Positions 1-64,000 of a stretch of 64,000 bases of DNA are shown here, piece by piece; position 1 is the first letter of the stretch; every line of letters starts with the position of its first letter. The stretch is from Methanolacinia paynteri (GTDB lineage: Archaea > Halobacteriota > Methanomicrobia > Methanomicrobiales > Methanomicrobiaceae), in NCBI RefSeq assembly GCF_000784355.1, contig NZ_KN360934.1, positions 1-64,000 on the forward strand, in the 5' to 3' direction. The notes beneath the pieces are model-generated. The model did not search any database and was not told where the DNA came from. It worked only from the letters and a program-made list of their open reading frames with translations. Made by a program: the position numbers and the translations under genes.

Positions 1-65
1 CGGGAGAAGAATGGAATGTGAATGTCTCCTCACATGATTTCAGTACATAGTCATAACTGCCCCGA

Positions 66-90
66 TAAAAAATCAACAAAAAAAGTATTT
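66..90 (-). terminator. T-tract terminator after fusA
   Basis: Read on the minus strand, the bases just past the EF-2 stop codon contain two T-runs (seven and six T) within 25 bases. Archaeal transcription commonly ends at such T-tracts. The window ends shortly after, so I cannot see whether tuf follows, as it does in many archaea. Confidence 0.5.
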
Positions 91-114
91 GTTCGGTATT
101 GATTTGAAAAGAAA

Positions 115-2310
115 TTATGCGAGATAGTCTGAAGGTTCGGGTATCTGCTCCTTCAGTCCTTTTCTCTTTCTTATTCCTGTTACGATCTCCTTGAGCATTC
201 CGCCGGGAACGGGTGCGAATCCTGCAAACTCGGTGGACCACATTGCACGGCCTTCAGTTGCCGAGCGGACATCTCCTGCGAAACCAAAGAGTTCTGCTAC
301 AGGTGCCTTTCCGACAACGGTAATCGTGTCACCTTCGGACTGCATGTCATAGACCTGTCCGCGGCGTCCCTGGACCATTCCCGTTGCCGAACCCATGTGT
401 TCCTGCGGAACGGTGATCTGGAGGATCTGCATCGGTTCAAGGAGTGTGTCGTTTGCCAGAAGAAGTCCCGCCTTTACAGCCGAACGGACTGCAGGTATGA
501 CCTGTGCGGGACCACGGTGGATTGCATCCTCGTGGAGCTTTACGTCGACAAGGCGGATCTTGACGTTCTGAACCTGCTCGTCTGCGAGAGGTCCGCCGGC
601 AAGGGCTTCGCGCCATCCGTCAAGGACAAGTTCCATCGTTTCGTTGAGGTACTGGATACCCTTAGTCATGTCGATGAACATGTTCGTTCCTTCGATGGCT
701 TTGATATTCTTTGCCTCGTCCTTGTCGAACCCTGCTTCCACGAGTACGTCACGGCGCTCGAGTGCAGGCAGATCCATGGAGATGTCGCCGTCCTTGAGCA
801 TCTTAACGACATTGTCGGGCAGAGGTTCGAGTTCGATATAGAACCTGTTGTGGCGGTTCGGCGATTTTCCTTCGACCGGTCCGGCGGTGCCCGTAATTGT
901 TTCACGGTATACGACGATCGGCGGTGAGGTAACAATCTCCACACCTTTGTCTCTCTCGATACGGTGGGTGATGATCTCGAGGTGGAGCTCTCCCATACCC
1001 GAGATCAGGTGCTCTCCGGTCTCTTCGTTGATTGTAACGTTTACAGTCGGGTCTTCCTTTGCGACCTGGCGCAGAACTGTGACCAGCTTCGGAAGGTCTT
1101 TCATGTTCTTCGCCTCGACTGCAACGGTCATTACAGGTTCCGAGTAGTGCTTGAGCGACTCGAACGGAGTCATCTCCTGGAGTGTTGTGACGGTCGAACC
1201 TACGATTGCATCCTTTAATCCTGTGACAGCGGCGATATTTCCTGCAGGAAGGGCTTCGACTTCGATTCTCTCTGCACCCATGAAGATACCTACCTGTGTC
1301 AGGCGGTTGACCTTCTTGGCTGTTCCCATGACATAGCACTCGGTTCCGCGTTTCAGTGTTCCCGAGAAGAGACGGCCTGTTGCAACCTCTCCGGCATGCG
1401 GGTCGAACGAGATATCGGTTACCATCAGGCAGGCAGGACCGTTCGGGTCACAGGTGAGCATTGATTTGCCCTCCACTGTGCTCTTGTCTCCATGCTGCCA
1501 GATAATTGGTACACGGCGCTTCTGTGCATCGAGCGGATCCGGAAGGTGACGTACGACCATGTCGAGAACAACGGCGCAGAGAGGGCTGCTCTTTGCTAGC
1601 CATTTCATGTCATTTGTCTTACACTTCTCGTATACGTCCTTGAAGGATACACCGCTCTTCTTCATGAACGGAACGGATACGGCCCAGTTGTATAGTGCCG
1701 ATCCGAATGCGACAGTTCCTTCTGCCGCATCAAGCTTCCAGCCGCCTTTGTAGGCCTCCTCGCTCATTCCTTTGATGAGCTTGTTGACCTTGTCGATTAC
1801 CTTGCCGAGGCGGATCTGCATCTCTATCTCGTCGACCTTGAGCTCGTTGATTAATCGGTCAACCTTGTTGATGAAGAGAACGGGCTTTACACCCTCTTTC
1901 AGTGCCTGCCTGAGAACAGTCTCGGTCTGCGGCATCGTCCCCTCGACTGCGTCGACGAGGACAACCGCACCGTCTACGGCACGCATCGCCCTTGTAACGT
2001 CTCCTCCGAAGTCGACGTGGCCGGGAGTATCGATCATGTTGATGAGATACTCCTGATTGTCGTAGGTGTGCACCATCGAGACGTTCGAGGAGTCGATTGT
2101 GATTCCTCTTGCCTGCTCCTCCTCGTCGGAGTCCATCCAGCACGCCTTTCCGGCGATCTCTTCGCTGATCATTCCCGCACCTGCAAGCAGGTTGTCGGAG
2201 AGTGTTGTCTTACCGTGATCAATATGGGCAACGATACCGATGTTCCTGATCTGCTCGGGCTTGTCCATCAGTTCCGTTACCTGTTCTACCATCTTTTTTC
2301 GTCTGGTCAT
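115..2310 (-). CDS. fusA: Translation elongation factor 2 (EF-2)
   Basis: This cytosolic GTPase drives translocation of tRNA and mRNA on the ribosome. The 731-residue length is normal for archaeal EF-2. GTPase motifs are visible: G1 AHIDHGKTT (28-36), RGIT switch (68-71), G3 DTPGH (94-98) and G4 NKVD (148-151). The domain IV tip carries DAIHRG, whose histidine (about residue 598) is the diphthamide site of archaeal and eukaryal EF-2. The ATG start has a GGTGA ribosome binding site nearby and gives the family's usual MxRRKKM beginning. It is the last gene of the rpsL-rpsG-fusA operon. Confidence 0.98.
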
Positions 2311-2340
2311 CCTGATTTCACCTTAAAAAAGAATATTGGA

Positions 2341-2970
2341 TTAGCGTGCAGATTTCGCAACACGCTCGCGTTCTTCCTTCTTGGAGACTGCAAAACTGCG
2401 TGCATCCCCGTCGGCAGCGGCGATAAGTTCGTCTGCGAGGCATGCTGCAACAGTCTTCTTCTTCTTGTGGCTTGCCTGCTGGACACCGCGTGCGATGAAC
2501 AGAAGTGCGGTGTCGATCCTGCGCTGTGGAGCGGTATCGACAGACTTCGGTACGTTGATACCACCGTACTTCAGACGGACTGTTTCTTCACGGGGGCCTG
2601 CGTTTGCAATGGCGTCGACCAGAACCTGAACAGGGTTCTTCTTTGTCTTCTTGTTGATAATGTCGAATGCATCCTCTACAATGCGGGTAGTAAGCTCTTT
2701 TTTGCCTGTATTTGTCTCCGTCTGCATCAGCCTGTTGATAAGGCGCTCGACGATGAACATCTCGGACTTGAGGAACTGCTGCCCCTGCATTCTTCCGCTG
2801 CAGTGCGGAACGATCGCCGAGTCGATGCTTACGTAGCGGACAAGGCCGGGATCGTTGATCTGTACTTCAGAGAGATCCCATTTGTTGAAGAGAAGATAAT
2901 TCGGCCCCTCTTTCTTTTCGGGCTGGGCCTGTGCTTCAACATTTTCTTCAATCATTTCTTCTGCGCTCAT
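2341..2970 (-). CDS. rpsG: 30S ribosomal protein uS7
   Basis: This is small-subunit protein S7, which organises the 16S rRNA 3' domain and lies at the E site. The 209 residues match the archaeal form, which has an acidic N-terminal extension of about 25 residues before the conserved core. Typical core segments are seen, such as [12 protein letters not shown] and [12 protein letters not shown]. The stop codon of rpsL lies inside this gene's AGGTGA ribosome binding site, so the two are translationally coupled. It sits 30 bases upstream of fusA in the same operon. Confidence 0.97.
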
Positions 2971-2974
2971 GAGA

Positions 2975-3403
2975 TCACCTGCGTGGCTTCTCCTTCTTTC
3001 CTATAACCATTTCACGGAGAGATACGTTGTTGACCTCGGTTACCTGATAGCGGACACCGGGGATATCTCCCTTCGAACGGCCGAGACGTCCGCCGATACC
3101 TTCGATTGTCACTTCATCGTGTTCATCGATGAAGTTGATGGCACCGTCGCCTACCGCGAAAGCGGTGACCTGACGTCCGTTTTTGATTAGCTGTACACGG
3201 ACACATTTCCTGATAGCCGAGTTAGGCTGTTTTGCCTCAACACCGACCTTTTCAAGGACAATGCCGCGGCCCTGGGGTGCTCCCTCGAGAGGGTCCGATT
3301 TTATATCGAGACCGAGCTGCTTTCTCGAATAGTTTGTGTCACGCCATCTGTTGTTTTTTGAATCGCGTTTACACTTTCTTGCTGCGAATTTACCATTACC
3401 CAA
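2975..3403 (-). CDS. rpsL: 30S ribosomal protein uS12
   Basis: This is small-subunit decoding-centre protein S12, 142 residues, the archaeal/eukaryal length. The conserved KQPNSAIRK segment near the decoding site and the basic N-terminus are present. The start is a TTG codon at 3403-3401, preceded by AGGTGA at six bases' spacing. The nearby ATG is out of frame, so the non-ATG start is well supported. It is the first gene of the operon. In many archaea rpsL follows the RNA polymerase and nusA genes; here the neighbour is instead the divergent preQ0 operon. Confidence 0.97.
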
Positions 3404-3697
3404 ATGTGTTCACCTCTGTGTGATCTATTTCACTAAGGCTGCCTCTAATTTTTGCGCCTGATAGCGCATGAAATTGATATGTTATGGCAATGGAGTAATT
3501 CCCCAGATTCCGTAAGAGCGAGGCATTTTCCTAAGCAATCTGCTGAAAAACGGATAGATACCGATCCGCTGTCCTCTCCGCCGCTGCCACCTGATATCAG
3601 ATCTCTTTACATATTTCGTCCTGAACTCTATTAAAAGTATTATTCCCGGTACTGTTTTCAGTGCGCGGCAGGATGCGGTGACGAAAGTTATTTTCTG

Positions 3698-3729
3698 CCG
3701 GAGGCCGGTTTTTGCACTCCGTCCTCCGG
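3698..3729. promoter_or_regulatory. Inverted repeat upstream of the preQ0 operon
   Basis: CCGGAGG at 3698-3704 pairs perfectly with CCTCCGG at 3723-3729 across an 18-base loop. It lies about 35-60 bases before the TATA-like element of queD, so it would be upstream of the transcript. That suggests an operator rather than a riboswitch. Confidence 0.3.
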
Positions 3730-3761
3730 ATCATTCTATGCGTAGTTCTCTGACCCAATAT

Positions 3762-3790
3762 CTACTTTTATTTCTAATATATACTACATT
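3762..3790 (+). promoter_or_regulatory. Putative queD promoter (TATA region)
   Basis: Two candidate TATA boxes occur, CTACTTTTATTTC (3762-3774) and CTAATATATAC (about 3775-3785). They lie 35-60 bases before the queD ATG, a spacing that gives a short leader. Confidence 0.4.
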
Positions 3791-3821
3791 ATTATAGTAC
3801 ATTATATCAGGAACAGCTTCA

Positions 3822-4226
3822 ATGTCAGTGAAAATATACAAGGAGACCTATTTCGAGGCAAGCCACAGGCTGATGCATTACGAAGGCAAATGTTCGCGCC
3901 TTCACGGACACCAGTGGCGTGTGGAATTCTGGGTCGAAGGAGATGTCCCGGCCGATACACGCATTCTTGTCGATTATAATCTTATAAAAAAAGTCGTTGA
4001 GGCATACGATCACCAGGTGATCCTGAATGAAGACGACCCGATGGTGGAATGCATCTCGAAATTCCAGGATGTCATAACTACAAAGGGAGATCCTACGAGC
4101 GAACTCCTGGCTGAGATTATGGTCCTTGAACTGGAGAGGAAGTGCAGGGATGCCGGCCTCTCCGCAAGGGTAGTTAAATGCAGGGTATACGAGTCCGTGT
4201 CGTGCTTTGCGGAATGGACTCCCTGA
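3822..4226 (+). CDS. queD: 6-carboxy-tetrahydropterin synthase (QueD / PTPS family)
   Basis: It converts dihydroneopterin triphosphate to 6-carboxy-5,6,7,8-tetrahydropterin, an early step to preQ0 (for archaeosine in archaeal tRNA). The 134-residue protein shows the PTPS zinc histidines H15 (FEASHR), H28 and H30 (LHGH) and a catalytic-type cysteine C24. Length fits the family. It begins a tight queD-queE-queC run, which makes QueD more likely than a biopterin-type PTPS. Confidence 0.93.
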   Translation: MSVKIYKETYFEASHRLMHYEGKCSRLHGHQWRVEFWVEGDVPADTRILVDYNLIKKVVEAYDHQVILNEDDPMVECISKFQDVITTKGDPTSELLAEIMVLELERKCRDAGLSARVVKCRVYESVSCFAEWTP

Positions 4227-4254
4227 TTATCCCTGAAATCTGGTGAACCCGAAT

Positions 4255-4869
4255 ATGAAAGTTTTTGAGATCTTTCCGAGCATACAGGGCGAAGGGCCGT
4301 ACCAGGGGATCCCATCGGCTTTCATCAGGCTATCGGGCTGCAACCTCCGCTGCCGCTGGTGCGACACCCCAAAAACACAGGACGGAAGTTCCGGTGAAGA
4401 GATGACCGTCGACGAAGTGTTCGGGCAGGTGAAAAAGCTGGGACTGTCTCATGTCTGCATAACCGGAGGAGAGCCCTTGATCCAACAGGACGAACTGCTT
4501 TCACTGCTGAGAGACCTGCATGAAGACGGGTATATTGTCGAGATTGAAACGAACGGGACTATCGATCCTGTGCCTGTAATGGAGTATTCGTCGGTCTGCA
4601 TGGATGTCAAGTGCCCTTCGTCGGGTGAAAAGAGCTTTGCCCCGTTCGTGAAAAAGCTCCGTCCATCCGACTGTGTCAAATTCGTCGTGGAAGGGAAAGA
4701 GGATCTCGAATATATGGCCGGACTTCTTGATGATATCCCTTCCTATGTCGAGGTGTGCGTATCCCCTGTGTGGGGCAGCGACAGCAGGTTCATAGCGGAT
4801 TATATAATGAAGCTGAAAAGGCCGGTAAGGTTCCAGCTCCAGCTTCACAAGATACTTAGTGTCAGCTAA
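4255..4869 (+). CDS. queE: 7-carboxy-7-deazaguanine synthase (radical SAM)
   Basis: This radical SAM enzyme rearranges carboxy-tetrahydropterin to 7-carboxy-7-deazaguanine. It has the family opening FEIFPSIQGEG and the Fe-S motif CX3CX2C (C29, C33, C36 from the start used here), then an ITGGEP segment. Length is 204 residues. A GTG at 4243 is in frame, but the ATG at 4255 is preceded by GGTGA at good spacing and gives the usual N-terminus, so I chose it. It lies 28 bases after queD and 25 before queC. Confidence 0.94.
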   Translation: MKVFEIFPSIQGEGPYQGIPSAFIRLSGCNLRCRWCDTPKTQDGSSGEEMTVDEVFGQVKKLGLSHVCITGGEPLIQQDELLSLLRDLHEDGYIVEIETNGTIDPVPVMEYSSVCMDVKCPSSGEKSFAPFVKKLRPSDCVKFVVEGKEDLEYMAGLLDDIPSYVEVCVSPVWGSDSRFIADYIMKLKRPVRFQLQLHKILSVS

Positions 4870-4894
4870 AATGAGGACGATTGAGGATGATTGA

Positions 4895-5560
4895 ATGAAA
4901 AAGGCAGTATGTTTGCTTTCAGGCGGAATGGATTCCACCACTCTTGCATATGTTGCTAAGGATATGGGTTACGAGATCCTTGCTCTTCATACGCGGTACG
5001 GACAGAGGACCGAGAAAAAAGAGGCGGAATGCGCAAGAAAGGTTGCATCGCTCCTGGGTGCGGTTGAGTTCACCGAGATCTCGCTTTCGCATCTCCTAGC
5101 GTTCGGCGGAAGTTCGTTAACTGACAAGGGGATGGAGGTGCACGATCACGAAGATCTGGGGGAGGGCATTCCAAATACATATGTTCCCTTCAGGAACTCG
5201 AACCTCCTTTCGATTGCCACGAGCTATGCGGAGGCAAAAGGGGCAGAGGCGATATTCATCGGAGTCCAGGCTTCAGATTATGCCGGCTATCCTGACTGCA
5301 GGCCTGAGTTTGTCGAGGCATTCCAGCATGTGATCGACCTCGGAACCTCGGACGATACGAATATCACGCTTATGACTCCTTTTGTAAACCTGAACAAGAC
5401 CGAGATTGTCAGGAGGGGTATCGAGCTTGGTGTCCCTTATGAGCATACATGGTCCTGTTACAGGAGCAACGGGCCTGCATGCGGAAATTGCGACTCCTGT
5501 TATTACAGGCTGGAAGCGTTCAAAGCGAACGGAATTCCCGACCCTATAGAATATGAGTAA
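4895..5560 (+). CDS. queC: 7-cyano-7-deazaguanine (preQ0) synthase
   Basis: An ATP-dependent amidoligase/nitrile synthetase that turns 7-carboxy-7-deazaguanine into preQ0, the base inserted into tRNA by archaeal TGT. The PP-loop SGGMDS is at residues 9-14. Four zinc-binding cysteines lie near the C-terminus (C188, C196, C199, C202). Length (221) is typical. It completes the preQ0 operon; the transglycosylase and archaeosine synthase genes are not in the window. Confidence 0.96.
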
Positions 5561-5581
5561 ATATACCGGAGACGATCCTGA

Positions 5582-6094
5582 ATGAAAAAAATAAGCAATA
5601 TCTATGACGGAGGAAGGATGAAGGTCGAGCAGGTTGAGATCGATCTTCCCGGCGGAATAACACTTGAGAGAATTGTAGTCAAACCCGGCGGCGCTGTTGC
5701 CATGCTCCCGGTCGAGGACGACTACTGCTATCTTATCAGGCAGTACCGCTACCCGATTGAAAAATACATATATGAGGCTCCCGCCGGAACGATGGACGAA
5801 GGTGAAAAACCGCCTGAAACCGCTCACAGGGAGCTAATTGAAGAGACGGGCTTTAAGGCGGAAAAACTGATCGATAAGGGCTTCATATATACGACTCCGG
5901 GCTATACGAACGAGGTAATCTATCTCTACGAGGCGAGGGGCCTGTCACCTTCCAGCGAGTTCAGTCCGGACCTTGATGAACTGATCGAGGTTGTAAAGGT
6001 GAAGAAAGACGAAGTCCATGCCATGATTGCAGACGGCCGCATCGTGGATGCTAAGACGATATGCCTGGCGTACAAATGCCTGGGGACGGACTGA
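5582..6094 (+). CDS. Nudix hydrolase, ADP-ribose pyrophosphatase type
   Basis: It probably hydrolyses ADP-ribose or a related nucleoside diphosphate-X compound. A perfect Nudix box (GX5EX7REUXEEXGU) runs from G69 to F91, including RELIEETGF. The 170-residue length and the upstream LIRQYRYP segment are typical of the ADP-ribose pyrophosphatase (NudF-like) branch. It follows queC by 21 bases and nearly touches the next gene. Substrate is inferred from family only. Confidence 0.88.
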   Translation: MKKISNIYDGGRMKVEQVEIDLPGGITLERIVVKPGGAVAMLPVEDDYCYLIRQYRYPIEKYIYEAPAGTMDEGEKPPETAHRELIEETGFKAEKLIDKGFIYTTPGYTNEVIYLYEARGLSPSSEFSPDLDELIEVVKVKKDEVHAMIADGRIVDAKTICLAYKCLGTD

Positions 6095-6095
6095 G

Positions 6096-7019
6096 ATGAA
6101 ACCTGCTGTTGTTTATTCCATACTGATTCTTGCACTACTCGCCGGTTTTGTCCTGTTCTCCGGATGCACATCAGATGGAACTCCGACAGAAGCGCCGGGA
6201 GGAACCTCTGCGGCAGTTTCGTATTCCCTTTCCGATAACGGAATACTGAGTGTCGAGAGCGTGGATTATTCGTATTCCCTGGGGAATGTCACGAACGAAG
6301 GTGAAAATGAATCGGTAAAAGTGTCGGAAGTTCGTATGATTGATGGGGAGACAGAGGTGTATACGCTTCTTGCAGAGCCGCAAAACCAGAATCCTCTGGC
6401 AGGAATCGTCTTTGCACCCGGCGCAGGAGTGAGTGCGGATTCACACCTTAATCGTTCGATCGATTACGCAGAATCCGGCATCGCATTCATGGTCGTCGAT
6501 GTACGCGGCAACGGCGGGAAAACGCCCGGAGTTGCACTTAACTTCCAGAATGAGTATGCTACTGCGGCATCAGGGGAAACACCACAGTATTATTCGATCA
6601 TCTTCGACCTGATCGCAGCAAAGAACTATCTTAAAGAGATATACGGTGAGAGTTTCCCTGTTTATGTCATGGGTTCGTCCAATGGCGGAAGGTACGCAGC
6701 AATTGCAGCGGCCATAGATCCCGGATTTGCAGGATACTTCGGTGTATCCACATCGGGTTATGAATATGAGGAGGGAGTAAACGGGGCGGATGTCGATCTC
6801 TTTATCAGGAGTATCAACCCCGATACATATATTGCAGATATCTCCCCCGCAGAAACTGTGATCTTCCACGCACCTGATGACGATATAATCGAGTACCAGT
6901 ACGGACTTGATTTTTTCAACAAGGCATCCGAGCCGAAGGATTTTGTGGCGTTTAACGGTACACACGGGATTAACGATGAAGTGGATGCGTACATAGAGAC
7001 TCTGCTGGCAGGAAGCTAA
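6096..7019 (+). CDS. Lipoprotein of the alpha/beta-hydrolase (dienelactone hydrolase-like) fold
   Basis: A cell-surface lipoprotein with a hydrolase domain. From the ATG at 6096 there is a hydrophobic signal peptide and lipobox FSGC (C24), then a low-complexity linker. The nucleophile elbow GSSNG places S195; candidate acid and base are the DDD at 261-263 and H290 in NGTHG. The reading frame is open further upstream, but this start gives the signal peptide and sits one base after the Nudix stop. Substrate unknown; a peptidase or esterase is possible. Confidence 0.8.
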   Translation: MKPAVVYSILILALLAGFVLFSGCTSDGTPTEAPGGTSAAVSYSLSDNGILSVESVDYSYSLGNVTNEGENESVKVSEVRMIDGETEVYTLLAEPQNQNPLAGIVFAPGAGVSADSHLNRSIDYAESGIAFMVVDVRGNGGKTPGVALNFQNEYATAASGETPQYYSIIFDLIAAKNYLKEIYGESFPVYVMGSSNGGRYAAIAAAIDPGFAGYFGVSTSGYEYEEGVNGADVDLFIRSINPDTYIADISPAETVIFHAPDDDIIEYQYGLDFFNKASEPKDFVAFNGTHGINDEVDAYIETLLAGS

Positions 7020-7072
7020 AACATTAATGCGGGAAAGAGCGAATTATATTAAGTTTTACTAACGGTGGCACA

Positions 7073-8344
7073 ATGGCTGAAGAAGTTGAGATGGACAGTG
7101 CGAGGAAACGCTACGAATTTAAAAAGACTCTCGAGAAACTCGGAGAGAAAGAGGGGAGCGGAACAGAGCTTATTTCAATATACATCCCTCCGGACAAACA
7201 GATTTATGATGTAACAGCCCAGCTCAGGGATGAGTTCGGCCAGTGTGCCAACATCAAGAGCAAACAGACGAGAACGAATGTCCAGAGTGCCATCTCTTCG
7301 ATACTTTCGAGACTTAAATACTATAACAGGCCGCCGGAGAGGGGAATGGCGATCTTCTGCGGAAATATCAAACTTGGCGGCGACAAGACCGATCTTGACT
7401 GCACGATAATCGAGCCGCCGGATGTCGTACCCCTGTATATGTACAGGTGCTCCTCGAAGTTCGAACTGGAGCCCCTGCAGCAGATGCTTGTCGAAAAGGA
7501 AGTCTACGGCCTTATAGTAATCGACAGGCGAGAGTCATATCTCGGCTTTTTACGCGGCAACAGGATAGAACCCATGTCGGGTGTTACGTCGACTGTCCCC
7601 GGGAAGCAGAGGAAGGGCGGTCAGTCTGCTATGCGTTTCCAGCGTCTTCGCCTGATTGCAATCAATGAATATTACAAGAAGGTTGGCGATCGTGCAACCG
7701 ATATATTCCTTGCCGAACCGGATTTCTTCGAGCGGTTCAAGGGGGTTCTTATCGGGGGTCCTACTCCCACGAAGGAGGAGTTCTATGAGGGGGATTTCCT
7801 CCATCATGAACTGAAGAAGAGGGTCATCGGCCTCTTCGATGTCGCGTACACCAACGAGAGTGGTCTTACAGAGCTTGTCGACAATGCAAGCGATGCACTC
7901 CGCGGAGTCGAGGTTATGAAGGAGAAGGTCATAATGGACCGTTTCTTCAAGGAGCTCGTGAAGGATGACGGGCTTTCTTCCTACGGCGAGGAGAGCGTCA
8001 GGAAAAATCTCGAGATCGGAGCCGTGGATACCCTCCTCCTTTCCGGAAATCTGCGAAAATCAAGGCTCAGGCTGCGATGTCAGAGCTGCGATTATCAGAG
8101 GGAGGAGACCGTTTTGGTCAAGCCGGGCAAGAGGATGTCTGATCTCGACTTCGGCATATGCCCGAAATGCTCCGCTCCTGTCTATATGGAAGAAGAGATC
8201 GATATAGTCGACGAGCTGACAGAGCTTGCCGATTCAAGCTCGACACATGTCATGATAATTTCCGACGACTTTGAGGAGGGTGCGATGCTCTTCAATGCGT
8301 TCGGCGGTATCGCCGCTATCCTGAGGTACAGGACGGGATACTAA
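7073..8344 (+). CDS. prf1: Peptide chain release factor aRF1
   Basis: Decodes all three stop codons and triggers peptide release. The 423-residue protein has NIKS (60-63) and the YxCxxxF element (YRCSSKF, 124-130) for stop-codon reading, and GGQ (182-184) for peptidyl-tRNA hydrolysis. Four C-terminal cysteines in two CxxC pairs form a zinc-ribbon-like insert of domain 3. A GGTGG ribosome binding site precedes the ATG. It is followed 17 bases later by argS. Confidence 0.98.
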   Translation: MAEEVEMDSARKRYEFKKTLEKLGEKEGSGTELISIYIPPDKQIYDVTAQLRDEFGQCANIKSKQTRTNVQSAISSILSRLKYYNRPPERGMAIFCGNIKLGGDKTDLDCTIIEPPDVVPLYMYRCSSKFELEPLQQMLVEKEVYGLIVIDRRESYLGFLRGNRIEPMSGVTSTVPGKQRKGGQSAMRFQRLRLIAINEYYKKVGDRATDIFLAEPDFFERFKGVLIGGPTPTKEEFYEGDFLHHELKKRVIGLFDVAYTNESGLTELVDNASDALRGVEVMKEKVIMDRFFKELVKDDGLSSYGEESVRKNLEIGAVDTLLLSGNLRKSRLRLRCQSCDYQREETVLVKPGKRMSDLDFGICPKCSAPVYMEEEIDIVDELTELADSSSTHVMIISDDFEEGAMLFNAFGGIAAILRYRTGY

Positions 8345-8361
8345 TTTTTGGAGAATGAATA

Positions 8362-10026
8362 ATGTTTTTTGAGACTTATGCCGTTGTGGAGGAGGCCCTC
8401 AGGAAGGCCACCGGCGAAGAGAATGTACTGATTACGGACGGGGGTGATCATGCCGACCTTGCATCGACGGTTGCCTTCAGTCTTGCGAAGTCGAGGAGGA
8501 TGAATCCTGCCGCACTCGCATCCGAGATCGCATCACAAATAAAGGACGAACTCTCCGGGAAGGGAATCAGTGTCGAGGTAAAGGGGCCTTATATCAATTT
8601 CATATTCGGGAAGAAGTACCTTGAGGATGTCATTGCAGAGGCACTTAAGGAAGGCTACGGCTCGCTTTCCCAAAAACCAGGCAGGATCTGCCTGGAGCAT
8701 ACGAGTGCAAATCCCAACGGCCCTCTGCATGTTGGCCATATCCGCAACTCGGTTATAGGAGATACGCTTTCGAGAGTTCTCCGTAAGGCCGGGTACACGC
8801 TTGAGGTCGAGTACTATGTCAACGACATGGGCCGCCAGATTGCTATCGTTTCCTGGGGTTTCGACAACATAGGTCTTGCACAAAATGAAGGCGAGAAGGA
8901 TGATCATTATGTCGCCCGCGTCTATGTAGCCGCAAACCGTGCGATCGAGGCAGATGAGTCGATAAAGGGGGAGATCGACCGGAGGATGGCACTAATCGAG
9001 AGCGGCGATCCGGAGATGGTGAGAAAGTTCAGGGAGGCTGTTCTCATGTGTGTCGGGGGAATCAAGGAGACTCTTCTCGATCTCAACGTGAAGCACAACA
9101 GGTTCATCTTCGAGAGCGACTTCGTCAGGAACGGTTTGATGATGAACGTTCTCCACAGGCTTGAGGCATTGCCCGAGGCGAAGCACGACGGCACTCTCTC
9201 GCTCGACCTGACCGAGTTCGGGTTCGAGAAGGAATACGTTCTCAGGAGATCCGACGGAACTTCTGTCTATGCCGCCCGCGATCTTGCATATCACGAATGG
9301 AAGAGCGACAACTTCGAGAGGATCATAAATGTCCTCGGTGCGGATCACAAACTGATCGGGCGCCAGCTCCAGGCGACTATGCAGCTTCTCGGTGACAAGG
9401 TCCCGGAGATTGTCTTCTTCGAGTTTGTCTCCCTCCCCGAGGGTTCGATGAGCACCCGGGCGGGCAAGTTCATCTCTACCGACGAGCTCCTCGAGCATGT
9501 CTTCGAGAAGGCCCTCGAAGAGGTCGAGACAAGGAGGCCCGAGCTTTCGGCTGATGAGAAGAGCTCTATTGCAAGGTCGGTTGCGACGGGTGCGATAAGG
9601 TTCGATATAGTCAGGGTCTCGCCGGACAAAGCGACGGTTTTCGATTGGAAGGAGGCACTGGACTTCGAAAAACAGAGCGCCCCGTATATCCAGTACGCAC
9701 ATGCGAGGGCCTGCTCGATCCTTGAGAAAGCCGGAGTGTTTGAAGAGTCATTCCGTGCGAAGAGCGAATACGAAGTCGCACTAGCAAAGCACATCGCACT
9801 CTTCCCTAAGGTAATAGCAGACGTCGCAGGAGATCTACGCCCGCATGTCCTTGCGATATATGCAAGGGAGCTTGCAGATCTCTTCAATACGTTCTACCGC
9901 TTCGACCCTGTGCTGAAGGCCGAAGGCGATCTCAGGAATTCAAGGCTTACACTGGTAAAGGCGGCGCAGAATACGCTGAAGGAAGCACTTGAAACGCTTG
10001 GTATAGATGCAGTCAGAAGCATGTAA
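8362..10026 (+). CDS. argS: Arginyl-tRNA synthetase
   Basis: Class I synthetase charging tRNA-Arg. HVGH signature is at 123-126, inside the ArgRS pattern SANPNGPLHVGHIRN. The KMSK loop is replaced by SMSTRAGK, as is common in ArgRS. An N-terminal Add-1-like domain (about 1-100) and a C-terminal DALR anticodon-binding domain are visible. Length of 554 fits. The end overlaps the start of the wyosine gene by 20 bases. Confidence 0.97.
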   Translation: MFFETYAVVEEALRKATGEENVLITDGGDHADLASTVAFSLAKSRRMNPAALASEIASQIKDELSGKGISVEVKGPYINFIFGKKYLEDVIAEALKEGYGSLSQKPGRICLEHTSANPNGPLHVGHIRNSVIGDTLSRVLRKAGYTLEVEYYVNDMGRQIAIVSWGFDNIGLAQNEGEKDDHYVARVYVAANRAIEADESIKGEIDRRMALIESGDPEMVRKFREAVLMCVGGIKETLLDLNVKHNRFIFESDFVRNGLMMNVLHRLEALPEAKHDGTLSLDLTEFGFEKEYVLRRSDGTSVYAARDLAYHEWKSDNFERIINVLGADHKLIGRQLQATMQLLGDKVPEIVFFEFVSLPEGSMSTRAGKFISTDELLEHVFEKALEEVETRRPELSADEKSSIARSVATGAIRFDIVRVSPDKATVFDWKEALDFEKQSAPYIQYAHARACSILEKAGVFEESFRAKSEYEVALAKHIALFPKVIADVAGDLRPHVLAIYARELADLFNTFYRFDPVLKAEGDLRNSRLTLVKAAQNTLKEALETLGIDAVRSM

Positions 10027-10906
10027 GGCCCTGAGGAAACAGGGTTATCTCTTTTTTTCAAAGGAATCGTCGGCGGCCTTAAAACCGTGTATGTGGAACA
10101 AGCGTTCACTCCGCGGCGGGGATATGTGCTACAAGAACAAGTTCTACGGCATATCGAGCCACAGGTGCGTCCAGATGACGCCGACCTTAAAGTGCAACCA
10201 GAACTGCCTCTTTTGCTGGAGATCGATGGAGCACGAGGTCGTCGAAACGGTGGAGTGCCCGCCGGAGTTGATTGTTGAAAAGATCCCAGCTCTCCAGAAG
10301 AAGGCTCTTGCGGGATACAACCCATCAGCCGATACGAGCACGACCGATCCGGCGCTCTGGGAGGAGGCGCTTTCACCGAATATGATTGCGATTTCCCTTT
10401 CGGGCGAGCCTACACTGTACTCCCGGCTACCGGAATTGATCGACATGCTGAACGGTGCCGGCAACACGACATTCCTGGTATCGAACGGAACACGACCGGA
10501 GATGATCGGGAGGTGTCACCCGTACCAGACCTATGTCTCTCTTGATGCACCTGACAGGGAGACCTACCTTAAGGTGTGCAGGCCGGAAGAAGACTACTGG
10601 GACAATATCCAAAAGAGCCTCTCACTGCTCGGTGAGAGGCGGTCTGCAATACGGACGACGATTGTCAAAGGGCTGAATGATTTCTCGCCAGAGAACTATG
10701 CAGCGATGTACGAGAATTCAGGCGCCTCCTTTATTGAGGTTAAAGGCTATATGTACCTTGGATATAGCAGATTCCGGCTCGAAAGGGAGAATATGCCCGA
10801 ACATTCCGAGGTCCGGGATTTCGCACTGCAAATATCAAAATACTGTAATTATAAAATAACTGATGAGAGCCCGATCTCAAGGGTAGTATGTATGGAGCGT
10901 CGTTGA
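10007..10906 (+). CDS. taw1: S-adenosyl-L-methionine-dependent tRNA 4-demethylwyosine synthase
   Basis: Radical SAM enzyme forming the tricyclic imidazopurine of wyosine at position 37 of tRNA-Phe. The radical SAM cluster is C63-X3-C67-X2-C70. Three further cysteines, C28, C41 and C54, match in context (KPCMW, MCYK, HRCVQ) the ligands of the second cluster known in the Methanocaldococcus enzyme. This supports the upstream start that overlaps argS. Length of 299 fits. One base separates it from the SepRS gene. Confidence 0.95.
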
Positions 10907-10907
10907 T

Positions 10908-12491
10908 ATGAGATTTGATTCTGAAGAATTCGCTGAACTTGCAAAGAAGGATTTTGATGAGGCATGGCATGCCGGAGCCGGGATACAGGAAAAACCTGTC
11001 TTCTCCAGGAGATACCCGCGGAATATGCTCCGGCCGGCAAAGCCCCACCCTGTACCCGAGACTATACAGAAGCTGAGGGACGCCTACCTGCGGATGGGAT
11101 TCGAAGAGGCACGTGTTCCTGTATTTATCGAGGAGCAGGATGTCTACAGGCAGTTCGGCCCGGAAGCCTCCGCGGTTCTTGACCGTGTATTTTACCTCGG
11201 CGGTCTCCCCCGCCCCAACGTCGGCATCGGGAAAAAGCAGATCGACGAGATAAATGCAATTCTTGGGAGAGTTATAGCTGCCGATGAGGAAGAAAACCTG
11301 AGAAAAACGCTTCATGCATACAAGAAATCTGAGATCGACGGCGACGAGCTCACTCATGAACTGGCTGTTGTCCTCAGTGCTGACGACGGGATGATCGTAA
11401 AGATCCTTGACGATGTTTTCCCAGAGTTCCGCGAACTATCTCCCGAGTCCTCAAGGACAACACTTCGTTCGCATATGACATCCGGCTGGTTCATCACCCT
11501 CGGCGAGATGTGGGACAGGCAGCCGCTGCCGATAAAGCAGTTCGCTGTTGACCGTTGTTTCAGACGCGAACAGGAAGAAGGACCGACGAGGCTCATGGCA
11601 TATCATTCTGCGTCATGCATCATCGCAGGCGAGGATGTGACCGTTGAGGACGGAAAGGCGGTGGCAGCGGGACTTCTCTCCGCCTTCGGCTTCACGGACT
11701 TTGAGTTCAGGCCGGACGACAAGCGCTCCAAATATTATGTTCCGGGCACACAGACCGAGGTCTATGCGAAGCATCCTGTCCACGGATGGGTAGAGGTTGC
11801 GACCTTCGGAATGTACAGTCCCTACGCTCTTGCTGCCTACGGTGTCGAAATCCCCGTGATGAACCTTGGCATGGGCGTAGAGAGGCTTGCAATGATCGAG
11901 TACAAGGCCGAGGATATGAGGGCCATGACGTACCCGCAGATGTATCCGCCCCAGTTCTCGGATCTCGAACTTGCGACAGGAATCGCCCTGCGCGAGGAAC
12001 CGAAGACGGCCAAGGGTGCAGAGATCGCAGCGGCTATTGTAGAGACTGCAAAGGCGAACGGCGATGCTGAAAGCCCATGTGAGTTCCTCGCATACGAGTC
12101 CGATGCGTATGGCGGCAGGAAGGTCAAAGTATACGTATTCGAAGCTGAAGAGAACTCAAAGCTTCTCGGGCCGGCTGCCCTTAACGATATATTCGTATCC
12201 GAAGGAAAGATCCTCGGAGTTCCCGATACAAGTAACTTCAGAAAGGTGAGGGACAAGGGAGTCAGTGCAGGCATCTCCTATCTTGATGCGGTTGCAAATC
12301 TTGCCGCCGCAAGGGTCGAGGAGGGATTCATGACAGGCGAAAACGGTGAGGTTCACTTCAAGATGGCTAAAGTTCCGTCCGATGTGAATATCGCAATCGA
12401 GCCGTGGGCTATGAGGTATGTCACTGACAACAACAGGAAACTCGACCTGAGGGGCCCGGTGTTTACGGCCGTCAGGTGGGAGATCGAGTGA
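10908..12491 (+). CDS. sepS: O-phosphoseryl-tRNA(Cys) synthetase (SepRS)
   Basis: Class II synthetase that charges tRNA-Cys with O-phosphoserine, which SepCysS then converts to cysteine in methanogens. Visible are the family opening (MRFDSEEF), KPHPV, the motif 2 region DRCFRREQE and the motif 3 region [12 protein letters not shown]191 in HMTSGW and S234/S236 in YHSAS match in spacing the phosphate-binding residues of known SepRS. Length of 527 is typical. It is in an apparent operon with taw1. SepCysS is not in the window. Confidence 0.96.
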
Positions 12492-12530
12492 GGCTCCCGC
12501 CCTGAAAATTATCTGATATTTCTTTTTTCG

Positions 12531-13550
12531 ATGGCAGGAAATAGTGTCCAGTCAAAACTGTTTTCAGGCGAAAATAATGCCGCAATTGATGAAATTAAGA
12601 CTGTAAGGCCGGTCATCATATCTACAAGCCGCGCGACGGATATTCCTGCATTTTATTCGGACTGGTTCTTTCACCGGCTTTCGGAAGGCTGGTGTGTCAA
12701 ATTCAATCCATACTCCAACCGTCCTCTCCGTGTGGATTTCCGGGATGTCAGGTTCGTTGTATTCTGGACGAAGAATCCCTCGCCGATTATTGACAGGCTC
12801 GGAATCCTTGAAGAAAAGGGTATTGGGTACTATTTCCAGTACACTCTGAACGATTATGTTAAGGAGGGGCTTGAAAAGAACGTTGCATCTCTTGAAATAA
12901 GGATTGAGGCGTTCAAAAAATTGTCCTCTTTAGCAGGAAAGGAGAGAGTTATCTGGCGTTTTGATCCCCTTGTTCTTTCAGATTCTTTATGCATCGATAC
13001 GCTTCTTTCCCGCATCGAGGCGATCGGCGAAGAGATCCACGAGTATACTGAAAAGTTCATTTTCAGTTTCATCGATCTCTACAAGAGCGTAAAGAAAAAT
13101 CTAGAACGTGCCGGGTATTGCGGGATAAGAGAATTTACAGTCGATGAGATGGAGGAGTTTGCATCCGGCCTGCAGAGGATGGTGACCCGCTGGGGGATCT
13201 CCGCCGCCACATGTGCGGAGTCTGTCGATCTCTCCGCATATGGGATTTCGAAGAACAGGTGCATCGATCCTAATCTTATGGCAAGAATATCCGGGGATGA
13301 TCCTGTGCTACTTCGTTATCTGGAAAAGAACCCTGGTAAGGATCCCGGCCAGCGGCCTCTCTGTGGTTGTATAAAGAGTACAGATATAGGACAGTATAAT
13401 ACATGTGCGCACCTGTGTTCGTACTGTTATGCCAACCGCTATCCGGCGCAGGCCATAAATAATTATATCAATCACCGGAATTGCAACCCCTCTGGGTTAA
13501 CAATTTCCGGTGATAAAATCGGGGGTATTTGGGATTTGGAGGATGAGTAG
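12531..13550 (+). CDS. DUF1848 family protein, probable Fe-S enzyme
   Basis: 339 residues beginning its conserved part with the DUF1848 hallmark IISTSRATDIPAFY, followed by KFNPY and VVFWTKNP. The C-terminal region has a cysteine cluster (CGC, then CAHLCSYCYAN) that looks able to bind an iron-sulfur cluster. The family is unstudied; a TIM-barrel radical-SAM-like enzyme is suspected. It follows SepRS by 39 bases on the same strand. Confidence 0.85.
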   Translation: MAGNSVQSKLFSGENNAAIDEIKTVRPVIISTSRATDIPAFYSDWFFHRLSEGWCVKFNPYSNRPLRVDFRDVRFVVFWTKNPSPIIDRLGILEEKGIGYYFQYTLNDYVKEGLEKNVASLEIRIEAFKKLSSLAGKERVIWRFDPLVLSDSLCIDTLLSRIEAIGEEIHEYTEKFIFSFIDLYKSVKKNLERAGYCGIREFTVDEMEEFASGLQRMVTRWGISAATCAESVDLSAYGISKNRCIDPNLMARISGDDPVLLRYLEKNPGKDPGQRPLCGCIKSTDIGQYNTCAHLCSYCYANRYPAQAINNYINHRNCNPSGLTISGDKIGGIWDLEDE

Positions 13551-13986
13551 TATTTAAGTAGGGTTTAACACATCCTTTGGTGACTATAATTCTAATGGTT
13601 TTAATTTTTTGGTGCTGGTTTGTTTTCTGGATTTGGTATCATCTTTTCCTTGTGCCGAAAAACAATTCGGGCAATCCGTAAGTTTTGGACAATTTCCGAA
13701 TATTATTAGTCCTTTAAATCGTTGTAGAGCCGATAATCAATATTTTTTGGCAGCTTTCACCTCCTTTGATGTTTACACAATTTTAACTTTGTAGCACTTA
13801 TTATTTAAAATGTTTTAATTTGTAATAATCACAATTGGTTAACAATTACTGACTTCTGTTGGAACGTCCTGAATTGGTTATGCTTGTATTTTTCGCCATT
13901 ATATGGAAATATTTTAGCATATTGATATTGAGATGTCATTTTTTTGAAAGTCAGGGCTTAAATTTATAAAAAAAAGAATATTGAAT
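13551..13986. other. AT-rich gap between convergent genes
   Basis: 436 bases between a plus-strand and a minus-strand gene end. On the minus strand, near 13758-13768, there is a full-strength Shine-Dalgarno (AAAGGAGGTG) not followed by an intact gene, and below it an open frame with a CX5CX2C pattern (13584-13736). A run of eight A at about 13969-13977 is the T-tract terminator on neither gene's coding part. I see no complete gene. Confidence 0.5.
13584..13767 (-). pseudogene. Possible relic of a small cysteine-motif protein
   Basis: From a GTG inside a perfect Shine-Dalgarno (13760) the frame reads seven codons, meets TGA (13737-13739), then stays open for 50 codons to TAG at 13584. The open part contains NCPKLTDCPNC and a lysine-rich tail. 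It could be a decayed gene or chance. Confidence 0.2.
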
Positions 13987-14958
13987 CTATACTTTTGCCG
14001 AAACTGTCAGGTTTACCTGTCTTATAGTTACTTTGACAGGATCAATGAATAAAATATCCAGGTCTTTTCCTATGTCATCATCAGTTGCGTCTGGGTAGCA
14101 TGAGACAATTTCTACGTTATCAAATTGCGAGCTATTGAAATCAACGAGCTTTTCGTTGATGCATTCCCATATTGTATTATTCACTCCCATTAAAACATCA
14201 TTATTTACACTGAAATTTAACTGTGTTTCGTTAAAGAAAATTTCTTCAATGCCTGTTTCAAGAGAAAGCATTGCAACTCCGTTTCCGCTGACATAATATT
14301 TCTCCCCCTTTTCAAGGCTTGCTATTGTAAGGGTGACTTCTGTGCAGTTTAGAAATGTGTTTCCTGTATAGTTGCCTTTGTCGTCTTTTTCAAATACAAG
14401 ATTATACATGTATTCAATGTCAAAGAGAGATTTGAATATTCCCGACTTATTTTCTACAGCCTGGACGGTTTCTTTCATGTCGGTGTACTGCAGGGGAGTT
14501 GTTTCGTTCTCACCATATCCTGTTGTAAGATTAACATAGCCGTACTGCCACGAATATCCCTGGTCCTGCCAGAAATTACTGACAGGCTCATATGAAAATT
14601 TCACAAGAGATGAGTTGTATGTTATCCCTGTGCTGTTTGTAATATTGAAAAGCCTCGCATCTTCTTCAACCTCAAGAATTCCTCCTGATTTGACGGACGA
14701 CAGAAACACATCTCCTCCGCCAAGCACGAAACTCCTGCTGAGCCGTCCCTCTGACTTTTGCCAGACCGCGTTTTCAAGATCCGATGAAAACGACAGGAAT
14801 TCTTTTTCTACACCTGATAAATGATCGATTTCAGCCTCTTCCTTTAATGAAGGAACATAAGTATTGAAATAAACGGACATAACCGTTACAATAACAGCCA
14901 GTATTAGAAGCATTGCAATAATCGGTGCAATACCTTCTTCTTTATTGTATTCAATCAA
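13987..14958 (-). CDS. Pilin-like membrane-anchored protein
   Basis: 323 residues. A short charged N-terminus (EYNKEEG) precedes IAPIIAMLLILAVIV, the hydrophobic helix typical of archaeal type IV pilin-like proteins; the rest is extracellular, with many asparagines. The frame is open for 32 more codons upstream, but that stretch overlaps the previous gene. A TTG at 14958, which overlaps that gene's TGA and follows GGGAGGG, is the better start. It is the last gene of the pilus operon; a minor pilin or adhesin role is inferred. Confidence 0.75.
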   Translation of the reverse strand: MIEYNKEEGIAPIIAMLLILAVIVTVMSVYFNTYVPSLKEEAEIDHLSGVEKEFLSFSSDLENAVWQKSEGRLSRSFVLGGGDVFLSSVKSGGILEVEEDARLFNITNSTGITYNSSLVKFSYEPVSNFWQDQGYSWQYGYVNLTTGYGENETTPLQYTDMKETVQAVENKSGIFKSLFDIEYMYNLVFEKDDKGNYTGNTFLNCTEVTLTIASLEKGEKYYVSGNGVAMLSLETGIEEIFFNETQLNFSVNNDVLMGVNNTIWECINEKLVDFNSSQFDNVEIVSCYPDATDDDIGKDLDILFIDPVKVTIRQVNLTVSAKV

Positions 14959-15389
14959 CCTTGGACCCTCCCGAAGAATACTACCGATTTCGATACGACC
15001 ATCTGGACATTGTAGCCGCTTACATTTACCCCTCCGGTATCTATTTCCATCCAATCACCTGGCATAAAATTGGCTTCTTTTGTATTGTTAATACTAATAT
15101 TTTCAGCATATAGTGGAATTGTTCTGCTTTTATTCGAGAGTATGATCTTAATACTCTGGTTTGAAAGCGTGTCTCCCCCTTTGTGCCATAGAGTAAAATT
15201 ATAATCGCTTATTGTTACATTAGGGGAGTAATCTTCCATCATCACGTTTAACGACGGTTCCCGATCTTCAGGAATATACTGCGATGCGGATACGGCAAAC
15301 AGGGCGGCAAGGATCAGGACAAGGCTCAGCATAAGCATCTCACCGATAATTGGTGAAACTCCATTCTCATCTCTTTTACTAATTTTCAT
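14955..15389 (-). CDS. Archaeal type IV pilin-like protein (Pilin_N / DUF1628)
   Basis: 144 residues with the class III signal architecture: KRDENGVSPIIGEMLMLSL, that is, a charged leader, the V-S-P-I-I-G junction and a hydrophobic assembly helix. Processing by the archaeal prepilin peptidase (EppA/PibD type) is expected. GAGG precedes the ATG. Its stop overlaps the start of the following pilin-like gene, so the two are probably made together. Confidence 0.85.
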   Translation of the reverse strand: MKISKRDENGVSPIIGEMLMLSLVLILAALFAVSASQYIPEDREPSLNVMMEDYSPNVTISDYNFTLWHKGGDTLSNQSIKIILSNKSRTIPLYAENISINNTKEANFMPGDWMEIDTGGVNVSGYNVQMVVSKSVVFFGRVQG

Positions 15390-15423
15390 TCTGAAACATT
15401 CCTCTGAAATCTTTGAAAAATCC

Positions 15424-17235
15424 CTAAACCTGTATTATGAATATGAACAGCACCATGGATGCGATCATGAATATGATACTGTGTTTCAGTCCTGCAAGTA
15501 CAGTGTTCGAACTTAGTTGTCCGGCCATAATTCCCGAGAATAGTCCCAATATAATTGAAATGTGAAACATTTCGGAAATATTTGATTCTAAGTTGAAACT
15601 TACGTCAAAATCCATGAAACTCTGGACAAATGAAACATTAAGTTCGTAGGCCGAATACAGGAAAATACCATACGATAGATAAATAATCGCAACATAGATG
15701 AAAGAAACACCGAAACGCTCGTTTTTCATCTTTAAATAGTGTTCAAGATCGCCAATTGCAATCGCAAGAATTTCTCTCAGGTGATCCGTGATCTCGCTTG
15801 CCTTAATTACGAGTGAGATGGCTCTCTTGACGGAAACAAGTCCTATTCTTTCTTCCATCTTGTATAAAGCTCCGGATACGCTTGTTCCCATCTTTATCTC
15901 TTCGGATGCAATTTTCACCTCGGACGTGAGGACACCGATCTTGCTTTGTGCAATAATATGGATTGCACTCTGGAGAGTCATTCCCATATCTTTCATATCC
16001 GATATTTCCCTTAAAAATCCGGGGAGTTGAGATTCGAATTTTTTAAGATACCAGCTTCTTGCCTCGTAAGCAAAGGCTACGGGAACCAGAAAAGCAATGA
16101 TCGTAGTGCATATAAACGCTTCAAAAACATACCCGAGAAAAATCTCTGCAAGGTACCCGTTCATGTACAGGAAAGTGACGACTCCTGCCGCCGCCATTCC
16201 GAATACAAGACCATACTGGTAATCGGAGACATAATAGCGCAACGGGTTTCTTAAAATCGTCTTAATTTTAATAGCCTGCTTTTTAGACTGGAGGTTTTTC
16301 AGGAATTTATTATCCACAGACTGAATGGTATCGGCATCAATATTGGTATCGGCATACTCCGATTGCATGACCTCTTTCCTGCTTACCTGGAGACTGTCCG
16401 GCGGCATCATTATATAGAGCAGGAATATCATCGCCGACGCACCTATGGGAAGGCCGATATACATCAGAGGCTCCAGCATATCGACACTTGACTGGCCGGA
16501 GAGGTTCTGCGCGACTATCATTATCATTATTGCAATCGGGCCCGCAACAAATGCGGTTACGTAGATCTCCGCCATGATCTCCATGGTCTTAAGAGTGTTT
16601 TCAAGCTCTTGTTTTGCAGTTTCACGGTAATGAGCCGATTTTGAGGCGAAAAAGTCTGTCATACTGCCGCCTGTCCTGAAAACCATTGCCAGATCATTTA
16701 AGAGTTCGGAGAAAGTCGGTGAGGGGGTACATTCCTGAACATTTCTCATCGCTGTTAAGAGATCGTCTCCGAAATATTCGACATCACGGATGATCATTTT
16801 GCATTCGTTTGAAACTTCCCCGTAAAGATCGTCATTCTCAGCGACGCCTTTAAATATTGCGAACAGCGTCATTGTAGTCGACAATGCCTGCATATATGTA
16901 ATTGCGTATGGGAGATCGAGCTCTATTCTGGTCTTCCTGCCTGCTGCTACGGTTTGCGGGTACATGTATGCAAACAAGAAGATCCCGCCGACAAGCACCA
17001 AAAACAAAACCAGTGCCGAAATTTCGATAGGCAGGAACGAGATGGGATTTATCTCTATCTCGAGAAGCAGGAGAAGATTGACGAGCAGAATATAAACCAT
17101 CGCGGCAAGAATAGTCCCAAGGAGAAGGATCAGGATATACTCGCTTGATCCGATGGGAATATGCGAAGCCTTGAGTGAACGACGGAATTCCTCCGTGTTT
17201 AAAGAATTTATAATAATGTTATTCTTCAAATTCAT
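15424..17235 (-). CDS. Type II/IV secretion membrane platform protein (TadC/FlaJ-like, duplicated T2SF)
   Basis: The integral membrane platform of an archaeal pilus or secretion machine. About 603 residues, with two T2SF-like halves each followed by transmembrane helices (roughly 25-75, 230-280, 350-400 and 520-600). This double arrangement is common in archaeal TadC-like proteins. A TTG at 17253 is possible, but the ATG at 17235 is used. It overlaps the end of the ATPase gene by 17 bases, as expected for partners. Confidence 0.88.
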   Translation of the reverse strand: MNLKNNIIINSLNTEEFRRSLKASHIPIGSSEYILILLLGTILAAMVYILLVNLLLLLEIEINPISFLPIEISALVLFLVLVGGIFLFAYMYPQTVAAGRKTRIELDLPYAITYMQALSTTMTLFAIFKGVAENDDLYGEVSNECKMIIRDVEYFGDDLLTAMRNVQECTPSPTFSELLNDLAMVFRTGGSMTDFFASKSAHYRETAKQELENTLKTMEIMAEIYVTAFVAGPIAIMIMIVAQNLSGQSSVDMLEPLMYIGLPIGASAMIFLLYIMMPPDSLQVSRKEVMQSEYADTNIDADTIQSVDNKFLKNLQSKKQAIKIKTILRNPLRYYVSDYQYGLVFGMAAAGVVTFLYMNGYLAEIFLGYVFEAFICTTIIAFLVPVAFAYEARSWYLKKFESQLPGFLREISDMKDMGMTLQSAIHIIAQSKIGVLTSEVKIASEEIKMGTSVSGALYKMEERIGLVSVKRAISLVIKASEITDHLREILAIAIGDLEHYLKMKNERFGVSFIYVAIIYLSYGIFLYSAYELNVSFVQSFMDFDVSFNLESNISEMFHISIILGLFSGIMAGQLSSNTVLAGLKHSIIFMIASMVLFIFIIQV

Positions 17236-19339
17236 AACTGCCGCTCTTTGCAAATTCTTCGAATACTGATGTTATCTCGTCTGAACTTCTGAAACTGTGA
17301 TTTAAAAGTCCTTCGAGAATTTCTTTCCGAATCTCGATCTGGTTGAGGGTTTCATCAACAGTCCATCCGTGACTGTAGGCGATGTCGTTTATTATCTTTG
17401 ACTCCTTGTAGACCTTCCTGAAAACATCTTTTACCGGGTTCCATTTGTAGAGGATATTGTATGAGATATCATTTTTTTCCGCTACGATCTCGTCGATTGT
17501 AATACATCTCCTGACCATCCTGCCGCCAATGTACTGTAACTGCTGGATTATCATTAAATCAAGTGCACCGAACATTGCGACGGGGACATTGATCGGATTT
17601 GTCGTCAGTCGGTTGATTGCCTGCTCAACACCTCCCGCATGTAGTGTTGAATAAGTCGTATGGCCGGTGTTCATCGCCTGGAAGAGAGTCTGCGCTTCTG
17701 AGCCTCTTACCTCTCCTACTATGATGTATTCCGGCCTCTGTCTAAGTGCAGTTTTCAAAAGGGAGAACATGTCGACATTTCCTTTGCCTGACTCAGACGA
17801 ACTCTCCCTCGTCTTCATAGGAAGCCAGTTTTTATGCGGCATCTGGATCTCCCTTGTATCCTCAATCGACACAATCTTTGCCAGGTGGGGAATGAACAGG
17901 GAGAATGCATTCATCATAGAAGTTTTTCCACTTGCCGTTCCGCCGACTACTATGGCACTCTTCCTGTTTTCGACGCACAGCCAGATGAATGCAAGAATCT
18001 CTGCATCATACGTGCCGTAGTCTATTAAGTCGACAGGTGTCATCGGATCGGATTTGAATTTTCGTATCGTGAAGGAACTTCCTTTTGAAGATACGACATC
18101 GGTATAAGTAATCTGTGCACGTGCACCTTCGGGCAGTGCGGCATCAACTAGAGGAGCTGTCAATGAGAGCTGCTTGTCGGCTTTTTGTGCAATTTTTAAG
18201 ACAAATCTGTTGAGTTCCCCTCCCTCAAAAATGATGTTTACCGGCAGATTGGAATACTTTCTATGGAAGATGAACACCGGAATGTCGGGTCCGTTGCATG
18301 TAATGTCCTCTATGTTTTCGTCATGCATCAGAGGGTCCAGTTTTCCGTACCCCTTGAAATTTCTGTAAAGATAATAGCGGATCACCTCTATTCTGTCATC
18401 TGCGATATTTTGATCGAGGTTTTTAACTATTTTGTAAACCAACTCGGAATCAAGGTTAAGTTGTTCGTTTTGCGGTTTTGAATCGTAAAGAACCACAGAC
18501 CTCAGTTGTGCATCTGTTTCTTCAAGTATAATGTGTTCTTTTTCAGTGATCTTCGGTTCGAAGATCATATACTGCAAATTCTTTTCTTCATCCTTTACTA
18601 TGACGGCATATGAATGCGGAGGGTAGAGCCAGTATGATTCAAGGATCTCTAGAGAGTCCGGCAGAAGTCCGGGTTTGATCTCAGGATTTTCAGGATAATC
18701 TGCATGAGTTATGACCACTTGTTCTAGTTCTGGATTATCAGACTGAAGCATGTTTTTCAGGATTGCCAGGTAATCCCTGAACTTTCCTGAAATATCTTCT
18801 TTACCTCCCGGCTGGCCGTCTTCTGCTTTTTTTTCTTCGTTTTTATCTTTTTTTGATTTTAGATTAAATTTCTGTGAGATCGAATTGACTTTTTTATCCT
18901 TGCCTTCCGTCCGGCTGTCTCCTACTTTTTTTTCTTCGTTTGAATCTTTTTTTGTTTTTAAACCGAGTTTCTGCGAGATCGAACTGATTTTTTCATTCTT
19001 GCCTTCGGGCCGTTTGTCTTCTGATTTTTTTGATTTTAAATTAAATTTCTGTGAGATCGAAATGATCTTTTTGTCATTTCTTCCTTTGGCCTGTTCCGTA
19101 TTTCCTGAATTTATCTTTTGAAAATTATTTTTAATTGAGAGTGTTGCAGACCTGGAGGTGTTGATTTTTGAACTACCATCCGCATTTTTTGCGCTTTCCT
19201 CCTGAACGGATTCTATGGATTCGTCTTCTGTTGGTAGAGTTTCTTCCGGCGAAGGATTTGTCTCTGCAGAATCTTCGGATTCAGTGTATAATTTATGATG
19301 ATCCGTTGGATCACGGGATTCTGGGGAGGTCTCCTGCAT
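17219..19339 (-). CDS. Type II/IV secretion system ATPase (GspE/FlaI/TadA-like)
   Basis: The hexameric cytosolic ATPase powering assembly of the neighbouring pilins. Walker A GGTASGKT is at 466-473, Walker B-type YIIVGEVRG at about 538-546 and the His box NTGHTTYSTLHAG at about 557-569. The 706-residue length is large because of a hydrophilic N-terminal region of about 185 residues holding three copies of a basic SISQK(F/L)xLK(S/T)KK repeat. It is in an operon with the platform protein and two pilin-like proteins. Confidence 0.93.
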   Translation of the reverse strand: MQETSPESRDPTDHHKLYTESEDSAETNPSPEETLPTEDESIESVQEESAKNADGSSKINTSRSATLSIKNNFQKINSGNTEQAKGRNDKKIISISQKFNLKSKKSEDKRPEGKNEKISSISQKLGLKTKKDSNEEKKVGDSRTEGKDKKVNSISQKFNLKSKKDKNEEKKAEDGQPGGKEDISGKFRDYLAILKNMLQSDNPELEQVVITHADYPENPEIKPGLLPDSLEILESYWLYPPHSYAVIVKDEEKNLQYMIFEPKITEKEHIILEETDAQLRSVVLYDSKPQNEQLNLDSELVYKIVKNLDQNIADDRIEVIRYYLYRNFKGYGKLDPLMHDENIEDITCNGPDIPVFIFHRKYSNLPVNIIFEGGELNRFVLKIAQKADKQLSLTAPLVDAALPEGARAQITYTDVVSSKGSSFTIRKFKSDPMTPVDLIDYGTYDAEILAFIWLCVENRKSAIVVGGTASGKTSMMNAFSLFIPHLAKIVSIEDTREIQMPHKNWLPMKTRESSSESGKGNVDMFSLLKTALRQRPEYIIVGEVRGSEAQTLFQAMNTGHTTYSTLHAGGVEQAINRLTTNPINVPVAMFGALDLMIIQQLQYIGGRMVRRCITIDEIVAEKNDISYNILYKWNPVKDVFRKVYKESKIINDIAYSHGWTVDETLNQIEIRKEILEGLLNHSFRSSDEITSVFEEFAKSGSYEFEE
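18840..19085 (-). repeat. Three in-gene repeats in the secretion ATPase N-terminus
   Basis: The repeated core (CTGTGAGAT or CTGCGAGAT on the plus strand) starts at 18872, 18971 and 19049, giving in-frame periods of 33 and 26 codons. The encoded copies are centred on residues 90-105, 116-131 and 149-164, with charged KK/EEKK spacers. Confidence 0.8.
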
Positions 19340-19342
19340 TTA

Positions 19343-20191
19343 TTACCAGTCCTCCTCATAATACTCATCATTACTATCATCCTCATACAGTGCTGAACTC
19401 CCTGTTGTCATCTGCGAAAATACGTCGTTTGCATTGGTAATCACGCTGAAGGAGTTGGGATTTTCAGGAATGGTCCCGGAGAGAACATTGATCTCCGCAT
19501 CAAGGCCTGTTCCATGTATATTTATCCTGAATTCCCCGGTTCTCGGTATTGTAATGTATTGTTCGTCATCTGAGGGATTTTTCCTGTTGTATCCTCCCGT
19601 TGCGACAATTTCGTTTGTCTTGTTATCTATGACGGTTACAGTAAGGAACGAATAATAAGGGTTTCCATCACCGTCACCGCTTCCGGATATAAGTCCTGAA
19701 ACCGCATAACAGACAACCAATGGTCCCTTGCCTACAGAAACAACGATGCTCATTGAATCAAACTGGAATGTTTTGGATGTCCTGTATAATGTCTGGAAAT
19801 ATTCCTGTGAAACCGGATCTTCAGGTACTTCACTGGTCTTAAATTCAAAGGGTTTAAAGTAAGGATCATCCGGCGTAAAACTGTCAACAACATTAACGGA
19901 ATCGCTTATTCCTGTATCACCTGGCAGATTGGCTGCTTGACCGGAATTCGTCTGGGTATCCTGATTATTATAAACAGGCGGAGCAGTTGTTTGTCCGTTG
20001 TTTGACGATGTAATCAGAGGATCATATTCATTGTAGGAAGGTGAAGACGAATCCGGAACCATATCATCCCCCGGTAACATCTTACTTACAAAAATAATTC
20101 CTACAGCAACGACCAAAATGAGGACGGCTACAATTGCTATCGTCAGAATCTTTGTTAATTGTCCTATGTCTGGCACCTGACTTCCTGTCAT
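19343..20191 (-). CDS. Membrane-anchored protein of the pilus operon, function unknown
   Basis: 282 residues: a short N-terminus, one transmembrane helix (about 14-36), then a Ser/Asn/Thr/Pro/Gln-rich linker (about 45-100) and an extracellular beta-rich domain. The C-terminus is acidic (DDSNDEYYEEDW). I do not recognise the family. It is the first gene of the operon, four bases before the ATPase, so it is probably an accessory or surface part of the same machine. An AGAGGTCAGGT ribosome binding site precedes the ATG. Confidence 0.65.
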   Translation of the reverse strand: MTGSQVPDIGQLTKILTIAIVAVLILVVAVGIIFVSKMLPGDDMVPDSSSPSYNEYDPLITSSNNGQTTAPPVYNNQDTQTNSGQAANLPGDTGISDSVNVVDSFTPDDPYFKPFEFKTSEVPEDPVSQEYFQTLYRTSKTFQFDSMSIVVSVGKGPLVVCYAVSGLISGSGDGDGNPYYSFLTVTVIDNKTNEIVATGGYNRKNPSDDEQYITIPRTGEFRINIHGTGLDAEINVLSGTIPENPNSFSVITNANDVFSQMTTGSSALYEDDSNDEYYEEDW

Positions 20192-20551
20192 ACCTGACCT
20201 CTTTGCACGGGCATCACTCTATTATTTTTTAGTATTCCCGTTGCGTTACGACTGCCTGTGATGAACAAATAATATACCATACCAATTGCCTTTCTTTATA
20301 AATATTGTTAATTATATTTCATTCATTTGCCCCCATCTGTTTACTTTATATTGTTTACTCTTCCATAATTATAACAATTCTCCTTTCAGTGAATAGTTGT
20401 CCGAGTGATTGCTTATCAATAAAACTTTACTTACATCATAATTAATTTATCCGGCTCTTTGAAATTTGACTGGATTTAATGATAAATTTAACTATTTTAC
20501 GTTTCATTTGCAGGTATATAATAACAATTATTTGAAATTAAGTAATACTAA
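20192..20551. other. Divergent promoter region of the pilus loci
   Basis: Strongly AT-rich spacer between divergent genes. A TATA-like GGTATATAATAAC at about 20512-20524 and an AGTAATACT box at 20541-20549 precede the small plus-strand frame at 20552. I see no gene in the spacer itself. Confidence 0.5.
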
Positions 20552-20740
20552 ATGGGTAAAAATAAGAAAAGCAATCGCAAATATACTTCTTCAGTAACAG
20601 TGCCAAAAATCCTGTTGTCCGAAAAATCGGGTGATTTTAGCCTGAAAAGCATTGATCTAATGCCGGCGTCCGGTAACGAAAATGAGTATGCCCGCAACAT
20701 GCAGGCACGATCGACAGAGTTCATTCAAAGGGCATGTTAA
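20552..20740 (+). CDS. Small hydrophilic protein, hypothetical
   Basis: 62 codons from ATG to TAA, with no recognisable family. The protein is basic at the N-terminus and has no membrane segment. Support comes from position: a TATA-like element 30-40 bases before the ATG (so a very short leader) and only 43 bases to the pilin gene downstream. There is no ribosome binding site. It could be a small regulator or chaperone of the pilin, or a chance frame. Confidence 0.4.
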   Translation: MGKNKKSNRKYTSSVTVPKILLSEKSGDFSLKSIDLMPASGNENEYARNMQARSTEFIQRAC

Positions 20741-20783
20741 GGATTATCCCTTTAAAAGATCAAAAAGAAAATGAGAATTTGTT

Positions 20784-21437
20784 ATGACTCCATTTAAAAA
20801 AAATCCCGATGCTGTATCTCCGGTGGTCGGGGTAATGCTCATGCTGACACTTGTTATTATTCTTGCCGCAGTAATTAGCGGGTTCGCCGGCGGGATTGCG
20901 GGTTCTTCTAATTCCGGTTCCCTTATCGAGATTACAGCACAGACAAAGATCATTAATTCGGGTAATAACGATACAAGCAGGTTCGAGATTGACATTATAT
21001 CAGTGAATGATCCTGTAAGTACAAAGGATCTTAAGCTCAAGACGTCATGGAAGTCGTATGACGATGCCGGTAATTTAGTGTTGCATGAAAATTCTTCGAT
21101 GCCAGGAACCAAGAATTTTAACTATATTAAATCGGGAGTGTCCCCAATCGGAGCAGGTCCGGGTCTCCCTCAATGGGACGGGACTTATGAAAATATCAGC
21201 ACCAATATGAGCTTTGGAAATTATGCAATTATGGCCGGAACGAAAATGGTTGCATATCCTTCAACCTACTATTTGAATGGTGAATACACGGATAATCAAT
21301 ATACAGACTGTATGCAGGCTATACTCGGAGAAGGGTGGAATAACCTCAGCTCAGGAGATGTTGTCAACGTTATGTTGATCCATGTCCCTTCGGGCCGGAT
21401 AATATATGATGAAGATGTCAATGTAAATTTAACGTAA
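20784..21437 (+). CDS. Archaeal type IV pilin, long type
   Basis: 217 residues with the Pilin_N start KNPDAVSPVVGVMLMLTL and a glycine-rich end of the helix (SGFAGGIAG). The C-terminal part carries MQAILGEGWNNL...GDVV and PSGRIIYDEDV, a pattern shared with the two long pilins at 32355 and 33800. It is divergent from the secretion operon, which most likely assembles it. Its end is only four bases from the convergent chelatase gene. Confidence 0.88.
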   Translation: MTPFKKNPDAVSPVVGVMLMLTLVIILAAVISGFAGGIAGSSNSGSLIEITAQTKIINSGNNDTSRFEIDIISVNDPVSTKDLKLKTSWKSYDDAGNLVLHENSSMPGTKNFNYIKSGVSPIGAGPGLPQWDGTYENISTNMSFGNYAIMAGTKMVAYPSTYYLNGEYTDNQYTDCMQAILGEGWNNLSSGDVVNVMLIHVPSGRIIYDEDVNVNLT

Positions 21438-21441
21438 TTCT

Positions 21442-23511
21442 TCAATTCGGAGAATTACCATATAAACTAATTTCTTCTGCTGCAATGGCCGAAATGTTTT
21501 CCCCGCTCAGTTCATCAAGTGAATAATAGTTTCCGTGCGTGTTGTCCGCAATCATTTTGCAGTATCCAAGCTGCATCTTCAGGAAGTCGTTTTTACGATC
21601 TTCTGTATCGATCAGGACTGTGTGGATATTGTTTTTGCAGATCTCTTCCGATATTGCAAGAAGCTCCTGCTTTATATTCCCCGAGGCAGAATAATTTGAT
21701 CTTCCGTCGGAGATACAGACGAGCAGGGGGATCATGTCTCCGTTTTTCTTTTTGTCCTGCATTAATGCCTCCATGCCTTTGAGAAGTCCGGCGGAGAGAG
21801 GGGTCCTTCCTCCTGTAGGAAGTTCATCGAGGCACTTTTTTGCAAGGTCTGCACTCGAGCATAACGGGAGAAGGACTTCCGCTTTATCGCCCCTGAATGC
21901 AACAAGCCCGATTCTGTCTCTCTTTTGATATGAGTCGTTCAGCATCGAAAGAACAGCCCCCTTTGTGCTCTCCATCCTTCTTTTCGCACCCATCGATCCG
22001 CTTGCATCCACTACAAACATGCAGGCCGCGGATACCTTTCCTTTTCTTATCTTCTTTCTTAAATCGGATTCCTTAAGCGATACTGCCAGATTGCCGCATT
22101 CTCTATGTTTCTGGAAAGGGGCCGCCGCTCTTAACGTTGCATCGAAGGCAAGATCCGATGCATCTTCTGATGCACAAAAGCTCCTATAATGGCCTTTCTT
22201 CTTATTCGATACCGATTCGATCCTGTTTCCGTTAACATTCGGTCTCTTCTTCCTGTCTTTTCTAATGGAATAATCAATATTTGATATGTCTACGGGCTTT
22301 CCTGTTGAAAAAATGGTTTCGGAATAATTTTCAGGTTGATCTTTACCTGAAGAACCTGTCCGGGGTTCTTTGTCCGGATCTTCTCCTGTTTCATCTTCTG
22401 TCTGTTGTATATCATTATTTCGGATGTCGTCCTTATCGATTTCCCCGGGGGTTTCATCGGTATTGGAATCCGTATCATCTTCGGCGGCTTCATCAAGGAT
22501 ATTATTTACAAGATCCTCGTCAAGCCTGGGCTCTTCGAAAGGTTTTCTCCGCATCCTGTGGGGGAGTGCGAGCCGGATTGCTTCTTTCAGGTCTTCGTTT
22601 TCAACGGATCTCCGGCCATTAAAAGCACAGATAGTCTTTGCAGTCCTCATTACCGTAATTTCGGCACGGTGAGTTGTTATTCCGGAACTTATACATACCT
22701 CTGCAATTTTCCTGATCTGATCGTCGGTGATTTCAACTTCGGAAAGGATCTCTGCTGCTTCGTCGATTCTTCTTCGAAGCTCTTCCTGCTCATCTTTGAA
22801 CTCTTCAATAAATTCTTCAGGGTATTTTTCGAAACTTTCGGCGGTTCTTACAATTTTTATCCTCGAATCTATGTCTTCTATTCCCTCGACTGACACCGAG
22901 AGCCCGAACCTGTCGAGGAGTTGCGGGCGGATCTCACCCTCCTCCGGGTTCATCGTGCCGATAAGTATGAACGATGCCGGGTGTGACATTGATATTCCCT
23001 CCCTTTCAATGACATTCACCCCCATTGCAGCCGAATCAAGGAGAATGTCAGCGATATGATCATCAAGGAGGTTTATCTCGTCGACATAGAGTATTCCCCT
23101 GTTGACGTCCGCAAGTATTCCCGGTTCTATTACTTTTTTGCCTTCTTTTATCGCCTTTTCGATATCTATCGTTCCCGCGACCCTGTCCTCCGTGGCGCCG
23201 AGGGGGAGGTCGACGACCCTGACTTTTCTCCTGTATGATTCGGGTTTTTCAGGCTTCGAACGGCAGAAGTCGCACATCTCTTTAACATTATCAGGGTTGC
23301 AGTTGAAGGGGCAGTTCAAGGACACGGTGATTTCCGGCAGTACTTCTGCAAGGGCCCTGACTGCTGTCGATTTCGCTGTTCCTTTATCCCCTCTGATAAG
23401 AACTCCACCGATCTTTGGATTGACTGCGTTTAAAAGAAGAGCAGTTTTCATTTTTTCCTGTCCGACGATGGCTGTAAACGGGAGGATGTTTCGGCCTGGT
23501 GAAGATTCCAT
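21442..23511 (-). CDS. Magnesium/cobalt chelatase-type subunit, fused ChlI (AAA+) and ChlD (VWA)
   Basis: Motor and adaptor subunit for a CobN/ChlH-type chelatase. The N-terminal AAA+ domain has Walker [10 protein letters not shown] (41-49) with four nearby cysteines (C67, C71, C80, C83) in an insert that may bind a metal or Fe-S cluster. A very acidic linker follows, then a VWA domain with MIDAS DASGSMG near residue 495. The 689-residue I-D fusion is common in archaea. No ribosome binding site precedes the ATG, and a TATA-like stretch is close, suggesting a leaderless transcript. CobN lies just upstream. Confidence 0.9.
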
Positions 23512-23634
23512 TAGTCTAATAGATGAGTCAGGTCTTGTAATAAATATTTAGATTATAATAATACGAAAAGTTATGATTTTGATTTTTGTGCTATTTTATG
23601 CGGTTTTTATTCATATTACGTAATCCGGGTACAG

Positions 23635-26600
23635 CTAAATACTCTTATGCCTGCTTCCTGAAATCTCCTTCAGCGTGAATACATCTATCGATCCGCCCTG
23701 GATGTCCCCCTGTGCCTCACCCCTCTTGTCTTCCATGTCTCCCTCGATATCAAGGTAGGCCTCTTTGAGCCTGTCTATCAGGTCGGGGTCTGCATCCCAT
23801 AGATCTCTGGCATTCGCTTCCAGAAGCCGTCTTCCTATCTCTTCAAGCGCCCAGGGGTTCTTTTCTGAGAAGAATTTCCTGTTTTCCTCGTTAAGGACGA
23901 AGGTTTCCGCGATGCTGTCGAAGATCGAATCGTCGACCTCTCCTGTCGTTGCCTCCCACCCGTAGACATGGGTTATCCTCTTCGAGATGTCCTCCGCACC
24001 CTTGTAGCCGTGCTTTTTCATCCCGTCGATCCATTTCGGGTTGAGAAGCTTTGTCCTTACAACCCTTCTGATCTCGTCTGCAATGGTCCTGACCTCGACA
24101 GTGTCGCGGCTCCTTGTATCCCCGTAATATACGGGAATATTATGTTGGCTTACGGTTCGTGCCGCAATCGTGAGGCCTCCGTGAGCACCGAAATAGCAGC
24201 AGCATCCGAGGAGATCGTATTCGTCTGTCATTGCGACGTTGAAAGTGAGATTCACGGATTTCAGCTGGGCGGTCATGTTTTCTTTTGCCGGAGTCCCGAA
24301 GTTCTCTTTCCCGTAGGCGTAACTGTTCCATTCGAGGAATACGTCGGCGATATCACCTTCATCCTTCCACGCAGAGGCATAGATCGCAAGATTGACTCCG
24401 TTTCCGTATGTTCCGGGCCGGTTCCCGAATATTCTGTCGGACGAGTTGTTTTCAAGGGAATGCTTTCTCAGGTAGTTTGCTTCGGGAGGCTCGTCAAGTT
24501 CTGCAACTGCTTTTATCACCTCATCCAGGAATTCGATGCAGTTGAAGAAGTTGTCCCTCATTATGCCTCCGATTTTAACGGTAATATCGATCCTCGGCCT
24601 TTGGAGCTCTTCGAGTGGGATAATCCTGAAGGATTTCACCTTCCCGGCTTTCCATACCGGCTCTGCACCTATCAGTTTCAGCATCTGGGAGAAGACCTCG
24701 CCGTCTCCCCACATGATATCGGTCGATACCCAGTAAAATGCGATGTTCTCGGGATATTTGTCATTTTCACGGAGGTACTTGGCCAGGACTTCATCCGCAA
24801 GCCGATTCCCTATTCTCCATGCGGCCTTTGTCGGAACCTTGTTCGGGTCGAGCGAATAAAAGTTTCTGCCGGTGGGCATGATCTCGGGATTTCCGCGGGT
24901 GACAAGTCCTGAAGGACCGGGTTCGATGTATCTGCCGTCAAGTCCGTGCAGAAGGGCGCCTGTTTCGTCCGAGTCTTCTATTCTCCTGTTGATTTCCATG
25001 ATCTGCGAGAATATTGCATCTGCGTTTTCGGCCTGCTCCTTTGGCAAATCCTTTTTCACCCGGGATTTTATTGTTTCCCAAGGATTGCCGCCGGAGATTA
25101 CAGTGCTGATGATCTCTTTCGAAAAGATCTCTTCTTTCCTTAATTTTTCGATTTCCTGCTCACTGGAACCACTGCCTGATATCGTGGATACGAGGTCATT
25201 TAAGGCACCGTCGTACGAGAGGATCGAGTATATCATCTCAACCCGATCCTCCCCTTCCGGGTTCTTCCCGAATATGTGCATTCCCTTCGGGATTTTGGTC
25301 TCGTATGTCTCGGTTACAACCTTGTGTGCGGCCTCTATTATCTCGTCGAACCCTGCTTCGATGTACTTCAGGCCCTTGAGGTTTATCGAGTATGAAATCC
25401 CGGTCTCTTCAAGCAGGTCCTCTATGGTGTGCGTCAGTGCATGGGCCCGGGCTTTATCGGAGACGACTGCCCGTTTATATTCGGCGATCTGCTCCTCGAG
25501 CTCTTTTAAATTCCCGTATAGTTCGGATGTCGTCATAACGGTCTGCATATGATCGATTATTGTAGCATACGAACGCCTCTTTGCAGTCGTTCCTTCGGGA
25601 GGATTGTCCGAGTTGTATATGTACAGGTGCGGCATGTTCCCTATGGCGATGTCAGGGTAACAGGAGTCCGAAAGACCGACGCCTTTTCCGGGCAGGAACT
25701 CGAGGTTGCCGTGGGTTCCGACATGAACGATCGCGTCTGCTCCGAACGTTTCATCAAGATAATGATATGTCGCAAGGTACTGGTGCGTCGGCGGGGTGTT
25801 TGCGTCATGTAGTATTTTACAGGCCTTGCCGTCGCATCTCGGGCCCGAACATCCTCTCTTCGGCTGAACGCAGACGATGACGTTTCCGAAGGAGACTCCT
25901 GTCACGACAATATCTCCTTTGTAGAGCATTGCCGGGGGAACACCGTCGATCTCTTCTCCCGGCGGATTTCCCCAGCATTCGGAGACCTCCTTTTGGACCT
26001 TTTCAGGAAGAGTCGAGAACCACTCCCTGTAGTCGTTGGCTTTTACGATATGAAGAGCGCCGCCTTTTTGCACGATCTCTTCAACTGACGTCCACCGGAA
26101 CTCGGAAACCGCCTTTCTGGACATGATCTCGTTTATGAGCGCCTCTCCCGATTCGGGTGGTTCGACATTATATCCCGCATTCTTCATTTCTTTCAGAATG
26201 CCGGAGAGACTCTCAAGGGTGTCGAGATTTGCACCCGAACCGACCGTTCCCTCGACGGATGCACAGGGTTTGTTGTGAAGTATGAATACAATCTTTTTTT
26301 CTGAATTATTCTTCTTCGAGAGCCTGATCCATCTTTCAATCCTTTTTGCGATCTTATCGATCCTCTCTTCGTTGGGGACGTGCAGGCTTGTCTCGACACC
26401 CGAAACGGATTCCTTTTCTGCAAAAGAGAACGGGATCATCTCTGTCAGGCCCTGGAATTCGGGGAGGGCGACGGTCCATCCTGTTTCAGATCCGGTCATC
26501 CCGAATTCCGATCTTCTCCATTCTTCAACGGAGTCATGGTACATTGTAAGAGGATGGAAGACGGGAATTCCAATCTTCTTAAGGTGTCCGATATATGATT

Positions 26601-27333
26601 CACGGTCTCTGCTCTGGACGAACGACCTGAGATCAACAAGTGCGTCGAGTTTTTCAGGCATGTACTTCCTGATGCATTCCTCGCTTGAAAGTGTCCCGAG
26701 TTCGTCGTCGCCGTTTGAGAAGCAGAAGACGCAGATTGCGTTTGCAAACTGCTCTATTCTCCGTATGAAACTGTTAATCGCTCTTAAATCTCCGCATATC
26801 CACTGTATCCTCGGAAACAGGATGCCTACGTTATATTCGGATATGACTCCCCTGTAGTCGAAGTATTGTCCGGCGCTGTCGAGGACGAAAGGGATGTCAG
26901 GGTGGTAGATCCCCTCCCACCTCGTAGGCATGGGTTCGGCATAATGATAATCGAGGTTGAGGATCTTCGATGCACAGAACGCAAGCATGTTGTAGATATT
27001 CTCAAGTCCGCCGTAGAGGAAATATGCACTGACAGCGGAGACGATCTCTAGGGGAACGGTGGATGCCGACCAGAACATATCCGAAAAACCGTATGATACA
27101 ACCGGAAGCTCCTCGGGGAATCCTTCTATTATATCATCCCAGTATGAATCGTGCGACGGGTGGATAAGAACGAAATCGGAGTCCATAAATGAACTGATGC
27201 ATTCCGAAACCAGTTCGCTGTTCTCTTTTAAATCGTAGACGTTCCAGTCGGATACTTCGAACCCGATCCTTTTTGCCGCATGCCTGATAACCGATATTTC
27301 GCTTCCCCATGAAACCACGGTAAATTTAACCAT
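23635..27333 (-). CDS. cobN: CobN-type cobaltochelatase / Mg-chelatase large subunit
   Basis: Large porphyrin- or corrin-binding subunit that inserts a metal using energy from the ChlI/D subunit next door. 1232 residues, usual for CobN. The conserved HVGTHGNLEFLPGKGVGLS segment is clear. Just before it lies an insert with three cysteines (GCSGPRCDGKACK). The substrate is uncertain: cobalt into a corrin, or another metallated tetrapyrrole. Methanogens mostly use a CbiK/CbiX-type chelatase for B12, so the CobN role here is open. The gene is 13 bases downstream of the FecE-like ATPase, suggesting co-transcription. Confidence 0.9.
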   Translation of the reverse strand: MVKFTVVSWGSEISVIRHAAKRIGFEVSDWNVYDLKENSELVSECISSFMDSDFVLIHPSHDSYWDDIIEGFPEELPVVSYGFSDMFWSASTVPLEIVSAVSAYFLYGGLENIYNMLAFCASKILNLDYHYAEPMPTRWEGIYHPDIPFVLDSAGQYFDYRGVISEYNVGILFPRIQWICGDLRAINSFIRRIEQFANAICVFCFSNGDDELGTLSSEECIRKYMPEKLDALVDLRSFVQSRDRESYIGHLKKIGIPVFHPLTMYHDSVEEWRRSEFGMTGSETGWTVALPEFQGLTEMIPFSFAEKESVSGVETSLHVPNEERIDKIAKRIERWIRLSKKNNSEKKIVFILHNKPCASVEGTVGSGANLDTLESLSGILKEMKNAGYNVEPPESGEALINEIMSRKAVSEFRWTSVEEIVQKGGALHIVKANDYREWFSTLPEKVQKEVSECWGNPPGEEIDGVPPAMLYKGDIVVTGVSFGNVIVCVQPKRGCSGPRCDGKACKILHDANTPPTHQYLATYHYLDETFGADAIVHVGTHGNLEFLPGKGVGLSDSCYPDIAIGNMPHLYIYNSDNPPEGTTAKRRSYATIIDHMQTVMTTSELYGNLKELEEQIAEYKRAVVSDKARAHALTHTIEDLLEETGISYSINLKGLKYIEAGFDEIIEAAHKVVTETYETKIPKGMHIFGKNPEGEDRVEMIYSILSYDGALNDLVSTISGSGSSEQEIEKLRKEEIFSKEIISTVISGGNPWETIKSRVKKDLPKEQAENADAIFSQIMEINRRIEDSDETGALLHGLDGRYIEPGPSGLVTRGNPEIMPTGRNFYSLDPNKVPTKAAWRIGNRLADEVLAKYLRENDKYPENIAFYWVSTDIMWGDGEVFSQMLKLIGAEPVWKAGKVKSFRIIPLEELQRPRIDITVKIGGIMRDNFFNCIEFLDEVIKAVAELDEPPEANYLRKHSLENNSSDRIFGNRPGTYGNGVNLAIYASAWKDEGDIADVFLEWNSYAYGKENFGTPAKENMTAQLKSVNLTFNVAMTDEYDLLGCCCYFGAHGGLTIAARTVSQHNIPVYYGDTRSRDTVEVRTIADEIRRVVRTKLLNPKWIDGMKKHGYKGAEDISKRITHVYGWEATTGEVDDSIFDSIAETFVLNEENRKFFSEKNPWALEEIGRRLLEANARDLWDADPDLIDRLKEAYLDIEGDMEDKRGEAQGDIQGGSIDVFTLKEISGSRHKSI

Positions 27334-27346
27334 ATTTTTATCTCCG

Positions 27347-28120
27347 TTATTTTTCCGCCGGCCGCAGCGGGATTATATATGGCCGCTCGTTTTCCCTGTT
27401 GACGGACGCTTCTACTTCGTAAACGCTTCTTATGGTATCCCCTGTCAGGATTTCTTCAGGGCGGCCGCGGCTGTGGATCTTTCCTTTTTTCAGCATGACC
27501 ATCTGGTCGCAGTAACCGGCGGCAAGGTTCAGGTCGTGCAGTGAGACGATAACGGCAGTGTTCTTTTCTTTCGTAAGAAACCGCATATTCTCCATGACTT
27601 CCATCTGGTGCTTTATATCCAGGCTGCTTGTCGGCTCGTCCATGAGGACGACCGGAGTTTCCTGTACAATCGCACGGGCGATCATTACACGCTGCCTCTC
27701 TCCCCCGGAAAGCTCTTTCGTCTTCCTGAATGCAAAATCCTCGATTCCAAGGAGTTTCATCGCTGAATAGACTTTCTCCTCGTCCTCCGGCCTGATATTC
27801 CAGTTGAGGTACGGCCGCCTTCCCATCAGGATAGTCTCGTAGACATAGGACGAGAGTCCTTCCGGGACACTCTGTGGAACATATGCGATCTTTTTCGCAA
27901 TATCTATCCTGTCGAGTGTCTTCGAATCTGTTCCGAAGATCTCGACGGTCCCTTCCGGGTTCAGTATGCCGTCGATGCATTTGATGAGGGTAGTCTTCCC
28001 GCACCCGTTCGGGCCGACGAGACCAAGGATTTTTCCTTCTTCCGCTTCGAAAGAGATCCCTGAAAAGACTTCCTTCTGCCCGTATGAGAAGGAGAGATCA
28101 TCTACTTTTACTGCTACCAT
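27347..28120 (-). CDS. FecE/BtuD-type ABC importer ATPase
   Basis: Cytosolic ATPase of a metal-chelate importer. Walker A GPNGCGKTT is near residue 37, signature LSGGERQR near 140 and Walker B VVLMDEPTSSLD near 160. 257 residues, typical of the iron-siderophore/B12 family. It overlaps the permease gene by seven bases. Confidence 0.93.
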   Translation of the reverse strand: MVAVKVDDLSFSYGQKEVFSGISFEAEEGKILGLVGPNGCGKTTLIKCIDGILNPEGTVEIFGTDSKTLDRIDIAKKIAYVPQSVPEGLSSYVYETILMGRRPYLNWNIRPEDEEKVYSAMKLLGIEDFAFRKTKELSGGERQRVMIARAIVQETPVVLMDEPTSSLDIKHQMEVMENMRFLTKEKNTAVIVSLHDLNLAAGYCDQMVMLKKGKIHSRGRPEEILTGDTIRSVYEVEASVNRENERPYIIPLRPAEK

Positions 28121-29205
28121 CCCGTATCATCCCTCCTAAGGAAAAGGTACAGGAAGAACGGAACCCCAAGGAATGCTGTCATTATTCCTACCGGAATTAC
28201 GGCGGGATAGATTATCGCCCGGCTCAGGCAGTCCGCACCGAGCAGAATCGCAGCTCCCATCAGCCCCGATGCAGGGATCAGTATCCTGTTGTCGCTGCCG
28301 GTGACCATCCTCGCGATGTGGGGGGCGACGAGCCCTATGAACCCTATGGTCCCCGTGAACGATATGATGACCGCGGTTATGAGGGATGCCGTGAACATGA
28401 AGATCGTCATCTCGCGTTCGACAGGCACACCAACCGATTTTGCGATCTCAGATCCCTCGGAGAGGGCGTTTAAATCCCATGCTTTCACCAGCAGATATGG
28501 GACTATGATCAGTAGGACGAGACAAACGATTCCGAGTTTGAGCCATGTCGTATCGTCGAGCGATCCGAACATCCAGTAGACTACCGAGGCTGCCTGGTCG
28601 GACGATCCGAAGTACTGCAGTAGCGAGGTTATCGCTGAAAACAGGTACATCAGTGCGATTCCGGCGAGTATCATCGACGAAGAAGACAGCCCTTTGTGCC
28701 TGGCCATAAGGTAGATCCCGAATGCGGCGAGCATCGAGAATATAAAGGCGAGGAGCATTATCGTGATGCTTCCTGAAAGGAGTGCGAATCCTCCGAACAG
28801 TATTATGGCGACAGATGCACCGCATGATGCTGCCGACGATATTCCGAGAGTGAACGGGCTTGCAAGTGGATTTCTCAATATTCCCTGCATTATCGTTCCT
28901 GCAATTGCAAGCCCGAATCCTGCGGCGATTGCGAACAGGACCCTGTGAAGCCTTATGTCCCAGACTACTATCTCCGTCATGGACTGTGAACCGTGCCCAG
29001 CTCCAAGGAAGAACTGGCTTAGTCGTTCTGAGAGTCCGGAGAAGAGGGCCTGGTAGGATTGAACAATTGAGATCTCGGCGGTGCCGAGAGTTATTCCTAT
29101 GCCTGTTAATAGTATCAAAAGAATGATAATGCCAATGAAGAAGGCCTGCTTCTTAGCCCTGATCTTTTGGCATTGTGCCCTGAATTCGTTAGAGTCGATT
29201 GCCAT
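28114..29205 (-). CDS. FecCD-family ABC permease
   Basis: Membrane permease for iron complexes or B12-like compounds; one gene serves both positions of the homodimer. 363 residues with about ten hydrophobic helices. Family segments include GIFRNPLASPFTLGISS-like ILRNPLASPFTLGIS (N-terminal half) and GTIGFIGLVAPHIAR (C-terminal half). It stands between its ATPase and binding-protein genes. Confidence 0.94.
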   Translation of the reverse strand: MAIDSNEFRAQCQKIRAKKQAFFIGIIILLILLTGIGITLGTAEISIVQSYQALFSGLSERLSQFFLGAGHGSQSMTEIVVWDIRLHRVLFAIAAGFGLAIAGTIMQGILRNPLASPFTLGISSAASCGASVAIILFGGFALLSGSITIMLLAFIFSMLAAFGIYLMARHKGLSSSSMILAGIALMYLFSAITSLLQYFGSSDQAASVVYWMFGSLDDTTWLKLGIVCLVLLIIVPYLLVKAWDLNALSEGSEIAKSVGVPVEREMTIFMFTASLITAVIISFTGTIGFIGLVAPHIARMVTGSDNRILIPASGLMGAAILLGADCLSRAIIYPAVIPVGIMTAFLGVPFFLYLFLRRDDTGW

Positions 29206-29226
29206 CCATAATCTACCGCAGATGAT

Positions 29227-30492
29227 CTATTGATTTCCACTCCAGACGAATACTCCGTTATTATTTACGTCAAAGTCCAGGTGCTGGAACTCAGAGATAT
29301 ATTCCTGGTGGACGGCGGTTGGGTCCACGTCCTTCAGTTCCTCGGGGTACATCCATTTGGCGAGGTATAAAGTACCTATTACGTATTCAGGTCCTCCGAA
29401 GATGTCGTTGCTCAGGATATATACATGTTCGTCCTTTACTGCATTGAGGTTCTGCCATCCTGCACGGTTTGTTAACATCTCGTAGACTTCCTGTGCTTTT
29501 TCAGTGTTGTTATCCTCATATCCTCCGAATGCAAGCTCCCCCGAGCCGATGAGCTTGACGATTACATCAGGGTTTTTGACAAGTATCTCTTCGGGGTTTA
29601 CAATCGGGTATTCGGGTGTGGCATCTTCGAAGATGCTGACTCCGCCCGCGAGGTTTATCTTCTCGTTGTATCCCGAGCCGTTTGCAGCACTCTTGTAGTC
29701 GTCCCAGCTTTCGAAGTAGACCCTTGTTCTTTCATCCTTCGGGATATTTTCATATGCAGAATCGATGGCATTCATCTGCTCATTGTAGAAACCGGTAAGT
29801 TTTTCAGCTTCATCTTCTTTGTCGATTACTGCGCCGAGAAGTTTTGTCTCATTGATGTATGTCGAAGGATAATACATGTCGAACCTGAACACCTTGATCG
29901 AAGGGTTCATTGACTGGATCTTTTCCTGTATTTCGTCGGCTGTCTCCTCCATGAAGTCGGCATAGAGGAAGACTGCATCGGGTGACAGCGAAATTATTTT
30001 TTCGTAGTCGGGCGACCAGACTGAGCCTATGTTCTCCTTGTCGGAGTATTCGGGGAAGAAGACCTCGTCTGCAAGCGTGTATTTCCCGACCCCGGATACC
30101 ATATCTTCGTCGAGTCCTAGAGACCTCATAGTCTCAAGGGTTTCGCTGTTCATTACGGCGATATTTCTTAAGGGCCTGTAAAGGGTGATCTCCTGGCCTT
30201 TTGTATCGGTAACGGTCTTCGGTTTCCCGTCCCAGTTTGCATAGATATATGCGGCGTCCGCGAGATCCTGGTCGTAAGCGGCGTTGTCGTTTCCGTTGAT
30301 GTACTTCTCCGTAAGGTAAGAAAGGATCTCCGGCACAAGTTCGTCTTCCGTGATCTCCATATCGCCATTCTTATCCAGCGGAAGACCCTCGGAATTTTCC
30401 TGCGTAGCTGCATATACGGGAATTGTAAACAGGAATGCAGCCGAAAGCATCAGAATAAGGACAAATGCCGCTTTCTTTTGTGTAGACTTCAT
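29227..30492 (-). CDS. FecB-like substrate-binding protein with an EF-hand domain
   Basis: Extracellular binding protein of the importer. Signal peptide 1-29. Then a perfect EF-hand loop starting at D40 (D40, N42, D44, E46, T48, E51), within a dockerin-like stretch of about 60 residues. A Peripla_BP_2 domain follows (about 85-400). The C-terminus has another Asp/Asn-rich stretch (DFDVNNNG). The EF-hand arrangement occurs in several methanogen binding proteins as far as I recall; calcium binding or docking to a partner is inferred. The ligand is probably an iron or cobalt chelate or a corrinoid. Confidence 0.88.
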   Translation of the reverse strand: MKSTQKKAAFVLILMLSAAFLFTIPVYAATQENSEGLPLDKNGDMEITEDELVPEILSYLTEKYINGNDNAAYDQDLADAAYIYANWDGKPKTVTDTKGQEITLYRPLRNIAVMNSETLETMRSLGLDEDMVSGVGKYTLADEVFFPEYSDKENIGSVWSPDYEKIISLSPDAVFLYADFMEETADEIQEKIQSMNPSIKVFRFDMYYPSTYINETKLLGAVIDKEDEAEKLTGFYNEQMNAIDSAYENIPKDERTRVYFESWDDYKSAANGSGYNEKINLAGGVSIFEDATPEYPIVNPEEILVKNPDVIVKLIGSGELAFGGYEDNNTEKAQEVYEMLTNRAGWQNLNAVKDEHVYILSNDIFGGPEYVIGTLYLAKWMYPEELKDVDPTAVHQEYISEFQHLDFDVNNNGVFVWSGNQ

Positions 30493-30493
30493 T

Positions 30494-31018
30494 TTAGTTC
30501 TCCTCCCCGGATGTTTTTTTGCCGGAAGTTTTCACGACAAGTCCTGCTATGCCCGCAGAGAGTAGTGCGAATATGCCCGAACACCCGAAAGGTGCTTCTT
30601 TTGCAGAAGTTGAGGAAGGAATTTGCTCTTCTTCCGATTCTTTAACCGAGAGCTCCTCTCCACCGTGCGTGCCGGTCGAGATATCATCCCAGGATGAAAG
30701 GATCTCGCCTGTTGCAAGGTTGGGGCAGATAACATCGATGTAGATCCCGGTCTCACCCGTGAGGGTTGCGATGAACGTTTCATCATCGCTCCCGTAGTTT
30801 TCAGCAGGGATGTTCGTATCTACGATCTCGAAGGTTCCGGGAAACTCTATGCTCAGGCCTCCTGCGGTAATGTTTGAGATCGAAATCGATATTCTGTATT
30901 CGTCGGGATCTCCTGTAGGAGTAATAGTATAAGTCGCCCCCTGGAGATTATCTGCGGCTGCCGCGTGAGCGGATAACGCCGCCAGAAGCATTATGGCAAT
31001 CAGGAACTTGTATTTCAT
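30494..31018 (-). CDS. Small surface protein with C-terminal membrane anchor
   Basis: 174 residues: signal peptide (about 1-22), one beta-rich domain (about 25-120), a Glu/Ser/Thr stalk, then a C-terminal transmembrane segment (about 145-163) and a basic tail. The family is not recognised; layout and beta pattern loosely resemble a cohesin-like or substrate-handling surface domain. It is the first gene before the binding protein (one-base gap), so it probably helps capture or dock the same substrate. Confidence 0.65.
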   Translation of the reverse strand: MKYKFLIAIMLLAALSAHAAAADNLQGATYTITPTGDPDEYRISISISNITAGGLSIEFPGTFEIVDTNIPAENYGSDDETFIATLTGETGIYIDVICPNLATGEILSSWDDISTGTHGGEELSVKESEEEQIPSSTSAKEAPFGCSGIFALLSAGIAGLVVKTSGKKTSGEEN

Positions 31019-31152
31019 GGATATCCAATCCCTTAGTTGTTAGGATCTAATTATCTTTATTAATTTTATTTAGTATTATTTTGTTCATTTTGGTAATTCT
31101 ATCGTATGAAAAAAATTTATTTTTTTATTACTCAATTACTAATTCATCTGGG

Positions 31153-31167
31153 AGGTCATAAAGACCT
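31153..31167. other. Short hairpin before the import/chelatase operon
   Basis: AGGTC (31153-31157) and GACCT (31163-31167) form a 5-base stem with an ATAAA loop, in the 274-base gap upstream of the small surface protein. On the minus strand a T/A-rich tract follows. It may be a terminator for the CooC-like gene or an operator. Confidence 0.25.
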
Positions 31168-31292
31168 GAGAAATTAAGGGCGGTGCAATTTTATTTCGAT
31201 AAGATCTATCTGTCTGATTACTACAAAATCCCGGGCGTTTATTTAAGTAATATTATTTGATTGAAAAAGGTTTTTTATTTTTCAGGTTTTGG

Positions 31293-32042
31293 TCAATTCC
31301 CGCCGATCTTCTCTGTTATTTCAAAAATTCCAGGATAATCACCGGGAAGCTCTTTTCCTTCCAGCCCCGATACCAGGAGTGAGGGATCATTGGAAAATTC
31401 TGCTATTATCGCTTCTTTGTTGTCTATACTGTTCCTTAGATATGACGATGTCTCCTGATCGATCTTGTTCAATATATAATATACCGGAACGTCGATCTTT
31501 TCAGCCATTCTTGCGACCTCTTTTGAAAGATGCAGGGATTCGTAGGACGGATCTATGATCATCAGGATTGCGTCGCACATCTGGTCGATGCCCCTGCCGA
31601 AATGCTCTATCCCCGCTTCGGTGTCGACAATAACGATATCTTTGTCCGAAAGCTTAAGTTCGGAGATAAAACGCTTCGACAGTATCCCCATCGGGCATGC
31701 GCATCCTTCTCCGGCTTCGTGAATCTTTCCGATTGCAACGAGTCCGATCGAATCTTTTTGGGAGATATAGTCTTTGGGAATATCATCAAACGTCCAGTTC
31801 AATTTAGGTGGCTCTCCACCTTCTCTCGCCTTTCTGAATCCCTCCATCATGCCCTTTTTTCCGCCGAAGTATCCCATCAGATCTTTGGGGGATTCCATCC
31901 CGAGTATTCTGTTGAGGCTGGCATTCGATTCGTCGGTGTCCACCACAAGTACCCTGTGGCCGTTTTCACTGTAATACCTGGCAAGAAGGGTGGTGATTGT
32001 ACTCTTGCCTGAGCCTCCTTTTCCGCATATTATTGCTTTCAT
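31293..32042 (-). CDS. CooC-type nickel/CODH maturation ATPase (MinD/ArsA superfamily)
   Basis: P-loop ATPase of the CooC group, which delivers nickel to carbon monoxide dehydrogenase or related enzymes. The deviant Walker A KGGSGKST (8-15) is present, with VVDTDESN after it. The CXC metal-binding pair of CooC is at C114/C116 (GCACPMG). 249 residues, typical. No CODH gene is in the window; it stands ahead of the chelatase/import operon, so a role in metal delivery there is an alternative. Confidence 0.85.
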   Translation of the reverse strand: MKAIICGKGGSGKSTITTLLARYYSENGHRVLVVDTDESNASLNRILGMESPKDLMGYFGGKKGMMEGFRKAREGGEPPKLNWTFDDIPKDYISQKDSIGLVAIGKIHEAGEGCACPMGILSKRFISELKLSDKDIVIVDTEAGIEHFGRGIDQMCDAILMIIDPSYESLHLSKEVARMAEKIDVPVYYILNKIDQETSSYLRNSIDNKEAIIAEFSNDPSLLVSGLEGKELPGDYPGIFEITEKIGGN

Positions 32043-32354
32043 GGTAATTCCTTTTAGTATTACTTAGTTTGAAATTCGTAATATTTAATTTGCGCGTTTT
32101 GATCCTATATTTCTAACTGCCATAAAATGCATCGTCCTGTAAATAAATGAAAATTATAACCAAAATGAATAAAAGTAATCATTTAACCTCTACTTTTATT
32201 TAATTATGACAATTTCAAATAATAATGTTTATACTGTGTAACAATTAATAAAAAATTATAATTATGTCTTACTCGAAGGGGGGTAAGTTGTACTTTATGT
32301 ACCGGCTGGTCTGGCATTTTTATTCACAAATTTAATTGAGGTGAGAATTTGGCA
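32043..32354. other. Divergent promoter region, cooC-like gene / pilin locus
   Basis: About 310 AT-rich bases. An AGTATTACT box at 32056-32064 lies 14 bases before the cooC-like start. A TATA-like CTACTTTTATTTAA at about 32190-32203 fits the pilin operon and would leave a leader of roughly 130 bases. A GAGGTGAG ribosome binding site is at about 32338. I see no gene. Confidence 0.5.
32056..32064 (-). promoter_or_regulatory. AGTAnTACT box at the cooC-like start
   Basis: A 4+1+4 palindrome, read AGTAATACT on the minus strand, lying around the expected transcription start about 25 bases after a TATA-like AAATATTAC. The position suits a repressor site. The same core occurs in the metal island. 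Confidence 0.35.
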
Positions 32355-33131
32355 ATGCGATTTAAATTGAGAAACGAGGATGGTGTATCTCCGGTCGTCG
32401 GCGTCATGCTGATGCTGGTCGTTACTATCATCATCGCTGCTGTCGTGAGCGGTTTTGCAGGGGGAATCATGGGTTCGAACAACCAGAAAACACCCATGCT
32501 CTCGATGGATGCAGAGATCACAAACACCGGCTATGCTGCCGGCAGTGGATTTAAAGCGACCGTTACTTCGGTCAGCGAACCGATTGCAACAAACAATCTG
32601 AAGATTACTACATCATGGTCAACTACGAACAAAACCGAAGAGTCGTATGGCGATCCTGTGATGGGAGGGGCCACAGTTATTGGTCAGGAAATTAATTACT
32701 ATCAATACTCAAAATCAACGGGTATAACAACCACTAAAATTTTGCTTCCACCTTATGGATTTGGTGCAGGTGTCGAAAATTCAACACTTTTTGAGCCGTA
32801 TAATGACGAGCAGTCATTTGGGGTTTTTACCTTCCAACAGGGAACAGGACTTATAGCGAACCCTAGTGGTTCAGATGATTCTCTTGGCTATGGTTATGGT
32901 ATCAACAACTTAAGGTATAGTTATACCAAAGGTTCCGATGGTGAAACGGGTACGACTGGTATAACACCCACTATTGGAGAGGCAGGGATGACAGGGAAAT
33001 TAGATCCTATGCAGGCGATGCTTGGCGAAGGCTGGGAGTACCTGCGTGCAGGGGATGTCGTTCAGATAAGTGTCGTTTATGTCCCGACCGGCAAAGTAAT
33101 CCTTTCAAAGAATATTGCGGTGGGTGAGTGA
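32355..33131 (+). CDS. Archaeal type IV pilin, long type (copy 1)
   Basis: 258 residues. N-terminus RNEDGVSPVVGVMLMLVV with helix ending SGFAGGIMG, the Pilin_N signature. The C-terminal domain ends in a QAMLGEGWEYLRAGDVV pattern and a PTGKVI strand, shared with the other long pilins. A TTG at 32349 is in frame, but the ATG at 32355 has GGTGAG at nine bases. First of four tandem pilins; it ends two bases before the next gene's ATG. Confidence 0.9.
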   Translation: MRFKLRNEDGVSPVVGVMLMLVVTIIIAAVVSGFAGGIMGSNNQKTPMLSMDAEITNTGYAAGSGFKATVTSVSEPIATNNLKITTSWSTTNKTEESYGDPVMGGATVIGQEINYYQYSKSTGITTTKILLPPYGFGAGVENSTLFEPYNDEQSFGVFTFQQGTGLIANPSGSDDSLGYGYGINNLRYSYTKGSDGETGTTGITPTIGEAGMTGKLDPMQAMLGEGWEYLRAGDVVQISVVYVPTGKVILSKNIAVGE

Positions 33132-33133
33132 AA

Positions 33134-33757
33134 ATGATTAAAGAATTTTATGAAGAAGCCGTATCCCCTGTAGTCGGCGTCATGCTGATGCTGGTCGTAA
33201 CCATAATCATCGCGGCTGTAGTCAGCGGTTTTGCGGGCGGAATGATAGACTCGCAGGGTGTCGCTCCGCAGGCGACCATAAAAGGAAGTTTCAGTTTAAC
33301 TGACGGTCTGGCAATTCGCCATACCGGTGGAGATCCCCTTCCTATGCATGACCTGAACATTATTATGTGGGACGGTCCTACATTCGGAGAGGACGTGGAG
33401 ATCATCTCTAAGCAGGTCGTGAACATGTCTCTGTTTAGAAATGCGGAAGATGAGCAGATCTATTATGAAAATAATGGAACATATACCGTGAATTCATTCA
33501 AGGCAGGAGAATCGATATACATCAAAGTTGATAACTGTACTCCTGAACTACTCCAGCCTGACATTATGCCGTCAGATTATGAGCATGATGATGGTAAGTT
33601 TTATACTACCGTTGATAGTCCGGATCCTGATGAGGATGCACTTCGCTGGAGTATGTGTCTTTTCAACAACGATAACATTGGGAACGTGTTCTATATTTCA
33701 CTTAGCGATGATTCGGGAAATTCAATCGCCCAGACATCGGTTGTGGTTACGGCATGA
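33134..33757 (+). CDS. Archaeal type IV pilin, short type (copy 1)
   Basis: 207 residues. After EEAVSPVVGVMLMLVV and the SGFAGG helix end, a compact domain contains NNGTYTVNSFKAGESIYI, paralleled in the fourth pilin. The in-frame GTG at 33128 overlaps the previous stop, but the ATG at 33134 has GGTGA six bases before it. The very similar DNA over the signal/helix region (about 33160-33245) points to recent duplication. Confidence 0.9.
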   Translation: MIKEFYEEAVSPVVGVMLMLVVTIIIAAVVSGFAGGMIDSQGVAPQATIKGSFSLTDGLAIRHTGGDPLPMHDLNIIMWDGPTFGEDVEIISKQVVNMSLFRNAEDEQIYYENNGTYTVNSFKAGESIYIKVDNCTPELLQPDIMPSDYEHDDGKFYTTVDSPDPDEDALRWSMCLFNNDNIGNVFYISLSDDSGNSIAQTSVVVTA

Positions 33758-33799
33758 GGAGAGAAGTGAGGAATAATTACGAGTATTGTGGTGAATGAA

Positions 33800-34708
33800 A
33801 TGATAAGGAAATCAAATGAAAATGCGGTCTCCCCGGTCGTCGGGGTCATGCTGCTACTCATAGTGACCATAATTATTGCTGCTGTTGTCAGTGGTTTTTC
33901 CGGCGGCCTTATCGACAGTACAGGTAAAGCCCCTGAACTGACGATGGACGTTCATATAAAGAACAATGGCTACTGGTCCGGAAGTGAGTTCTCAGCGAGA
34001 GTAACCGGTGTAGACAAGGGAATTCCTACTTCCGACCTCAAAATTGTAACCTCGTGGAATCACGAGGATTCTGACGGCAGGTTCTCCGGCGGGGCAACAA
34101 TCATGCCAAAAGTGCCGAATGTGTATCTTATAATGTCAACCTCTGTTGGTGACAGTAATATGGATGCCCACTTTTACAATGCACCTTATGGATATGGTAT
34201 AGGTGTCGGCGATGCAGAAGGATCTGCAGGTACAGGAAGTGTTCAGGGGGGTTCTCCAGATAAACATTACGGGAACTATTCTCTGACTGTCGGAACTGTC
34301 ATGTGGGCGGAGCCCTTCGGTGCCAGCGCAAATCCTGTGGCTGGTGCCTATACTGGAAAATCATATGACAATGTTGGATACGGTATCACGGACAGTGACG
34401 GCAATGGCGGTCGCTGGGAATATCTGTATAGTAACGAAACTGGCATTTCTGGTAGTAAAGAGAGTGAGGGTGAATACCTGACTGGTGAAGTAGAACTCGT
34501 ATTTAATCCCCCGGGAGACGGGTTTAAAGGTGAAATAGAAACGGTCACTCCTGGTACTTATCATGATCTTTCCAATTACGATGCAATGCAAGCCGTCCTT
34601 GGCAAGGACTGGGAGCAGCTTCGTGCCGGAGATATCGTTACGGTAAGCGTCGTTCATATCCCGACAGGCAAGACCATCTGGGAAGATGACGTTGTGGTGG
34701 AGGGATGA
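33800..34708 (+). CDS. Archaeal type IV pilin, long type (copy 2)
   Basis: 302 residues, the longest of the set. N-terminus SNENAVSPVVGVMLLLIV, helix end SGFSGG. The central part is rich in Gly, Tyr and Asn and seems expanded compared with copy 1. The C-terminus keeps QAVLGKDWEQLRAGDIV and PTGKTIW. The ATG at 33800 with GGTGA five bases away is preferred to the GTG at 33788. Its stop overlaps the next start (ATGA). Confidence 0.9.
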   Translation: MIRKSNENAVSPVVGVMLLLIVTIIIAAVVSGFSGGLIDSTGKAPELTMDVHIKNNGYWSGSEFSARVTGVDKGIPTSDLKIVTSWNHEDSDGRFSGGATIMPKVPNVYLIMSTSVGDSNMDAHFYNAPYGYGIGVGDAEGSAGTGSVQGGSPDKHYGNYSLTVGTVMWAEPFGASANPVAGAYTGKSYDNVGYGITDSDGNGGRWEYLYSNETGISGSKESEGEYLTGEVELVFNPPGDGFKGEIETVTPGTYHDLSNYDAMQAVLGKDWEQLRAGDIVTVSVVHIPTGKTIWEDDVVVEG

Positions 34709-35334
34709 AAAAGATGTTAATTTTACGAAATGATGAAAACGGAGTTTCGCCTGTTATCGGCGTCATGCTGATGCTGGTCGTTACGATCATCATCGCGGCT
34801 GTCGTAAGCGGTTTTGCGGGCGGAATGATGCAGACAAAGGAGCCTGCTCCGCAGGCATCGATATCCGCATCGTACAGCCAGTATTATGGCCTGACTATGA
34901 CCCATTCTGCAGGTGATTCTATTGAAACAAGGGATGTTCGTCTATACATACGTCCTTCTGATGAATTCGGGCGCGGCCAGGACCTTTACGGCGAACTTTT
35001 GATCAACCAGGCATGTATTACCGATGCATATGGCAACCGTTGGTTAAATGCAAATGATGGTACATACGAGGTAATGTCCTGGCGCCCCGGAGAGACCATG
35101 TATATCGTTGGTGGTGAGGATCTTCAAAATAGTGGAATATTAGATAAACCGCAAGACTGGCCTCCATGCTATTATTCGGGTCTGCAGGGAGGTGCAGCCG
35201 GAGGTAATGTTGACAATTATTGTTATTTAGATAGCATAAACAACCAGATCAACATCGGGAAAACAATTACACTTGAAGTCGTGCAGAGCGACGGTCAGGT
35301 TATTGCGTCTGCCGATATGTCGGTAGAACCATAA
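34705..35334 (+). CDS. Archaeal type IV pilin, short type (copy 2)
   Basis: 209 residues. RNDENGVSPVIGVMLMLVV and SGFAGGMM mark the class III signal and assembly helix. The C-terminal domain has NDGTYEVMSWRPGETMYI, matching the short pilin at 33134. A second ATG at 34714 is an equally possible start. It is the last gene of the pilin operon, followed by hairpins and a T-tract. Confidence 0.9.
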   Translation: MKKMLILRNDENGVSPVIGVMLMLVVTIIIAAVVSGFAGGMMQTKEPAPQASISASYSQYYGLTMTHSAGDSIETRDVRLYIRPSDEFGRGQDLYGELLINQACITDAYGNRWLNANDGTYEVMSWRPGETMYIVGGEDLQNSGILDKPQDWPPCYYSGLQGGAAGGNVDNYCYLDSINNQINIGKTITLEVVQSDGQVIASADMSVEP

Positions 35335-35347
35335 ACTAAAATTTAAT

Positions 35348-35406
35348 TTCTCCGGAAAGGAGAATCAGAGGCAGGATGGTATCTGCCATCTTCCTTTCCT
35401 TTTTTT
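35348..35406 (+). terminator. Terminator of the four-pilin operon
   Basis: A perfect 6-base hairpin (TTCTCC 35348-35353, GGAGAA 35359-35364) is followed by a second stem (GATGG 35375, CCATC 35386) and a seven-T run at 35400-35406. Confidence 0.65.
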
Positions 35407-35429
35407 AATCAATTATGAGGACTGATAAA

Positions 35430-36335
35430 ATGAGCCAAAATGATGACAATATAAAATACTGGAGCGATTGCTGGAAGGCGACGACTTCGGCAGTGCAGAC
35501 GGAACAGGATGAGGACAAAGTAGCTGAAAGGTGGAACCAGAGATGGGAGAAACGCCCGAAGAGGCCGGAAGGCAGCGGCCCCGGCGAAGAGATGATGAGG
35601 AGATCCTCCCTTGAAACGATCGGCTTTCTTGAAGAGAACGGCTTTAAAATTAAAGGTTCGAAGATCCTCGATATCGGGTGCGGCCCCGGTGTTCTTTCGA
35701 TTCCTCTCGCAAGACTCGGTGCCGAAGTTACATCGCTCGACATCTCGTCGACATCGCTTGAAAGAGTGGCGGAAGCGGCGGAGAAAGAATCCCTGGACGT
35801 TGAAACTATGGTGTGCTCCTGGTGGTCGGCGGATATAGACAAACTCGGCCTTAGGAACAAATACGATCTCGTAATCGCATCGAGGACTCCGTCAATTAAC
35901 GATGCTGAGACCCTTGAGAGGATGATGGCATGCTCGAAGAACCTCTGCTATTATTCCAGTTTCCTCAACGTAGGTGAGAACAGGGAGCATATGGAGATCA
36001 TGAAACTTCTTTCCGGCGAAGAGAAAGAACCAGAAGGAATGATGCGCAATCGCCATCACCAGGCGTATACCATGTTCTTCCCGTTTATGTACCTTTATTT
36101 CGCAGGCTATCGGCCCGTTGTAAAGATCAATCAAAAAGAGCGGGAAAAAGAAGTAAAATGGGAAGATGCCGCCGAAAAGGCGATGCGTTTCTTCGGACAC
36201 GGCCATGATCTCGACGATGAAACAAAAGATAAGGTCAGGAATTACTACCGGGATGCATCTAAAGAAGGGATGTACCGCAAAAGCCCCTCAGGTTGTCACG
36301 GTATGATGATATGGGATGTAAACGGGAGATTATAA
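35430..36335 (+). CDS. SAM-dependent class I methyltransferase, paralogue 1
   Basis: 301 residues. The SAM-binding motif ILDIGCGPG is at 79-87 with LDIS after the second strand. Family-specific features shared with paralogues at 39534 and 46370 are an N-terminal WxxCWK, a WWSADID segment, MACSKNLCYYS, FFPFMYLY and a C-terminal GMMIW. Methyl acceptor unknown; a small molecule is more likely than a macromolecule from the context. The ATG at 35430 follows GAGG at nine bases and is preferred over 35415. Confidence 0.85.
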   Translation: MSQNDDNIKYWSDCWKATTSAVQTEQDEDKVAERWNQRWEKRPKRPEGSGPGEEMMRRSSLETIGFLEENGFKIKGSKILDIGCGPGVLSIPLARLGAEVTSLDISSTSLERVAEAAEKESLDVETMVCSWWSADIDKLGLRNKYDLVIASRTPSINDAETLERMMACSKNLCYYSSFLNVGENREHMEIMKLLSGEEKEPEGMMRNRHHQAYTMFFPFMYLYFAGYRPVVKINQKEREKEVKWEDAAEKAMRFFGHGHDLDDETKDKVRNYYRDASKEGMYRKSPSGCHGMMIWDVNGRL

Positions 36336-36343
36336 CAGTTACC

Positions 36344-36352
36344 TTTTTTTTT
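36344..36352 (+). terminator. T9 terminator after methyltransferase 1
   Basis: An uninterrupted run of nine T, eight bases after the stop codon. Confidence 0.6.
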
Positions 36353-36568
36353 ATAATCAAAATCCGAATTCTTCAAAGATTTTTATCAATGATTTTTTGT
36401 AAAGTTCCGAATTTGATTATCCTGCGATTATACTCCTTTTTGAGTAGTGGTTGAAGCCTGAAAACCAGTAATCTGAGCTTATTCCAGCTGCTTTTGCAGG
36501 ATTTTAGGGATCAATGTTTCAAAATCGCCCTGGAAACAGATTTTTTAGGGATTAAAACCCAAACTGCG

Positions 36569-36616
36569 TCGATATAACGGTACGTCATCGCCCTTTTTGT
36601 ACGATTTTTATATCGA
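36569..36616. repeat. 9-base inverted repeat with TATA-like arms
   Basis: TCGATATAA (36569-36577) and TTATATCGA (36608-36616) are perfect complements; inside, two GTAC palindromes can pair. Each arm resembles a TATA box pointing outwards or inwards, so this may be a structured RNA or a promoter/operator. Confidence 0.4.
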
Positions 36617-36826
36617 TGGAAGAGGAGATCGTGGAATACGTGGCTTCTGTGTTGATTATCTAAACTTCAATTTGTGCGTATTTTTTTGTTATTCATGTTT
36701 TAATTTACAATTTAGTAATCCCCGAAAAAGTCGTACTCCTAAATTCTTTCACTGATAATTAGTTTTTGCGTGAAAATTTCATTGCCAAAAATGAAAAAGG
36801 GGGATTATTTTATTTGCTTATTATCC

Positions 36827-38029
36827 TCATACGAATGTCAAAAAAATTACATAAAATCCTATGAATGCCAGAATTATACCGAGAATTACCTTCATCTCCC
36901 TCCTGTGTTTTTCGCGGAATTCGTCTACGGCAGCCGGTGACAGTCCGGAATATACAAGTGCGACAATAACAACAAGCGGAAGAACGAACATCAGGTTATA
37001 CAGTACGAGATAGGGCATACCCTCCCGGAATGTCATCTCCGAGGACAGGAGACTCAGAACTGCAAGGTAGATCCCTCCCGTGCATGGAAGTTCGAAGACC
37101 CCTACAAGGACACCGAGTAAAAACGCAGCCGGAACAGATGCTTTTTTGATGATATTTCCGATAAATTCCTTTGATGATACGGGAATACGGAGTTTCACAG
37201 GAGTATCTTCGGCAATGCCTTCATTAATGCTGAGAATACCTGCAGTTACGGCAACAACACCGGCAATGATTGAAAAGACAAGTGAGGACCCTGTGAAGGA
37301 AACGATGCTCATGATTCCCAAACCGGCTAAGATATAGAATATGAATACTGCCGATATATATGAAAATCCGATTGCGAGGATCTTTTTCTTCGAACCTGCA
37401 GCCATGAGGGAGACCAGCAGGAACACAAGTACGGCAAAAGCGCACGGATTGATGCCGTCCAGGAGGCCGGCAGTCAGGACAAGGTACGGATTTAATTTTA
37501 ATTCCGGATGTTCGGAATATGATCCCGGATGACTGTGTTCGACAGGTTCGGTGTACCATCTCTTTTCATATTCCGCATCGGGTATGGAGCGGTTTTCAAC
37601 GCTCTTAAAAATATCTTCGATATTTGAATTGATCGCATCAAAACCCTCGATTACAATGGTGTCTCCCGTATATATTGCAGGGTATGAAGGAAAGGTGATA
37701 TTATGATGCTCGGCAAAATCGTATAAAGCTGTCAGGTTTTCGTCCGAAAGTTCAATATTATAATATGATACGCTGATGTTTGGGTGGTTTCCGGCAGTCT
37801 CTTCAATAACGGGCAGCGCCTTCAGGCATCCGCTGCAGTGAGTGCTGTAAAAAATGTAAACCGTCGTATTTGAATATGAAAAGTCGTGAGCAGTATTTTC
37901 TGCGGAAAAATTTACGGCACTGTTCCCGTTTGTAGAGCCGTAACCTGCATATGCCGGGCAGACGAGAATAAGCAGAAGAAATATGCTGCAGAAAACTACT
38001 GTCTGTTTGCTGTTTAATGTACCTTTCAT
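36827..38029 (-). CDS. Thioredoxin-fused DsbD/CcdA-type membrane protein
   Basis: Carries reducing equivalents across the membrane to extracytoplasmic thiols. 400 residues: signal peptide (about 1-28), an outside thioredoxin-like domain with CSGC (C65, C68), then about six transmembrane helices from residue 185. Two membrane cysteines lie in NPCAF and LPCTGG, matching the DsbD/CcdA pair. The N-terminal placement of the thioredoxin domain reverses the usual DsbD order. An AGTATTACT box lies about 60 bases upstream, like those of the secreted FmdE genes. Confidence 0.87.
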   Translation of the reverse strand: MKGTLNSKQTVVFCSIFLLLILVCPAYAGYGSTNGNSAVNFSAENTAHDFSYSNTTVYIFYSTHCSGCLKALPVIEETAGNHPNISVSYYNIELSDENLTALYDFAEHHNITFPSYPAIYTGDTIVIEGFDAINSNIEDIFKSVENRSIPDAEYEKRWYTEPVEHSHPGSYSEHPELKLNPYLVLTAGLLDGINPCAFAVLVFLLVSLMAAGSKKKILAIGFSYISAVFIFYILAGLGIMSIVSFTGSSLVFSIIAGVVAVTAGILSINEGIAEDTPVKLRIPVSSKEFIGNIIKKASVPAAFLLGVLVGVFELPCTGGIYLAVLSLLSSEMTFREGMPYLVLYNLMFVLPLVVIVALVYSGLSPAAVDEFREKHRREMKVILGIILAFIGFYVIFLTFV

Positions 38030-38085
38030 CCGGATCAGGATTCACAAATTGTTTAATGTAATATTTGGTACACAAATAGAAAAAA

Positions 38086-38094
38086 GTAATACTC
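38086..38094 (-). promoter_or_regulatory. AGTAnTACT box of the DsbD-like gene
   Basis: On the minus strand it reads AGTATTACTTTTTTCTAT, close to the TTTAGTAATACTTTTA box of the island genes, 57-65 bases before the start. Confidence 0.4.
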
Positions 38095-38263
38095 CTGCTC
38101 TCAGGTGAGATCTTTCCCTTTTCATAATAATGCCCGACTAATGTCTAATCTCCTGGTTTAATATGACCTTAATCGGGCCTTATCTGAATGAATTTCGATT
38201 TTCTGTATTTATTATACAGTTATATTTGGTTATATAATTCGATAAAAAAGATCTGCAGATCAA

Positions 38264-38279
38264 TTTAGTAATACTTTTA
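38264..38279 (+). promoter_or_regulatory. TTTAGTAATACTTTTA box, fmdE-like gene 1
   Basis: The 16-base box contains the palindrome AGTA-A-TACT overlapping a TATA-like ACTTTTAAT. Its core starts 151 bases before the ATG. The same box recurs before the genes at 43368 and 44743. Confidence 0.6.
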
Positions 38280-38417
38280 ATGCTGCGTGTAATAATTATT
38301 ATTTTGTTTTGTTGTTGCGAATATGACTGTTCTGCAAAATCTTTATGCAAGAAGGCGGATTCTGAATTCTCGTTTTTTTGCTGCAACTGCATGTTCCGAT
38401 GATTAAACGGAGGAAAT

Positions 38418-39503
38418 ATGAGGACTGGTATTTTGAAATTAGTTTCAGGCATATTGCTGTTGTGCCTGCTGATTGTTCCGGCGATGGCCGATACTGCGGA
38501 TGATTTCATGTTCAAAGAGCTTGGAGAGCGTGCTGCACTCCTTGCCATGGATGAGCTTGGATTCGGATACGGCGACCCTGATGTCTTGGTCTTGACAAAC
38601 GCCGGCCGTGCTGTTGTGGATGGTCAGCCGACGAATAAGGTACTATCGGGGATCACAAATATATCCGGCCTTTCAAACGGAGATGGAAACCTCTATACAA
38701 TAAACCGGGCCGACTGGAAAGCGCTCTGGATCTATTTCTATGACCGGGATACCGGAATGGGGCTCTATCTGGTTCCTGCAGACAGGTATTATACCATGAC
38801 AAAGGGTGAGATCATCAGTCTTCCGCTTGAGAATACCTTCTCGACCGCAGATCTCATAACAGGTGATATTTATATGATGCTTGAAGACACCGATGCGGGC
38901 AATGCAACGCAGGAGGCACTTGGCGGGAATGCATTCTCGCTTCTTTCCATTTCGAATTCGTGGGCATACGGTGCACCGTATGATCTCATGACCGTCGCGT
39001 CGCTTCATAACCATTTGTGCCCCGGAGTTCTCGGCGGATATATCCCTGCGAAATATGTCGAGGAAAAACTTCCTGCTGAAGAATCTGATTCATATACGGC
39101 AGTATTCACATCAGCCTCATGCAAACTCGATGCATTCCCGATAATGTGGGACATGACGCCGGGAAAGCAGAACCTGGCAATTGTGTCCGATGGTTTTACT
39201 GAGGATTCACAGGCCGCATTCACTGAAAAATATAATGCAACGCCGGCAGGTGTATTCGTCAGGTGGAACAGCGGAGAAAAATCGGGTGATGGAATCGTAA
39301 TTGCTTCTCTTCCGTCGACTTCACCTGCATATGAAGGCCCTTCGTGGGGTACAAAGGTCTATGGATCCGTTGAGAAGGTAAAATGTCTTGGCGATCTCGA
39401 CAGCATCTATACCACGATCTACGAGTTCAAGGTTGACAGTGATGAGCTTTCCGAACTTAAAAATCCTGAAAACAACCCCTATGAAGTCATAGGGATGATT
39501 TAA
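38418..39503 (+). CDS. Secreted FmdE-family protein, copy 1
   Basis: 361 residues with a signal peptide (about 1-24). The FmdE metal-site pattern is HNHLCPG (H197, H199, C201). FmdE is named from formylmethanofuran dehydrogenase operons; its function is unknown but metal binding is likely. The N-terminal half (about 30-180) is shared only with the copy at 43368 in this window. A strong GGAGG precedes the ATG. It lies 30 bases before methyltransferase 2. A metal-binding surface protein feeding a transporter is inferred. Confidence 0.85.
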   Translation: MRTGILKLVSGILLLCLLIVPAMADTADDFMFKELGERAALLAMDELGFGYGDPDVLVLTNAGRAVVDGQPTNKVLSGITNISGLSNGDGNLYTINRADWKALWIYFYDRDTGMGLYLVPADRYYTMTKGEIISLPLENTFSTADLITGDIYMMLEDTDAGNATQEALGGNAFSLLSISNSWAYGAPYDLMTVASLHNHLCPGVLGGYIPAKYVEEKLPAEESDSYTAVFTSASCKLDAFPIMWDMTPGKQNLAIVSDGFTEDSQAAFTEKYNATPAGVFVRWNSGEKSGDGIVIASLPSTSPAYEGPSWGTKVYGSVEKVKCLGDLDSIYTTIYEFKVDSDELSELKNPENNPYEVIGMI

Positions 39504-39533
39504 ACAACTACATTTATTTTTAAAGGTGTTAAT

Positions 39534-40430
39534 ATGGACAAAAACGATAATTTGGATAATTGGATCAAATGCTGGAAAGAATCGGCACGCAATGCCCAGA
39601 TTCCTTTTGATGAAAGCAGAACGGCTGAAATGTGGAATAAGAGGTCCGATACATTCGGTATGGATCGCAAAAGCGGCCGTATGCACAAGAGAACGGAAAA
39701 TATCTTTGCCATGTTGAAAGAAGCCGGATTTAATCCCGAGGGGGCAAAAGTCCTTGACATCGGGTGCGGACCCGGAACACTTGCAATTCCCCTTGCAAAG
39801 GCTGGAGCGGAAGTGACGGCGATTGACATTGCATCTGGTATGCTTGACAGGCTCAGGGCAACGGCAAAAGAGGAGAACCTTAACATTGATGCAAGGGAGC
39901 TTTCCTGGTGGACTGCGGATATTGATGACCTGGGATTCAGAAAACAGTTTGATCTCGTACTTGCGTCGATGACGCCAAGTATCAACGGTGTCGAAAGTTT
40001 TGAGAAGATGATATCCTGTTCGAAGGGTCTTTGCTATTACAGTAACTTTGTCCGGAGAGGACAGAATCCTGCACATGAGGAGATCAGAAAACTCCTTGAA
40101 CCGAAGGACGGAGCAAAAAGAGCAGAGGACCGTCCCGATCATCCCCCGCACGGTCATTCGCATGGACCGGGGAACGGATTATTCTTCCCTTTCATGTACC
40201 TCTATCTTAACGGGTACTGCCCTGATGTTAAAATCGTCAATTCAGAGCATATGATGGAGAAAGGTCCTGAAGATGCAGCTGAAAGAACCATTGATATGAT
40301 GAGCCGCGACAGAACCCTTGATGAAGAAACACAGGCAATTATCCGGAACTACTACAAAACTGCCTCTGAAAACGGAACCTACAGCCCAAGTTCATCTACA
40401 TACACCGGTATGATGGTCTGGAAAATTTAG
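39534..40430 (+). CDS. SAM-dependent class I methyltransferase, paralogue 2
   Basis: 298 residues; SAM motif VLDIGCGPG with AIDIA after it. It shares with the other two copies the N-terminal WxKCWK, SWWTADID, SCSKGLCYYS, FFPFMYLY and the C-terminal GMMVW. A histidine-rich insert (HPPHGHSHGPG) about residue 200-215 is special to this copy and could bind nickel or zinc. It is co-directional with and 30 bases from fmdE-like gene 1, so the two probably form one unit. Confidence 0.86.
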   Translation: MDKNDNLDNWIKCWKESARNAQIPFDESRTAEMWNKRSDTFGMDRKSGRMHKRTENIFAMLKEAGFNPEGAKVLDIGCGPGTLAIPLAKAGAEVTAIDIASGMLDRLRATAKEENLNIDARELSWWTADIDDLGFRKQFDLVLASMTPSINGVESFEKMISCSKGLCYYSNFVRRGQNPAHEEIRKLLEPKDGAKRAEDRPDHPPHGHSHGPGNGLFFPFMYLYLNGYCPDVKIVNSEHMMEKGPEDAAERTIDMMSRDRTLDEETQAIIRNYYKTASENGTYSPSSSTYTGMMVWKI

Positions 40431-40550
40431 GCGGGCTATCAACCCTCTTTTTTAATTTTGCTCATGTAAGGAATGTCCGAGGGAATATAATTTGGTCTCT
40501 TTTATGTGTAATCATTTCATATGTCTGTACACTTTGTTATCTGTAAGTCA

Positions 40551-40593
40551 AATGATCACACTTTTTATTTAAACTATTTAATATTGTAAGACT
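40551..40593 (+). promoter_or_regulatory. Promoter of binding lipoprotein 1 (shared with its tandem copy)
   Basis: AATGATCACACTTTTTATT at 40551-40569 lies exactly 43 bases before the ATG, as in the copy at 41855. The TATA-like CTTTTTATT is about 33 bases before the ATG, implying a leaderless transcript. TGATCA is a palindrome. Confidence 0.6.
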
Positions 40594-41748
40594 ATGTTCT
40601 TGAAAGGAATTTTACCTGTGATGATAATTCTGCTCTTTACAGCCGCAATTCTCGTATCAGGCTGTTCTGAAAGTACTGCATATGTTTATAGCGGCGATGA
40701 AGAATCATCCGTAACGATAACCGACAGCTACGGCCGTGAAGTTACGATACCGTCCGATATCGACAGCATCGTATGCTCATCGGGAGGTACATGCACCCGG
40801 TATATCACATATATGGAATCGTCTGATCTTTTTATTGGTATTGAAAGCGGCGAAGAGGAGAACGAAACAAACAGGCCGTATGTACTTGTGAATCCTCAGT
40901 TTGCGGATCTTCCTGTCGCCAGCACCAAGAGTGACGGGGCGAACCTCGAACAGATAATGGTCCTGGACCCGGACGTGATATTCACGGCCGGAACTACAGT
41001 GACAAATGAGTCTGGTGAAACGGCCTCGCCTGCTGATATAATGCAGTCGAAGACAGGTATTCCCGTAGTTGCATTCTCGTCGGGATCATTCAGCGATGAT
41101 GAAAGCCTGGAAAAGATGTTTGCCGGATTCCGGATTATCGGCGAGGCTCTCGGAAAGGAGGAACGTGCTGAAGAACTGATCCGATATATCGAAGATTCAA
41201 AAGCCGACCTGATAGAGCGGACCGCAGATATTCCCGAATCCGAAATAAAAACTGCATTTATCGGAGGCCTTTCACACAGCGGAGCTCATGGTCTGATGTC
41301 CACAAGTTCACAGTATGTTCCCTTTGAATGGTGCAACGTTGCGAATATCGCTGCTACAGATTCCGACATATCCAGTTCCGACTTTTCGAAAGAGTCGTTG
41401 ATATACGCAGACCCGGATTACATCTTCATTGACGCCGGAACATTGAATGTAGAGGATGAGATCGGGGGATTTGAAGATATAAAAAGTACGGTCTTCTCTG
41501 ATCTAAAGGCAGTGAAAAGCGGGGATGTATATGCAACTCTTCCATATAACAGTCGGGCAACAAATTATGCCACCGTCCTTGCTGATGCATATTATATCGG
41601 AAAGACCGTCTATCCTGAGAAATTCGGGGACATAGATGCAGAAGAGAAGGCCGATGAGATCTATACGATGTTTGTCGGAGAGCCTGTTTTCGACAGGCTA
41701 AATGAAATCTGTAATAATCAGGGCTTTAAAAAAGTGAACCTTGAATAA
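40594..41748 (+). CDS. FecB/BtuF-like metal-chelate binding lipoprotein, copy 1
   Basis: 384 residues; lipobox LVSGC with C24. A Peripla_BP_2 fold is indicated by VTITDSYGREVTIP followed by a repeat of binding-protein segments and a C-terminal NYATVLADAYYIGKTVYPE. An SSGGTCTRY segment near residue 65 may be part of the ligand pocket. No permease is adjacent; the nearest fitting one is FecCD/FecE at 54003-55903. The next gene is a close paralogue. Confidence 0.87.
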   Translation: MFLKGILPVMIILLFTAAILVSGCSESTAYVYSGDEESSVTITDSYGREVTIPSDIDSIVCSSGGTCTRYITYMESSDLFIGIESGEEENETNRPYVLVNPQFADLPVASTKSDGANLEQIMVLDPDVIFTAGTTVTNESGETASPADIMQSKTGIPVVAFSSGSFSDDESLEKMFAGFRIIGEALGKEERAEELIRYIEDSKADLIERTADIPESEIKTAFIGGLSHSGAHGLMSTSSQYVPFEWCNVANIAATDSDISSSDFSKESLIYADPDYIFIDAGTLNVEDEIGGFEDIKSTVFSDLKAVKSGDVYATLPYNSRATNYATVLADAYYIGKTVYPEKFGDIDAEEKADEIYTMFVGEPVFDRLNEICNNQGFKKVNLE

Positions 41749-41854
41749 ATATTTTCATCTTTTCTCTTTTAGAAGGAAAATTCGGAATGCTTTTGAATTC
41801 TCTTCCTCCGTTGTAAGTTTAATAGTTTACATGGGGATTATTATTTCTGATCAA

Positions 41855-41897
41855 AATGATCACACTTTTTATTGAAAGTATCGAATATTATCATATT
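41855..41897 (+). promoter_or_regulatory. Duplicated promoter of binding lipoprotein 2
   Basis: It repeats the AATGATCACACTTTTTATT box of copy 1 at the same 43-base distance from the start, and the intervening bases are also similar without gaps. This shows that the promoter was duplicated with the gene. Confidence 0.6.
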
Positions 41898-43052
41898 ATG
41901 ATCTGGAAAGGAGTATTCCAGGGGGCAATTATTCTGCTTTTTGCAGCTGCAATTCTCGTATCCGGTTGTTCGGAGAGTACTGCATATGTTTATAGTGGCG
42001 ATGAAGAATCATCCGTAGTGATAACCGACAACTACGGGCGTGAAGTTACTGTCCCTTCTGAAATCGGCAGCATAGTATGCTCATCAGGAGGAACCTGTAC
42101 AAGATACATTACATATTTGGAGTCTTCAAACCTGCTTGCCGGTATTGAAAGCGGCGAAGAGGAAACTGAAACCAGCAGGCCTTATACCCTTGTGAATCCG
42201 CAGTTTGCAGATCTTCCGATCGTCAGCACCAGGGGCGACGGGGCGAACCTTGAACAGGTTATGCTCGTAAATCCACAGGTCGTTTTCATGGCAGGAACAA
42301 CGGTAACCAACGAGTCCGGCGAAACTGCTTCTCCTGCGGACGTCATGCAGACTAAGACGGGTATTCCCGTAATTGCATTCTCATCGGGATCATTCAACGA
42401 TGATGAAAGCCTGGAAGAGATGTTTGCGGGATTCAGGCTTTTGGGAGAGGCTCTAGGGAAAGAAGAACGTGCTGAGGAACTAATTGCATATATTGAAGAT
42501 TCGAAAGCCGACCTGATGCAACGGACTGCAGACATTCCCGACTCAGAACAAAAGACTGCATATATCGGGGGTTTATCAGCAGGAGGAGCACACGGTCTGA
42601 TGTCAACAAGTTCACGGTATGTTCCGTTCTCATGGTGTAATATTGTGAATGTCGCGGCCAATGATGCGGATATCTACAGTACTGATTTCTCGAAAGAATC
42701 ATTGATCTATGCAGATCCCGATTATATCTTCATAGATGCGGGAACACTTCGCGTAGAGGATGAGATCGGTGGATTCGATGACATAAAAAGCCAGATTTTC
42801 TCCGAACTAAAGGCTGTGAAAAACGGGGATGTTTACTCGACTCTGACCTATAACTACCGTGCCACAAATTATGCCACAGTCCTTGCCGATGCTTATTATG
42901 TGGGAAAAACGGTTTATCCTGAAAGGTTTGAGGATATAGATCCAAAAGAGAAAGCCGACGAGATCTATACGATGTTTGTCGGTGAGGCGGTCTTTGACAG
43001 GCTTAATACGATATCCAACAACCAGGGGTTCGAAAAGATTCCTCTTGAGTAG
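41898..43052 (+). CDS. FecB/BtuF-like metal-chelate binding lipoprotein, copy 2
   Basis: 384 residues, equal in length to copy 1 and very similar throughout, including lipobox C24 and SSGGTCTRY. The frame is open to an ATG at 41856, but that ATG lies inside the conserved promoter box, so 41898 is the start. Differences are spread along the protein, so both copies seem functional and may have diverged in ligand or expression. Confidence 0.88.
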   Translation: MIWKGVFQGAIILLFAAAILVSGCSESTAYVYSGDEESSVVITDNYGREVTVPSEIGSIVCSSGGTCTRYITYLESSNLLAGIESGEEETETSRPYTLVNPQFADLPIVSTRGDGANLEQVMLVNPQVVFMAGTTVTNESGETASPADVMQTKTGIPVIAFSSGSFNDDESLEEMFAGFRLLGEALGKEERAEELIAYIEDSKADLMQRTADIPDSEQKTAYIGGLSAGGAHGLMSTSSRYVPFSWCNIVNVAANDADIYSTDFSKESLIYADPDYIFIDAGTLRVEDEIGGFDDIKSQIFSELKAVKNGDVYSTLTYNYRATNYATVLADAYYVGKTVYPERFEDIDPKEKADEIYTMFVGEAVFDRLNTISNNQGFEKIPLE

Positions 43053-43367
43053 ACCCTTTTGCTTATCCTGAAAACAGGGTATTCAACCTAATTTTCTATT
43101 TATTCCGATTGAATGAAAATGAACTGGAATTAGTTCATGCCATGATGCTGGTTATTTTTCCGTCTTGAGTAGTATGATATTTATCAACTGTTTATAATTA
43201 TTAAATCAAGTTGTAAATTGGAAAAGCATTTAGTAATACTTTTATTAACTAATGTATTATTATTGAAAGGGCTTATTGGATATTTTCATCAGCTCCGCAC
43301 ATGCGATTCAGTTCTGTGAATGCCCGCTGGCATCCGGTTCGAATCGGTTTTAAATGAGATGATTGTT
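43053..43367. other. Leader region of fmdE-like gene 2
   Basis: About 315 bases with a TTTAGTAATACTTTTA box at 43229-43244 and a presumed leader of about 120 bases. CCGGTTCGAATCGG at about 43335 looks like a T-arm but no tRNA can be built. No gene seen. Confidence 0.5.
43229..43244 (+). promoter_or_regulatory. TTTAGTAATACTTTTA box, fmdE-like gene 2
   Basis: Identical 16-base box to that at 38264; the palindrome core starts 136 bases before the chosen ATG. Confidence 0.6.
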
Positions 43368-44450
43368 ATGAAAGAGGATTGGTTTAAAGCAATATTCTGT
43401 CTGGTTGTAGCAGTTGTGCTATGTACACAGATAGTGGCAGCATCGCCTGATGCAGATCAAATGGAGGCTCTGGGGGAATATGCAGCCACAATTGCAATGG
43501 ATGAACTTGGATTTGATTACGGCAGCCCGGACGTTGTTGTCCTGACGGATGCCGGCCGTGTTCTGGTGGACGGTCAGACCACAGAAAAGATCATATCCGG
43601 GATTACCAAAGTATCGGGACTGCAAAACAGTGACAACACGCTGTTCCAGATTAACCGTGCAGAATGGAATGACCTCTGGTTCTATTTTTACGATAAAGAC
43701 ACAGGAAAAGGTCTCTATCTTGTGCCGAAAGAGAGCTTCTTCAATATGAGCGCAGCAGCGGTCGAATCACTGTCTCCTGAGGATGCATTCTCGACCGTTT
43801 CTCTGGTCACAGGCGATATCTACCAGATGCTTGAAGATACCGATGCAGGCAATGCAACACAGAAGGCTCTTGGAGGCAATGCATTCTCGCTGGTTTCACT
43901 ATCAAACGGCTGGGCATATGGTGCTCCGTATGATCTTATGTACGCGGCATCGCTTCACAATCACTTCTGCCCCGGAGTATCGAGTGGATACATTCTCGTA
44001 AAATACGTCGAGGAAAACCTGCCGCTGACCGATGGAACATCGTATACGGTAATCTCAAATCCCACCTGGTGTAAAGAGGATTTATACCCGACCCTCTGGG
44101 ATATGACACCCGGAAAGGGCGGAGTGGCTTCTTCGGTTGTATTTACGGATGAGGATGAGGAGTATCTCACCAATGAGTATGGTATCCGCCCTGCAGGTAT
44201 CTTCGTCCTCTGGGACAGGAAGGCTAACAACGGTACAGGCCTCGCACTTGGATTCCAGTTCGACGAATCGGAATGGACCGGCCCTTCCTGGGGTCAGAAG
44301 GTTTATCAAACCGCGGATATGGTGCAGAATCTCGATCATCCCGAAGATTATGTTAAAGTCATGAAGGAATTCACGGTGGATTCCGGGATGCTCTCCGAGC
44401 TGAAAGATCCGCTGAATAATCCCTATGAAGTAATCGGAATGATGCAGTAA
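43368..44450 (+). CDS. Secreted FmdE-family protein, copy 2
   Basis: 360 residues from the ATG at 43368, which places the signal peptide at the N-terminus (upstream in-frame ATGs at 43320 and 43359 would bury it). It has the metal-site pattern HNHFCPG (about residues 198-204) and the same layout as copy 1, ending in NNPYEVIGMM. It precedes the Nik/Opp importer operon by about 290 bases. Role inferred: surface metal capture or delivery. Confidence 0.85.
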   Translation: MKEDWFKAIFCLVVAVVLCTQIVAASPDADQMEALGEYAATIAMDELGFDYGSPDVVVLTDAGRVLVDGQTTEKIISGITKVSGLQNSDNTLFQINRAEWNDLWFYFYDKDTGKGLYLVPKESFFNMSAAAVESLSPEDAFSTVSLVTGDIYQMLEDTDAGNATQKALGGNAFSLVSLSNGWAYGAPYDLMYAASLHNHFCPGVSSGYILVKYVEENLPLTDGTSYTVISNPTWCKEDLYPTLWDMTPGKGGVASSVVFTDEDEEYLTNEYGIRPAGIFVLWDRKANNGTGLALGFQFDESEWTGPSWGQKVYQTADMVQNLDHPEDYVKVMKEFTVDSGMLSELKDPLNNPYEVIGMMQ

Positions 44451-44742
44451 CGGTTACCATATTCTTTAAATTACTCTTTTTTAGATTAAACTCTGGAGGC
44501 ATGCCCTGATAGTAAAAGTAAGGCAAATTTAGATATTTTTTATTTCAATCTTAAATTATTTCCATATCTTTATGGCAATTGTGTTAATAAACAATCCATT
44601 TAGTAATACTTTTATTGTACAAAATATCAATATTTCAAAGAATCATTGATCTCACTTTTACTACTTTGATAGAGAAGAGTGTATTATGGTCTGAATTCTT
44701 AAATGCTGATTAAAAAAGGGGTTATTGCTAAAAGGTGTTATC
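44451..44742. other. Leader region of the Nik/Opp importer operon
   Basis: About 290 AT-rich bases: a T6 run soon after the stop of fmdE-like gene 2, then the third TTTAGTAATACTTTTA box and a leader of roughly 115 bases. No gene seen. Confidence 0.5.
44599..44614 (+). promoter_or_regulatory. TTTAGTAATACTTTTA box, Nik/Opp importer operon
   Basis: Third copy of the same box. Its core starts 141 bases before the ATG at 44743, nearly the spacing seen at the two fmdE-like genes. Confidence 0.6.
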
Positions 44743-46392
44743 ATGAAAAATCTTCATAAAGATCTGTTAATTTTGTCCATGCTGTTTGTCATAATCGCAG
44801 TAGCGATATCGGGCTGTACCGGGCAGGGGCAGCAGGCAGGAAAAGAAAACGCTGGTGTTTCGTCAACCCAGGCGGATTTGATCTATCTGGCCGCCAGCGA
44901 CTGCGGGTATCCCCAGCCCTTTACCTGCTATACCCGGGGGCCGTCCTCCGCAAAGGTCAGGATGATCTTCGACAGCCTTGTAGAGAGGGACGAAAAGGGA
45001 ATTATCCCATGGCTTGCCGAAAGCTGGGATATAAGCGATGACGGTCTGGAGTATACTTTCTACCTTCGCGATGATGTATATTGGCAGGATGGCGAGCCTT
45101 TTACGGCCGACGACGTCAAATTCACATTCGACTATGAACTGAAAAATGTTCCCGTAACAGGCAGTATCGAATCAGGAATTGTTAAGAGTGTGGAAGTAGT
45201 CGATTCCGGCACCGTCAAATTCATTCTTGAGAATCCTGCCTCAACCTTCCTGTATAAACTAACGGGATTCTACATAATCCCCGAACATATCTATGCGAAT
45301 GTTTCGGATCCGACAAGTTATCTCGAACCCGATGGGGTGACAGGAACAGGACCGTATCTTCTTGACGAATACAACAAAGAGCATGGTACATACAGGTTTG
45401 TCACGAATGAGAACTTCTGGGGTCCCGATACTGCTATCAAAACCGTTGAATTCGTTCCTGTAAGTGACGAACTGATCGCTTTTGAGCAGGGGGATATAGA
45501 TTTCACAGGTATCACCCCCGATGTCCTGGGGAGATTTGAATCAGATCCCGATGTAAGAATTGTTCAGCAGCCGGCATTCTGGGCGTACCAGTTCTATTTC
45601 AATATGAATAAATGCCCTGAATTAGGCGATAAAAAGGTAAGGCAGGCCTTTGCATATGCAATCGATCGCGATGAACTGATCGAAAAAATCGCACGTGGTG
45701 CAGGCAAACCCGGAAATATGGGCATTCTGCCTGAAGATCACATATGGTATAACTCCGATCAGCCTGCATATTCCTATGATCCTGAAAAGGCGAAGGAGCT
45801 GCTTGATGAAGCAGGCTGGACCGATACCGACGGTGACGGATTCAGGGATAAGAACGGGGAGAAGATGTCGTATTCCTTAACCACAGGTGAAGACACCCAG
45901 GTTCGTATCGCGGAAATCATCAAGGAAAGGCTTGGCGAGGTAGGAATAGACGTTCAGGTCCAGGCACTTGAGAGCAGGTCCCGTGATGCAAACCTCGTAA
46001 GCGGGGATTTCGAACTCTTAATCAACGGCTACGGAGGCTGGGGACAGGACCCCGACTTCCTGAGGTCCAGGTACTGCGTTTATGAAAACGGTTCCGGAGG
46101 AAATGCGGTATCGTCCGGTGCTGCATCATGGGGCTACAATAACGCGGATCTAAATGAACTAGGTCTCCTCCAGCTCCAGGAACTCGATGAAGACGCGAGG
46201 AAAGACCTGATCTACCAGATGCAGGAGATCCTGGCAGATGACGTTCCGGCGATACCCCTGTATTACACCACCAGCTATGATGCTTGGAGAATTTCCGACT
46301 ACGACGGGTGGATGAACATGTACGACCATCACGCCAGAACACACAGCAAGCTTTCATATCTTATGAGGGATGGAGTTGCAGCACAACGATAA
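44743..46392 (+). CDS. Nickel/oligopeptide-type ABC binding lipoprotein (NikA/OppA family)
   Basis: About 549 residues; lipobox AISGC with C25. SBP_bac_5 family features are clear: LAESWDISDDGLEYTFYLR, DGEPFTADDVKF and VRQAFAYAIDRDEL. Ligand could be nickel or cobalt chelate, a peptide or another small molecule. The ATG at 44743 has GGTG six bases before it, preferred to the TTG-like start at 44725. Its end overlaps methyltransferase 3 by 23 bases, and the permeases follow. Confidence 0.9.
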   Translation: MKNLHKDLLILSMLFVIIAVAISGCTGQGQQAGKENAGVSSTQADLIYLAASDCGYPQPFTCYTRGPSSAKVRMIFDSLVERDEKGIIPWLAESWDISDDGLEYTFYLRDDVYWQDGEPFTADDVKFTFDYELKNVPVTGSIESGIVKSVEVVDSGTVKFILENPASTFLYKLTGFYIIPEHIYANVSDPTSYLEPDGVTGTGPYLLDEYNKEHGTYRFVTNENFWGPDTAIKTVEFVPVSDELIAFEQGDIDFTGITPDVLGRFESDPDVRIVQQPAFWAYQFYFNMNKCPELGDKKVRQAFAYAIDRDELIEKIARGAGKPGNMGILPEDHIWYNSDQPAYSYDPEKAKELLDEAGWTDTDGDGFRDKNGEKMSYSLTTGEDTQVRIAEIIKERLGEVGIDVQVQALESRSRDANLVSGDFELLINGYGGWGQDPDFLRSRYCVYENGSGGNAVSSGAASWGYNNADLNELGLLQLQELDEDARKDLIYQMQEILADDVPAIPLYYTTSYDAWRISDYDGWMNMYDHHARTHSKLSYLMRDGVAAQR

Positions 46393-47251
46393 CCTGAAAA
46401 ACCTGGTCGACTGCTGGAAAGCGGAGACCTCAAACATCCCTCACCATTCGGATGAAAAACGGATGATCGAGTTCTGGCAGAAGTGCTCGGCAAGGTTTGC
46501 GAAAAATGTCGATGAAGAAAAAGGTAAGCAGAGGATTGCCGGAATCCTGGAATTTCTTGAAGATTCCGGTTTTAACCCCGCCGGGTCAAAAGTTCTCGAT
46601 ATCGGCTGCGGCCCGGGCACCCTGTCCCTTCCACTCGCCCGCCTGGGCGCCGAAGTGACGGCTCTCGATATATCGTGCGGGATGATTGATAGGCTGAGAG
46701 AAACTGCAGAAAGCGAAAATTTGTCTGTAAAACCGATGGAATGCTCATGGTGGAGTGCGGATATAGATTCACTCGGGTTAAGGGGAAAATACGATCTCGT
46801 CCTTGCCTCGATGACTCCCGGAGTAAACGATATAAAAAGTTTTGAGAAAATGATGGCATGCTCCCGGGGCTTCTGCTACTACAGTAATTTCGTACACAGA
46901 AACGAGGACCAGTCCCATAATGTGCTCCGCAGTATGATATTTGACGAGCAGGAAGCCGACGGGAAAACTTTGAATGCCCATGGAAGCGGGATGTTTTTCC
47001 CGTTCATGTACCTGTATATTTCAGGATTCCGTCCGCTGATAAAGGTCAGCCATCTCGAAGGAAAGGAGGAATCCCCCTGGGAAGAGGCTGCCGAACGGGC
47101 GAGTGCCTTTCTGGCACACGGCAAGGACCTCGACGACGATAAAATTCAGATGATTCGTGATTACTTCAGGGCCAAATCGCCGGACGGCATCTACAGAACG
47201 GAATCGGACGTATATACCGGGATGATGATCTGGACTGTAAACGGCAGATGA
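46370..47251 (+). CDS. SAM-dependent class I methyltransferase, paralogue 3
   Basis: 293 residues; VLDIGCGPG with ALDIS following. It keeps the N-terminal VDCWK, CSWWSADID, MACSRGFCYYS, FFPFMYLY and C-terminal GMMIW of the group. It is inserted between the importer's binding protein (23-base overlap) and its first permease, so it must be co-expressed with transport. This is the strongest sign that the methyltransferases act on the transported compound or in its handling. Confidence 0.87.
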   Translation: MELQHNDNLKNLVDCWKAETSNIPHHSDEKRMIEFWQKCSARFAKNVDEEKGKQRIAGILEFLEDSGFNPAGSKVLDIGCGPGTLSLPLARLGAEVTALDISCGMIDRLRETAESENLSVKPMECSWWSADIDSLGLRGKYDLVLASMTPGVNDIKSFEKMMACSRGFCYYSNFVHRNEDQSHNVLRSMIFDEQEADGKTLNAHGSGMFFPFMYLYISGFRPLIKVSHLEGKEESPWEEAAERASAFLAHGKDLDDDKIQMIRDYFRAKSPDGIYRTESDVYTGMMIWTVNGR

Positions 47252-47255
47252 TGTG

Positions 47256-48239
47256 ATGGATAAAGACAGGAATTCTTTTATTTTCAGGTTTTTACTGACA
47301 TTATTCGTAATTCTTGCCATAAATTTCTTTTTGCCCCGCATGATGCCCGGGGATCCCTTCGCCCTTAATTCCGCCGATGAGGCCGGCGAAGAGATAATAG
47401 TAATGACCGAGGAGCAGCGGCAGTATTACCTGAACTATTACGGACTCGACAAACCTGTCCCAGAGCAGTTCGTAGCCTACCTGAAGAACCTTGCGACCGG
47501 TGATCTGGGGAGAAGCATATATTATAAAATGCCGGTTATCGACGTGATAAAGCTGCATTTGCCCTGGACTATACTTATAGTCATATGTGCCACTGCCCTG
47601 AGTACCATTTTAGGTGTTATTCTCGGGACGATCTCCGCCAAAAACAGGAAGAAAGGATCCGACAGGCTGATGATGACCGGACTTATCGCGTTTGCCGAGA
47701 TCCCTTCATTTCTGCTCGGCCTTATCCTCCTGCTTGCCTTCGGGGTATACTTCAGGGTATTTCCCCTTGCCGGGGCCGTCACGCCTTTTGCAGATTACGG
47801 AAGTGTTCTGGATCAGGCGGGTGATATAATGTATCATGCCTTCCTCCCGATCGTCACTCTTTCGCTTGCGCAGCTGACCGGTGTGTATCTCCTCACGAGA
47901 AACACCCTGATAACGGTTATGACAAAGGATTACATACGTACGGCAAAGGCAAAAGGGGTCGGCGAGAAGAAGGTATGGAACAGCCATGCTTTAAGAAATG
48001 CACTCCTTCCGGTCGTGACGAGAACGGGCTTTATGATAGGCATTATGATGGGGGGAGCTATCCTCGTCGAGAGCGTTTTCAGCTATCCCGGCATAGGAAT
48101 GACCCTCAGAAGTGCGGTTGTCGGCCGTGATTACCCTTTGATCCAGGGAATTCTCCTTGTGCTTGCCATTTCCATCCTTGTCTGCAATCTGGCTGTCGAT
48201 CAGATCTACAAAAAGCTTGATCCGAGGGTTGAGGTATGA
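47256..48239 (+). CDS. NikB/DppB-type ABC permease
   Basis: 327 residues. First of two BPD_transp_1 permeases: N-terminal helix, an outside loop with EEQRQYYLNYYGLDKP, then about five helices with the EAA-type loop RTAKAKGVGEKKVWNSHALRN region. A GTG one codon earlier is possible. It overlaps the next permease by four bases. Confidence 0.93.
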   Translation: MDKDRNSFIFRFLLTLFVILAINFFLPRMMPGDPFALNSADEAGEEIIVMTEEQRQYYLNYYGLDKPVPEQFVAYLKNLATGDLGRSIYYKMPVIDVIKLHLPWTILIVICATALSTILGVILGTISAKNRKKGSDRLMMTGLIAFAEIPSFLLGLILLLAFGVYFRVFPLAGAVTPFADYGSVLDQAGDIMYHAFLPIVTLSLAQLTGVYLLTRNTLITVMTKDYIRTAKAKGVGEKKVWNSHALRNALLPVVTRTGFMIGIMMGGAILVESVFSYPGIGMTLRSAVVGRDYPLIQGILLVLAISILVCNLAVDQIYKKLDPRVEV

Positions 48240-49165
48240 GTGGAGAGGAATTCGTGCAGACCGGCCACGGTGTTGTATTAGTGACCCTTACGAATCTCCT
48301 GTATAAGATAACCGGAAAAATCTCAGCAACTTTCTCCAGATTCAGTATCGAGGGAAAGATAGGGATCATCGGTCTCCTGATAGTGGTGTCCATGGCAATA
48401 TTCGCACCACTGATTACCATTTATCAACCTGACAAAATTACAGGTGATTCACTGGAATCTCCAAACGCCGATCATATTCTCGGGACCGACGAACTTGGTA
48501 TGGATATCTGGTCACAGATCTGCTACGGTGCGAGGATGAGCCTCACCATCGGTCTTGCGGTGGCTCTTCTGGCAGGGATCGGAGGAGGTGCACTCGGTAT
48601 ACTCGCGGGATATAAAGGCGGAACTGCCGATCAGGCATTAATGAGGGTGATAGATGTTACGATGGCCCTGCCTTCTTTCCCTTTGCTTGTTGTCATCTCT
48701 GCATTTCTGGGTCCGAGCATCCTGAATGTCGTTCTTATACTCGTTCTTTTCAGCTGGGCTAAACCAGCCAGGATCGCACGCTCACAGACACTCTCGATTA
48801 AAAACAATAATTACATAACAGCAGCCCGTAATTACGGTGCAGGATCATTTTACCTGCTCCGGAAGCATATCCTTCCCGAGGTAATGCCGATACTTCTTGT
48901 CCTGATCATCGGTATAACATCATACGCGATCATCGCCGAAACAGGACTTGCCTTCCTTGGGCTTGGCGATCCTACCTCAAAAAGCTGGGGCATGATGCTT
49001 AATTATGCCACAGGCTTTCGTTCGATCTATTTTACTCCCTACTGGCAGTGGTGGCTCCTGCCCCCGCTGTTTATGCTGATCTTTTTGCTTCTCTCCCTTG
49101 CTTTTATCAGCAGGGACCTTGAGAGGGTGCTTGATCCCAAATTACGATACAAGAGAGGTTCCTGA
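48236..49165 (+). CDS. NikC/DppC-type ABC permease
   Basis: 309 residues. Second permease, with the DppC-type segment GTDELGMDIWSQICYGAR and the C-terminal ETGLAFLGLGDPTSKSWG. About six helices. The N-terminal 40 residues before the first helix are more variable. It is two bases from the double ATPase gene. Confidence 0.93.
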   Translation: MSGEEFVQTGHGVVLVTLTNLLYKITGKISATFSRFSIEGKIGIIGLLIVVSMAIFAPLITIYQPDKITGDSLESPNADHILGTDELGMDIWSQICYGARMSLTIGLAVALLAGIGGGALGILAGYKGGTADQALMRVIDVTMALPSFPLLVVISAFLGPSILNVVLILVLFSWAKPARIARSQTLSIKNNNYITAARNYGAGSFYLLRKHILPEVMPILLVLIIGITSYAIIAETGLAFLGLGDPTSKSWGMMLNYATGFRSIYFTPYWQWWLLPPLFMLIFLLLSLAFISRDLERVLDPKLRYKRGS

Positions 49166-49167
49166 AT

Positions 49168-50997
49168 ATGAGTATTCTAAGGATTGATAACCTGAAGTGC
49201 GAATACCTGTCCGATTCCCATGCGGTAAAAGCTGTTGACGGGGTGTCCTTTGAGATAGGCGGAGGAGAGGTCCTTGGCATAGTCGGTGAATCGGGGAGTG
49301 GCAAGACAACAATTGCATTAGGTATAATGGGGCTCCTTCCGGAAAATGCGGATGTTTCAGGGGATATCTTTTTCAGGGGGACTGAAATATCCTCCCTGCC
49401 CGACCCTGAGATGGATTGCTACAGGTGGAAGGACATCGCGATTGTTTTCCAGAACGGCCTTGAGGTTTTAAATCCGGTAATTAAGGCAGGCGACCAGGTC
49501 ATGGAGCCGATGATTACCCATCTTGGATTCAGCCGGGATGAAGCGGAGAAAAGATGCGGGGAACTGTTCTCGATGGTTGGCCTCGATCCCGAATGGATGA
49601 AGACATACCCGCATCAGCTTTCCGGCGGTATGCGCCAGAGGGTTCTTCTTGCAATGGCTTTATCCTGCAATCCCCCTTTGCTGATACTTGATGAAGTTAC
49701 ATCTGCACTTGATGCATTTACAAGAAAGGAGATCAGGGAGCTACTCGTCAGCCTTAAAGAGAAATTCGGCTATTCAATGCTTATAATCTCACATGACATC
49801 ACCTTCGTCTCTTCGCTGGCCACAAGAATCGTGGTATTATATGCCGGGAAAGTGGTGGAGGCAGGTCCTGTAAGGGACGTTATCACCGGGCCACGTCATC
49901 CGTATACCCGCGGACTGGTCCATTCTACGCCTGACATCTTCATATACAAAGATCTCTGGGGTATTCGGGGCGATGCACCTTCAGGTGAGGAGTTCTGCGG
50001 ATGCCCGTTTAGTAAACGATGCACCCAAAAGACCGAAATCTGCTCGAAGGCCGCTCCTGAACTGCAGCCCCTGGGAGACGGGCGCGAGATTGCATGCCAC
50101 AGGGGAGGGATAATGACTCTTCTCGAGGCAAAAGATCTGAAGTTCAGGTATTCCCTTCCAGGTAAGAAATATATCCTGGCTGTCGATGATGTAAGTCTCG
50201 ATGTTATGGAAGGAGAAGTTCTTGCTGTCGTGGGCCAGACCGGTTCGGGCAAATCAACTCTTGCACACATTCTGGCAAACGTACTCCTGCCTGAATGCGG
50301 AAAGGTGGAGTTTATGGGTTCTGATGTTAGTGAAGGCTGCCTTGGCAGCAGCTTCGACGGGGTTCAGATAGTCTTCCAGGACCCGTTCAGTTCTACGAGC
50401 AACCGGTTTTCAGTACTTGATGCAATAAAGGAGCCTCTCGATATCAACGGCATTGGCAGCCCTGAAGAAAGGGTTCGAATGGCCCGTGAGGTTCTTGAGC
50501 TTGTCCACCTTCCTTCAACTGATCAATTTATCGGCAAATACTGCAGCGAGCTTTCCGGCGGACAGAGGCAGAGAGTCGCCCTGGCAAGGGCTATGGTAAT
50601 GAGACCCAAACTGCTGATTGCAGATGAGATAACTTCGGCACTGGATGTATCAACTTCAGCAAATGTTTTGAGGCTCCTGAAAGGCCTGCAGAACAGGAGG
50701 GGATTTGCCATGATATATATCTCTCATGACCTGACACTGACACTGAAGATCGCAGACCGGGTGGCGGTAATGAATTCCGGTAAAATTGTGGAGATAGGCA
50801 ATGCCCATGATGTCATGCTTTCTCCTTCTGACGATTACACACGAAGACTTATTGGATCGAGAATAGGGCTTTGCTGCCACGGGCATGAAGGGAATATTTC
50901 CGGGGAATCTCATGCCATGTACCACTCTGGTGATTCTCCGGCGGGCATGATAACCGGTGAAGAAAAGGAACTTTCGGATGCGAAATCCGAATTCTAG
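49168..50997 (+). CDS. Fused NikD-NikE (DppD-DppF) type ABC ATPase
   Basis: 609 residues holding both ATPases of the importer. Module 1: Walker A GESGSGKT (40-47), LSGGMRQR, LLILDEVTSALD, then an oligopeptide-ABC C-terminal region with a cysteine motif (CGCPFSKRC...C...C). Module 2 starts near residue 315: GQTGSGKS, LSGGQRQR, LLIADEITSALD. The fusion fixes a heterodimer-like pair. The tail has His/Cys-rich residues (CCHGHEG) that might sense metal. Two separate genes are usual for this family. Confidence 0.92.
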   Translation: MSILRIDNLKCEYLSDSHAVKAVDGVSFEIGGGEVLGIVGESGSGKTTIALGIMGLLPENADVSGDIFFRGTEISSLPDPEMDCYRWKDIAIVFQNGLEVLNPVIKAGDQVMEPMITHLGFSRDEAEKRCGELFSMVGLDPEWMKTYPHQLSGGMRQRVLLAMALSCNPPLLILDEVTSALDAFTRKEIRELLVSLKEKFGYSMLIISHDITFVSSLATRIVVLYAGKVVEAGPVRDVITGPRHPYTRGLVHSTPDIFIYKDLWGIRGDAPSGEEFCGCPFSKRCTQKTEICSKAAPELQPLGDGREIACHRGGIMTLLEAKDLKFRYSLPGKKYILAVDDVSLDVMEGEVLAVVGQTGSGKSTLAHILANVLLPECGKVEFMGSDVSEGCLGSSFDGVQIVFQDPFSSTSNRFSVLDAIKEPLDINGIGSPEERVRMAREVLELVHLPSTDQFIGKYCSELSGGQRQRVALARAMVMRPKLLIADEITSALDVSTSANVLRLLKGLQNRRGFAMIYISHDLTLTLKIADRVAVMNSGKIVEIGNAHDVMLSPSDDYTRRLIGSRIGLCCHGHEGNISGESHAMYHSGDSPAGMITGEEKELSDAKSEF

Positions 50998-51083
50998 AGG
51001 ATCTGGAGTTTCCACCAGGTTTCCGCTATTGATCCGTTTGTTTTGCAGGATTTGTACTTTAGATAAATATATGGAGTTTTGAT

Positions 51084-52079
51084 ATGGGTGTTATTGAAAT
51101 AAGGGGTCTGACTAAAAAATTCGATGAACTTGTTGCAGTTGATGATGTATCTCTTTCCGTTGAAAGAGGGGAATTATTCGGACTTCTGGGCCCGAACGGT
51201 GCAGGAAAGACGACTATAATAAATATGCTCACCACACTTCTCAAACCGACGTCAGGAACTGCGGAGATTGCAGGTTATGATATTGGAAAAGATCCCGCAA
51301 GTGTGCGCAGAAATATCGGCATAGTCTTCCAGGACACTTCACTGGACTTGGGCCTTACGGGTATGGAAAATCTTGAATTTCATGCAATGATGTATGATAT
51401 TAAGTCCGAAGAACGTAGAAAAAGAATTGATGAACTGCTGGCTGTTGTAGGTTTAACCGATAAGGCCGGCACACTTGTCGAATATTATTCCGGCGGGATG
51501 AAACGGAGGCTCGAGATTGCCCGCGGTCTGATACATCGTCCTGAAGTATTATTTCTTGACGAACCTACACTCGGGCTCGATGCACAGACGCGTAGGAAGA
51601 TCTGGGATTATATCAAAAGGCTCAACGATGATTTTTCAACGACGATTATCCTGACTACACATTACATGGAAGAAGCCGATTATCTCTGCGACAGGATTGC
51701 AGTCATCGATAACGGAAATATAATAGCCCTCGACACCCCGGTAAACCTCAAAAACCGCCTGGAGGGCGAGAAGGTTTTACTGGATGTCGACATGCAAGCG
51801 GCCGGAACCATCGTTTCCGTTCTTAAGGATAAGTCCTGGGTCAGGGGTCTTGAATGCGAGGATGGCTCAATCTCGCTGACAATTATCGACGGCAGTGTGA
51901 ATATCCCTGAAATATTCAGGCTTGCCTATTCGGCAGGCGTCGGTATCAATTCGGTAAGCCTGCATAAACCAAGCCTGGAGGACGTGTTCATTCAGCTTAC
52001 CGGCTCTTCTATCAGGGAGGAATCGGGTGACAGGAAGTCTGCTATGAGGGAGAGAAGGAGAAGGAGGATGATGAGATGA
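51084..52079 (+). CDS. DrrA-type ABC exporter ATPase
   Basis: 331 residues; Walker A GPNGAGKTT near 36-44, signature YSGGMKRR, Walker B VLFLDEPTLGLD, then THYMEEADYLCDRIAVID, usual for daunorubicin-resistance-type (DrrA/CcmA) exporters. The C-terminal DUF4162-like part ends in a very basic tail (RERRRRRMMR). It overlaps the permease by four bases. Substrate unknown; position 86 bases after an importer suggests a related compound. Confidence 0.92.
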   Translation: MGVIEIRGLTKKFDELVAVDDVSLSVERGELFGLLGPNGAGKTTIINMLTTLLKPTSGTAEIAGYDIGKDPASVRRNIGIVFQDTSLDLGLTGMENLEFHAMMYDIKSEERRKRIDELLAVVGLTDKAGTLVEYYSGGMKRRLEIARGLIHRPEVLFLDEPTLGLDAQTRRKIWDYIKRLNDDFSTTIILTTHYMEEADYLCDRIAVIDNGNIIALDTPVNLKNRLEGEKVLLDVDMQAAGTIVSVLKDKSWVRGLECEDGSISLTIIDGSVNIPEIFRLAYSAGVGINSVSLHKPSLEDVFIQLTGSSIREESGDRKSAMRERRRRRMMR

Positions 52080-52840
52080 TCCAGTTTTCCGCTGTATATG
52101 TCCTCTGGACGAGAGAAATGATCAAATATCTCCGGGCAAAATCACGTGTTGTCGGTGCCATTGCTATGCCTGCATTTATGCTTATATTTCTGGGTCTCGG
52201 ATTTCGCAGGGTTGAAGTACCGGGTCTTCCGGGATCAATCGGCTACTTCCAGTACCTTGTCCCGGGAATTATCGGCATGACTCTCCTGTTCACATCCTCC
52301 TATTCAGGCATGAGCGTTATCATGGACCGCCAGTTCGGATTTTTAAAGGAGGTTATGGTAACTCCGGCAAGCAGGGAATCCATCGTTCTCGGAATGATTG
52401 TGGGAGGCGCAACTACTTCGATAATTCAGTCCCTCCTTATGATGATTCTGTCTGTATTCATCGGATTCGAAATTCCTGCCATGCACCTGATTGCAGCATC
52501 GATACTTGTAATGTTCCTGATTACAGTGATATTCATAAGCGTGGGCCTTATCCTTTCTTCATTCATGAAGGATTTTCACGGTTTCAATACGATAATCAAC
52601 TTCATCGTATTCCCGCTGTTCCTGCTTTCAGGGGCCCTCTTCCCTGTTGCAAATCTTCCGGCAGTCATCCAGGTATTCTCATACCTTGACCCGCTGACTT
52701 ACGGGGTGGACGCCCTGAGAGGAATACTTATCGGGTATTCCCAGTTCTCAGTCGTCTTCGATCTTCTGATTCTCATACCTGTTTCAATAGCGATGGTTAT
52801 TGTCAGCAGCTATAGCTTCCGGAGAAGTGAGGCAGTATAA
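52076..52840 (+). CDS. ABC-2 type exporter permease (DrrB-like)
   Basis: 254 residues, about six helices, with the ABC-2 pattern FGFLKEVMVTPASRESIVLG and FPLFLLSGALFPVANLP and the DPLTYGVDALRG ending. Forms the membrane part of the exporter with the preceding ATPase. Direction out of the cell is inferred from the family. Confidence 0.92.
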   Translation: MIQFSAVYVLWTREMIKYLRAKSRVVGAIAMPAFMLIFLGLGFRRVEVPGLPGSIGYFQYLVPGIIGMTLLFTSSYSGMSVIMDRQFGFLKEVMVTPASRESIVLGMIVGGATTSIIQSLLMMILSVFIGFEIPAMHLIAASILVMFLITVIFISVGLILSSFMKDFHGFNTIINFIVFPLFLLSGALFPVANLPAVIQVFSYLDPLTYGVDALRGILIGYSQFSVVFDLLILIPVSIAMVIVSSYSFRRSEAV

Positions 52841-53232
52841 GAAAACGGGATGCGGAATAGCAGGATCATTCTGAGAAATCTTTATTTTAAGAGCAGGAGA
52901 GCAATATTTATCTTTCACCAGCTGGTTCAAAATCGCTTTGACATCGATCGTACATCCGAAATATGTGCGCGTATCCGGCAGAACGACTTTGGTTAATATT
53001 CAGTAACTATGGATTGTGTATCCTGTTCCCACAAATAAAATTTGCATAAATGCCTGTTTCCTGAAAAATGCCGTTTATTGCTATCTTAATAAATCTGATT
53101 TATCTCATTTATTAGCGGCTGCAAATAATAAAACTTAATTTTCGTAATGTTTCATCATATTAATAATGAATTTTTTCATACCTAATGCTATCAGAAATTG
53201 GTATGTGTTTACATTTGAGGAGGATATTTATA
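52841..53232. other. Intergenic region before the slipin gene
   Basis: 392 bases. A 48-codon frame at 52850-52996 begins soon after the permease stop; its product is basic and unrecognised. From about 53100 the DNA is AT-rich and likely carries the slipin promoter. A strong GAGGAGGA ribosome binding site lies before 53233. Confidence 0.45.
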
Positions 53233-53991
53233 ATGGGTATTATTGAATTAATTCTGTTGTTTATTGTTGTGATTGTTATTCTGTGTCTCTCTTTTAAGAT
53301 AACCCGGCAATATGAGAGAGCAGTCATATTCCGCCTTGGAAAACTTGCCGGTCAGAGGGGGCCCGGTATGTTTCCGATATTATTTCCTATCGACAGGATT
53401 GTACGTGTAGACCTTCGTGTCAGGCAGCTCGACGTTCCCAAACAGACGATCATCACGAAAGACAATATCAGTGTAGATGTCGACGCGATCATCTATTATC
53501 ATGTGACGGATGCATGCCAGGCGATCAATGAGGTTGAAGATTACGAGGCAGCAACGTCACTCATTGCCCAGACTACACTTAGGGATGTCCTCGGCCAGAA
53601 TGAGCTGGACACAATCCTTTCCGATCGCGAATCCCTGAACCAGGAGATCCACGGTGAGATTGAGAATGTGACATCCCCGTGGGGAGTAAATGTGAATCTC
53701 GTCACGATCAGGGATGTTACGGTCCCTGAGAATATGCTCCGTGCAATTGCCCGTCAGGCAGAGGCTGAAAGGGAGAAGAGAGCACGTATTATACTTGCCG
53801 ATGGAGAACAGCAGGCCTCAGAAAGGATGTGTGAGGCGGCAAAACTCTATGAGAAGACTCCTGCCGCCCTGAAACTCCGCGAATTCCAGACCCTGACCGA
53901 GATTGCGAAGGAGAGAAACCTCATCGTTGTTACAAACGGTGCGGATAATCTTGGTACGACAGCAGGATACGTTAAGGCACTGGATCGCTGA
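53233..53991 (+). CDS. Slipin / stomatin-like SPFH protein
   Basis: 252 residues. One N-terminal transmembrane helix, then an SPFH/band 7 domain with YERAVIFRLGKL, GPGMFPILFPID and RVDLRVRQLDVP, typical of slipins that organise membrane microdomains. The usual partner NfeD protease-like gene is not adjacent. The ATG at 53233 has GAGGAGGA at a good distance; the frame runs further upstream without one. It sits between two ABC systems. Confidence 0.92.
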   Translation: MGIIELILLFIVVIVILCLSFKITRQYERAVIFRLGKLAGQRGPGMFPILFPIDRIVRVDLRVRQLDVPKQTIITKDNISVDVDAIIYYHVTDACQAINEVEDYEAATSLIAQTTLRDVLGQNELDTILSDRESLNQEIHGEIENVTSPWGVNVNLVTIRDVTVPENMLRAIARQAEAEREKRARIILADGEQQASERMCEAAKLYEKTPAALKLREFQTLTEIAKERNLIVVTNGADNLGTTAGYVKALDR

Positions 53992-54002
53992 GAGGCAGGT
54001 TA

Positions 54003-55115
54003 ATGAGAGGATCTGTCGCGAGGAAGGCGCCCTCTACCAAGAGAACCAGGGCCGGTAAGATCAGCAAAATCGAGGAGGAACAGTCACTTTCTGTCCTGAA
54101 AAAAATCCTCTTCATCCTGCTCCTTGCGGTAATACTCGTTGTAGCTTCGGGGATTATAATAACAATCGGGCCCATGCCCATCACGGTTCCCGAAGTCTAC
54201 TCGATTCTTATTAACAGGATTGTCCCCGGTATATTTTCCATTGAGAAATCTCTGGATAACGTCGTATGGGAGATCCGTTTCCCACGCATAGCCGGGGATA
54301 TAATCGTGGGCCTGGGCCTTGGAATCTGTGGATGCGTAATGCAGGCGGTTCTGAAGAACCCTCTCGCAAGTCCGTTTACTCTCGGGATATCGGCTGGCGC
54401 ACAGTTTGGGGTGTCTGTTGCAGCCATTTTCGGGATAACCATACTTGGCGGTCCTTATTTCCTTGTAGGTAATGCATTTATATTTGCCCTGCTTTGCTCT
54501 GCGGTCATCATAGCACTCTCCGGGATGAAGGGGGCAACCTCGGAGATGCTGATTCTTGCCGGTATTGCGGTAAACTATCTCTTCCAGGCGATGAATCAGA
54601 TCTTCAGCTTTGTTGCAAACGAGGATCAGCGGCTCCTGATGACGATGTGGGGAATGGGAGGACTTTCGGATTTAAACTGGAATAGTATCCTTTTCCTGGG
54701 CGTTATCACGATGATCTGTGTTCCGCTTCTCTACATGAAGGCGTGGGATCTTAATCTTATGACCGTAGGAGATGAGAGTGCAAAGAGTATGGGTGTTGAT
54801 GCAGGACATACCCGGATATATATCATGGTGGTATCGAGTTTCTATGTCGCAGTAATGGTGGCATTTATAGGAATGATTGGGTTCATCGGGCTGGTAGCCC
54901 CGCATATGGGCCGCATGATTCTCGGAAGCGATCACAGGTACCTGATTCCTGCATCAGGAGGGCTTGGTGCAATAATACTTCTGGTAGCCGATGCCGTCTC
55001 TCTTAATCTGTTGTCTCCGATAGTAATCCCGACGAGTGTGACTATGTCGATAATAGGCGTTCCTTTCTTCCTCTATCTCATACTCAGGGGCAGAAAGAAG
55101 GAGTACTGGACATGA
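54003..55115 (+). CDS. FecCD-family ABC permease (second system)
   Basis: 370 residues. A basic N-terminal extension of about 30 residues precedes the first helix. Family landmarks: VLKNPLASPFTLGISAGAQ, GDESAKSMGV and GMIGFIGLVAPHMGR. About ten helices. It overlaps the ATPase gene by four bases. No binding protein is adjacent; the lipoproteins at 40594 and 41898 are the likely partners. Confidence 0.93.
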   Translation: MRGSVARKAPSTKRTRAGKISKIEEEQSLSVLKKILFILLLAVILVVASGIIITIGPMPITVPEVYSILINRIVPGIFSIEKSLDNVVWEIRFPRIAGDIIVGLGLGICGCVMQAVLKNPLASPFTLGISAGAQFGVSVAAIFGITILGGPYFLVGNAFIFALLCSAVIIALSGMKGATSEMLILAGIAVNYLFQAMNQIFSFVANEDQRLLMTMWGMGGLSDLNWNSILFLGVITMICVPLLYMKAWDLNLMTVGDESAKSMGVDAGHTRIYIMVVSSFYVAVMVAFIGMIGFIGLVAPHMGRMILGSDHRYLIPASGGLGAIILLVADAVSLNLLSPIVIPTSVTMSIIGVPFFLYLILRGRKKEYWT

Positions 55116-55903
55116 TCATCAAACTGGCCGTAAATAATCTGCATTTCAGCTATGACAGTGTCGAAATACTGGACGGGCTCTCCCTGAATATTGGTGACGG
55201 AAAGATAGTGAGCATACTCGGTCCGAACGGTTCCGGGAAATCGACATTGATCAAGTGCATTGATCACATCCTTATCCCGCAGCAGGGAAAGATTCTCATA
55301 GACAGGAAAGATATATCCAAAATGGGCCGAATGGAGCTTGCAAAGAACGTGGCATACGTTCCGCAGAGCACGATCCGGACTTTTCCCAATACGGTGTTTG
55401 ATGTCGTTCTTATGGGAAGGCGTCCGTACCTCGGGTGGCGCGAGGATGAACGGGATAAGGACGAGGTCTGGGAAGTGCTGAGGCTGCTTGGAATGGAGAA
55501 TCTTGCTATGAACCTGTTTACCGAATTGTCCGGCGGGCAGCAGCAGAAGGTTCTCATCGCCCGTGCCCTTGTGCAGGATACGGGCCTTATTCTGCTTGAT
55601 GAGCCGACCAGCAATCTGGATATCTGGCACCAGATGGACGTAATGGAAGTGCTGAGAAAGCTTGTCAAAAAGCTTGGAATGACGGCGATAATCGCCATAC
55701 ATGATCTAAATGTAGCATCAAGATATTCGGATGTCATTGTGATGATGAAGAGAGGAAAGATTGTTGCCGCAGGTGAGCCCGAGGTGGTCATAAACAGTGA
55801 CAATCTTGAAAAAGTTTATAATATCAATGCAAATGTCCGCGTCTCGGATGGTATCCCGTATATAATCCCGCTTTCCAGGCTTCCTTTGAAACAGGTGAAG
55901 TAA
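55112..55903 (+). CDS. FecE/BtuD-type ABC importer ATPase (second system)
   Basis: 263 residues; Walker A GPNGSGKST near 36-44, signature LSGGQQQK, Walker B ILLDEPTSNLD, and a C-terminal region like that of the ATPase at 27347 (EPEVVINSDNLEKVYNINA). The QQQK signature is common in this family. Works with the permease at 54003. Confidence 0.93.
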   Translation: MIIKLAVNNLHFSYDSVEILDGLSLNIGDGKIVSILGPNGSGKSTLIKCIDHILIPQQGKILIDRKDISKMGRMELAKNVAYVPQSTIRTFPNTVFDVVLMGRRPYLGWREDERDKDEVWEVLRLLGMENLAMNLFTELSGGQQQKVLIARALVQDTGLILLDEPTSNLDIWHQMDVMEVLRKLVKKLGMTAIIAIHDLNVASRYSDVIVMMKRGKIVAAGEPEVVINSDNLEKVYNINANVRVSDGIPYIIPLSRLPLKQVK

Positions 55904-55998
55904 CTTTCAAAATAAATTCAACACGAAATTATGGTGGTTTAGTCAGTGAGCATAATGAAAATCCTTAGTGAAAGGAACAGTATGGTTCTGATATATTA

Positions 55999-57855
55999 AT
56001 GACGGCAGAAAGTATGACGGCCGATCCGACGGTCGGCCTGAAATCCAGAATCACCGGCAGGATAAACGCCAGCAGGGAGAGTTTCAAAAGATTTATCGAG
56101 ATTGCCGATTTCTATAGCCACGGTTATAAGCTGTATCTCCTTGCCATGCTTATCCTGAGCGTTCTTCTCGGTCTGATGGAGACATTCCAGATAGTGCTGC
56201 TCTACCCGATAATGAATGCCACAATCGATTTTCAGGGGCAGGAGATCGCGATATTCGAACCGCTCTACAACTTTGTAAGAGGCATCTCCAACCTTCCGGA
56301 TATTGTCCTTTTCTCTCTCCTTTTCATCCTACTCGTAGTCCTCACCTTCATCGTATCCATGGTATACAGGTACATGTCCCTTTATGTGACCAGAAAGGTG
56401 ATAACGAGGACAAAGAGAACCGTCTTTGAAAAACTCGTCAAAAACGACTACCAGTATTACGTCGAGAACAAACGCGGAGAGATTATTTACAGTGTAGTTA
56501 CCGCCCCTTCCCAGGTCCGTCGTTTTCTCGAGACGATCACTTCAATGGTCTCAGACGGCATCATAGTATTTACCATCCTGGGAACGCTCTTCTTTATATC
56601 CACGACTGCGGTTGCAATATTACTCGCAGGAGCGTTTATTTTCATAAGTGTCGTCAGGGTAGTGGGCAGAAAATTCTCCTTCCGCCTCGGTCATCTCCAG
56701 ATGAGATCCATGCAGGGCGAAAACGAAGTAATAAGCGGATACATCCAGGGTCTCAGGCAGATCAGGTCGGTCTCGGGCGATGCTTACTGGCAGAAGCAGT
56801 ACAACGAAGCCCTCGATAAATTATGGGACAGGTACATAAAACTCAGTTTCTTCAGGATGCTCCCCGGAACCACCCTGCAGTTCATGTTCTTCATCGGGCT
56901 CGCAATTCTTGTAATCGTTCTTTATTATCTCTACCAGGAGGATTTCCTCTATATCATACCGCTGATGGGAACGTTTGTCTTCTCCGCGATGAAGGTCATA
57001 CCCCGTCTTGCATCGCTGAGCAACCGATATATGGATGTCATGGACAACTGGCCCAACCTCGAGACGATCTTCGACTTCCTCAACGATACGAAGTATCACA
57101 ATATAGTGGACGGATCGAGGAATTTCGATCTCCTTAAATCCGATGTAGTTCTTGAAAACGTCTTCTTCTCTTATTATAAAGGCCAGGAACTCATCAAAGG
57201 GGTTAACCTCACCATAAAGAGAAAGAAGATAACCGCACTCGTAGGTCATTCCGGCTCGGGCAAGTCGACTGTAGTCTCTCTTCTCCTGAGATATTACGAC
57301 GTGGATGAAGGCAGGATTCTGTTAAACGGCTGTGACCTTCGTGATTACCGGAAAGAATCTTTCCTGAAAAGGGTAGGGTACGTTAGCCAGGACACCTTCA
57401 TATACAACGCCTCAGTGCGTGAAAATATATCTTTTGGAGTCGACTATACCGACGAAGAGATTATCGAAGCGGCGAAAAAAGCGAATATCCATAATTTCAT
57501 TGCAGGACTTCCCGAAGGCTACAATAGCATAGTCGGGGATCAGGGGATTAAGCTTTCGGGTGGCGAGAAGCAGAGAGTTGCAATCGCAAGGGCTCTCGTG
57601 CGCAATCCCGAGCTTCTTGTTCTTGACGAGGCTACGAGCAACCTCGACAACGAATCTGAGGCCATTGTCCAGGACTCTATCAACCATATATCCGAAAACA
57701 TCACGACGTTCATCATCGCCCACAGGCTCTCGACGATAAGAAAGGCAGACACAATCTATGTGATGAGCCTGGGAAGAATAGTCGAGAGCGGCACCCATGA
57801 TGAGTTAATAGCGGCAAAAGGGCTCTATTATGATCTCTATGAGTCGGAAGGATAG
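55999..57855 (+). CDS. MsbA-type ABC exporter (fused membrane and ATPase domains)
   Basis: 618 residues: an exporter-type membrane domain with six helices (about 45-340) followed by an ATPase with Walker A GHSGSGKST, signature LSGGEKQR and LLVLDEATSNLD, and the H-loop IAHRLST. A homodimer is expected. No ribosome binding site is seen before the ATG. Substrate may be a lipid, peptide or small molecule; the neighbouring importer and flavoprotein suggest it belongs to the island. Confidence 0.92.
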   Translation: MTAESMTADPTVGLKSRITGRINASRESFKRFIEIADFYSHGYKLYLLAMLILSVLLGLMETFQIVLLYPIMNATIDFQGQEIAIFEPLYNFVRGISNLPDIVLFSLLFILLVVLTFIVSMVYRYMSLYVTRKVITRTKRTVFEKLVKNDYQYYVENKRGEIIYSVVTAPSQVRRFLETITSMVSDGIIVFTILGTLFFISTTAVAILLAGAFIFISVVRVVGRKFSFRLGHLQMRSMQGENEVISGYIQGLRQIRSVSGDAYWQKQYNEALDKLWDRYIKLSFFRMLPGTTLQFMFFIGLAILVIVLYYLYQEDFLYIIPLMGTFVFSAMKVIPRLASLSNRYMDVMDNWPNLETIFDFLNDTKYHNIVDGSRNFDLLKSDVVLENVFFSYYKGQELIKGVNLTIKRKKITALVGHSGSGKSTVVSLLLRYYDVDEGRILLNGCDLRDYRKESFLKRVGYVSQDTFIYNASVRENISFGVDYTDEEIIEAAKKANIHNFIAGLPEGYNSIVGDQGIKLSGGEKQRVAIARALVRNPELLVLDEATSNLDNESEAIVQDSINHISENITTFIIAHRLSTIRKADTIYVMSLGRIVESGTHDELIAAKGLYYDLYESEG

Positions 57856-57997
57856 ATGGAAATCTTCTTTTATGCAATCAGGATGAATACACATAATATT
57901 CAGATATTATTTTCAGGGAATCCTCTCAGAAAATAACAGTCTTTTGCTCTTGATTTTTTGGAGGATTTCTACAAGGCCGGTTTTAATTATTTTTACT

Positions 57998-58945
57998 ATG
58001 AGGGTGCCTGAAAAACCCTTAGTTCTCCAAAACTTTAACCGGATCAAAGGTGAAACAATCCCTGTGCCTTTCCCGTCCGAAATAATCAGGGAACACCGTA
58101 TAGACGGTACATATTCACTGGTCCTGAAAAAAGAGGATCTGGAGTCCCTTTATCCCCGGATGTTCAGGTATAAACTTGCTCTTCTTGAAAACTACAGAAT
58201 AGTCGCCCAGTTCAGGACAAATACCTATGAATATACCCCGGTCATTCCCATAAAAGCCGAATCAGTTGCTTATGAACACTTTGAATACTGGACGGAAAGA
58301 ATAACCGCTGGACATGAAAAGTTCGTAGAATATCTCAAAAGGCAGGAGAGACTCCGGAAACACGTCTATAAAAATGTCCCTTCTCCGGGAAACGATGCCG
58401 TTATCATCCAGGGAAGCTCACGTCCCGACGGGAACTGTGCCGTTATGGCATCATGGATCATGGAAAAACTGCTCTTAATGGGAATGAAGCCTGCTGTTTT
58501 TTATCCGTCCGATATGTACATCCTCCCCTGTACCGGTTGCTACCAGTGCTTTAATTACGGCCGCTGTGTTTTTATCGATGACATGGCAGGGCTTTACGGT
58601 GCAGTTAAAGGCGCTTCATTTGTGGCTGTCTGTTCTCCGGTATACACTAACACTGTTCCTGCACCTCTCAAGGCTGTATTCGATCGTTTTCAGGCCTATC
58701 ATGCGATGACTTCTCTGGGTAATATCAGGCATTCTGTATCGGGATTATTTCTTTCGACTGCCGGGAGGAAGGGATTGGATAATTTCAGCCATATCGTCCC
58801 GGTGGCAGATGCTTTCATGGAGATATCGGGGATCAAAAAGAAAGGCCAGGTTCTTGTAGACAACTTGGATCAAGTATATGATGTAAGATCGATTCCCGGG
58901 CTGAGGGAAAGAGTTGAAAAAAAAGTGGATGAATGCCTGAAATGA
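57998..58945 (+). CDS. Iron-sulfur flavoprotein (Isf-like NADPH-FMN reductase) with N-terminal extension
   Basis: 315 residues from the ATG at 57998. The C-terminal flavodoxin-like domain starts near residue 132 with the FMN loop QGSSRPDGN and the Isf cysteine motif CX2CX2CX5C (C178, C181, C184, C190), the 4Fe-4S site of Methanosarcina Isf. The N-terminal 130 residues are an added domain I do not recognise. Upstream in-frame codons lack a start with a ribosome binding site. Electron transfer to a metal complex or oxidant is inferred. Confidence 0.85.
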   Translation: MRVPEKPLVLQNFNRIKGETIPVPFPSEIIREHRIDGTYSLVLKKEDLESLYPRMFRYKLALLENYRIVAQFRTNTYEYTPVIPIKAESVAYEHFEYWTERITAGHEKFVEYLKRQERLRKHVYKNVPSPGNDAVIIQGSSRPDGNCAVMASWIMEKLLLMGMKPAVFYPSDMYILPCTGCYQCFNYGRCVFIDDMAGLYGAVKGASFVAVCSPVYTNTVPAPLKAVFDRFQAYHAMTSLGNIRHSVSGLFLSTAGRKGLDNFSHIVPVADAFMEISGIKKKGQVLVDNLDQVYDVRSIPGLRERVEKKVDECLK

Positions 58946-59062
58946 ATTAGCGTTTGAATTTTATTTTAAGGAAAGTGATGCGTAAATCTTTTTCGCTTAA
59001 CATTCAGCGAAAGAACAGCAATATCAGAAAATTAAAAAGATTCGCGTCTTAATATTATCTAT

Positions 59063-59497
59063 ATGGCAAATCCACAAGGCACTGTATTTTTCTGGTGTAA
59101 GATCCCCTTATGGCTGAGGATGTGTATTGTGACATACCTCGTGCTCGAAACAATTTTCATATTCATTTTGATCTCAATGAAAGATTGTCAAACGAAATTC
59201 GGTGGTCTTGCGGAGTCAGTTGTGGGTTTTTCATTTGTCAGCGTATTATGCGTACTCAGCCTTGCATATTATACAAAATCGGCTATGGTTATGTGGGATG
59301 CAGGGAAGTCGGGTACCCGGGCTTTTCTGGCAGCGTTTCAGGGGATTGAACTTTTGGGCTATTCCATTCTGAAATTCATAGTGACACTGCCATGCAGGGG
59401 TGTAAATCTAAAAAATGAATGTCCTGAAAAGAAAAAAAGAGCTCCTAAAAAAGATGGAGAACTCGATTTTGATGAAGAATGGATTTGGGATGACTGA
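59063..59497 (+). CDS. Small membrane protein, function unknown
   Basis: 144 residues with three hydrophobic segments (about 16-37, 50-75, 88-110) and a charged C-terminal tail (Lys-rich, then acidic, ending IWDD). Not recognised. It is alone between the flavoprotein and a convergent gene. Confidence 0.65.
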   Translation: MANPQGTVFFWCKIPLWLRMCIVTYLVLETIFIFILISMKDCQTKFGGLAESVVGFSFVSVLCVLSLAYYTKSAMVMWDAGKSGTRAFLAAFQGIELLGYSILKFIVTLPCRGVNLKNECPEKKKRAPKKDGELDFDEEWIWDD

Positions 59498-59510
59498 AGA
59501 AGGAAAGAAC

Positions 59511-59533
59511 CTGAGGTTTTATTTCCTCCTCAG
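59511..59533. terminator. Bidirectional terminator hairpin
   Basis: CTGAGG (59511-59516) pairs with CCTCAG (59528-59533) around a T-rich loop, between two convergent genes; the distal arm overlaps the stop codon of the minus-strand gene. Confidence 0.55.
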
Positions 59534-60099
59534 TCAGTGTATATGACTTCCCCCAAAAAAGCCTCGGCCATTCGTTTCCCGAATTCTGCTGCAGCCGCCG
59601 GACCGTTTGCTGTTATAAAGCGGCCGTCGCTGACCACGGGTTTATCATCATATACTGCTTTATGTTTCTCCATCTCGCGTACAGCCTCTTTGTCAGGCCA
59701 CACCGTAGCATGCCTTCCGGGGATAACTCCCGCCCTTGCAAGAACTACGGGCGAAAGGCATATCGCACCAATAGGCATTTTTGCTTCGTCGAATTGCCTG
59801 ACTATCTCGTATAAATTTTTGTTCCCCCAGAGGTAATCTTTTGATCCGGAACCGCCCACTATCATAAGCCCCCCGTAGTGCTTCATACCCTTTCCTCCTT
59901 CAAGTAACTGGAGAATGCCGGAGATCGTTTCTGTTGCAGTTGCGTATCCCCCGAGCATTCCCCTGAACCTTCCCTTGTCTGTGGATATGACCTCGTATTC
60001 TATTCCGCTCTCTTCCAGAATTCCAAGTGGTTCAAAAAGCTCTTCGTCCCTGAAGTTTTCAGGGGCGATCACGATCAGCATCTTTTTAGAATATTCCAT
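59530..60099 (-). CDS. DJ-1/PfpI family protein
   Basis: 189 residues. The nucleophile cysteine is C114 in GAICLSP, with glutamate in the early DEELFEP segment, as in DJ-1/PfpI proteins. Family roles include intracellular protease-like, glyoxalase or chaperone activity; I cannot choose. GGAG lies nine bases before the ATG. It is a single gene. Confidence 0.88.
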   Translation of the reverse strand: MEYSKKMLIVIAPENFRDEELFEPLGILEESGIEYEVISTDKGRFRGMLGGYATATETISGILQLLEGGKGMKHYGGLMIVGGSGSKDYLWGNKNLYEIVRQFDEAKMPIGAICLSPVVLARAGVIPGRHATVWPDKEAVREMEKHKAVYDDKPVVSDGRFITANGPAAAAEFGKRMAEAFLGEVIYTD

Positions 60100-60217
60100 T
60101 TTAACAGGCTCCTTATCCGGTAAGCGTGTTATTGGTTTTCCGGGTGAAAAGACTTTTGGACAGATCCGGTAATCCTGAAAATTTTCGTTAAAATAAAAAA
60201 TAGGGATTATCTATGTT

Positions 60218-61672
60218 TTATCTTCTGGCGTGCTTCCTGAAGAAGTAGATGACCCCTCCTATCACTGCCACGAGGAGAAGAATGCCTAGAATTCCCACGT
60301 AGGAATTCTCCTTTATTATTATCCTGATATCATCGCTTTCTTCCTCTTCGTCAGACACGACATTAAGCGAGATCTTATACTCTGATGCTGCAATATTGGC
60401 AGGAGGGACTACAGTAAGAACCACAGTCTCCTTATCTCCCGCTTCTATGGAAGCGATCTCTTCAGGCGATACCTGGACACTCCATCCGTCCGGGGTGGTG
60501 ACCTCGGTCTGAACATTGGTCAGTGCTTCGCCGTTGCCGTTGTTTGTGATCTGTACGGGGATCTCTACGGTGTCTCCTTTTGTAATTTCATACTTGTACT
60601 TCTCAGAAAATACGACCATATTGCTGGTTCCTGAGATCCCTGCGGTAAGTCCTTCCTCGTATAGGTAATCGGAAGACTCGAATGTTGCATTGAATGAATA
60701 TTCGCCTGTTTCTACAGAATTGGGAGGAATCGCCTCGACATATATTGTCTTTTGGTCTCCTGAATCCAGGTATATGCTGGAGATGCTTTCTGAAGAATCG
60801 GCGTTTTCCTTGAATTTAAAGTACCATTTGTCCGGTGCCCCCTCAGTACCGAGTTTTATCACATCGTCGCTTTTGCCGATATTTGTAATCACTGCCTCAA
60901 AAGTCGGGTTATCGTCAGATGTCGTTGTAACTATAGGGGACTTAAAATCTATCAGAAGACCGTATGTTTTTTTCTCGAGCATTACAGTGCCTATATCTTC
61001 GGTATAGCCGCAATTGATCGAGACATCCTTCACTTCCCTGCTCCGGTAGCCCTCTCTTTCCACTAAAAGATCGTAATCGCCCTGGTCGATTTCAGTCCTT
61101 ATCTGGCCGTCTGATGTGGTATAGACTGAGGTTATGAACTTGTCCGTGTTGTGTTTATAGACATTTATACAGGCCTCGTCGATTGGCTCTCCCTGGTCGT
61201 CTACAACCTCTGCCACCAGCACCCCCATCTCATCCTTATGGGTCTCATCGACTATTACATACAGCCAGATACTTGCATCGTCAATCGCCACTCTTACAGG
61301 ATAAGTATCCACTGCCGTATCTCCGGTAGTCTCGATTTCAAGAGTTACCGAAACTTCCTGGCCTTTCTTCATCGCAAGCCTGTCGATCTCATAATCGCCG
61401 GCATATATATGGAACTTCCAGTCCTCTTCGCCTTTAAAAGTGTCCAAACGGATCTTCTTGGGGTCAGTACCCTGGTTATTGGTAATATCGAGATTGAATG
61501 TGATGGTTTCCCCGGCTTCTATGATCTTTCCGGGATATGTACATGAAATCTCAACATTGCTCGTCGAACTGTCATCCGAACTGTCTGCCGAGACAGCAGC
61601 TGGCAAAATCATTGTCACTATCAGAAAAAGTGCCAGTATGTATTTCAGGGATTTAAAATATAGAATTTTCAT
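60218..61672 (-). CDS. Surface protein with CarboxypepD-reg-like and NEW3-type domains
   Basis: 484 residues: signal peptide (about 1-29), Ig-like beta domains, a carboxypeptidase-regulatory-like domain (about 150-230, with GYRSREV), NEW3-type repeats (about 240-450) and a C-terminal transmembrane anchor with basic end (KHARR). Such proteins often accompany ABC-2 transporters in archaea, as here (four-base gap to the permease). Probable role: surface part of the transporter. Confidence 0.8.
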   Translation of the reverse strand: MKILYFKSLKYILALFLIVTMILPAAVSADSSDDSSTSNVEISCTYPGKIIEAGETITFNLDITNNQGTDPKKIRLDTFKGEEDWKFHIYAGDYEIDRLAMKKGQEVSVTLEIETTGDTAVDTYPVRVAIDDASIWLYVIVDETHKDEMGVLVAEVVDDQGEPIDEACINVYKHNTDKFITSVYTTSDGQIRTEIDQGDYDLLVEREGYRSREVKDVSINCGYTEDIGTVMLEKKTYGLLIDFKSPIVTTTSDDNPTFEAVITNIGKSDDVIKLGTEGAPDKWYFKFKENADSSESISSIYLDSGDQKTIYVEAIPPNSVETGEYSFNATFESSDYLYEEGLTAGISGTSNMVVFSEKYKYEITKGDTVEIPVQITNNGNGEALTNVQTEVTTPDGWSVQVSPEEIASIEAGDKETVVLTVVPPANIAASEYKISLNVVSDEEEESDDIRIIIKENSYVGILGILLLVAVIGGVIYFFRKHARR

Positions 61673-61676
61673 TTGT

Positions 61677-62762
61677 TTACCTCACGTCAAGTCTCATAAA
61701 TTTCACATATGAAGCGCCGAAGAAAATCGCCGGTATAACTATAAGGGCAATTATATTCTTCAGGAGATCGCCAAGTATGCCTAAGGGATCTTCAGTCTCC
61801 TCACTCGTATCCGCATAACTGAAAGAGCCATGACTAAAGCTTGCCACATTTCCTCCGATGCCGGAAAGAGAGTTGATTATATATTCGAAGTTGCTGGTAG
61901 GGGAAAGGAGGGTAATAAAATCAGACAAAGACTGTCGTTTGTTCCAGTAATCCTGCATTTCCGTCCTGTATTGTACCCATCGTTCATTGCTCTCCAGCGC
62001 GGAGCGATCAGATCCCGGTCCGCCGCTTCTTGCAAAACTGTGAAGTTCGGAAATGAGTTCTTCCGGGTATTCCGGGGGATCTCCGACGATAATATCTATC
62101 GTAGTATCGGCAACAAAAACAGGAAGGAGAATTGACAGGAATATAAACACAATCAGGGTATAAATGAGTGAATTGCCGCTGTCTTCAGAGATCGTGGACA
62201 TGAACAGGGCAATGGCGAAGTATGAGAAGATCATCAGGAATGCAACAATTCCAAAAAGAAGAATAGGGAAGATCTCTTCATCAGTCGGAATTATCCCGAA
62301 TATGAGCAGTATTGCCAGTGCTATGAGTCCTGTTATGATTATCGCAAGCGATAATGCAATAATTCCTCCGATCGCCTTCCCGTTAATCACTTCATCACGG
62401 TATATCGGATGTGAAAGGAGGATCTTCAGCGATTTGCTCTCCTTTTCACGTGTGATCAGATCAAAACCCATTGCAATCCCGAGAATCGCGCCCAGGCTTA
62501 CAAGAAGTTCTCCAACATCGGCAAAAATTGTCATTATCGACGGTTTGAAGCCCATATATCCTGAAAATACTATTGTGTCTCCTGCTGCCACAGCCTGATT
62601 TTCATTATATTCCTCTATCTCTTCGTTATATTCTGCCGAACCCGTAATCATCCCGATAATCGAAACAATCAGGATTATCGAGAGAACAAGGAGGAATTTA
62701 CGACTGCATAAATGATCCATGAACTCCTTTTCCGAGATGACGATAAGTCCCTCTGATTTCAT
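61677..62762 (-). CDS. ABC-2 type transporter permease
   Basis: 361 residues. It begins with VISEKEFMDHLCSRKFLLVL, the usual start of ABC-2 family 2 permeases, then about six helices with a large outside loop (about 235-300). It overlaps the ATPase gene by four bases. Substrate unknown. Confidence 0.9.
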   Translation of the reverse strand: MKSEGLIVISEKEFMDHLCSRKFLLVLSIILIVSIIGMITGSAEYNEEIEEYNENQAVAAGDTIVFSGYMGFKPSIMTIFADVGELLVSLGAILGIAMGFDLITREKESKSLKILLSHPIYRDEVINGKAIGGIIALSLAIIITGLIALAILLIFGIIPTDEEIFPILLFGIVAFLMIFSYFAIALFMSTISEDSGNSLIYTLIVFIFLSILLPVFVADTTIDIIVGDPPEYPEELISELHSFARSGGPGSDRSALESNERWVQYRTEMQDYWNKRQSLSDFITLLSPTSNFEYIINSLSGIGGNVASFSHGSFSYADTSEETEDPLGILGDLLKNIIALIVIPAIFFGASYVKFMRLDVR

Positions 62763-63727
62763 GGCAGTGCCTCTTCTGAATTATAGAAAGACAGAATTGC
62801 ATCCTCTACGGTTGTGGAATCCAGTGAAATCTCTCTTGGAATAATTTTCAATGAAAACAATTCTTCGGCAATTTCCGCTCTGATATCGGATGAGGAGATG
62901 ATTTTGACTTTTTTACGATCAGAAGAATAATCGGCTTCAATAATGCCTGGGACCGTCAGTTCCCCCATCGGCGTTGTCGTCTCCACATTGATTCTTAACT
63001 CCGGCAGGTTCAGGCTGTTTATGGAGTCCGCAAAATTATCCCAGCTTCCCTCGTGTACAATCTTTCCCCTGCACATAATTCCGATCTTTGTACAGACTTT
63101 GCTGACCTCTGAAAGAATGTGCGAGGATACAAGGACTGTTTTTCCCGATTCCGATATTTGCCTGATTATTCTCCTGTAGTCCGCGACACCCTGCGGGTCG
63201 AGGTTTGCAGTCGGTTCGTCGAGAATAATTACATCCGGGTCGTTTATAAGGGTCTTTGCAATCCCAAGCCTTTGCCTCATCCCTTTTGAAAATCCTCCGA
63301 CTTTCTTTTCAACACCGCCAAGTCCGACGAGTTCAAGAAGAGAGTCGATCCTGGCCCCTCTTTCATCTGCAGGAATCCCGAAGAGCCTGGCGAAAAAATC
63401 AAGATTCTGTGCTGCACTCATGTTCTGGTAAAAACCCACATCCTCGGGCATATAGCCGATATTCTTCTTTACTTCTATCGGGTTTTTCGACACTTCAACC
63501 CCGTTAATCAGGCATTCACCGGAATCAGGTTGTATAAGGCCGCAAAGCATTAGTATAGTGGTGCTTTTTCCCGCCCCGTTGGGTCCCAGAAGTCCGTATA
63601 TTTCACCGTCATTTATTGTTAACGAGAGTCCGTCAACAGCATTTACACCATTGTATGTCTTGACAAGATCCCTGAATTCAATCAGTGTGATTTCCTCCTT
63701 TTTTCTCTTAAATGTCCTTTTGGACAC
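62759..63727 (-). CDS. ABC transporter ATPase (CcmA/NatA type)
   Basis: Up to 322 residues. Walker A GPNGAGKST, signature FSKGMRQR, Walker B VIILDEPTANLD. The signature has SKG in place of SGG, as is common in this family. Start is uncertain: a GTG at 63727 has no ribosome binding site, whereas a strong GGAGG lies eight bases before a CTG at 63685, which would give the usual opening IEFRDLVKTY. It leads the operon with the permease and the surface protein. Confidence 0.9.
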   Translation of the reverse strand: MSKRTFKRKKEEITLIEFRDLVKTYNGVNAVDGLSLTINDGEIYGLLGPNGAGKSTTILMLCGLIQPDSGECLINGVEVSKNPIEVKKNIGYMPEDVGFYQNMSAAQNLDFFARLFGIPADERGARIDSLLELVGLGGVEKKVGGFSKGMRQRLGIAKTLINDPDVIILDEPTANLDPQGVADYRRIIRQISESGKTVLVSSHILSEVSKVCTKIGIMCRGKIVHEGSWDNFADSINSLNLPELRINVETTTPMGELTVPGIIEADYSSDRKKVKIISSSDIRAEIAEELFSLKIIPREISLDSTTVEDAILSFYNSEEALP

Positions 63728-63772
63728 GCCAGTGTTATAATCTTCAGTTTGATCATAATAGCTGATATACCT

Positions 63773-63792
63773 TACATAATGTAGATTATGTA
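63773..63792. promoter_or_regulatory. Inverted repeat TACATAAT-n4-ATTATGTA
   Basis: A perfect 8-base inverted repeat with a 4-base spacer, 46 bases before the GTG (88 before the CTG) of the ABC ATPase. The form is typical of a dimeric repressor operator. Confidence 0.5.
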
Positions 63793-63939
63793 TTACACAT
63801 TATTACAAATATTCAATAAATTCCCTGCTATGACCGGCAAAGATCCTAATCATATGGTAGTGATCAGCAGACCTGATTAAGTGGTATAAAAAAAACGATT
63901 AATGGGATTATCTTTATATTCTATCTCTAAAACAGATTT

Positions 63940-63951
63940 GATGATATCATC
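63940..63951. promoter_or_regulatory. Perfect 12-base palindrome GATGATATCATC
   Basis: A gapless palindrome near the window end; it could be a regulator site for a gene outside the window. Confidence 0.25.
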
Positions 63952-64000
63952 CGGATGTTAGTAACCGTATGAATATCTGTATATTTTATTTTTTCAGATT

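Follow-up and report, generated by a model that had tools for sequence, protein, structure and literature searches.

The window, that is, the whole 64,000-nucleotide stretch of the Methanolacinia paynteri genome that was analysed (contig NZ_KN360934.1), carries at 35.4-58.9 kb every gene that an earlier note had named there from the sequence. The limits given in that note (35430-58945) proved too narrow, since the true unit also takes in chelatase and importer genes (21442-30492), pilin-like genes (32349-35334) and TadA/TadC (15424-19339), which are part of a recurring unit. The window gave no Rfam match to a structured RNA. The features are as follows:

21442-23511, minus strand: putative cobaltochelatase subunit of ChlI/D type (TIGR02442, over cut-off)
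23635-27333, minus strand: CobN-type chelatase subunit (NF004646, over cut-off)
27347-30492, minus strand: BtuD/BtuC/BtuF-like importer (FecBCD superfamily)
32349-35334, plus strand: four genes for pilin-like proteins of archaeal type IV, immediately 5' of MT1 (PF07790 for the first two)
35415-36335, plus strand: MT1, predicted class I SAM methyltransferase, cytoplasmic (Pfam Methyltransf_25, E 3.5e-12; ortholog in the G022 island according to the tree)
36827-38029, minus strand: DsbD/CcdA-like membrane protein, thioredoxin-like domain at the N-terminus (NCBIfam DsbD 9e-6, ResA 7e-4, both well under cut-off)
38264-38279, plus strand: shared promoter motif TTTAGTAATACTTTTA, exact copy
38418-39503, plus strand: FmdE1, secreted, HxHxC and Cys metal-site residues kept in the alignment (PF02663, E 1.9e-14)
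39534-40430, plus strand: MT2, predicted SAM methyltransferase (AlphaFold model, pLDDT 86.5)
40594-41748, plus strand: FecB-like binding lipoprotein, first of a tandem pair (PF01497, E 9e-18)
41856-43052, plus strand: FecB-like binding lipoprotein, second of the pair (nearest PDB entry 2etv)
43229-43244, plus strand: shared promoter motif, exact copy, then an inverted half-site (GTAATAC-N14-GTATTAT)
43320-44450, plus strand: FmdE2, secreted (PF02663, E 3.8e-10), probably starting at the ATG at 43368
44599-44614, plus strand: shared promoter motif, exact copy, of the Nik operon
44725-46392, plus strand: SBP5, SBP_bac_5 (NikA/CntA-like) binding lipoprotein (PF00496, E 5e-92; nearest PDB entry 5yh5)
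46370-47251, plus strand: MT3, predicted SAM methyltransferase, embedded in the Nik operon and overlapping SBP5 (same place in Methanosarcina operons)
47253-48239, plus strand: NikB-like permease (NCBIfam Opp2B, 1e-71)
48236-49165, plus strand: NikC-like permease (NCBIfam Opp4C, 3e-63)
49168-50997, plus strand: NikDE fused ATPase, two ABC_tran stretches
51084-52079, plus strand: ABC-2 exporter ATPase, DrrA type (TIGR01188, over cut-off)
52076-52840, plus strand: ABC-2 exporter membrane protein, DrrB type (TIGR01247, under cut-off)
53185-53991, plus strand: SPFH/Band 7 protein (PF01145)
54003-55115, plus strand: FecCD-type permease
55112-55903, plus strand: FecE-type ATPase (from translation, gene order and homologs)
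55999-57855, plus strand: MsbA-like ABC exporter
57944-58945, plus strand: iron-sulfur flavoprotein of the FMN_red family (PF03358) with the motif C-x2-C-x2-C-x5-C in its translation

The three methyltransferases (MTs) are paralogs, as had been noted, with 44-48% identity among them, and a fourth related MT is encoded outside the island in the same genome (C29:63739). Motif I, a loop of the DxGxGxG type, reads LDIGCGPG and is accompanied by an acidic residue after strand 2 (D98); the model (pLDDT 86.5) adopts a class I fold, finds class I matches in the PDB and resembles small-molecule methyltransferases. Judged by this intact SAM-binding motif and the high-confidence fold, MT is a class I SAM-dependent methyltransferase. 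It also has an invariant cysteine, Cys167. The fold search returned many generic class I and small-molecule enzymes and indicated no single substrate; viral carriage of MT was also considered and dismissed, with two weak partial matches at most.

Both FmdE proteins are secreted as expected and score above the PF02663 gathering cut-off (54.3 and 40.4 bits versus 22.9). Residues H197, H199, C201 and C235 are invariant in a six-sequence alignment, with the spacing described for a family in which the HxHxC site showed mixed Zn/Ni occupancy and in which, as reported in 2010, most members are neighboured by metal-ion transporters (PMC2954224). The island proteins share the core and the HxHxC...C ligands with the solved members 2glz and 2gvi, but are secreted and have about 190 extra N-terminal residues, and their N-terminal half is without a PDB match. 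Pairing with one MT family, which is constant, goes unmentioned in that work. At 38418-40430 the direct pairing noted earlier is indeed found, MT2 starting 30 bases after FmdE1; a further FmdE copy lies elsewhere in the genome (C40:180532). Such direct adjacency, seen in archaea and Firmicutes, could mean that MT marks FmdE or a binding protein by methylation for regulation. We regard this as very unlikely: in this archaeon FmdE alone carries a signal sequence, so that the two proteins act in different compartments and the pairing is kept nonetheless, and many MT loci are without FmdE.

The 3' end of SBP5 overlaps the start of MT3 by 23 bases and NikB begins 1 base past the MT3 stop, so that SBP5-MT-NikB-NikC-NikDE can be read as one operon. 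In contrast, a gap of 274 bases lies between FmdE2 and SBP5, and the promoter motif stands before both genes (copies at 43229 and 44599), which argues that FmdE2 is probably not the leader of the Nik transcript. The earlier view of 43368-50997 as an FmdE-led importer operon with an embedded MT thus holds for the MT, while FmdE2 is probably transcribed separately. The operon encodes a lipoprotein for binding, a pair of permeases and two ATPase domains, as do NikABCDE and the staphylopine importer CntABCDF (SBP_bac_5 family), and the solved proteins nearest to SBP5 are a nickel ABC transporter binding protein (5yh5), a NikZ-type protein (4oet) and NikA. Unlike those systems, it has an MT gene embedded, and its proteins fall far under the NCBIfam cut-offs (212 versus 393 bits for the nickel-specific equivalog TIGR02294, 197 versus 800 for staphylopine); it is therefore filed merely as a superfamily member. 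The two FecB-like lipoproteins are 80% identical, and the SPFH-FecCD-FecE block is also present at loci L028, L030, L163, L183 and L255.

Across the 2.79-Mb genome the 16-mer TTTAGTAATACTTTTA has three exact matches, all of them in the island, upstream of FmdE1, FmdE2 and the Nik operon; the first copy stands between FmdE1 and the divergent DsbD/CcdA-like gene, an arrangement identical in genome G022, where all five matches with at most one mismatch are inside the island. Upstream of the same Nik operon the motif is also kept in Methanosarcina and in the genomes G022 and G019. With 12 sites as its basis, a model of the motif locates the same genes in other genera, as well as two FmdE genes outside the building set, namely the top match in the same-genus genome G015 (E 3.4e-4) and, as the next match after the island in the host genome, the C40 copy (E 0.0145). 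This suggests that the island is switched by one common promoter sequence and that the motif defines a small predicted regulon. The sequence AGTAATAC with an inverted second half-site precedes nikR in Methanosarcina G232; as evidence for NikR as the regulator we have these suggestive half-sites, nothing more, and the model misses nikR promoters.

The association of MT with FmdE and importers recurs across phyla above controls, as the proposed gene-neighbourhood search had anticipated. Genes were counted within 7 kb of 54 archaeal MT loci against 40 control regions and of 28 bacterial MT loci against 37 other MTs; the bacterial controls come from other taxa and the loci are non-independent samples. 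Importer genes are found near 38/54 archaeal (4/40 in controls) and 19/28 bacterial loci (9/37), and FmdE near 15/54 (1/40) and 11/28 (1/37), respectively; about a third of the MT loci are without a recognised importer nearby. The FmdE-MT-nikABCDE module appears, with variable gene order, in Firmicutes and methanogens, and in Sporomusa a TonB receptor has MT and a secreted FmdE as neighbours. To account for the Nik context, the MT tree requires 14 changes, at least nine of them forced by well-supported branches. A large part of the island recurs in another family, including pilin, pilus ATPase and chelatase genes, and pilins are found near 9/54 archaeal loci and none of the 40 control regions. 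The genome of G015, which has no island and whose sole MT is an ortholog of that on C29, makes the region accessory, as one would expect if unrelated transporters and methyltransferases had simply collected in a variable stretch; given the cross-phylum recurrence and, in several genera, the same genes preceded by the motif, such a coincidence is hardly credible.

Promoter motif and riboswitches support a role in metal uptake, and the latter offer clues to the metal. Cobalamin riboswitches precede MT/Nik operons at L043, L047, L051 and L048 (the last in Sporomusa, with ChlI/D behind MT), a Moco riboswitch precedes FecCD-FecE-PBP2-MoeA-MT at L076, and ModABC genes neighbour remote MT homologs. 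These clues disagree, with cobalamin and Moco riboswitches in bacteria and a NikR-like arrangement in archaea. CooC-like neighbours, considered as a pointer to nickel, are not enriched (5/54 versus 5/40 control regions). The cobalamin riboswitches raise the possibility that MT acts, alongside CobN, ChlI/D and BtuFCD, on a corrinoid or another tetrapyrrole and not on a small chelator. CobN/ChlID adjoin the island in the host and G022, and ChlID does so in G143; in Dehalobacter, a cobalamin-riboswitch operon with CobN and FepBCD/BtuCDE-type genes rises 346-fold on corrinoid starvation (PMC4285132). Among the cobalamin-riboswitch operons for cobalt or corrinoid uptake, Dehalobacter operon-2 has the importer type (FecBCD/BtuCDE), the CobN and the chelatase subunits seen at 21442-30492, but its description is without an MT-FmdE-Nik module, and in the archaeal island a DNA motif takes the place of the riboswitch. 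The Moco riboswitch with MoeA and the ModABC neighbours do not fit a corrinoid target, however, and within 7 kb CobN/ChlID accompany just one of the 54 MT loci in archaea and one of the 28 in bacteria; we consider this reading improbable. Another parallel is DUF364 (PF04016), putative heavy-metal chelation proteins proposed to act on chelators and neighboured by metal ABC transporters (PMC2954201); like MT it is encoded with metal importers, and it is near 12/54 archaeal MT loci, although its fold arrangement is different and the window contains none.

A gene for an ABC-2 membrane protein is found near 16/54 archaeal MT loci (0/40 control regions), directly 3' of NikDE in the island and in Methanosarcina, yet near none of the 28 bacterial loci, so export is no general step of the system. 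The archaeal gene and the closeness of SBP5 to CntA/NikA are what metallophore maturation would lead one to expect, with MT modifying a ligand of the cell's own making, which the ABC-2 or MsbA-like protein would export and which would be taken back up as a metal complex. Besides the bacterial loci, the lack of any ligand-synthesis gene seen speaks against it: nicotianamine synthase (PF03059) is absent from the four genomes with the island or a Nik-MT module, the host among them, while the control Methanosarcina acetivorans was positive, which leads us to reject an opine/nicotianamine metallophore. Opine dehydrogenase (PF10100) gave no match, but the control genomes were equally without one. 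Metallophore maturation is thus possible but doubtful, and a route in which imported chelates give up their metal agrees with the data no less well. Of the route first suggested (modify, export, recover, reduce), metal uptake is supported by the MT-FmdE-importer recurrence, the motif and the riboswitches; the order of steps is one of several.

On balance, we favour a reading in which the genes of the island are regulated together and serve the uptake of a chelated transition metal; cobalt, nickel or both are the most likely metals, and the cytoplasmic MT would modify the ligand. The recurring gene association, the promoter motif, the riboswitch links and the SAM-binding motif with the MT fold are the observed part of this picture. 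The SBP5 and FecB-like surface lipoproteins would capture the metal complex, to be carried inward by the importers of Nik/Opp and Fec type. FmdE, extracellular in this archaeon and intracellular in most bacteria, would bind the metal by its His-x-His-x-Cys and Cys site. Methylation of the organic ligand by MT may weaken its grip on the metal, or reset the ligand, and the archaeal ABC-2 exporter may expel the methylated product. Recurrence in unrelated bacteria, in some cases under riboswitches, suggests that MT plays a part in metal uptake that has been overlooked.

No description of the FmdE-MT-Nik module was found in open-licence literature on FmdE with NikABC or on methanogen metallophores; the promoter motif, the riboswitch-linked bacterial MT operons and the larger island recurring in another family are new here. 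Little is known of the ways in which methanogens and acetogens of sulfidic habitats acquire cobalt and nickel, and a settled function for FmdE has been lacking despite its 2010 link to metal transporters. A fixed MT partner, a regulon-defining motif and riboswitches that name candidate metals turn this into testable questions, for which Methanosarcina is a genetically tractable host. Tentatively, the FmdE-paired MT family might even represent an unrecognised general step of metal acquisition in archaea and bacteria, in which methylation of the ligand frees Co, Ni or Mo/W from chelates after import; in some methanogens it would lie within a larger transferable island with a type IV pilus-like system.

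Every member of the gene set that the earlier note had named for the metal island was found in the window. Open reading frames were called mechanically, labels of neighbouring genes at the loci compared came from searches that used window proteins as queries, and both signal sequences and lipoboxes were judged by eye. The genes most often referred to are the following.

35415-36335, 39534-40430 and 46370-47251: class I SAM methyltransferases MT1, MT2 and MT3
38418-39503 and 43320-44450: secreted FmdE proteins FmdE1 and FmdE2
44725-46392: SBP5, a NikA/CntA-like binding lipoprotein

SBP5 and MT3 overlap by 23 bases (stop to start) and a single base separates the MT3 stop from NikB, so SBP5-MT3-NikB-NikC-NikDE forms a tight operon. 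The earlier note had FmdE leading this importer operon with its embedded methyltransferase, but FmdE2 sits 274 bases off and has its own promoter motif. The N-terminal ~190 residues of the secreted FmdE proteins (38418-39503, 43320-44450) give a good-confidence model that matches no solved structure.

The neighbourhood of MT, FmdE and NikABC that the earlier note proposed to seek in other genomes recurs in methanogens and Firmicutes, above controls. Named genomes were scanned with an alignment of four MT sequences, and 232 genomes of the same order with a 35-sequence alignment, which gave matches at E 1e-40 in 33; the MAG contigs compared are incomplete. In Methanosarcina the gene maps read SBP5-MT-NikB-NikC-NikDE-ABC2 (an ABC-2 exporter). 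Firmicutes have the order FmdE-MT-SBP5-NikB-NikC-NikDE, Sporomusa acidovorans shows MT-TonB receptor-secreted FmdE, and Desulfosporosinus and others carry MT with the Fec-type importer PBP2-FecCD-FecE; representative FmdE, TonB, CbiM, flavin reductase and DUF364 neighbours were verified by Pfam. Importers and FmdE are enriched at MT loci. With 40 regions at round coordinates as controls, drawn from a subset of the genomes concerned, the 54 archaeal MT loci had any importer nearby in 38 cases (control 4), NikABC in 19 (0), an ABC-2 membrane protein in 16 (0) and FmdE in 15 (1). Near bacterial MT loci the counts were 19/28 for any importer, 14/28 for NikABC and 11/28 for FmdE, versus 9/37, 5/37 and 1/37 at loci of other methyltransferases. 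Fec or PBP2 enrichment alone in bacteria was not significant (p 0.12; 28 MT loci versus 37 controls), such p-values being a rough guide only, given the many classes tested and the non-independence of related genomes. CooC-like genes showed no enrichment at MT loci over controls; in two methanogens, three tandem CooC/MinD-like ATPase genes adjoin MT genes (L160 11541-14071, L163 7998-10588). A flavin reductase-like gene (PF01613), possibly a metal-complex reductase, directly adjoins MT genes in several methanogens (L168 5792-6403, L169, L170, L171, L175, L176, L177, L034).

On a tree of 90 MTs, Nik context requires 14 changes, at least nine of them forced, and the MT-Nik pairing has therefore been gained or lost repeatedly. 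The closest relatives of each of the three window MTs lie in other genera and not among the neighbouring paralogs, which makes these paralogs old. At L043 (1039-7373) a second Nik-type operon, with a cobalamin riboswitch of its own, has as its last gene a different class I methyltransferase (Methyltransf_11), which would fit repeated recruitment of methyltransferases into operons of this kind.

The island, carried by a 2.79-Mb genome, is accessory and probably transferable, since it is found in G022 (same family) and G143 (another family) and is absent from the same-genus G015, which retains one MT and one FmdE. G022 and G143 hold largely the same gene set, including pilins, TadA/TadC and the chelatase subunits ChlI/D; in G143 a single contig carries several MTs and two FmdE genes alongside Nik, Fec, SPFH and exporter genes. 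The chelatase subunit CobN is present in G022, and none was seen in the portions of G143 read. A type IV pilin set with TadA/TadC accompanies the metal island in several genera (window 13987-20191 and 32349-35334; L155, L160, L028, L031). Pilins occur near 9/54 archaeal MT loci versus 0/40 control regions, and in G022 a pilin gene stops 16 bases short of an MT gene.

Reading of the intergenic gaps revealed TTTAGTAATACTTTTA upstream of FmdE2, SBP5 and FmdE1, the last of which shares its site with the divergently oriented DsbD-like gene; these are the only three exact copies genome-wide. At two mismatches, counts in this genome were no higher than for a reversed-pattern control, so only near-exact sites carry signal. 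All five G022 sites with at most one mismatch fall inside its island, upstream of FmdE, MT and SBP5 genes, and Nik operons of Methanosarcina and G019 also bear the motif. As the motif was picked by eye, a sequence model of 12 sites over 10 genomes served as an independent test: its top ranks there were the 12 training places and one ortholog of a training operon, followed by two FmdE genes outside the training set, one from G015 (E 3.4e-4) and then the third copy in this genome (E 0.0145). Also outside that set, it matched the L039 Nik operon (E 0.096, best in its genome).

The data suggest an inverted second half-site 14 bases further on (0/2000 shuffles scored as high), a layout that resembles NikR sites. 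In one Methanosarcina, nikR itself has a similar pair in front of it, and related sequences lie ahead of three further nikR genes, but the model missed the nikR promoters. NikR is thus far a candidate regulator of the shared motif. Half-sites like AGTAATAC, resembling the island motif, lie directly behind the nikR TATA-like box in Methanosarcina (L257, L256, L262, L263).

In MT the SAM motif is intact, no signal sequence is visible by eye, Trp34, Trp125 and Cys167 are invariant and Trp296 is nearly so. FmdE retains the metal ligands of the solved FmdE structure 2glz, where they held a Zn/Ni mixture. Because MT and FmdE remain paired though on opposite membrane sides in this archaeon, their common partner is more likely a metal complex than the FmdE protein. 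Methylation by MT could serve either release or export, and the lack of an ABC-2 exporter in bacterial MT modules favours release.

Cobalamin riboswitches (Rfam) stand upstream of MT/Nik operons at L043, L047, L051 and L048 and near MT at L042, L054 and L062, and at L076 a Moco riboswitch precedes FecCD-FecE-PBP2-MoeA-MT; neither class was found at ten further MT-homolog loci or at nine control loci, from other taxa, that carry other methyltransferases. Cobalt agrees with the presence of CobN and ChlI/D beside this island, and in Dehalobacter corrinoid starvation strongly induces an operon that combines CobN with Fec-type importers (PMC4285132). Remote MT homologs of Epsilonproteobacteria (L069, L071, L073, L075, around 10000) adjoin TonB receptors, ModA/B/C-like genes and a ModD-like gene that resembles quinolinate phosphoribosyltransferase. 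Most simply, MT and FmdE would serve several metals whose ligand chemistry is similar.

Follow-up and report, generated by a model that had tools for sequence, protein, structure and literature searches.

Three genes of a Methanolacinia paynteri gene island are preceded by the same promoter box, and we conclude with good confidence from sequence comparison that this box combines the upstream half-site of a predicted NikR operator with its TATA element; the operator would turn three transcripts off when nickel is plentiful and on when it is short. The element has a bipartite shape, is conserved across genera before the same genes and is shared with nikM promoters, and the genome encodes NikR. 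An operator of this kind is already known; the new part is the predicted regulon, in which secreted FmdE-domain proteins join methyltransferases and a NikA-type importer operon.

A box with a second half-site

The 16-bp box TTTAGTAATACTTTTA occurs in exact copies at positions 38264, 43229, and 44599 of the 64-kb window (the whole stretch of DNA analyzed), all on the + strand, before fmdE-like 1, fmdE-like 2, and the gene of a Nik/Opp-type binding protein, as an initial annotation of this DNA had reported. Counting a shared A on the 5' side, the identical stretch is 17 bp across the three copies. The distances from AGTA to the ATG codons (Table 1) are 151, 136, and 141, the values given previously. 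No match beyond the three copies was found in the window at up to three mismatches, and dinucleotide shuffles of the window searched with this tolerance gave a mean of 0.52 matches; 1 of 100 shuffles produced three, and the real three are exact. The initial annotation had also suggested scanning the genome for the box. Across the whole 2.79 Mb, TTTAGTAATACTTTTA occurs exactly three times, each copy upstream of one of the three island genes, and allowing one mismatch adds a single match. At three mismatches the genome holds 55 matches versus 137 for the reversed control pattern; since they are rarer than the control, these loose matches are noise.

Comparing the promoters of homologous genes revealed a second element, GTAATAAT or GTATTATT, that the first reading had missed. 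Its first base lies exactly 21 bp, or two helical turns, after the first base of GTAATAC, and the whole element reads GTAAYAC-N14-GTNNTAN, its spacer opening with a TATA-like TTTTA. Two GTAAYAC-type half-sites 13 to 14 bp apart are clear at operator 2; operators 1 and 3 pair a good first half with a poor 3' half, which is better in orthologous sites. The palindrome, AGTA-n-TACT, that had been seen inside the box arises because GTAATAC almost equals its reverse complement. The initial annotation had argued that this palindrome, overlapping a TATA-like element, would suit a repressor. A selected operator overlapping the TATA element is retained from that proposal; the palindrome itself is only one half-site, and the operator is the pair of half-sites 21 bp apart. 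Half-site order varies among the sites, being direct in some and inverted in others, and the orientation of the half-sites cannot be fixed because GTAATAC is almost palindromic.

Table 1. Predicted operators and genes of the island, in window coordinates
Feature	Position	Strand	Details
Predicted NikR operator 1, before fmdE-like 1	38267..38295	+	GTAATAC 38268-38274, TTTTA 38275-38279, GTAATAA 38289-38295; exact box
fmdE-like 1, secreted, FmdE domain	38418..39503	+	PF02663, 54.3 bits (cutoff, 22.9)
SAM-dependent methyltransferase	39534..40430	+	Pfam methyltransferase families
Predicted NikR operator 2, before fmdE-like 2	43232..43260	+	GTAATAC 43233-43239, TTTTA, GTATTAT 43254-43260
fmdE-like 2, secreted, FmdE domain	43368..44450	+	PF02663, 40.6 bits
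Predicted NikR operator 3, before NikA-type operon	44602..44630	+	GTAATAC 44603-44609, TTTTA, weak ATATCAA 44624-44630
NikA/CntA-type binding lipoprotein (SBP_bac_5)	44743..46392	+	PF00496
Rest of NikA-type operon: methyltransferase, two permeases, fused double ATPase	46370..50997	+	

Nickel importer promoters and NikR

A search of 120 related genomes matched the bipartite pattern repeatedly across the order, mostly about 47 bp upstream of nikM, which encodes a nickel importer. We trained a motif on nikM upstream regions outside the genus, leaving 34 of 40 CbiM/NikM-family regions after removal of 4 belonging to another paralogue and 2 from the same genus. The de novo motif, (A)GTAAYACTTATA followed by 9 to 10 loose bases and GTsnTAC, has the bipartite architecture of the island element. 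The island sites were absent from the training set, and within the window operators 2 (43232) and 3 (44602) rank first and second with scores of 22.9 and 18.3, and operator 1 (38267) ranks sixth with 11.9; the maxima of 30 simulated windows average 7.0, the highest being 11.0. The top score, 26.9, belongs to the genome's own nikM promoter, and the promoter of a third fmdE-like gene, at another locus of the genome, reaches 17.9. Scores of at least 11 were obtained for 28 of 36 nikM upstream regions and for 0 of 14 cobalt-type cbiM upstream regions, a contrast that is partly built in, as most of the 36 were training data. A matrix-independent search of 149 genomes for exact GTAAYAC-N14-GTAAYAC pairs gave 29 matches, versus about ten altogether for the reversed-pattern control. 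Of these, 21 lie before nikM, so that the element is shared with nickel uptake promoters of relatives as well as of the genome itself; the remaining pairs precede mcrB (2), a NiFe hydrogenase gene (1), and a FecCD permease gene (1) or fall in other or unclear places (4).

These whole-genome searches are pattern scans, which may miss divergent operators. Upstream of the BtuF-like genes, the cobN operon, and the Band7-FecCD operon, we found no sites above background. The nikM-trained motif is not perfectly specific, given a site at 20520-20548 (AATAACA-N14-GTAATAC; score, 17.8) that is flanked by a 282-aa gene and one for an archaeal pilin and has no evident nickel link. An inverted pair, GTATTAC-N14-GTAATAT, at 32056-32084 stands 14 bp upstream of the start of a CbiA-type NTPase gene (31293-32042, minus strand); its score of 9.4 is below the highest null value, making it a candidate only. 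A weak site (38065-38093; score, 9.6) precedes a divergently oriented membrane protein gene (36827-38029). The two BtuF-like genes (40561 and 41863) have in common a leader sequence, GATCACACTTTTTATT, some 30 to 40 bp upstream of their starts. This leader looks like a single half-site with TATA, lacks the second half, and has a background-level score.

The genome contains one NikR gene (PF08753 at G000:C29:428476-428703). Its product retains the nickel-ligand residues (QH, HAH, and the Cys are readable), and the nearest solved structure is that of Pyrococcus horikoshii NikR (best PDB match, 2bj1). As 114 of the 120 genomes encode NikR, which is thus almost universal in the order, comparing NikR presence with motif presence is a test without power. 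In two genomes of another family (G082 and G052; L307 and L308), the motif stands at the head of a nikM-nikR cluster. The initial annotation had named a DtxR-, NikR-, or ModE-type regulator; a metal-responsive repressor is indeed likely, and of these three types the evidence singles out NikR.

The half-sites and their spacing resemble published signals. Predicted NikR signals of delta-proteobacteria read GTGTTAC-N13/14-GTAACAC, with the reversed order GTAACAC-N13/14-GTGTTAC in some genomes (Rodionov et al. 2004, PMC545781). The sites described here share with them the 7-bp half-site (GTAACAC/GTAATAC), the spacing, and nickel importer targets, but differ in that GTAATAC dominates, direct order is common, a TATA element occupies the spacer, and secreted FmdE-domain proteins are among the targets. 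The Escherichia coli operator, GTATGAT-N13/14-ATCATAC (PMC545781), has equal spacing and a NikA-type operon as its target, and several nikM sites, among them the genome's own, have ATCATAT/GTCATAC-like second halves; the dominant half-site here is a different one, however, and the promoter is archaeal. For eight methanogen genomes, NikR sites have been predicted (Rodionov et al. 2006, as cited in PMC10617489), and according to that citation they too place NikR over nickel ABC/ECF importer genes (nikMNQO).

Conservation between genera and alternative readings

The element is conserved in other genomes before the same genes. In a genome of another genus of the same family (G009), the corresponding island has five boxed operons: fmdE-like 1, fmdE-like 2, two methyltransferase operons, one of which continues into Band7, FecCD, and ABC genes, and a NikA-type operon that ends in a CbiA-type NTPase homologous to the product of window gene 31293-32042. 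Three of the boxed leaders in this genome (L062 and L063) are about 280 to 310 bp long, roughly double the window leaders. The predicted operator before the fmdE-like 1 orthologue in another genus scores 16.9. Promoters of NikA-type orthologues score 19.2 in G009 and 21.9 in G019, where the site upstream of the NikA-type gene is strong, and in both the second halves are better than that of operator 3. Sites also lie upstream of FmdE-like genes in G001 and G014, and in another family of the order (G044) an FmdE-like gene whose product is 35% identical has GTAATAC-N14-GTATTAC upstream.

Beyond the order we used a neutral scan, fixing only eight bases (GTNNNAC-N13/14-GTNNNAC) over the 500 bp upstream of 55 FmdE-like genes. 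It gave 6 matches, where 0.23 would be expected on the basis of the remainder of these contigs, and all 6 are recognizable NikR-type pairs (three in Methanosarcina and one each in another euryarchaeon, a Hadesarchaeon, and a Bathyarchaeon). On ANME-2-type and Methanothrix contigs, FmdE-like genes adjoin genes for NikA-type proteins; the motif search found no site at these pairs. In a separate observation, two genomes of another family (L332 and L334) carry an exact GTAATAC-N14-GTAATAC about 285 bp before mcrB, which encodes the beta subunit of methyl-CoM reductase, and nickel control of the methane-forming enzyme is possible there.

Several other identities for the box were weighed. It might be a strong core promoter (BRE plus TATA) followed by an AT-rich melting region, with no specific regulator. 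TTTTA does stand at a plausible TATA position, about 135 to 155 bp before the start codons, and the elements are AT-rich, but the exact box is found in no other promoter of the genome, the element is missing before the 14 cbiM paralogues, and the exact half-site pairs of the 149 genomes are mostly before nikM. A common core promoter is thus rejected by the exact and loose whole-genome scans and the cbiM control, and we regard this explanation as very improbable; by the same evidence, the box does not behave as a sequence found at random places or before housekeeping genes, the outcome that the initial annotation had seen as fatal to its proposal. An RNA element was also discarded, as Rfam returned no match in the window at the gathering threshold. 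That the boxes are remnants of a recent duplication of a single promoter within the island has almost no likelihood in our view: fmdE-like 1 and 2 are paralogous, with 53% identity, but no pair of the three leaders exceeds z = 3.5, the 60-bp flanks of the boxes have just 19 to 25 bases in common, and other genera retain the box upstream of several different genes, with the same motif preceding nikM. The earlier view that selection, and not recent copying, maintains the box therefore holds.

The element could instead be the operator of another regulator, metal-responsive or of the ribbon-helix-helix type, with targets that it shares with NikR. NikR binding is a prediction, and the half-site order is variable, which leaves some room for this idea; we still consider it improbable, as the half-sites and spacing match published NikR signals (PMC545781), the targets are nickel genes, and the motif heads the nikM-nikR cluster in two genomes. 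Because of this match and this cluster, and because a NikR with nickel ligands is encoded, NikR is the best candidate regulator of the island boxes. We infer its binding, the direction of control, where the transcripts start, and the role of TTTTA as a TATA box. With ample nickel, Ni-loaded NikR would hold both half-sites and bar TBP/TFB from the TATA element; under nickel shortage, it would release the operators, and three transcripts would be produced, carrying fmdE-like 1 with the methyltransferase gene, fmdE-like 2, and the NikA-type importer operon.

The island and nickel

Both fmdE-like products score above the FmdE profile cutoff and have a predicted metal site, His-x-His-x-Cys ... Cys. 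Its residues (H197, H199, C201, and C235) are invariant among secreted homologues and align to the Zn/Ni site of 2GLZ, an FmdE-domain structure in which two histidines and two cysteines bind a mixed Zn/Ni ion (PMC2954224). The predicted fold of fmdE-like 1 (mean pLDDT, 84.9) has 2glz as its sole structural match at an E value of ≤0.001. It is plausible that the secreted FmdE-like proteins handle nickel. The methyltransferase gene begins 30 bp 3' of fmdE-like 1 and is probably on the same transcript. For the binding lipoprotein, the best NCBIfam match is TIGR02294 (NikA) at 212.5 bits; because this is below the equivalog cutoff of 393, we call the protein NikA/CntA-type and not NikA. Its best PDB matches are annotated as nickel ABC transporter substrate-binding proteins. 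A cobN/FecCD/binding-protein operon lies in the window near the island; a study of a methanogen under nickel limitation reported increases in a CobN homologue, a NikR homologue, and possible metal-chelating proteins (PMC12350162).

Two further features were observed. The divergently encoded membrane protein (36827-38029) weakly matches DsbD/SfLAP and carries a CxxC close to its start, and it is kept in the G009 island. The leader of fmdE-like 2 (43245-43367) and those of the third fmdE-like gene and the G001 homologue (L061 and L064) have in common a CCGCAYACGRTTCAGT-like stretch, possibly a leader element or an upstream reading frame.

It is conceivable, though rather doubtful, that the island is a new NikR-controlled nickel-scavenging system. 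The FmdE-domain proteins would hold nickel outside the cell at the His/His/Cys/Cys site, the DsbD-like membrane protein would keep their cysteines reduced, and the methyltransferases would make or modify a small nickel carrier to be taken in by the NikA-type and FecCD-type importers. A search of the genome for a nicotianamine synthase found none, so such a carrier would need chemistry other than that based on nicotianamine, and an opine-type metallophore was rejected on this ground.

Nickel is a bottleneck metal for methane production. Little is known about how methanogens take it up (PMC10617489). The analysis recasts a puzzling box as a nickel switch that can be tested, and it offers a lead to the function of the secreted FmdE-domain family, which is poorly understood and which the predicted operator ties to nickel uptake. 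The FmdE family was named after a molybdenum-enzyme operon; in Methanomicrobiales its members are found here under a predicted nickel operator, and, judged by sequence, FmdE-like genes with such sites also occur in some Methanosarcina, a Hadesarchaeon, and a Bathyarchaeon.
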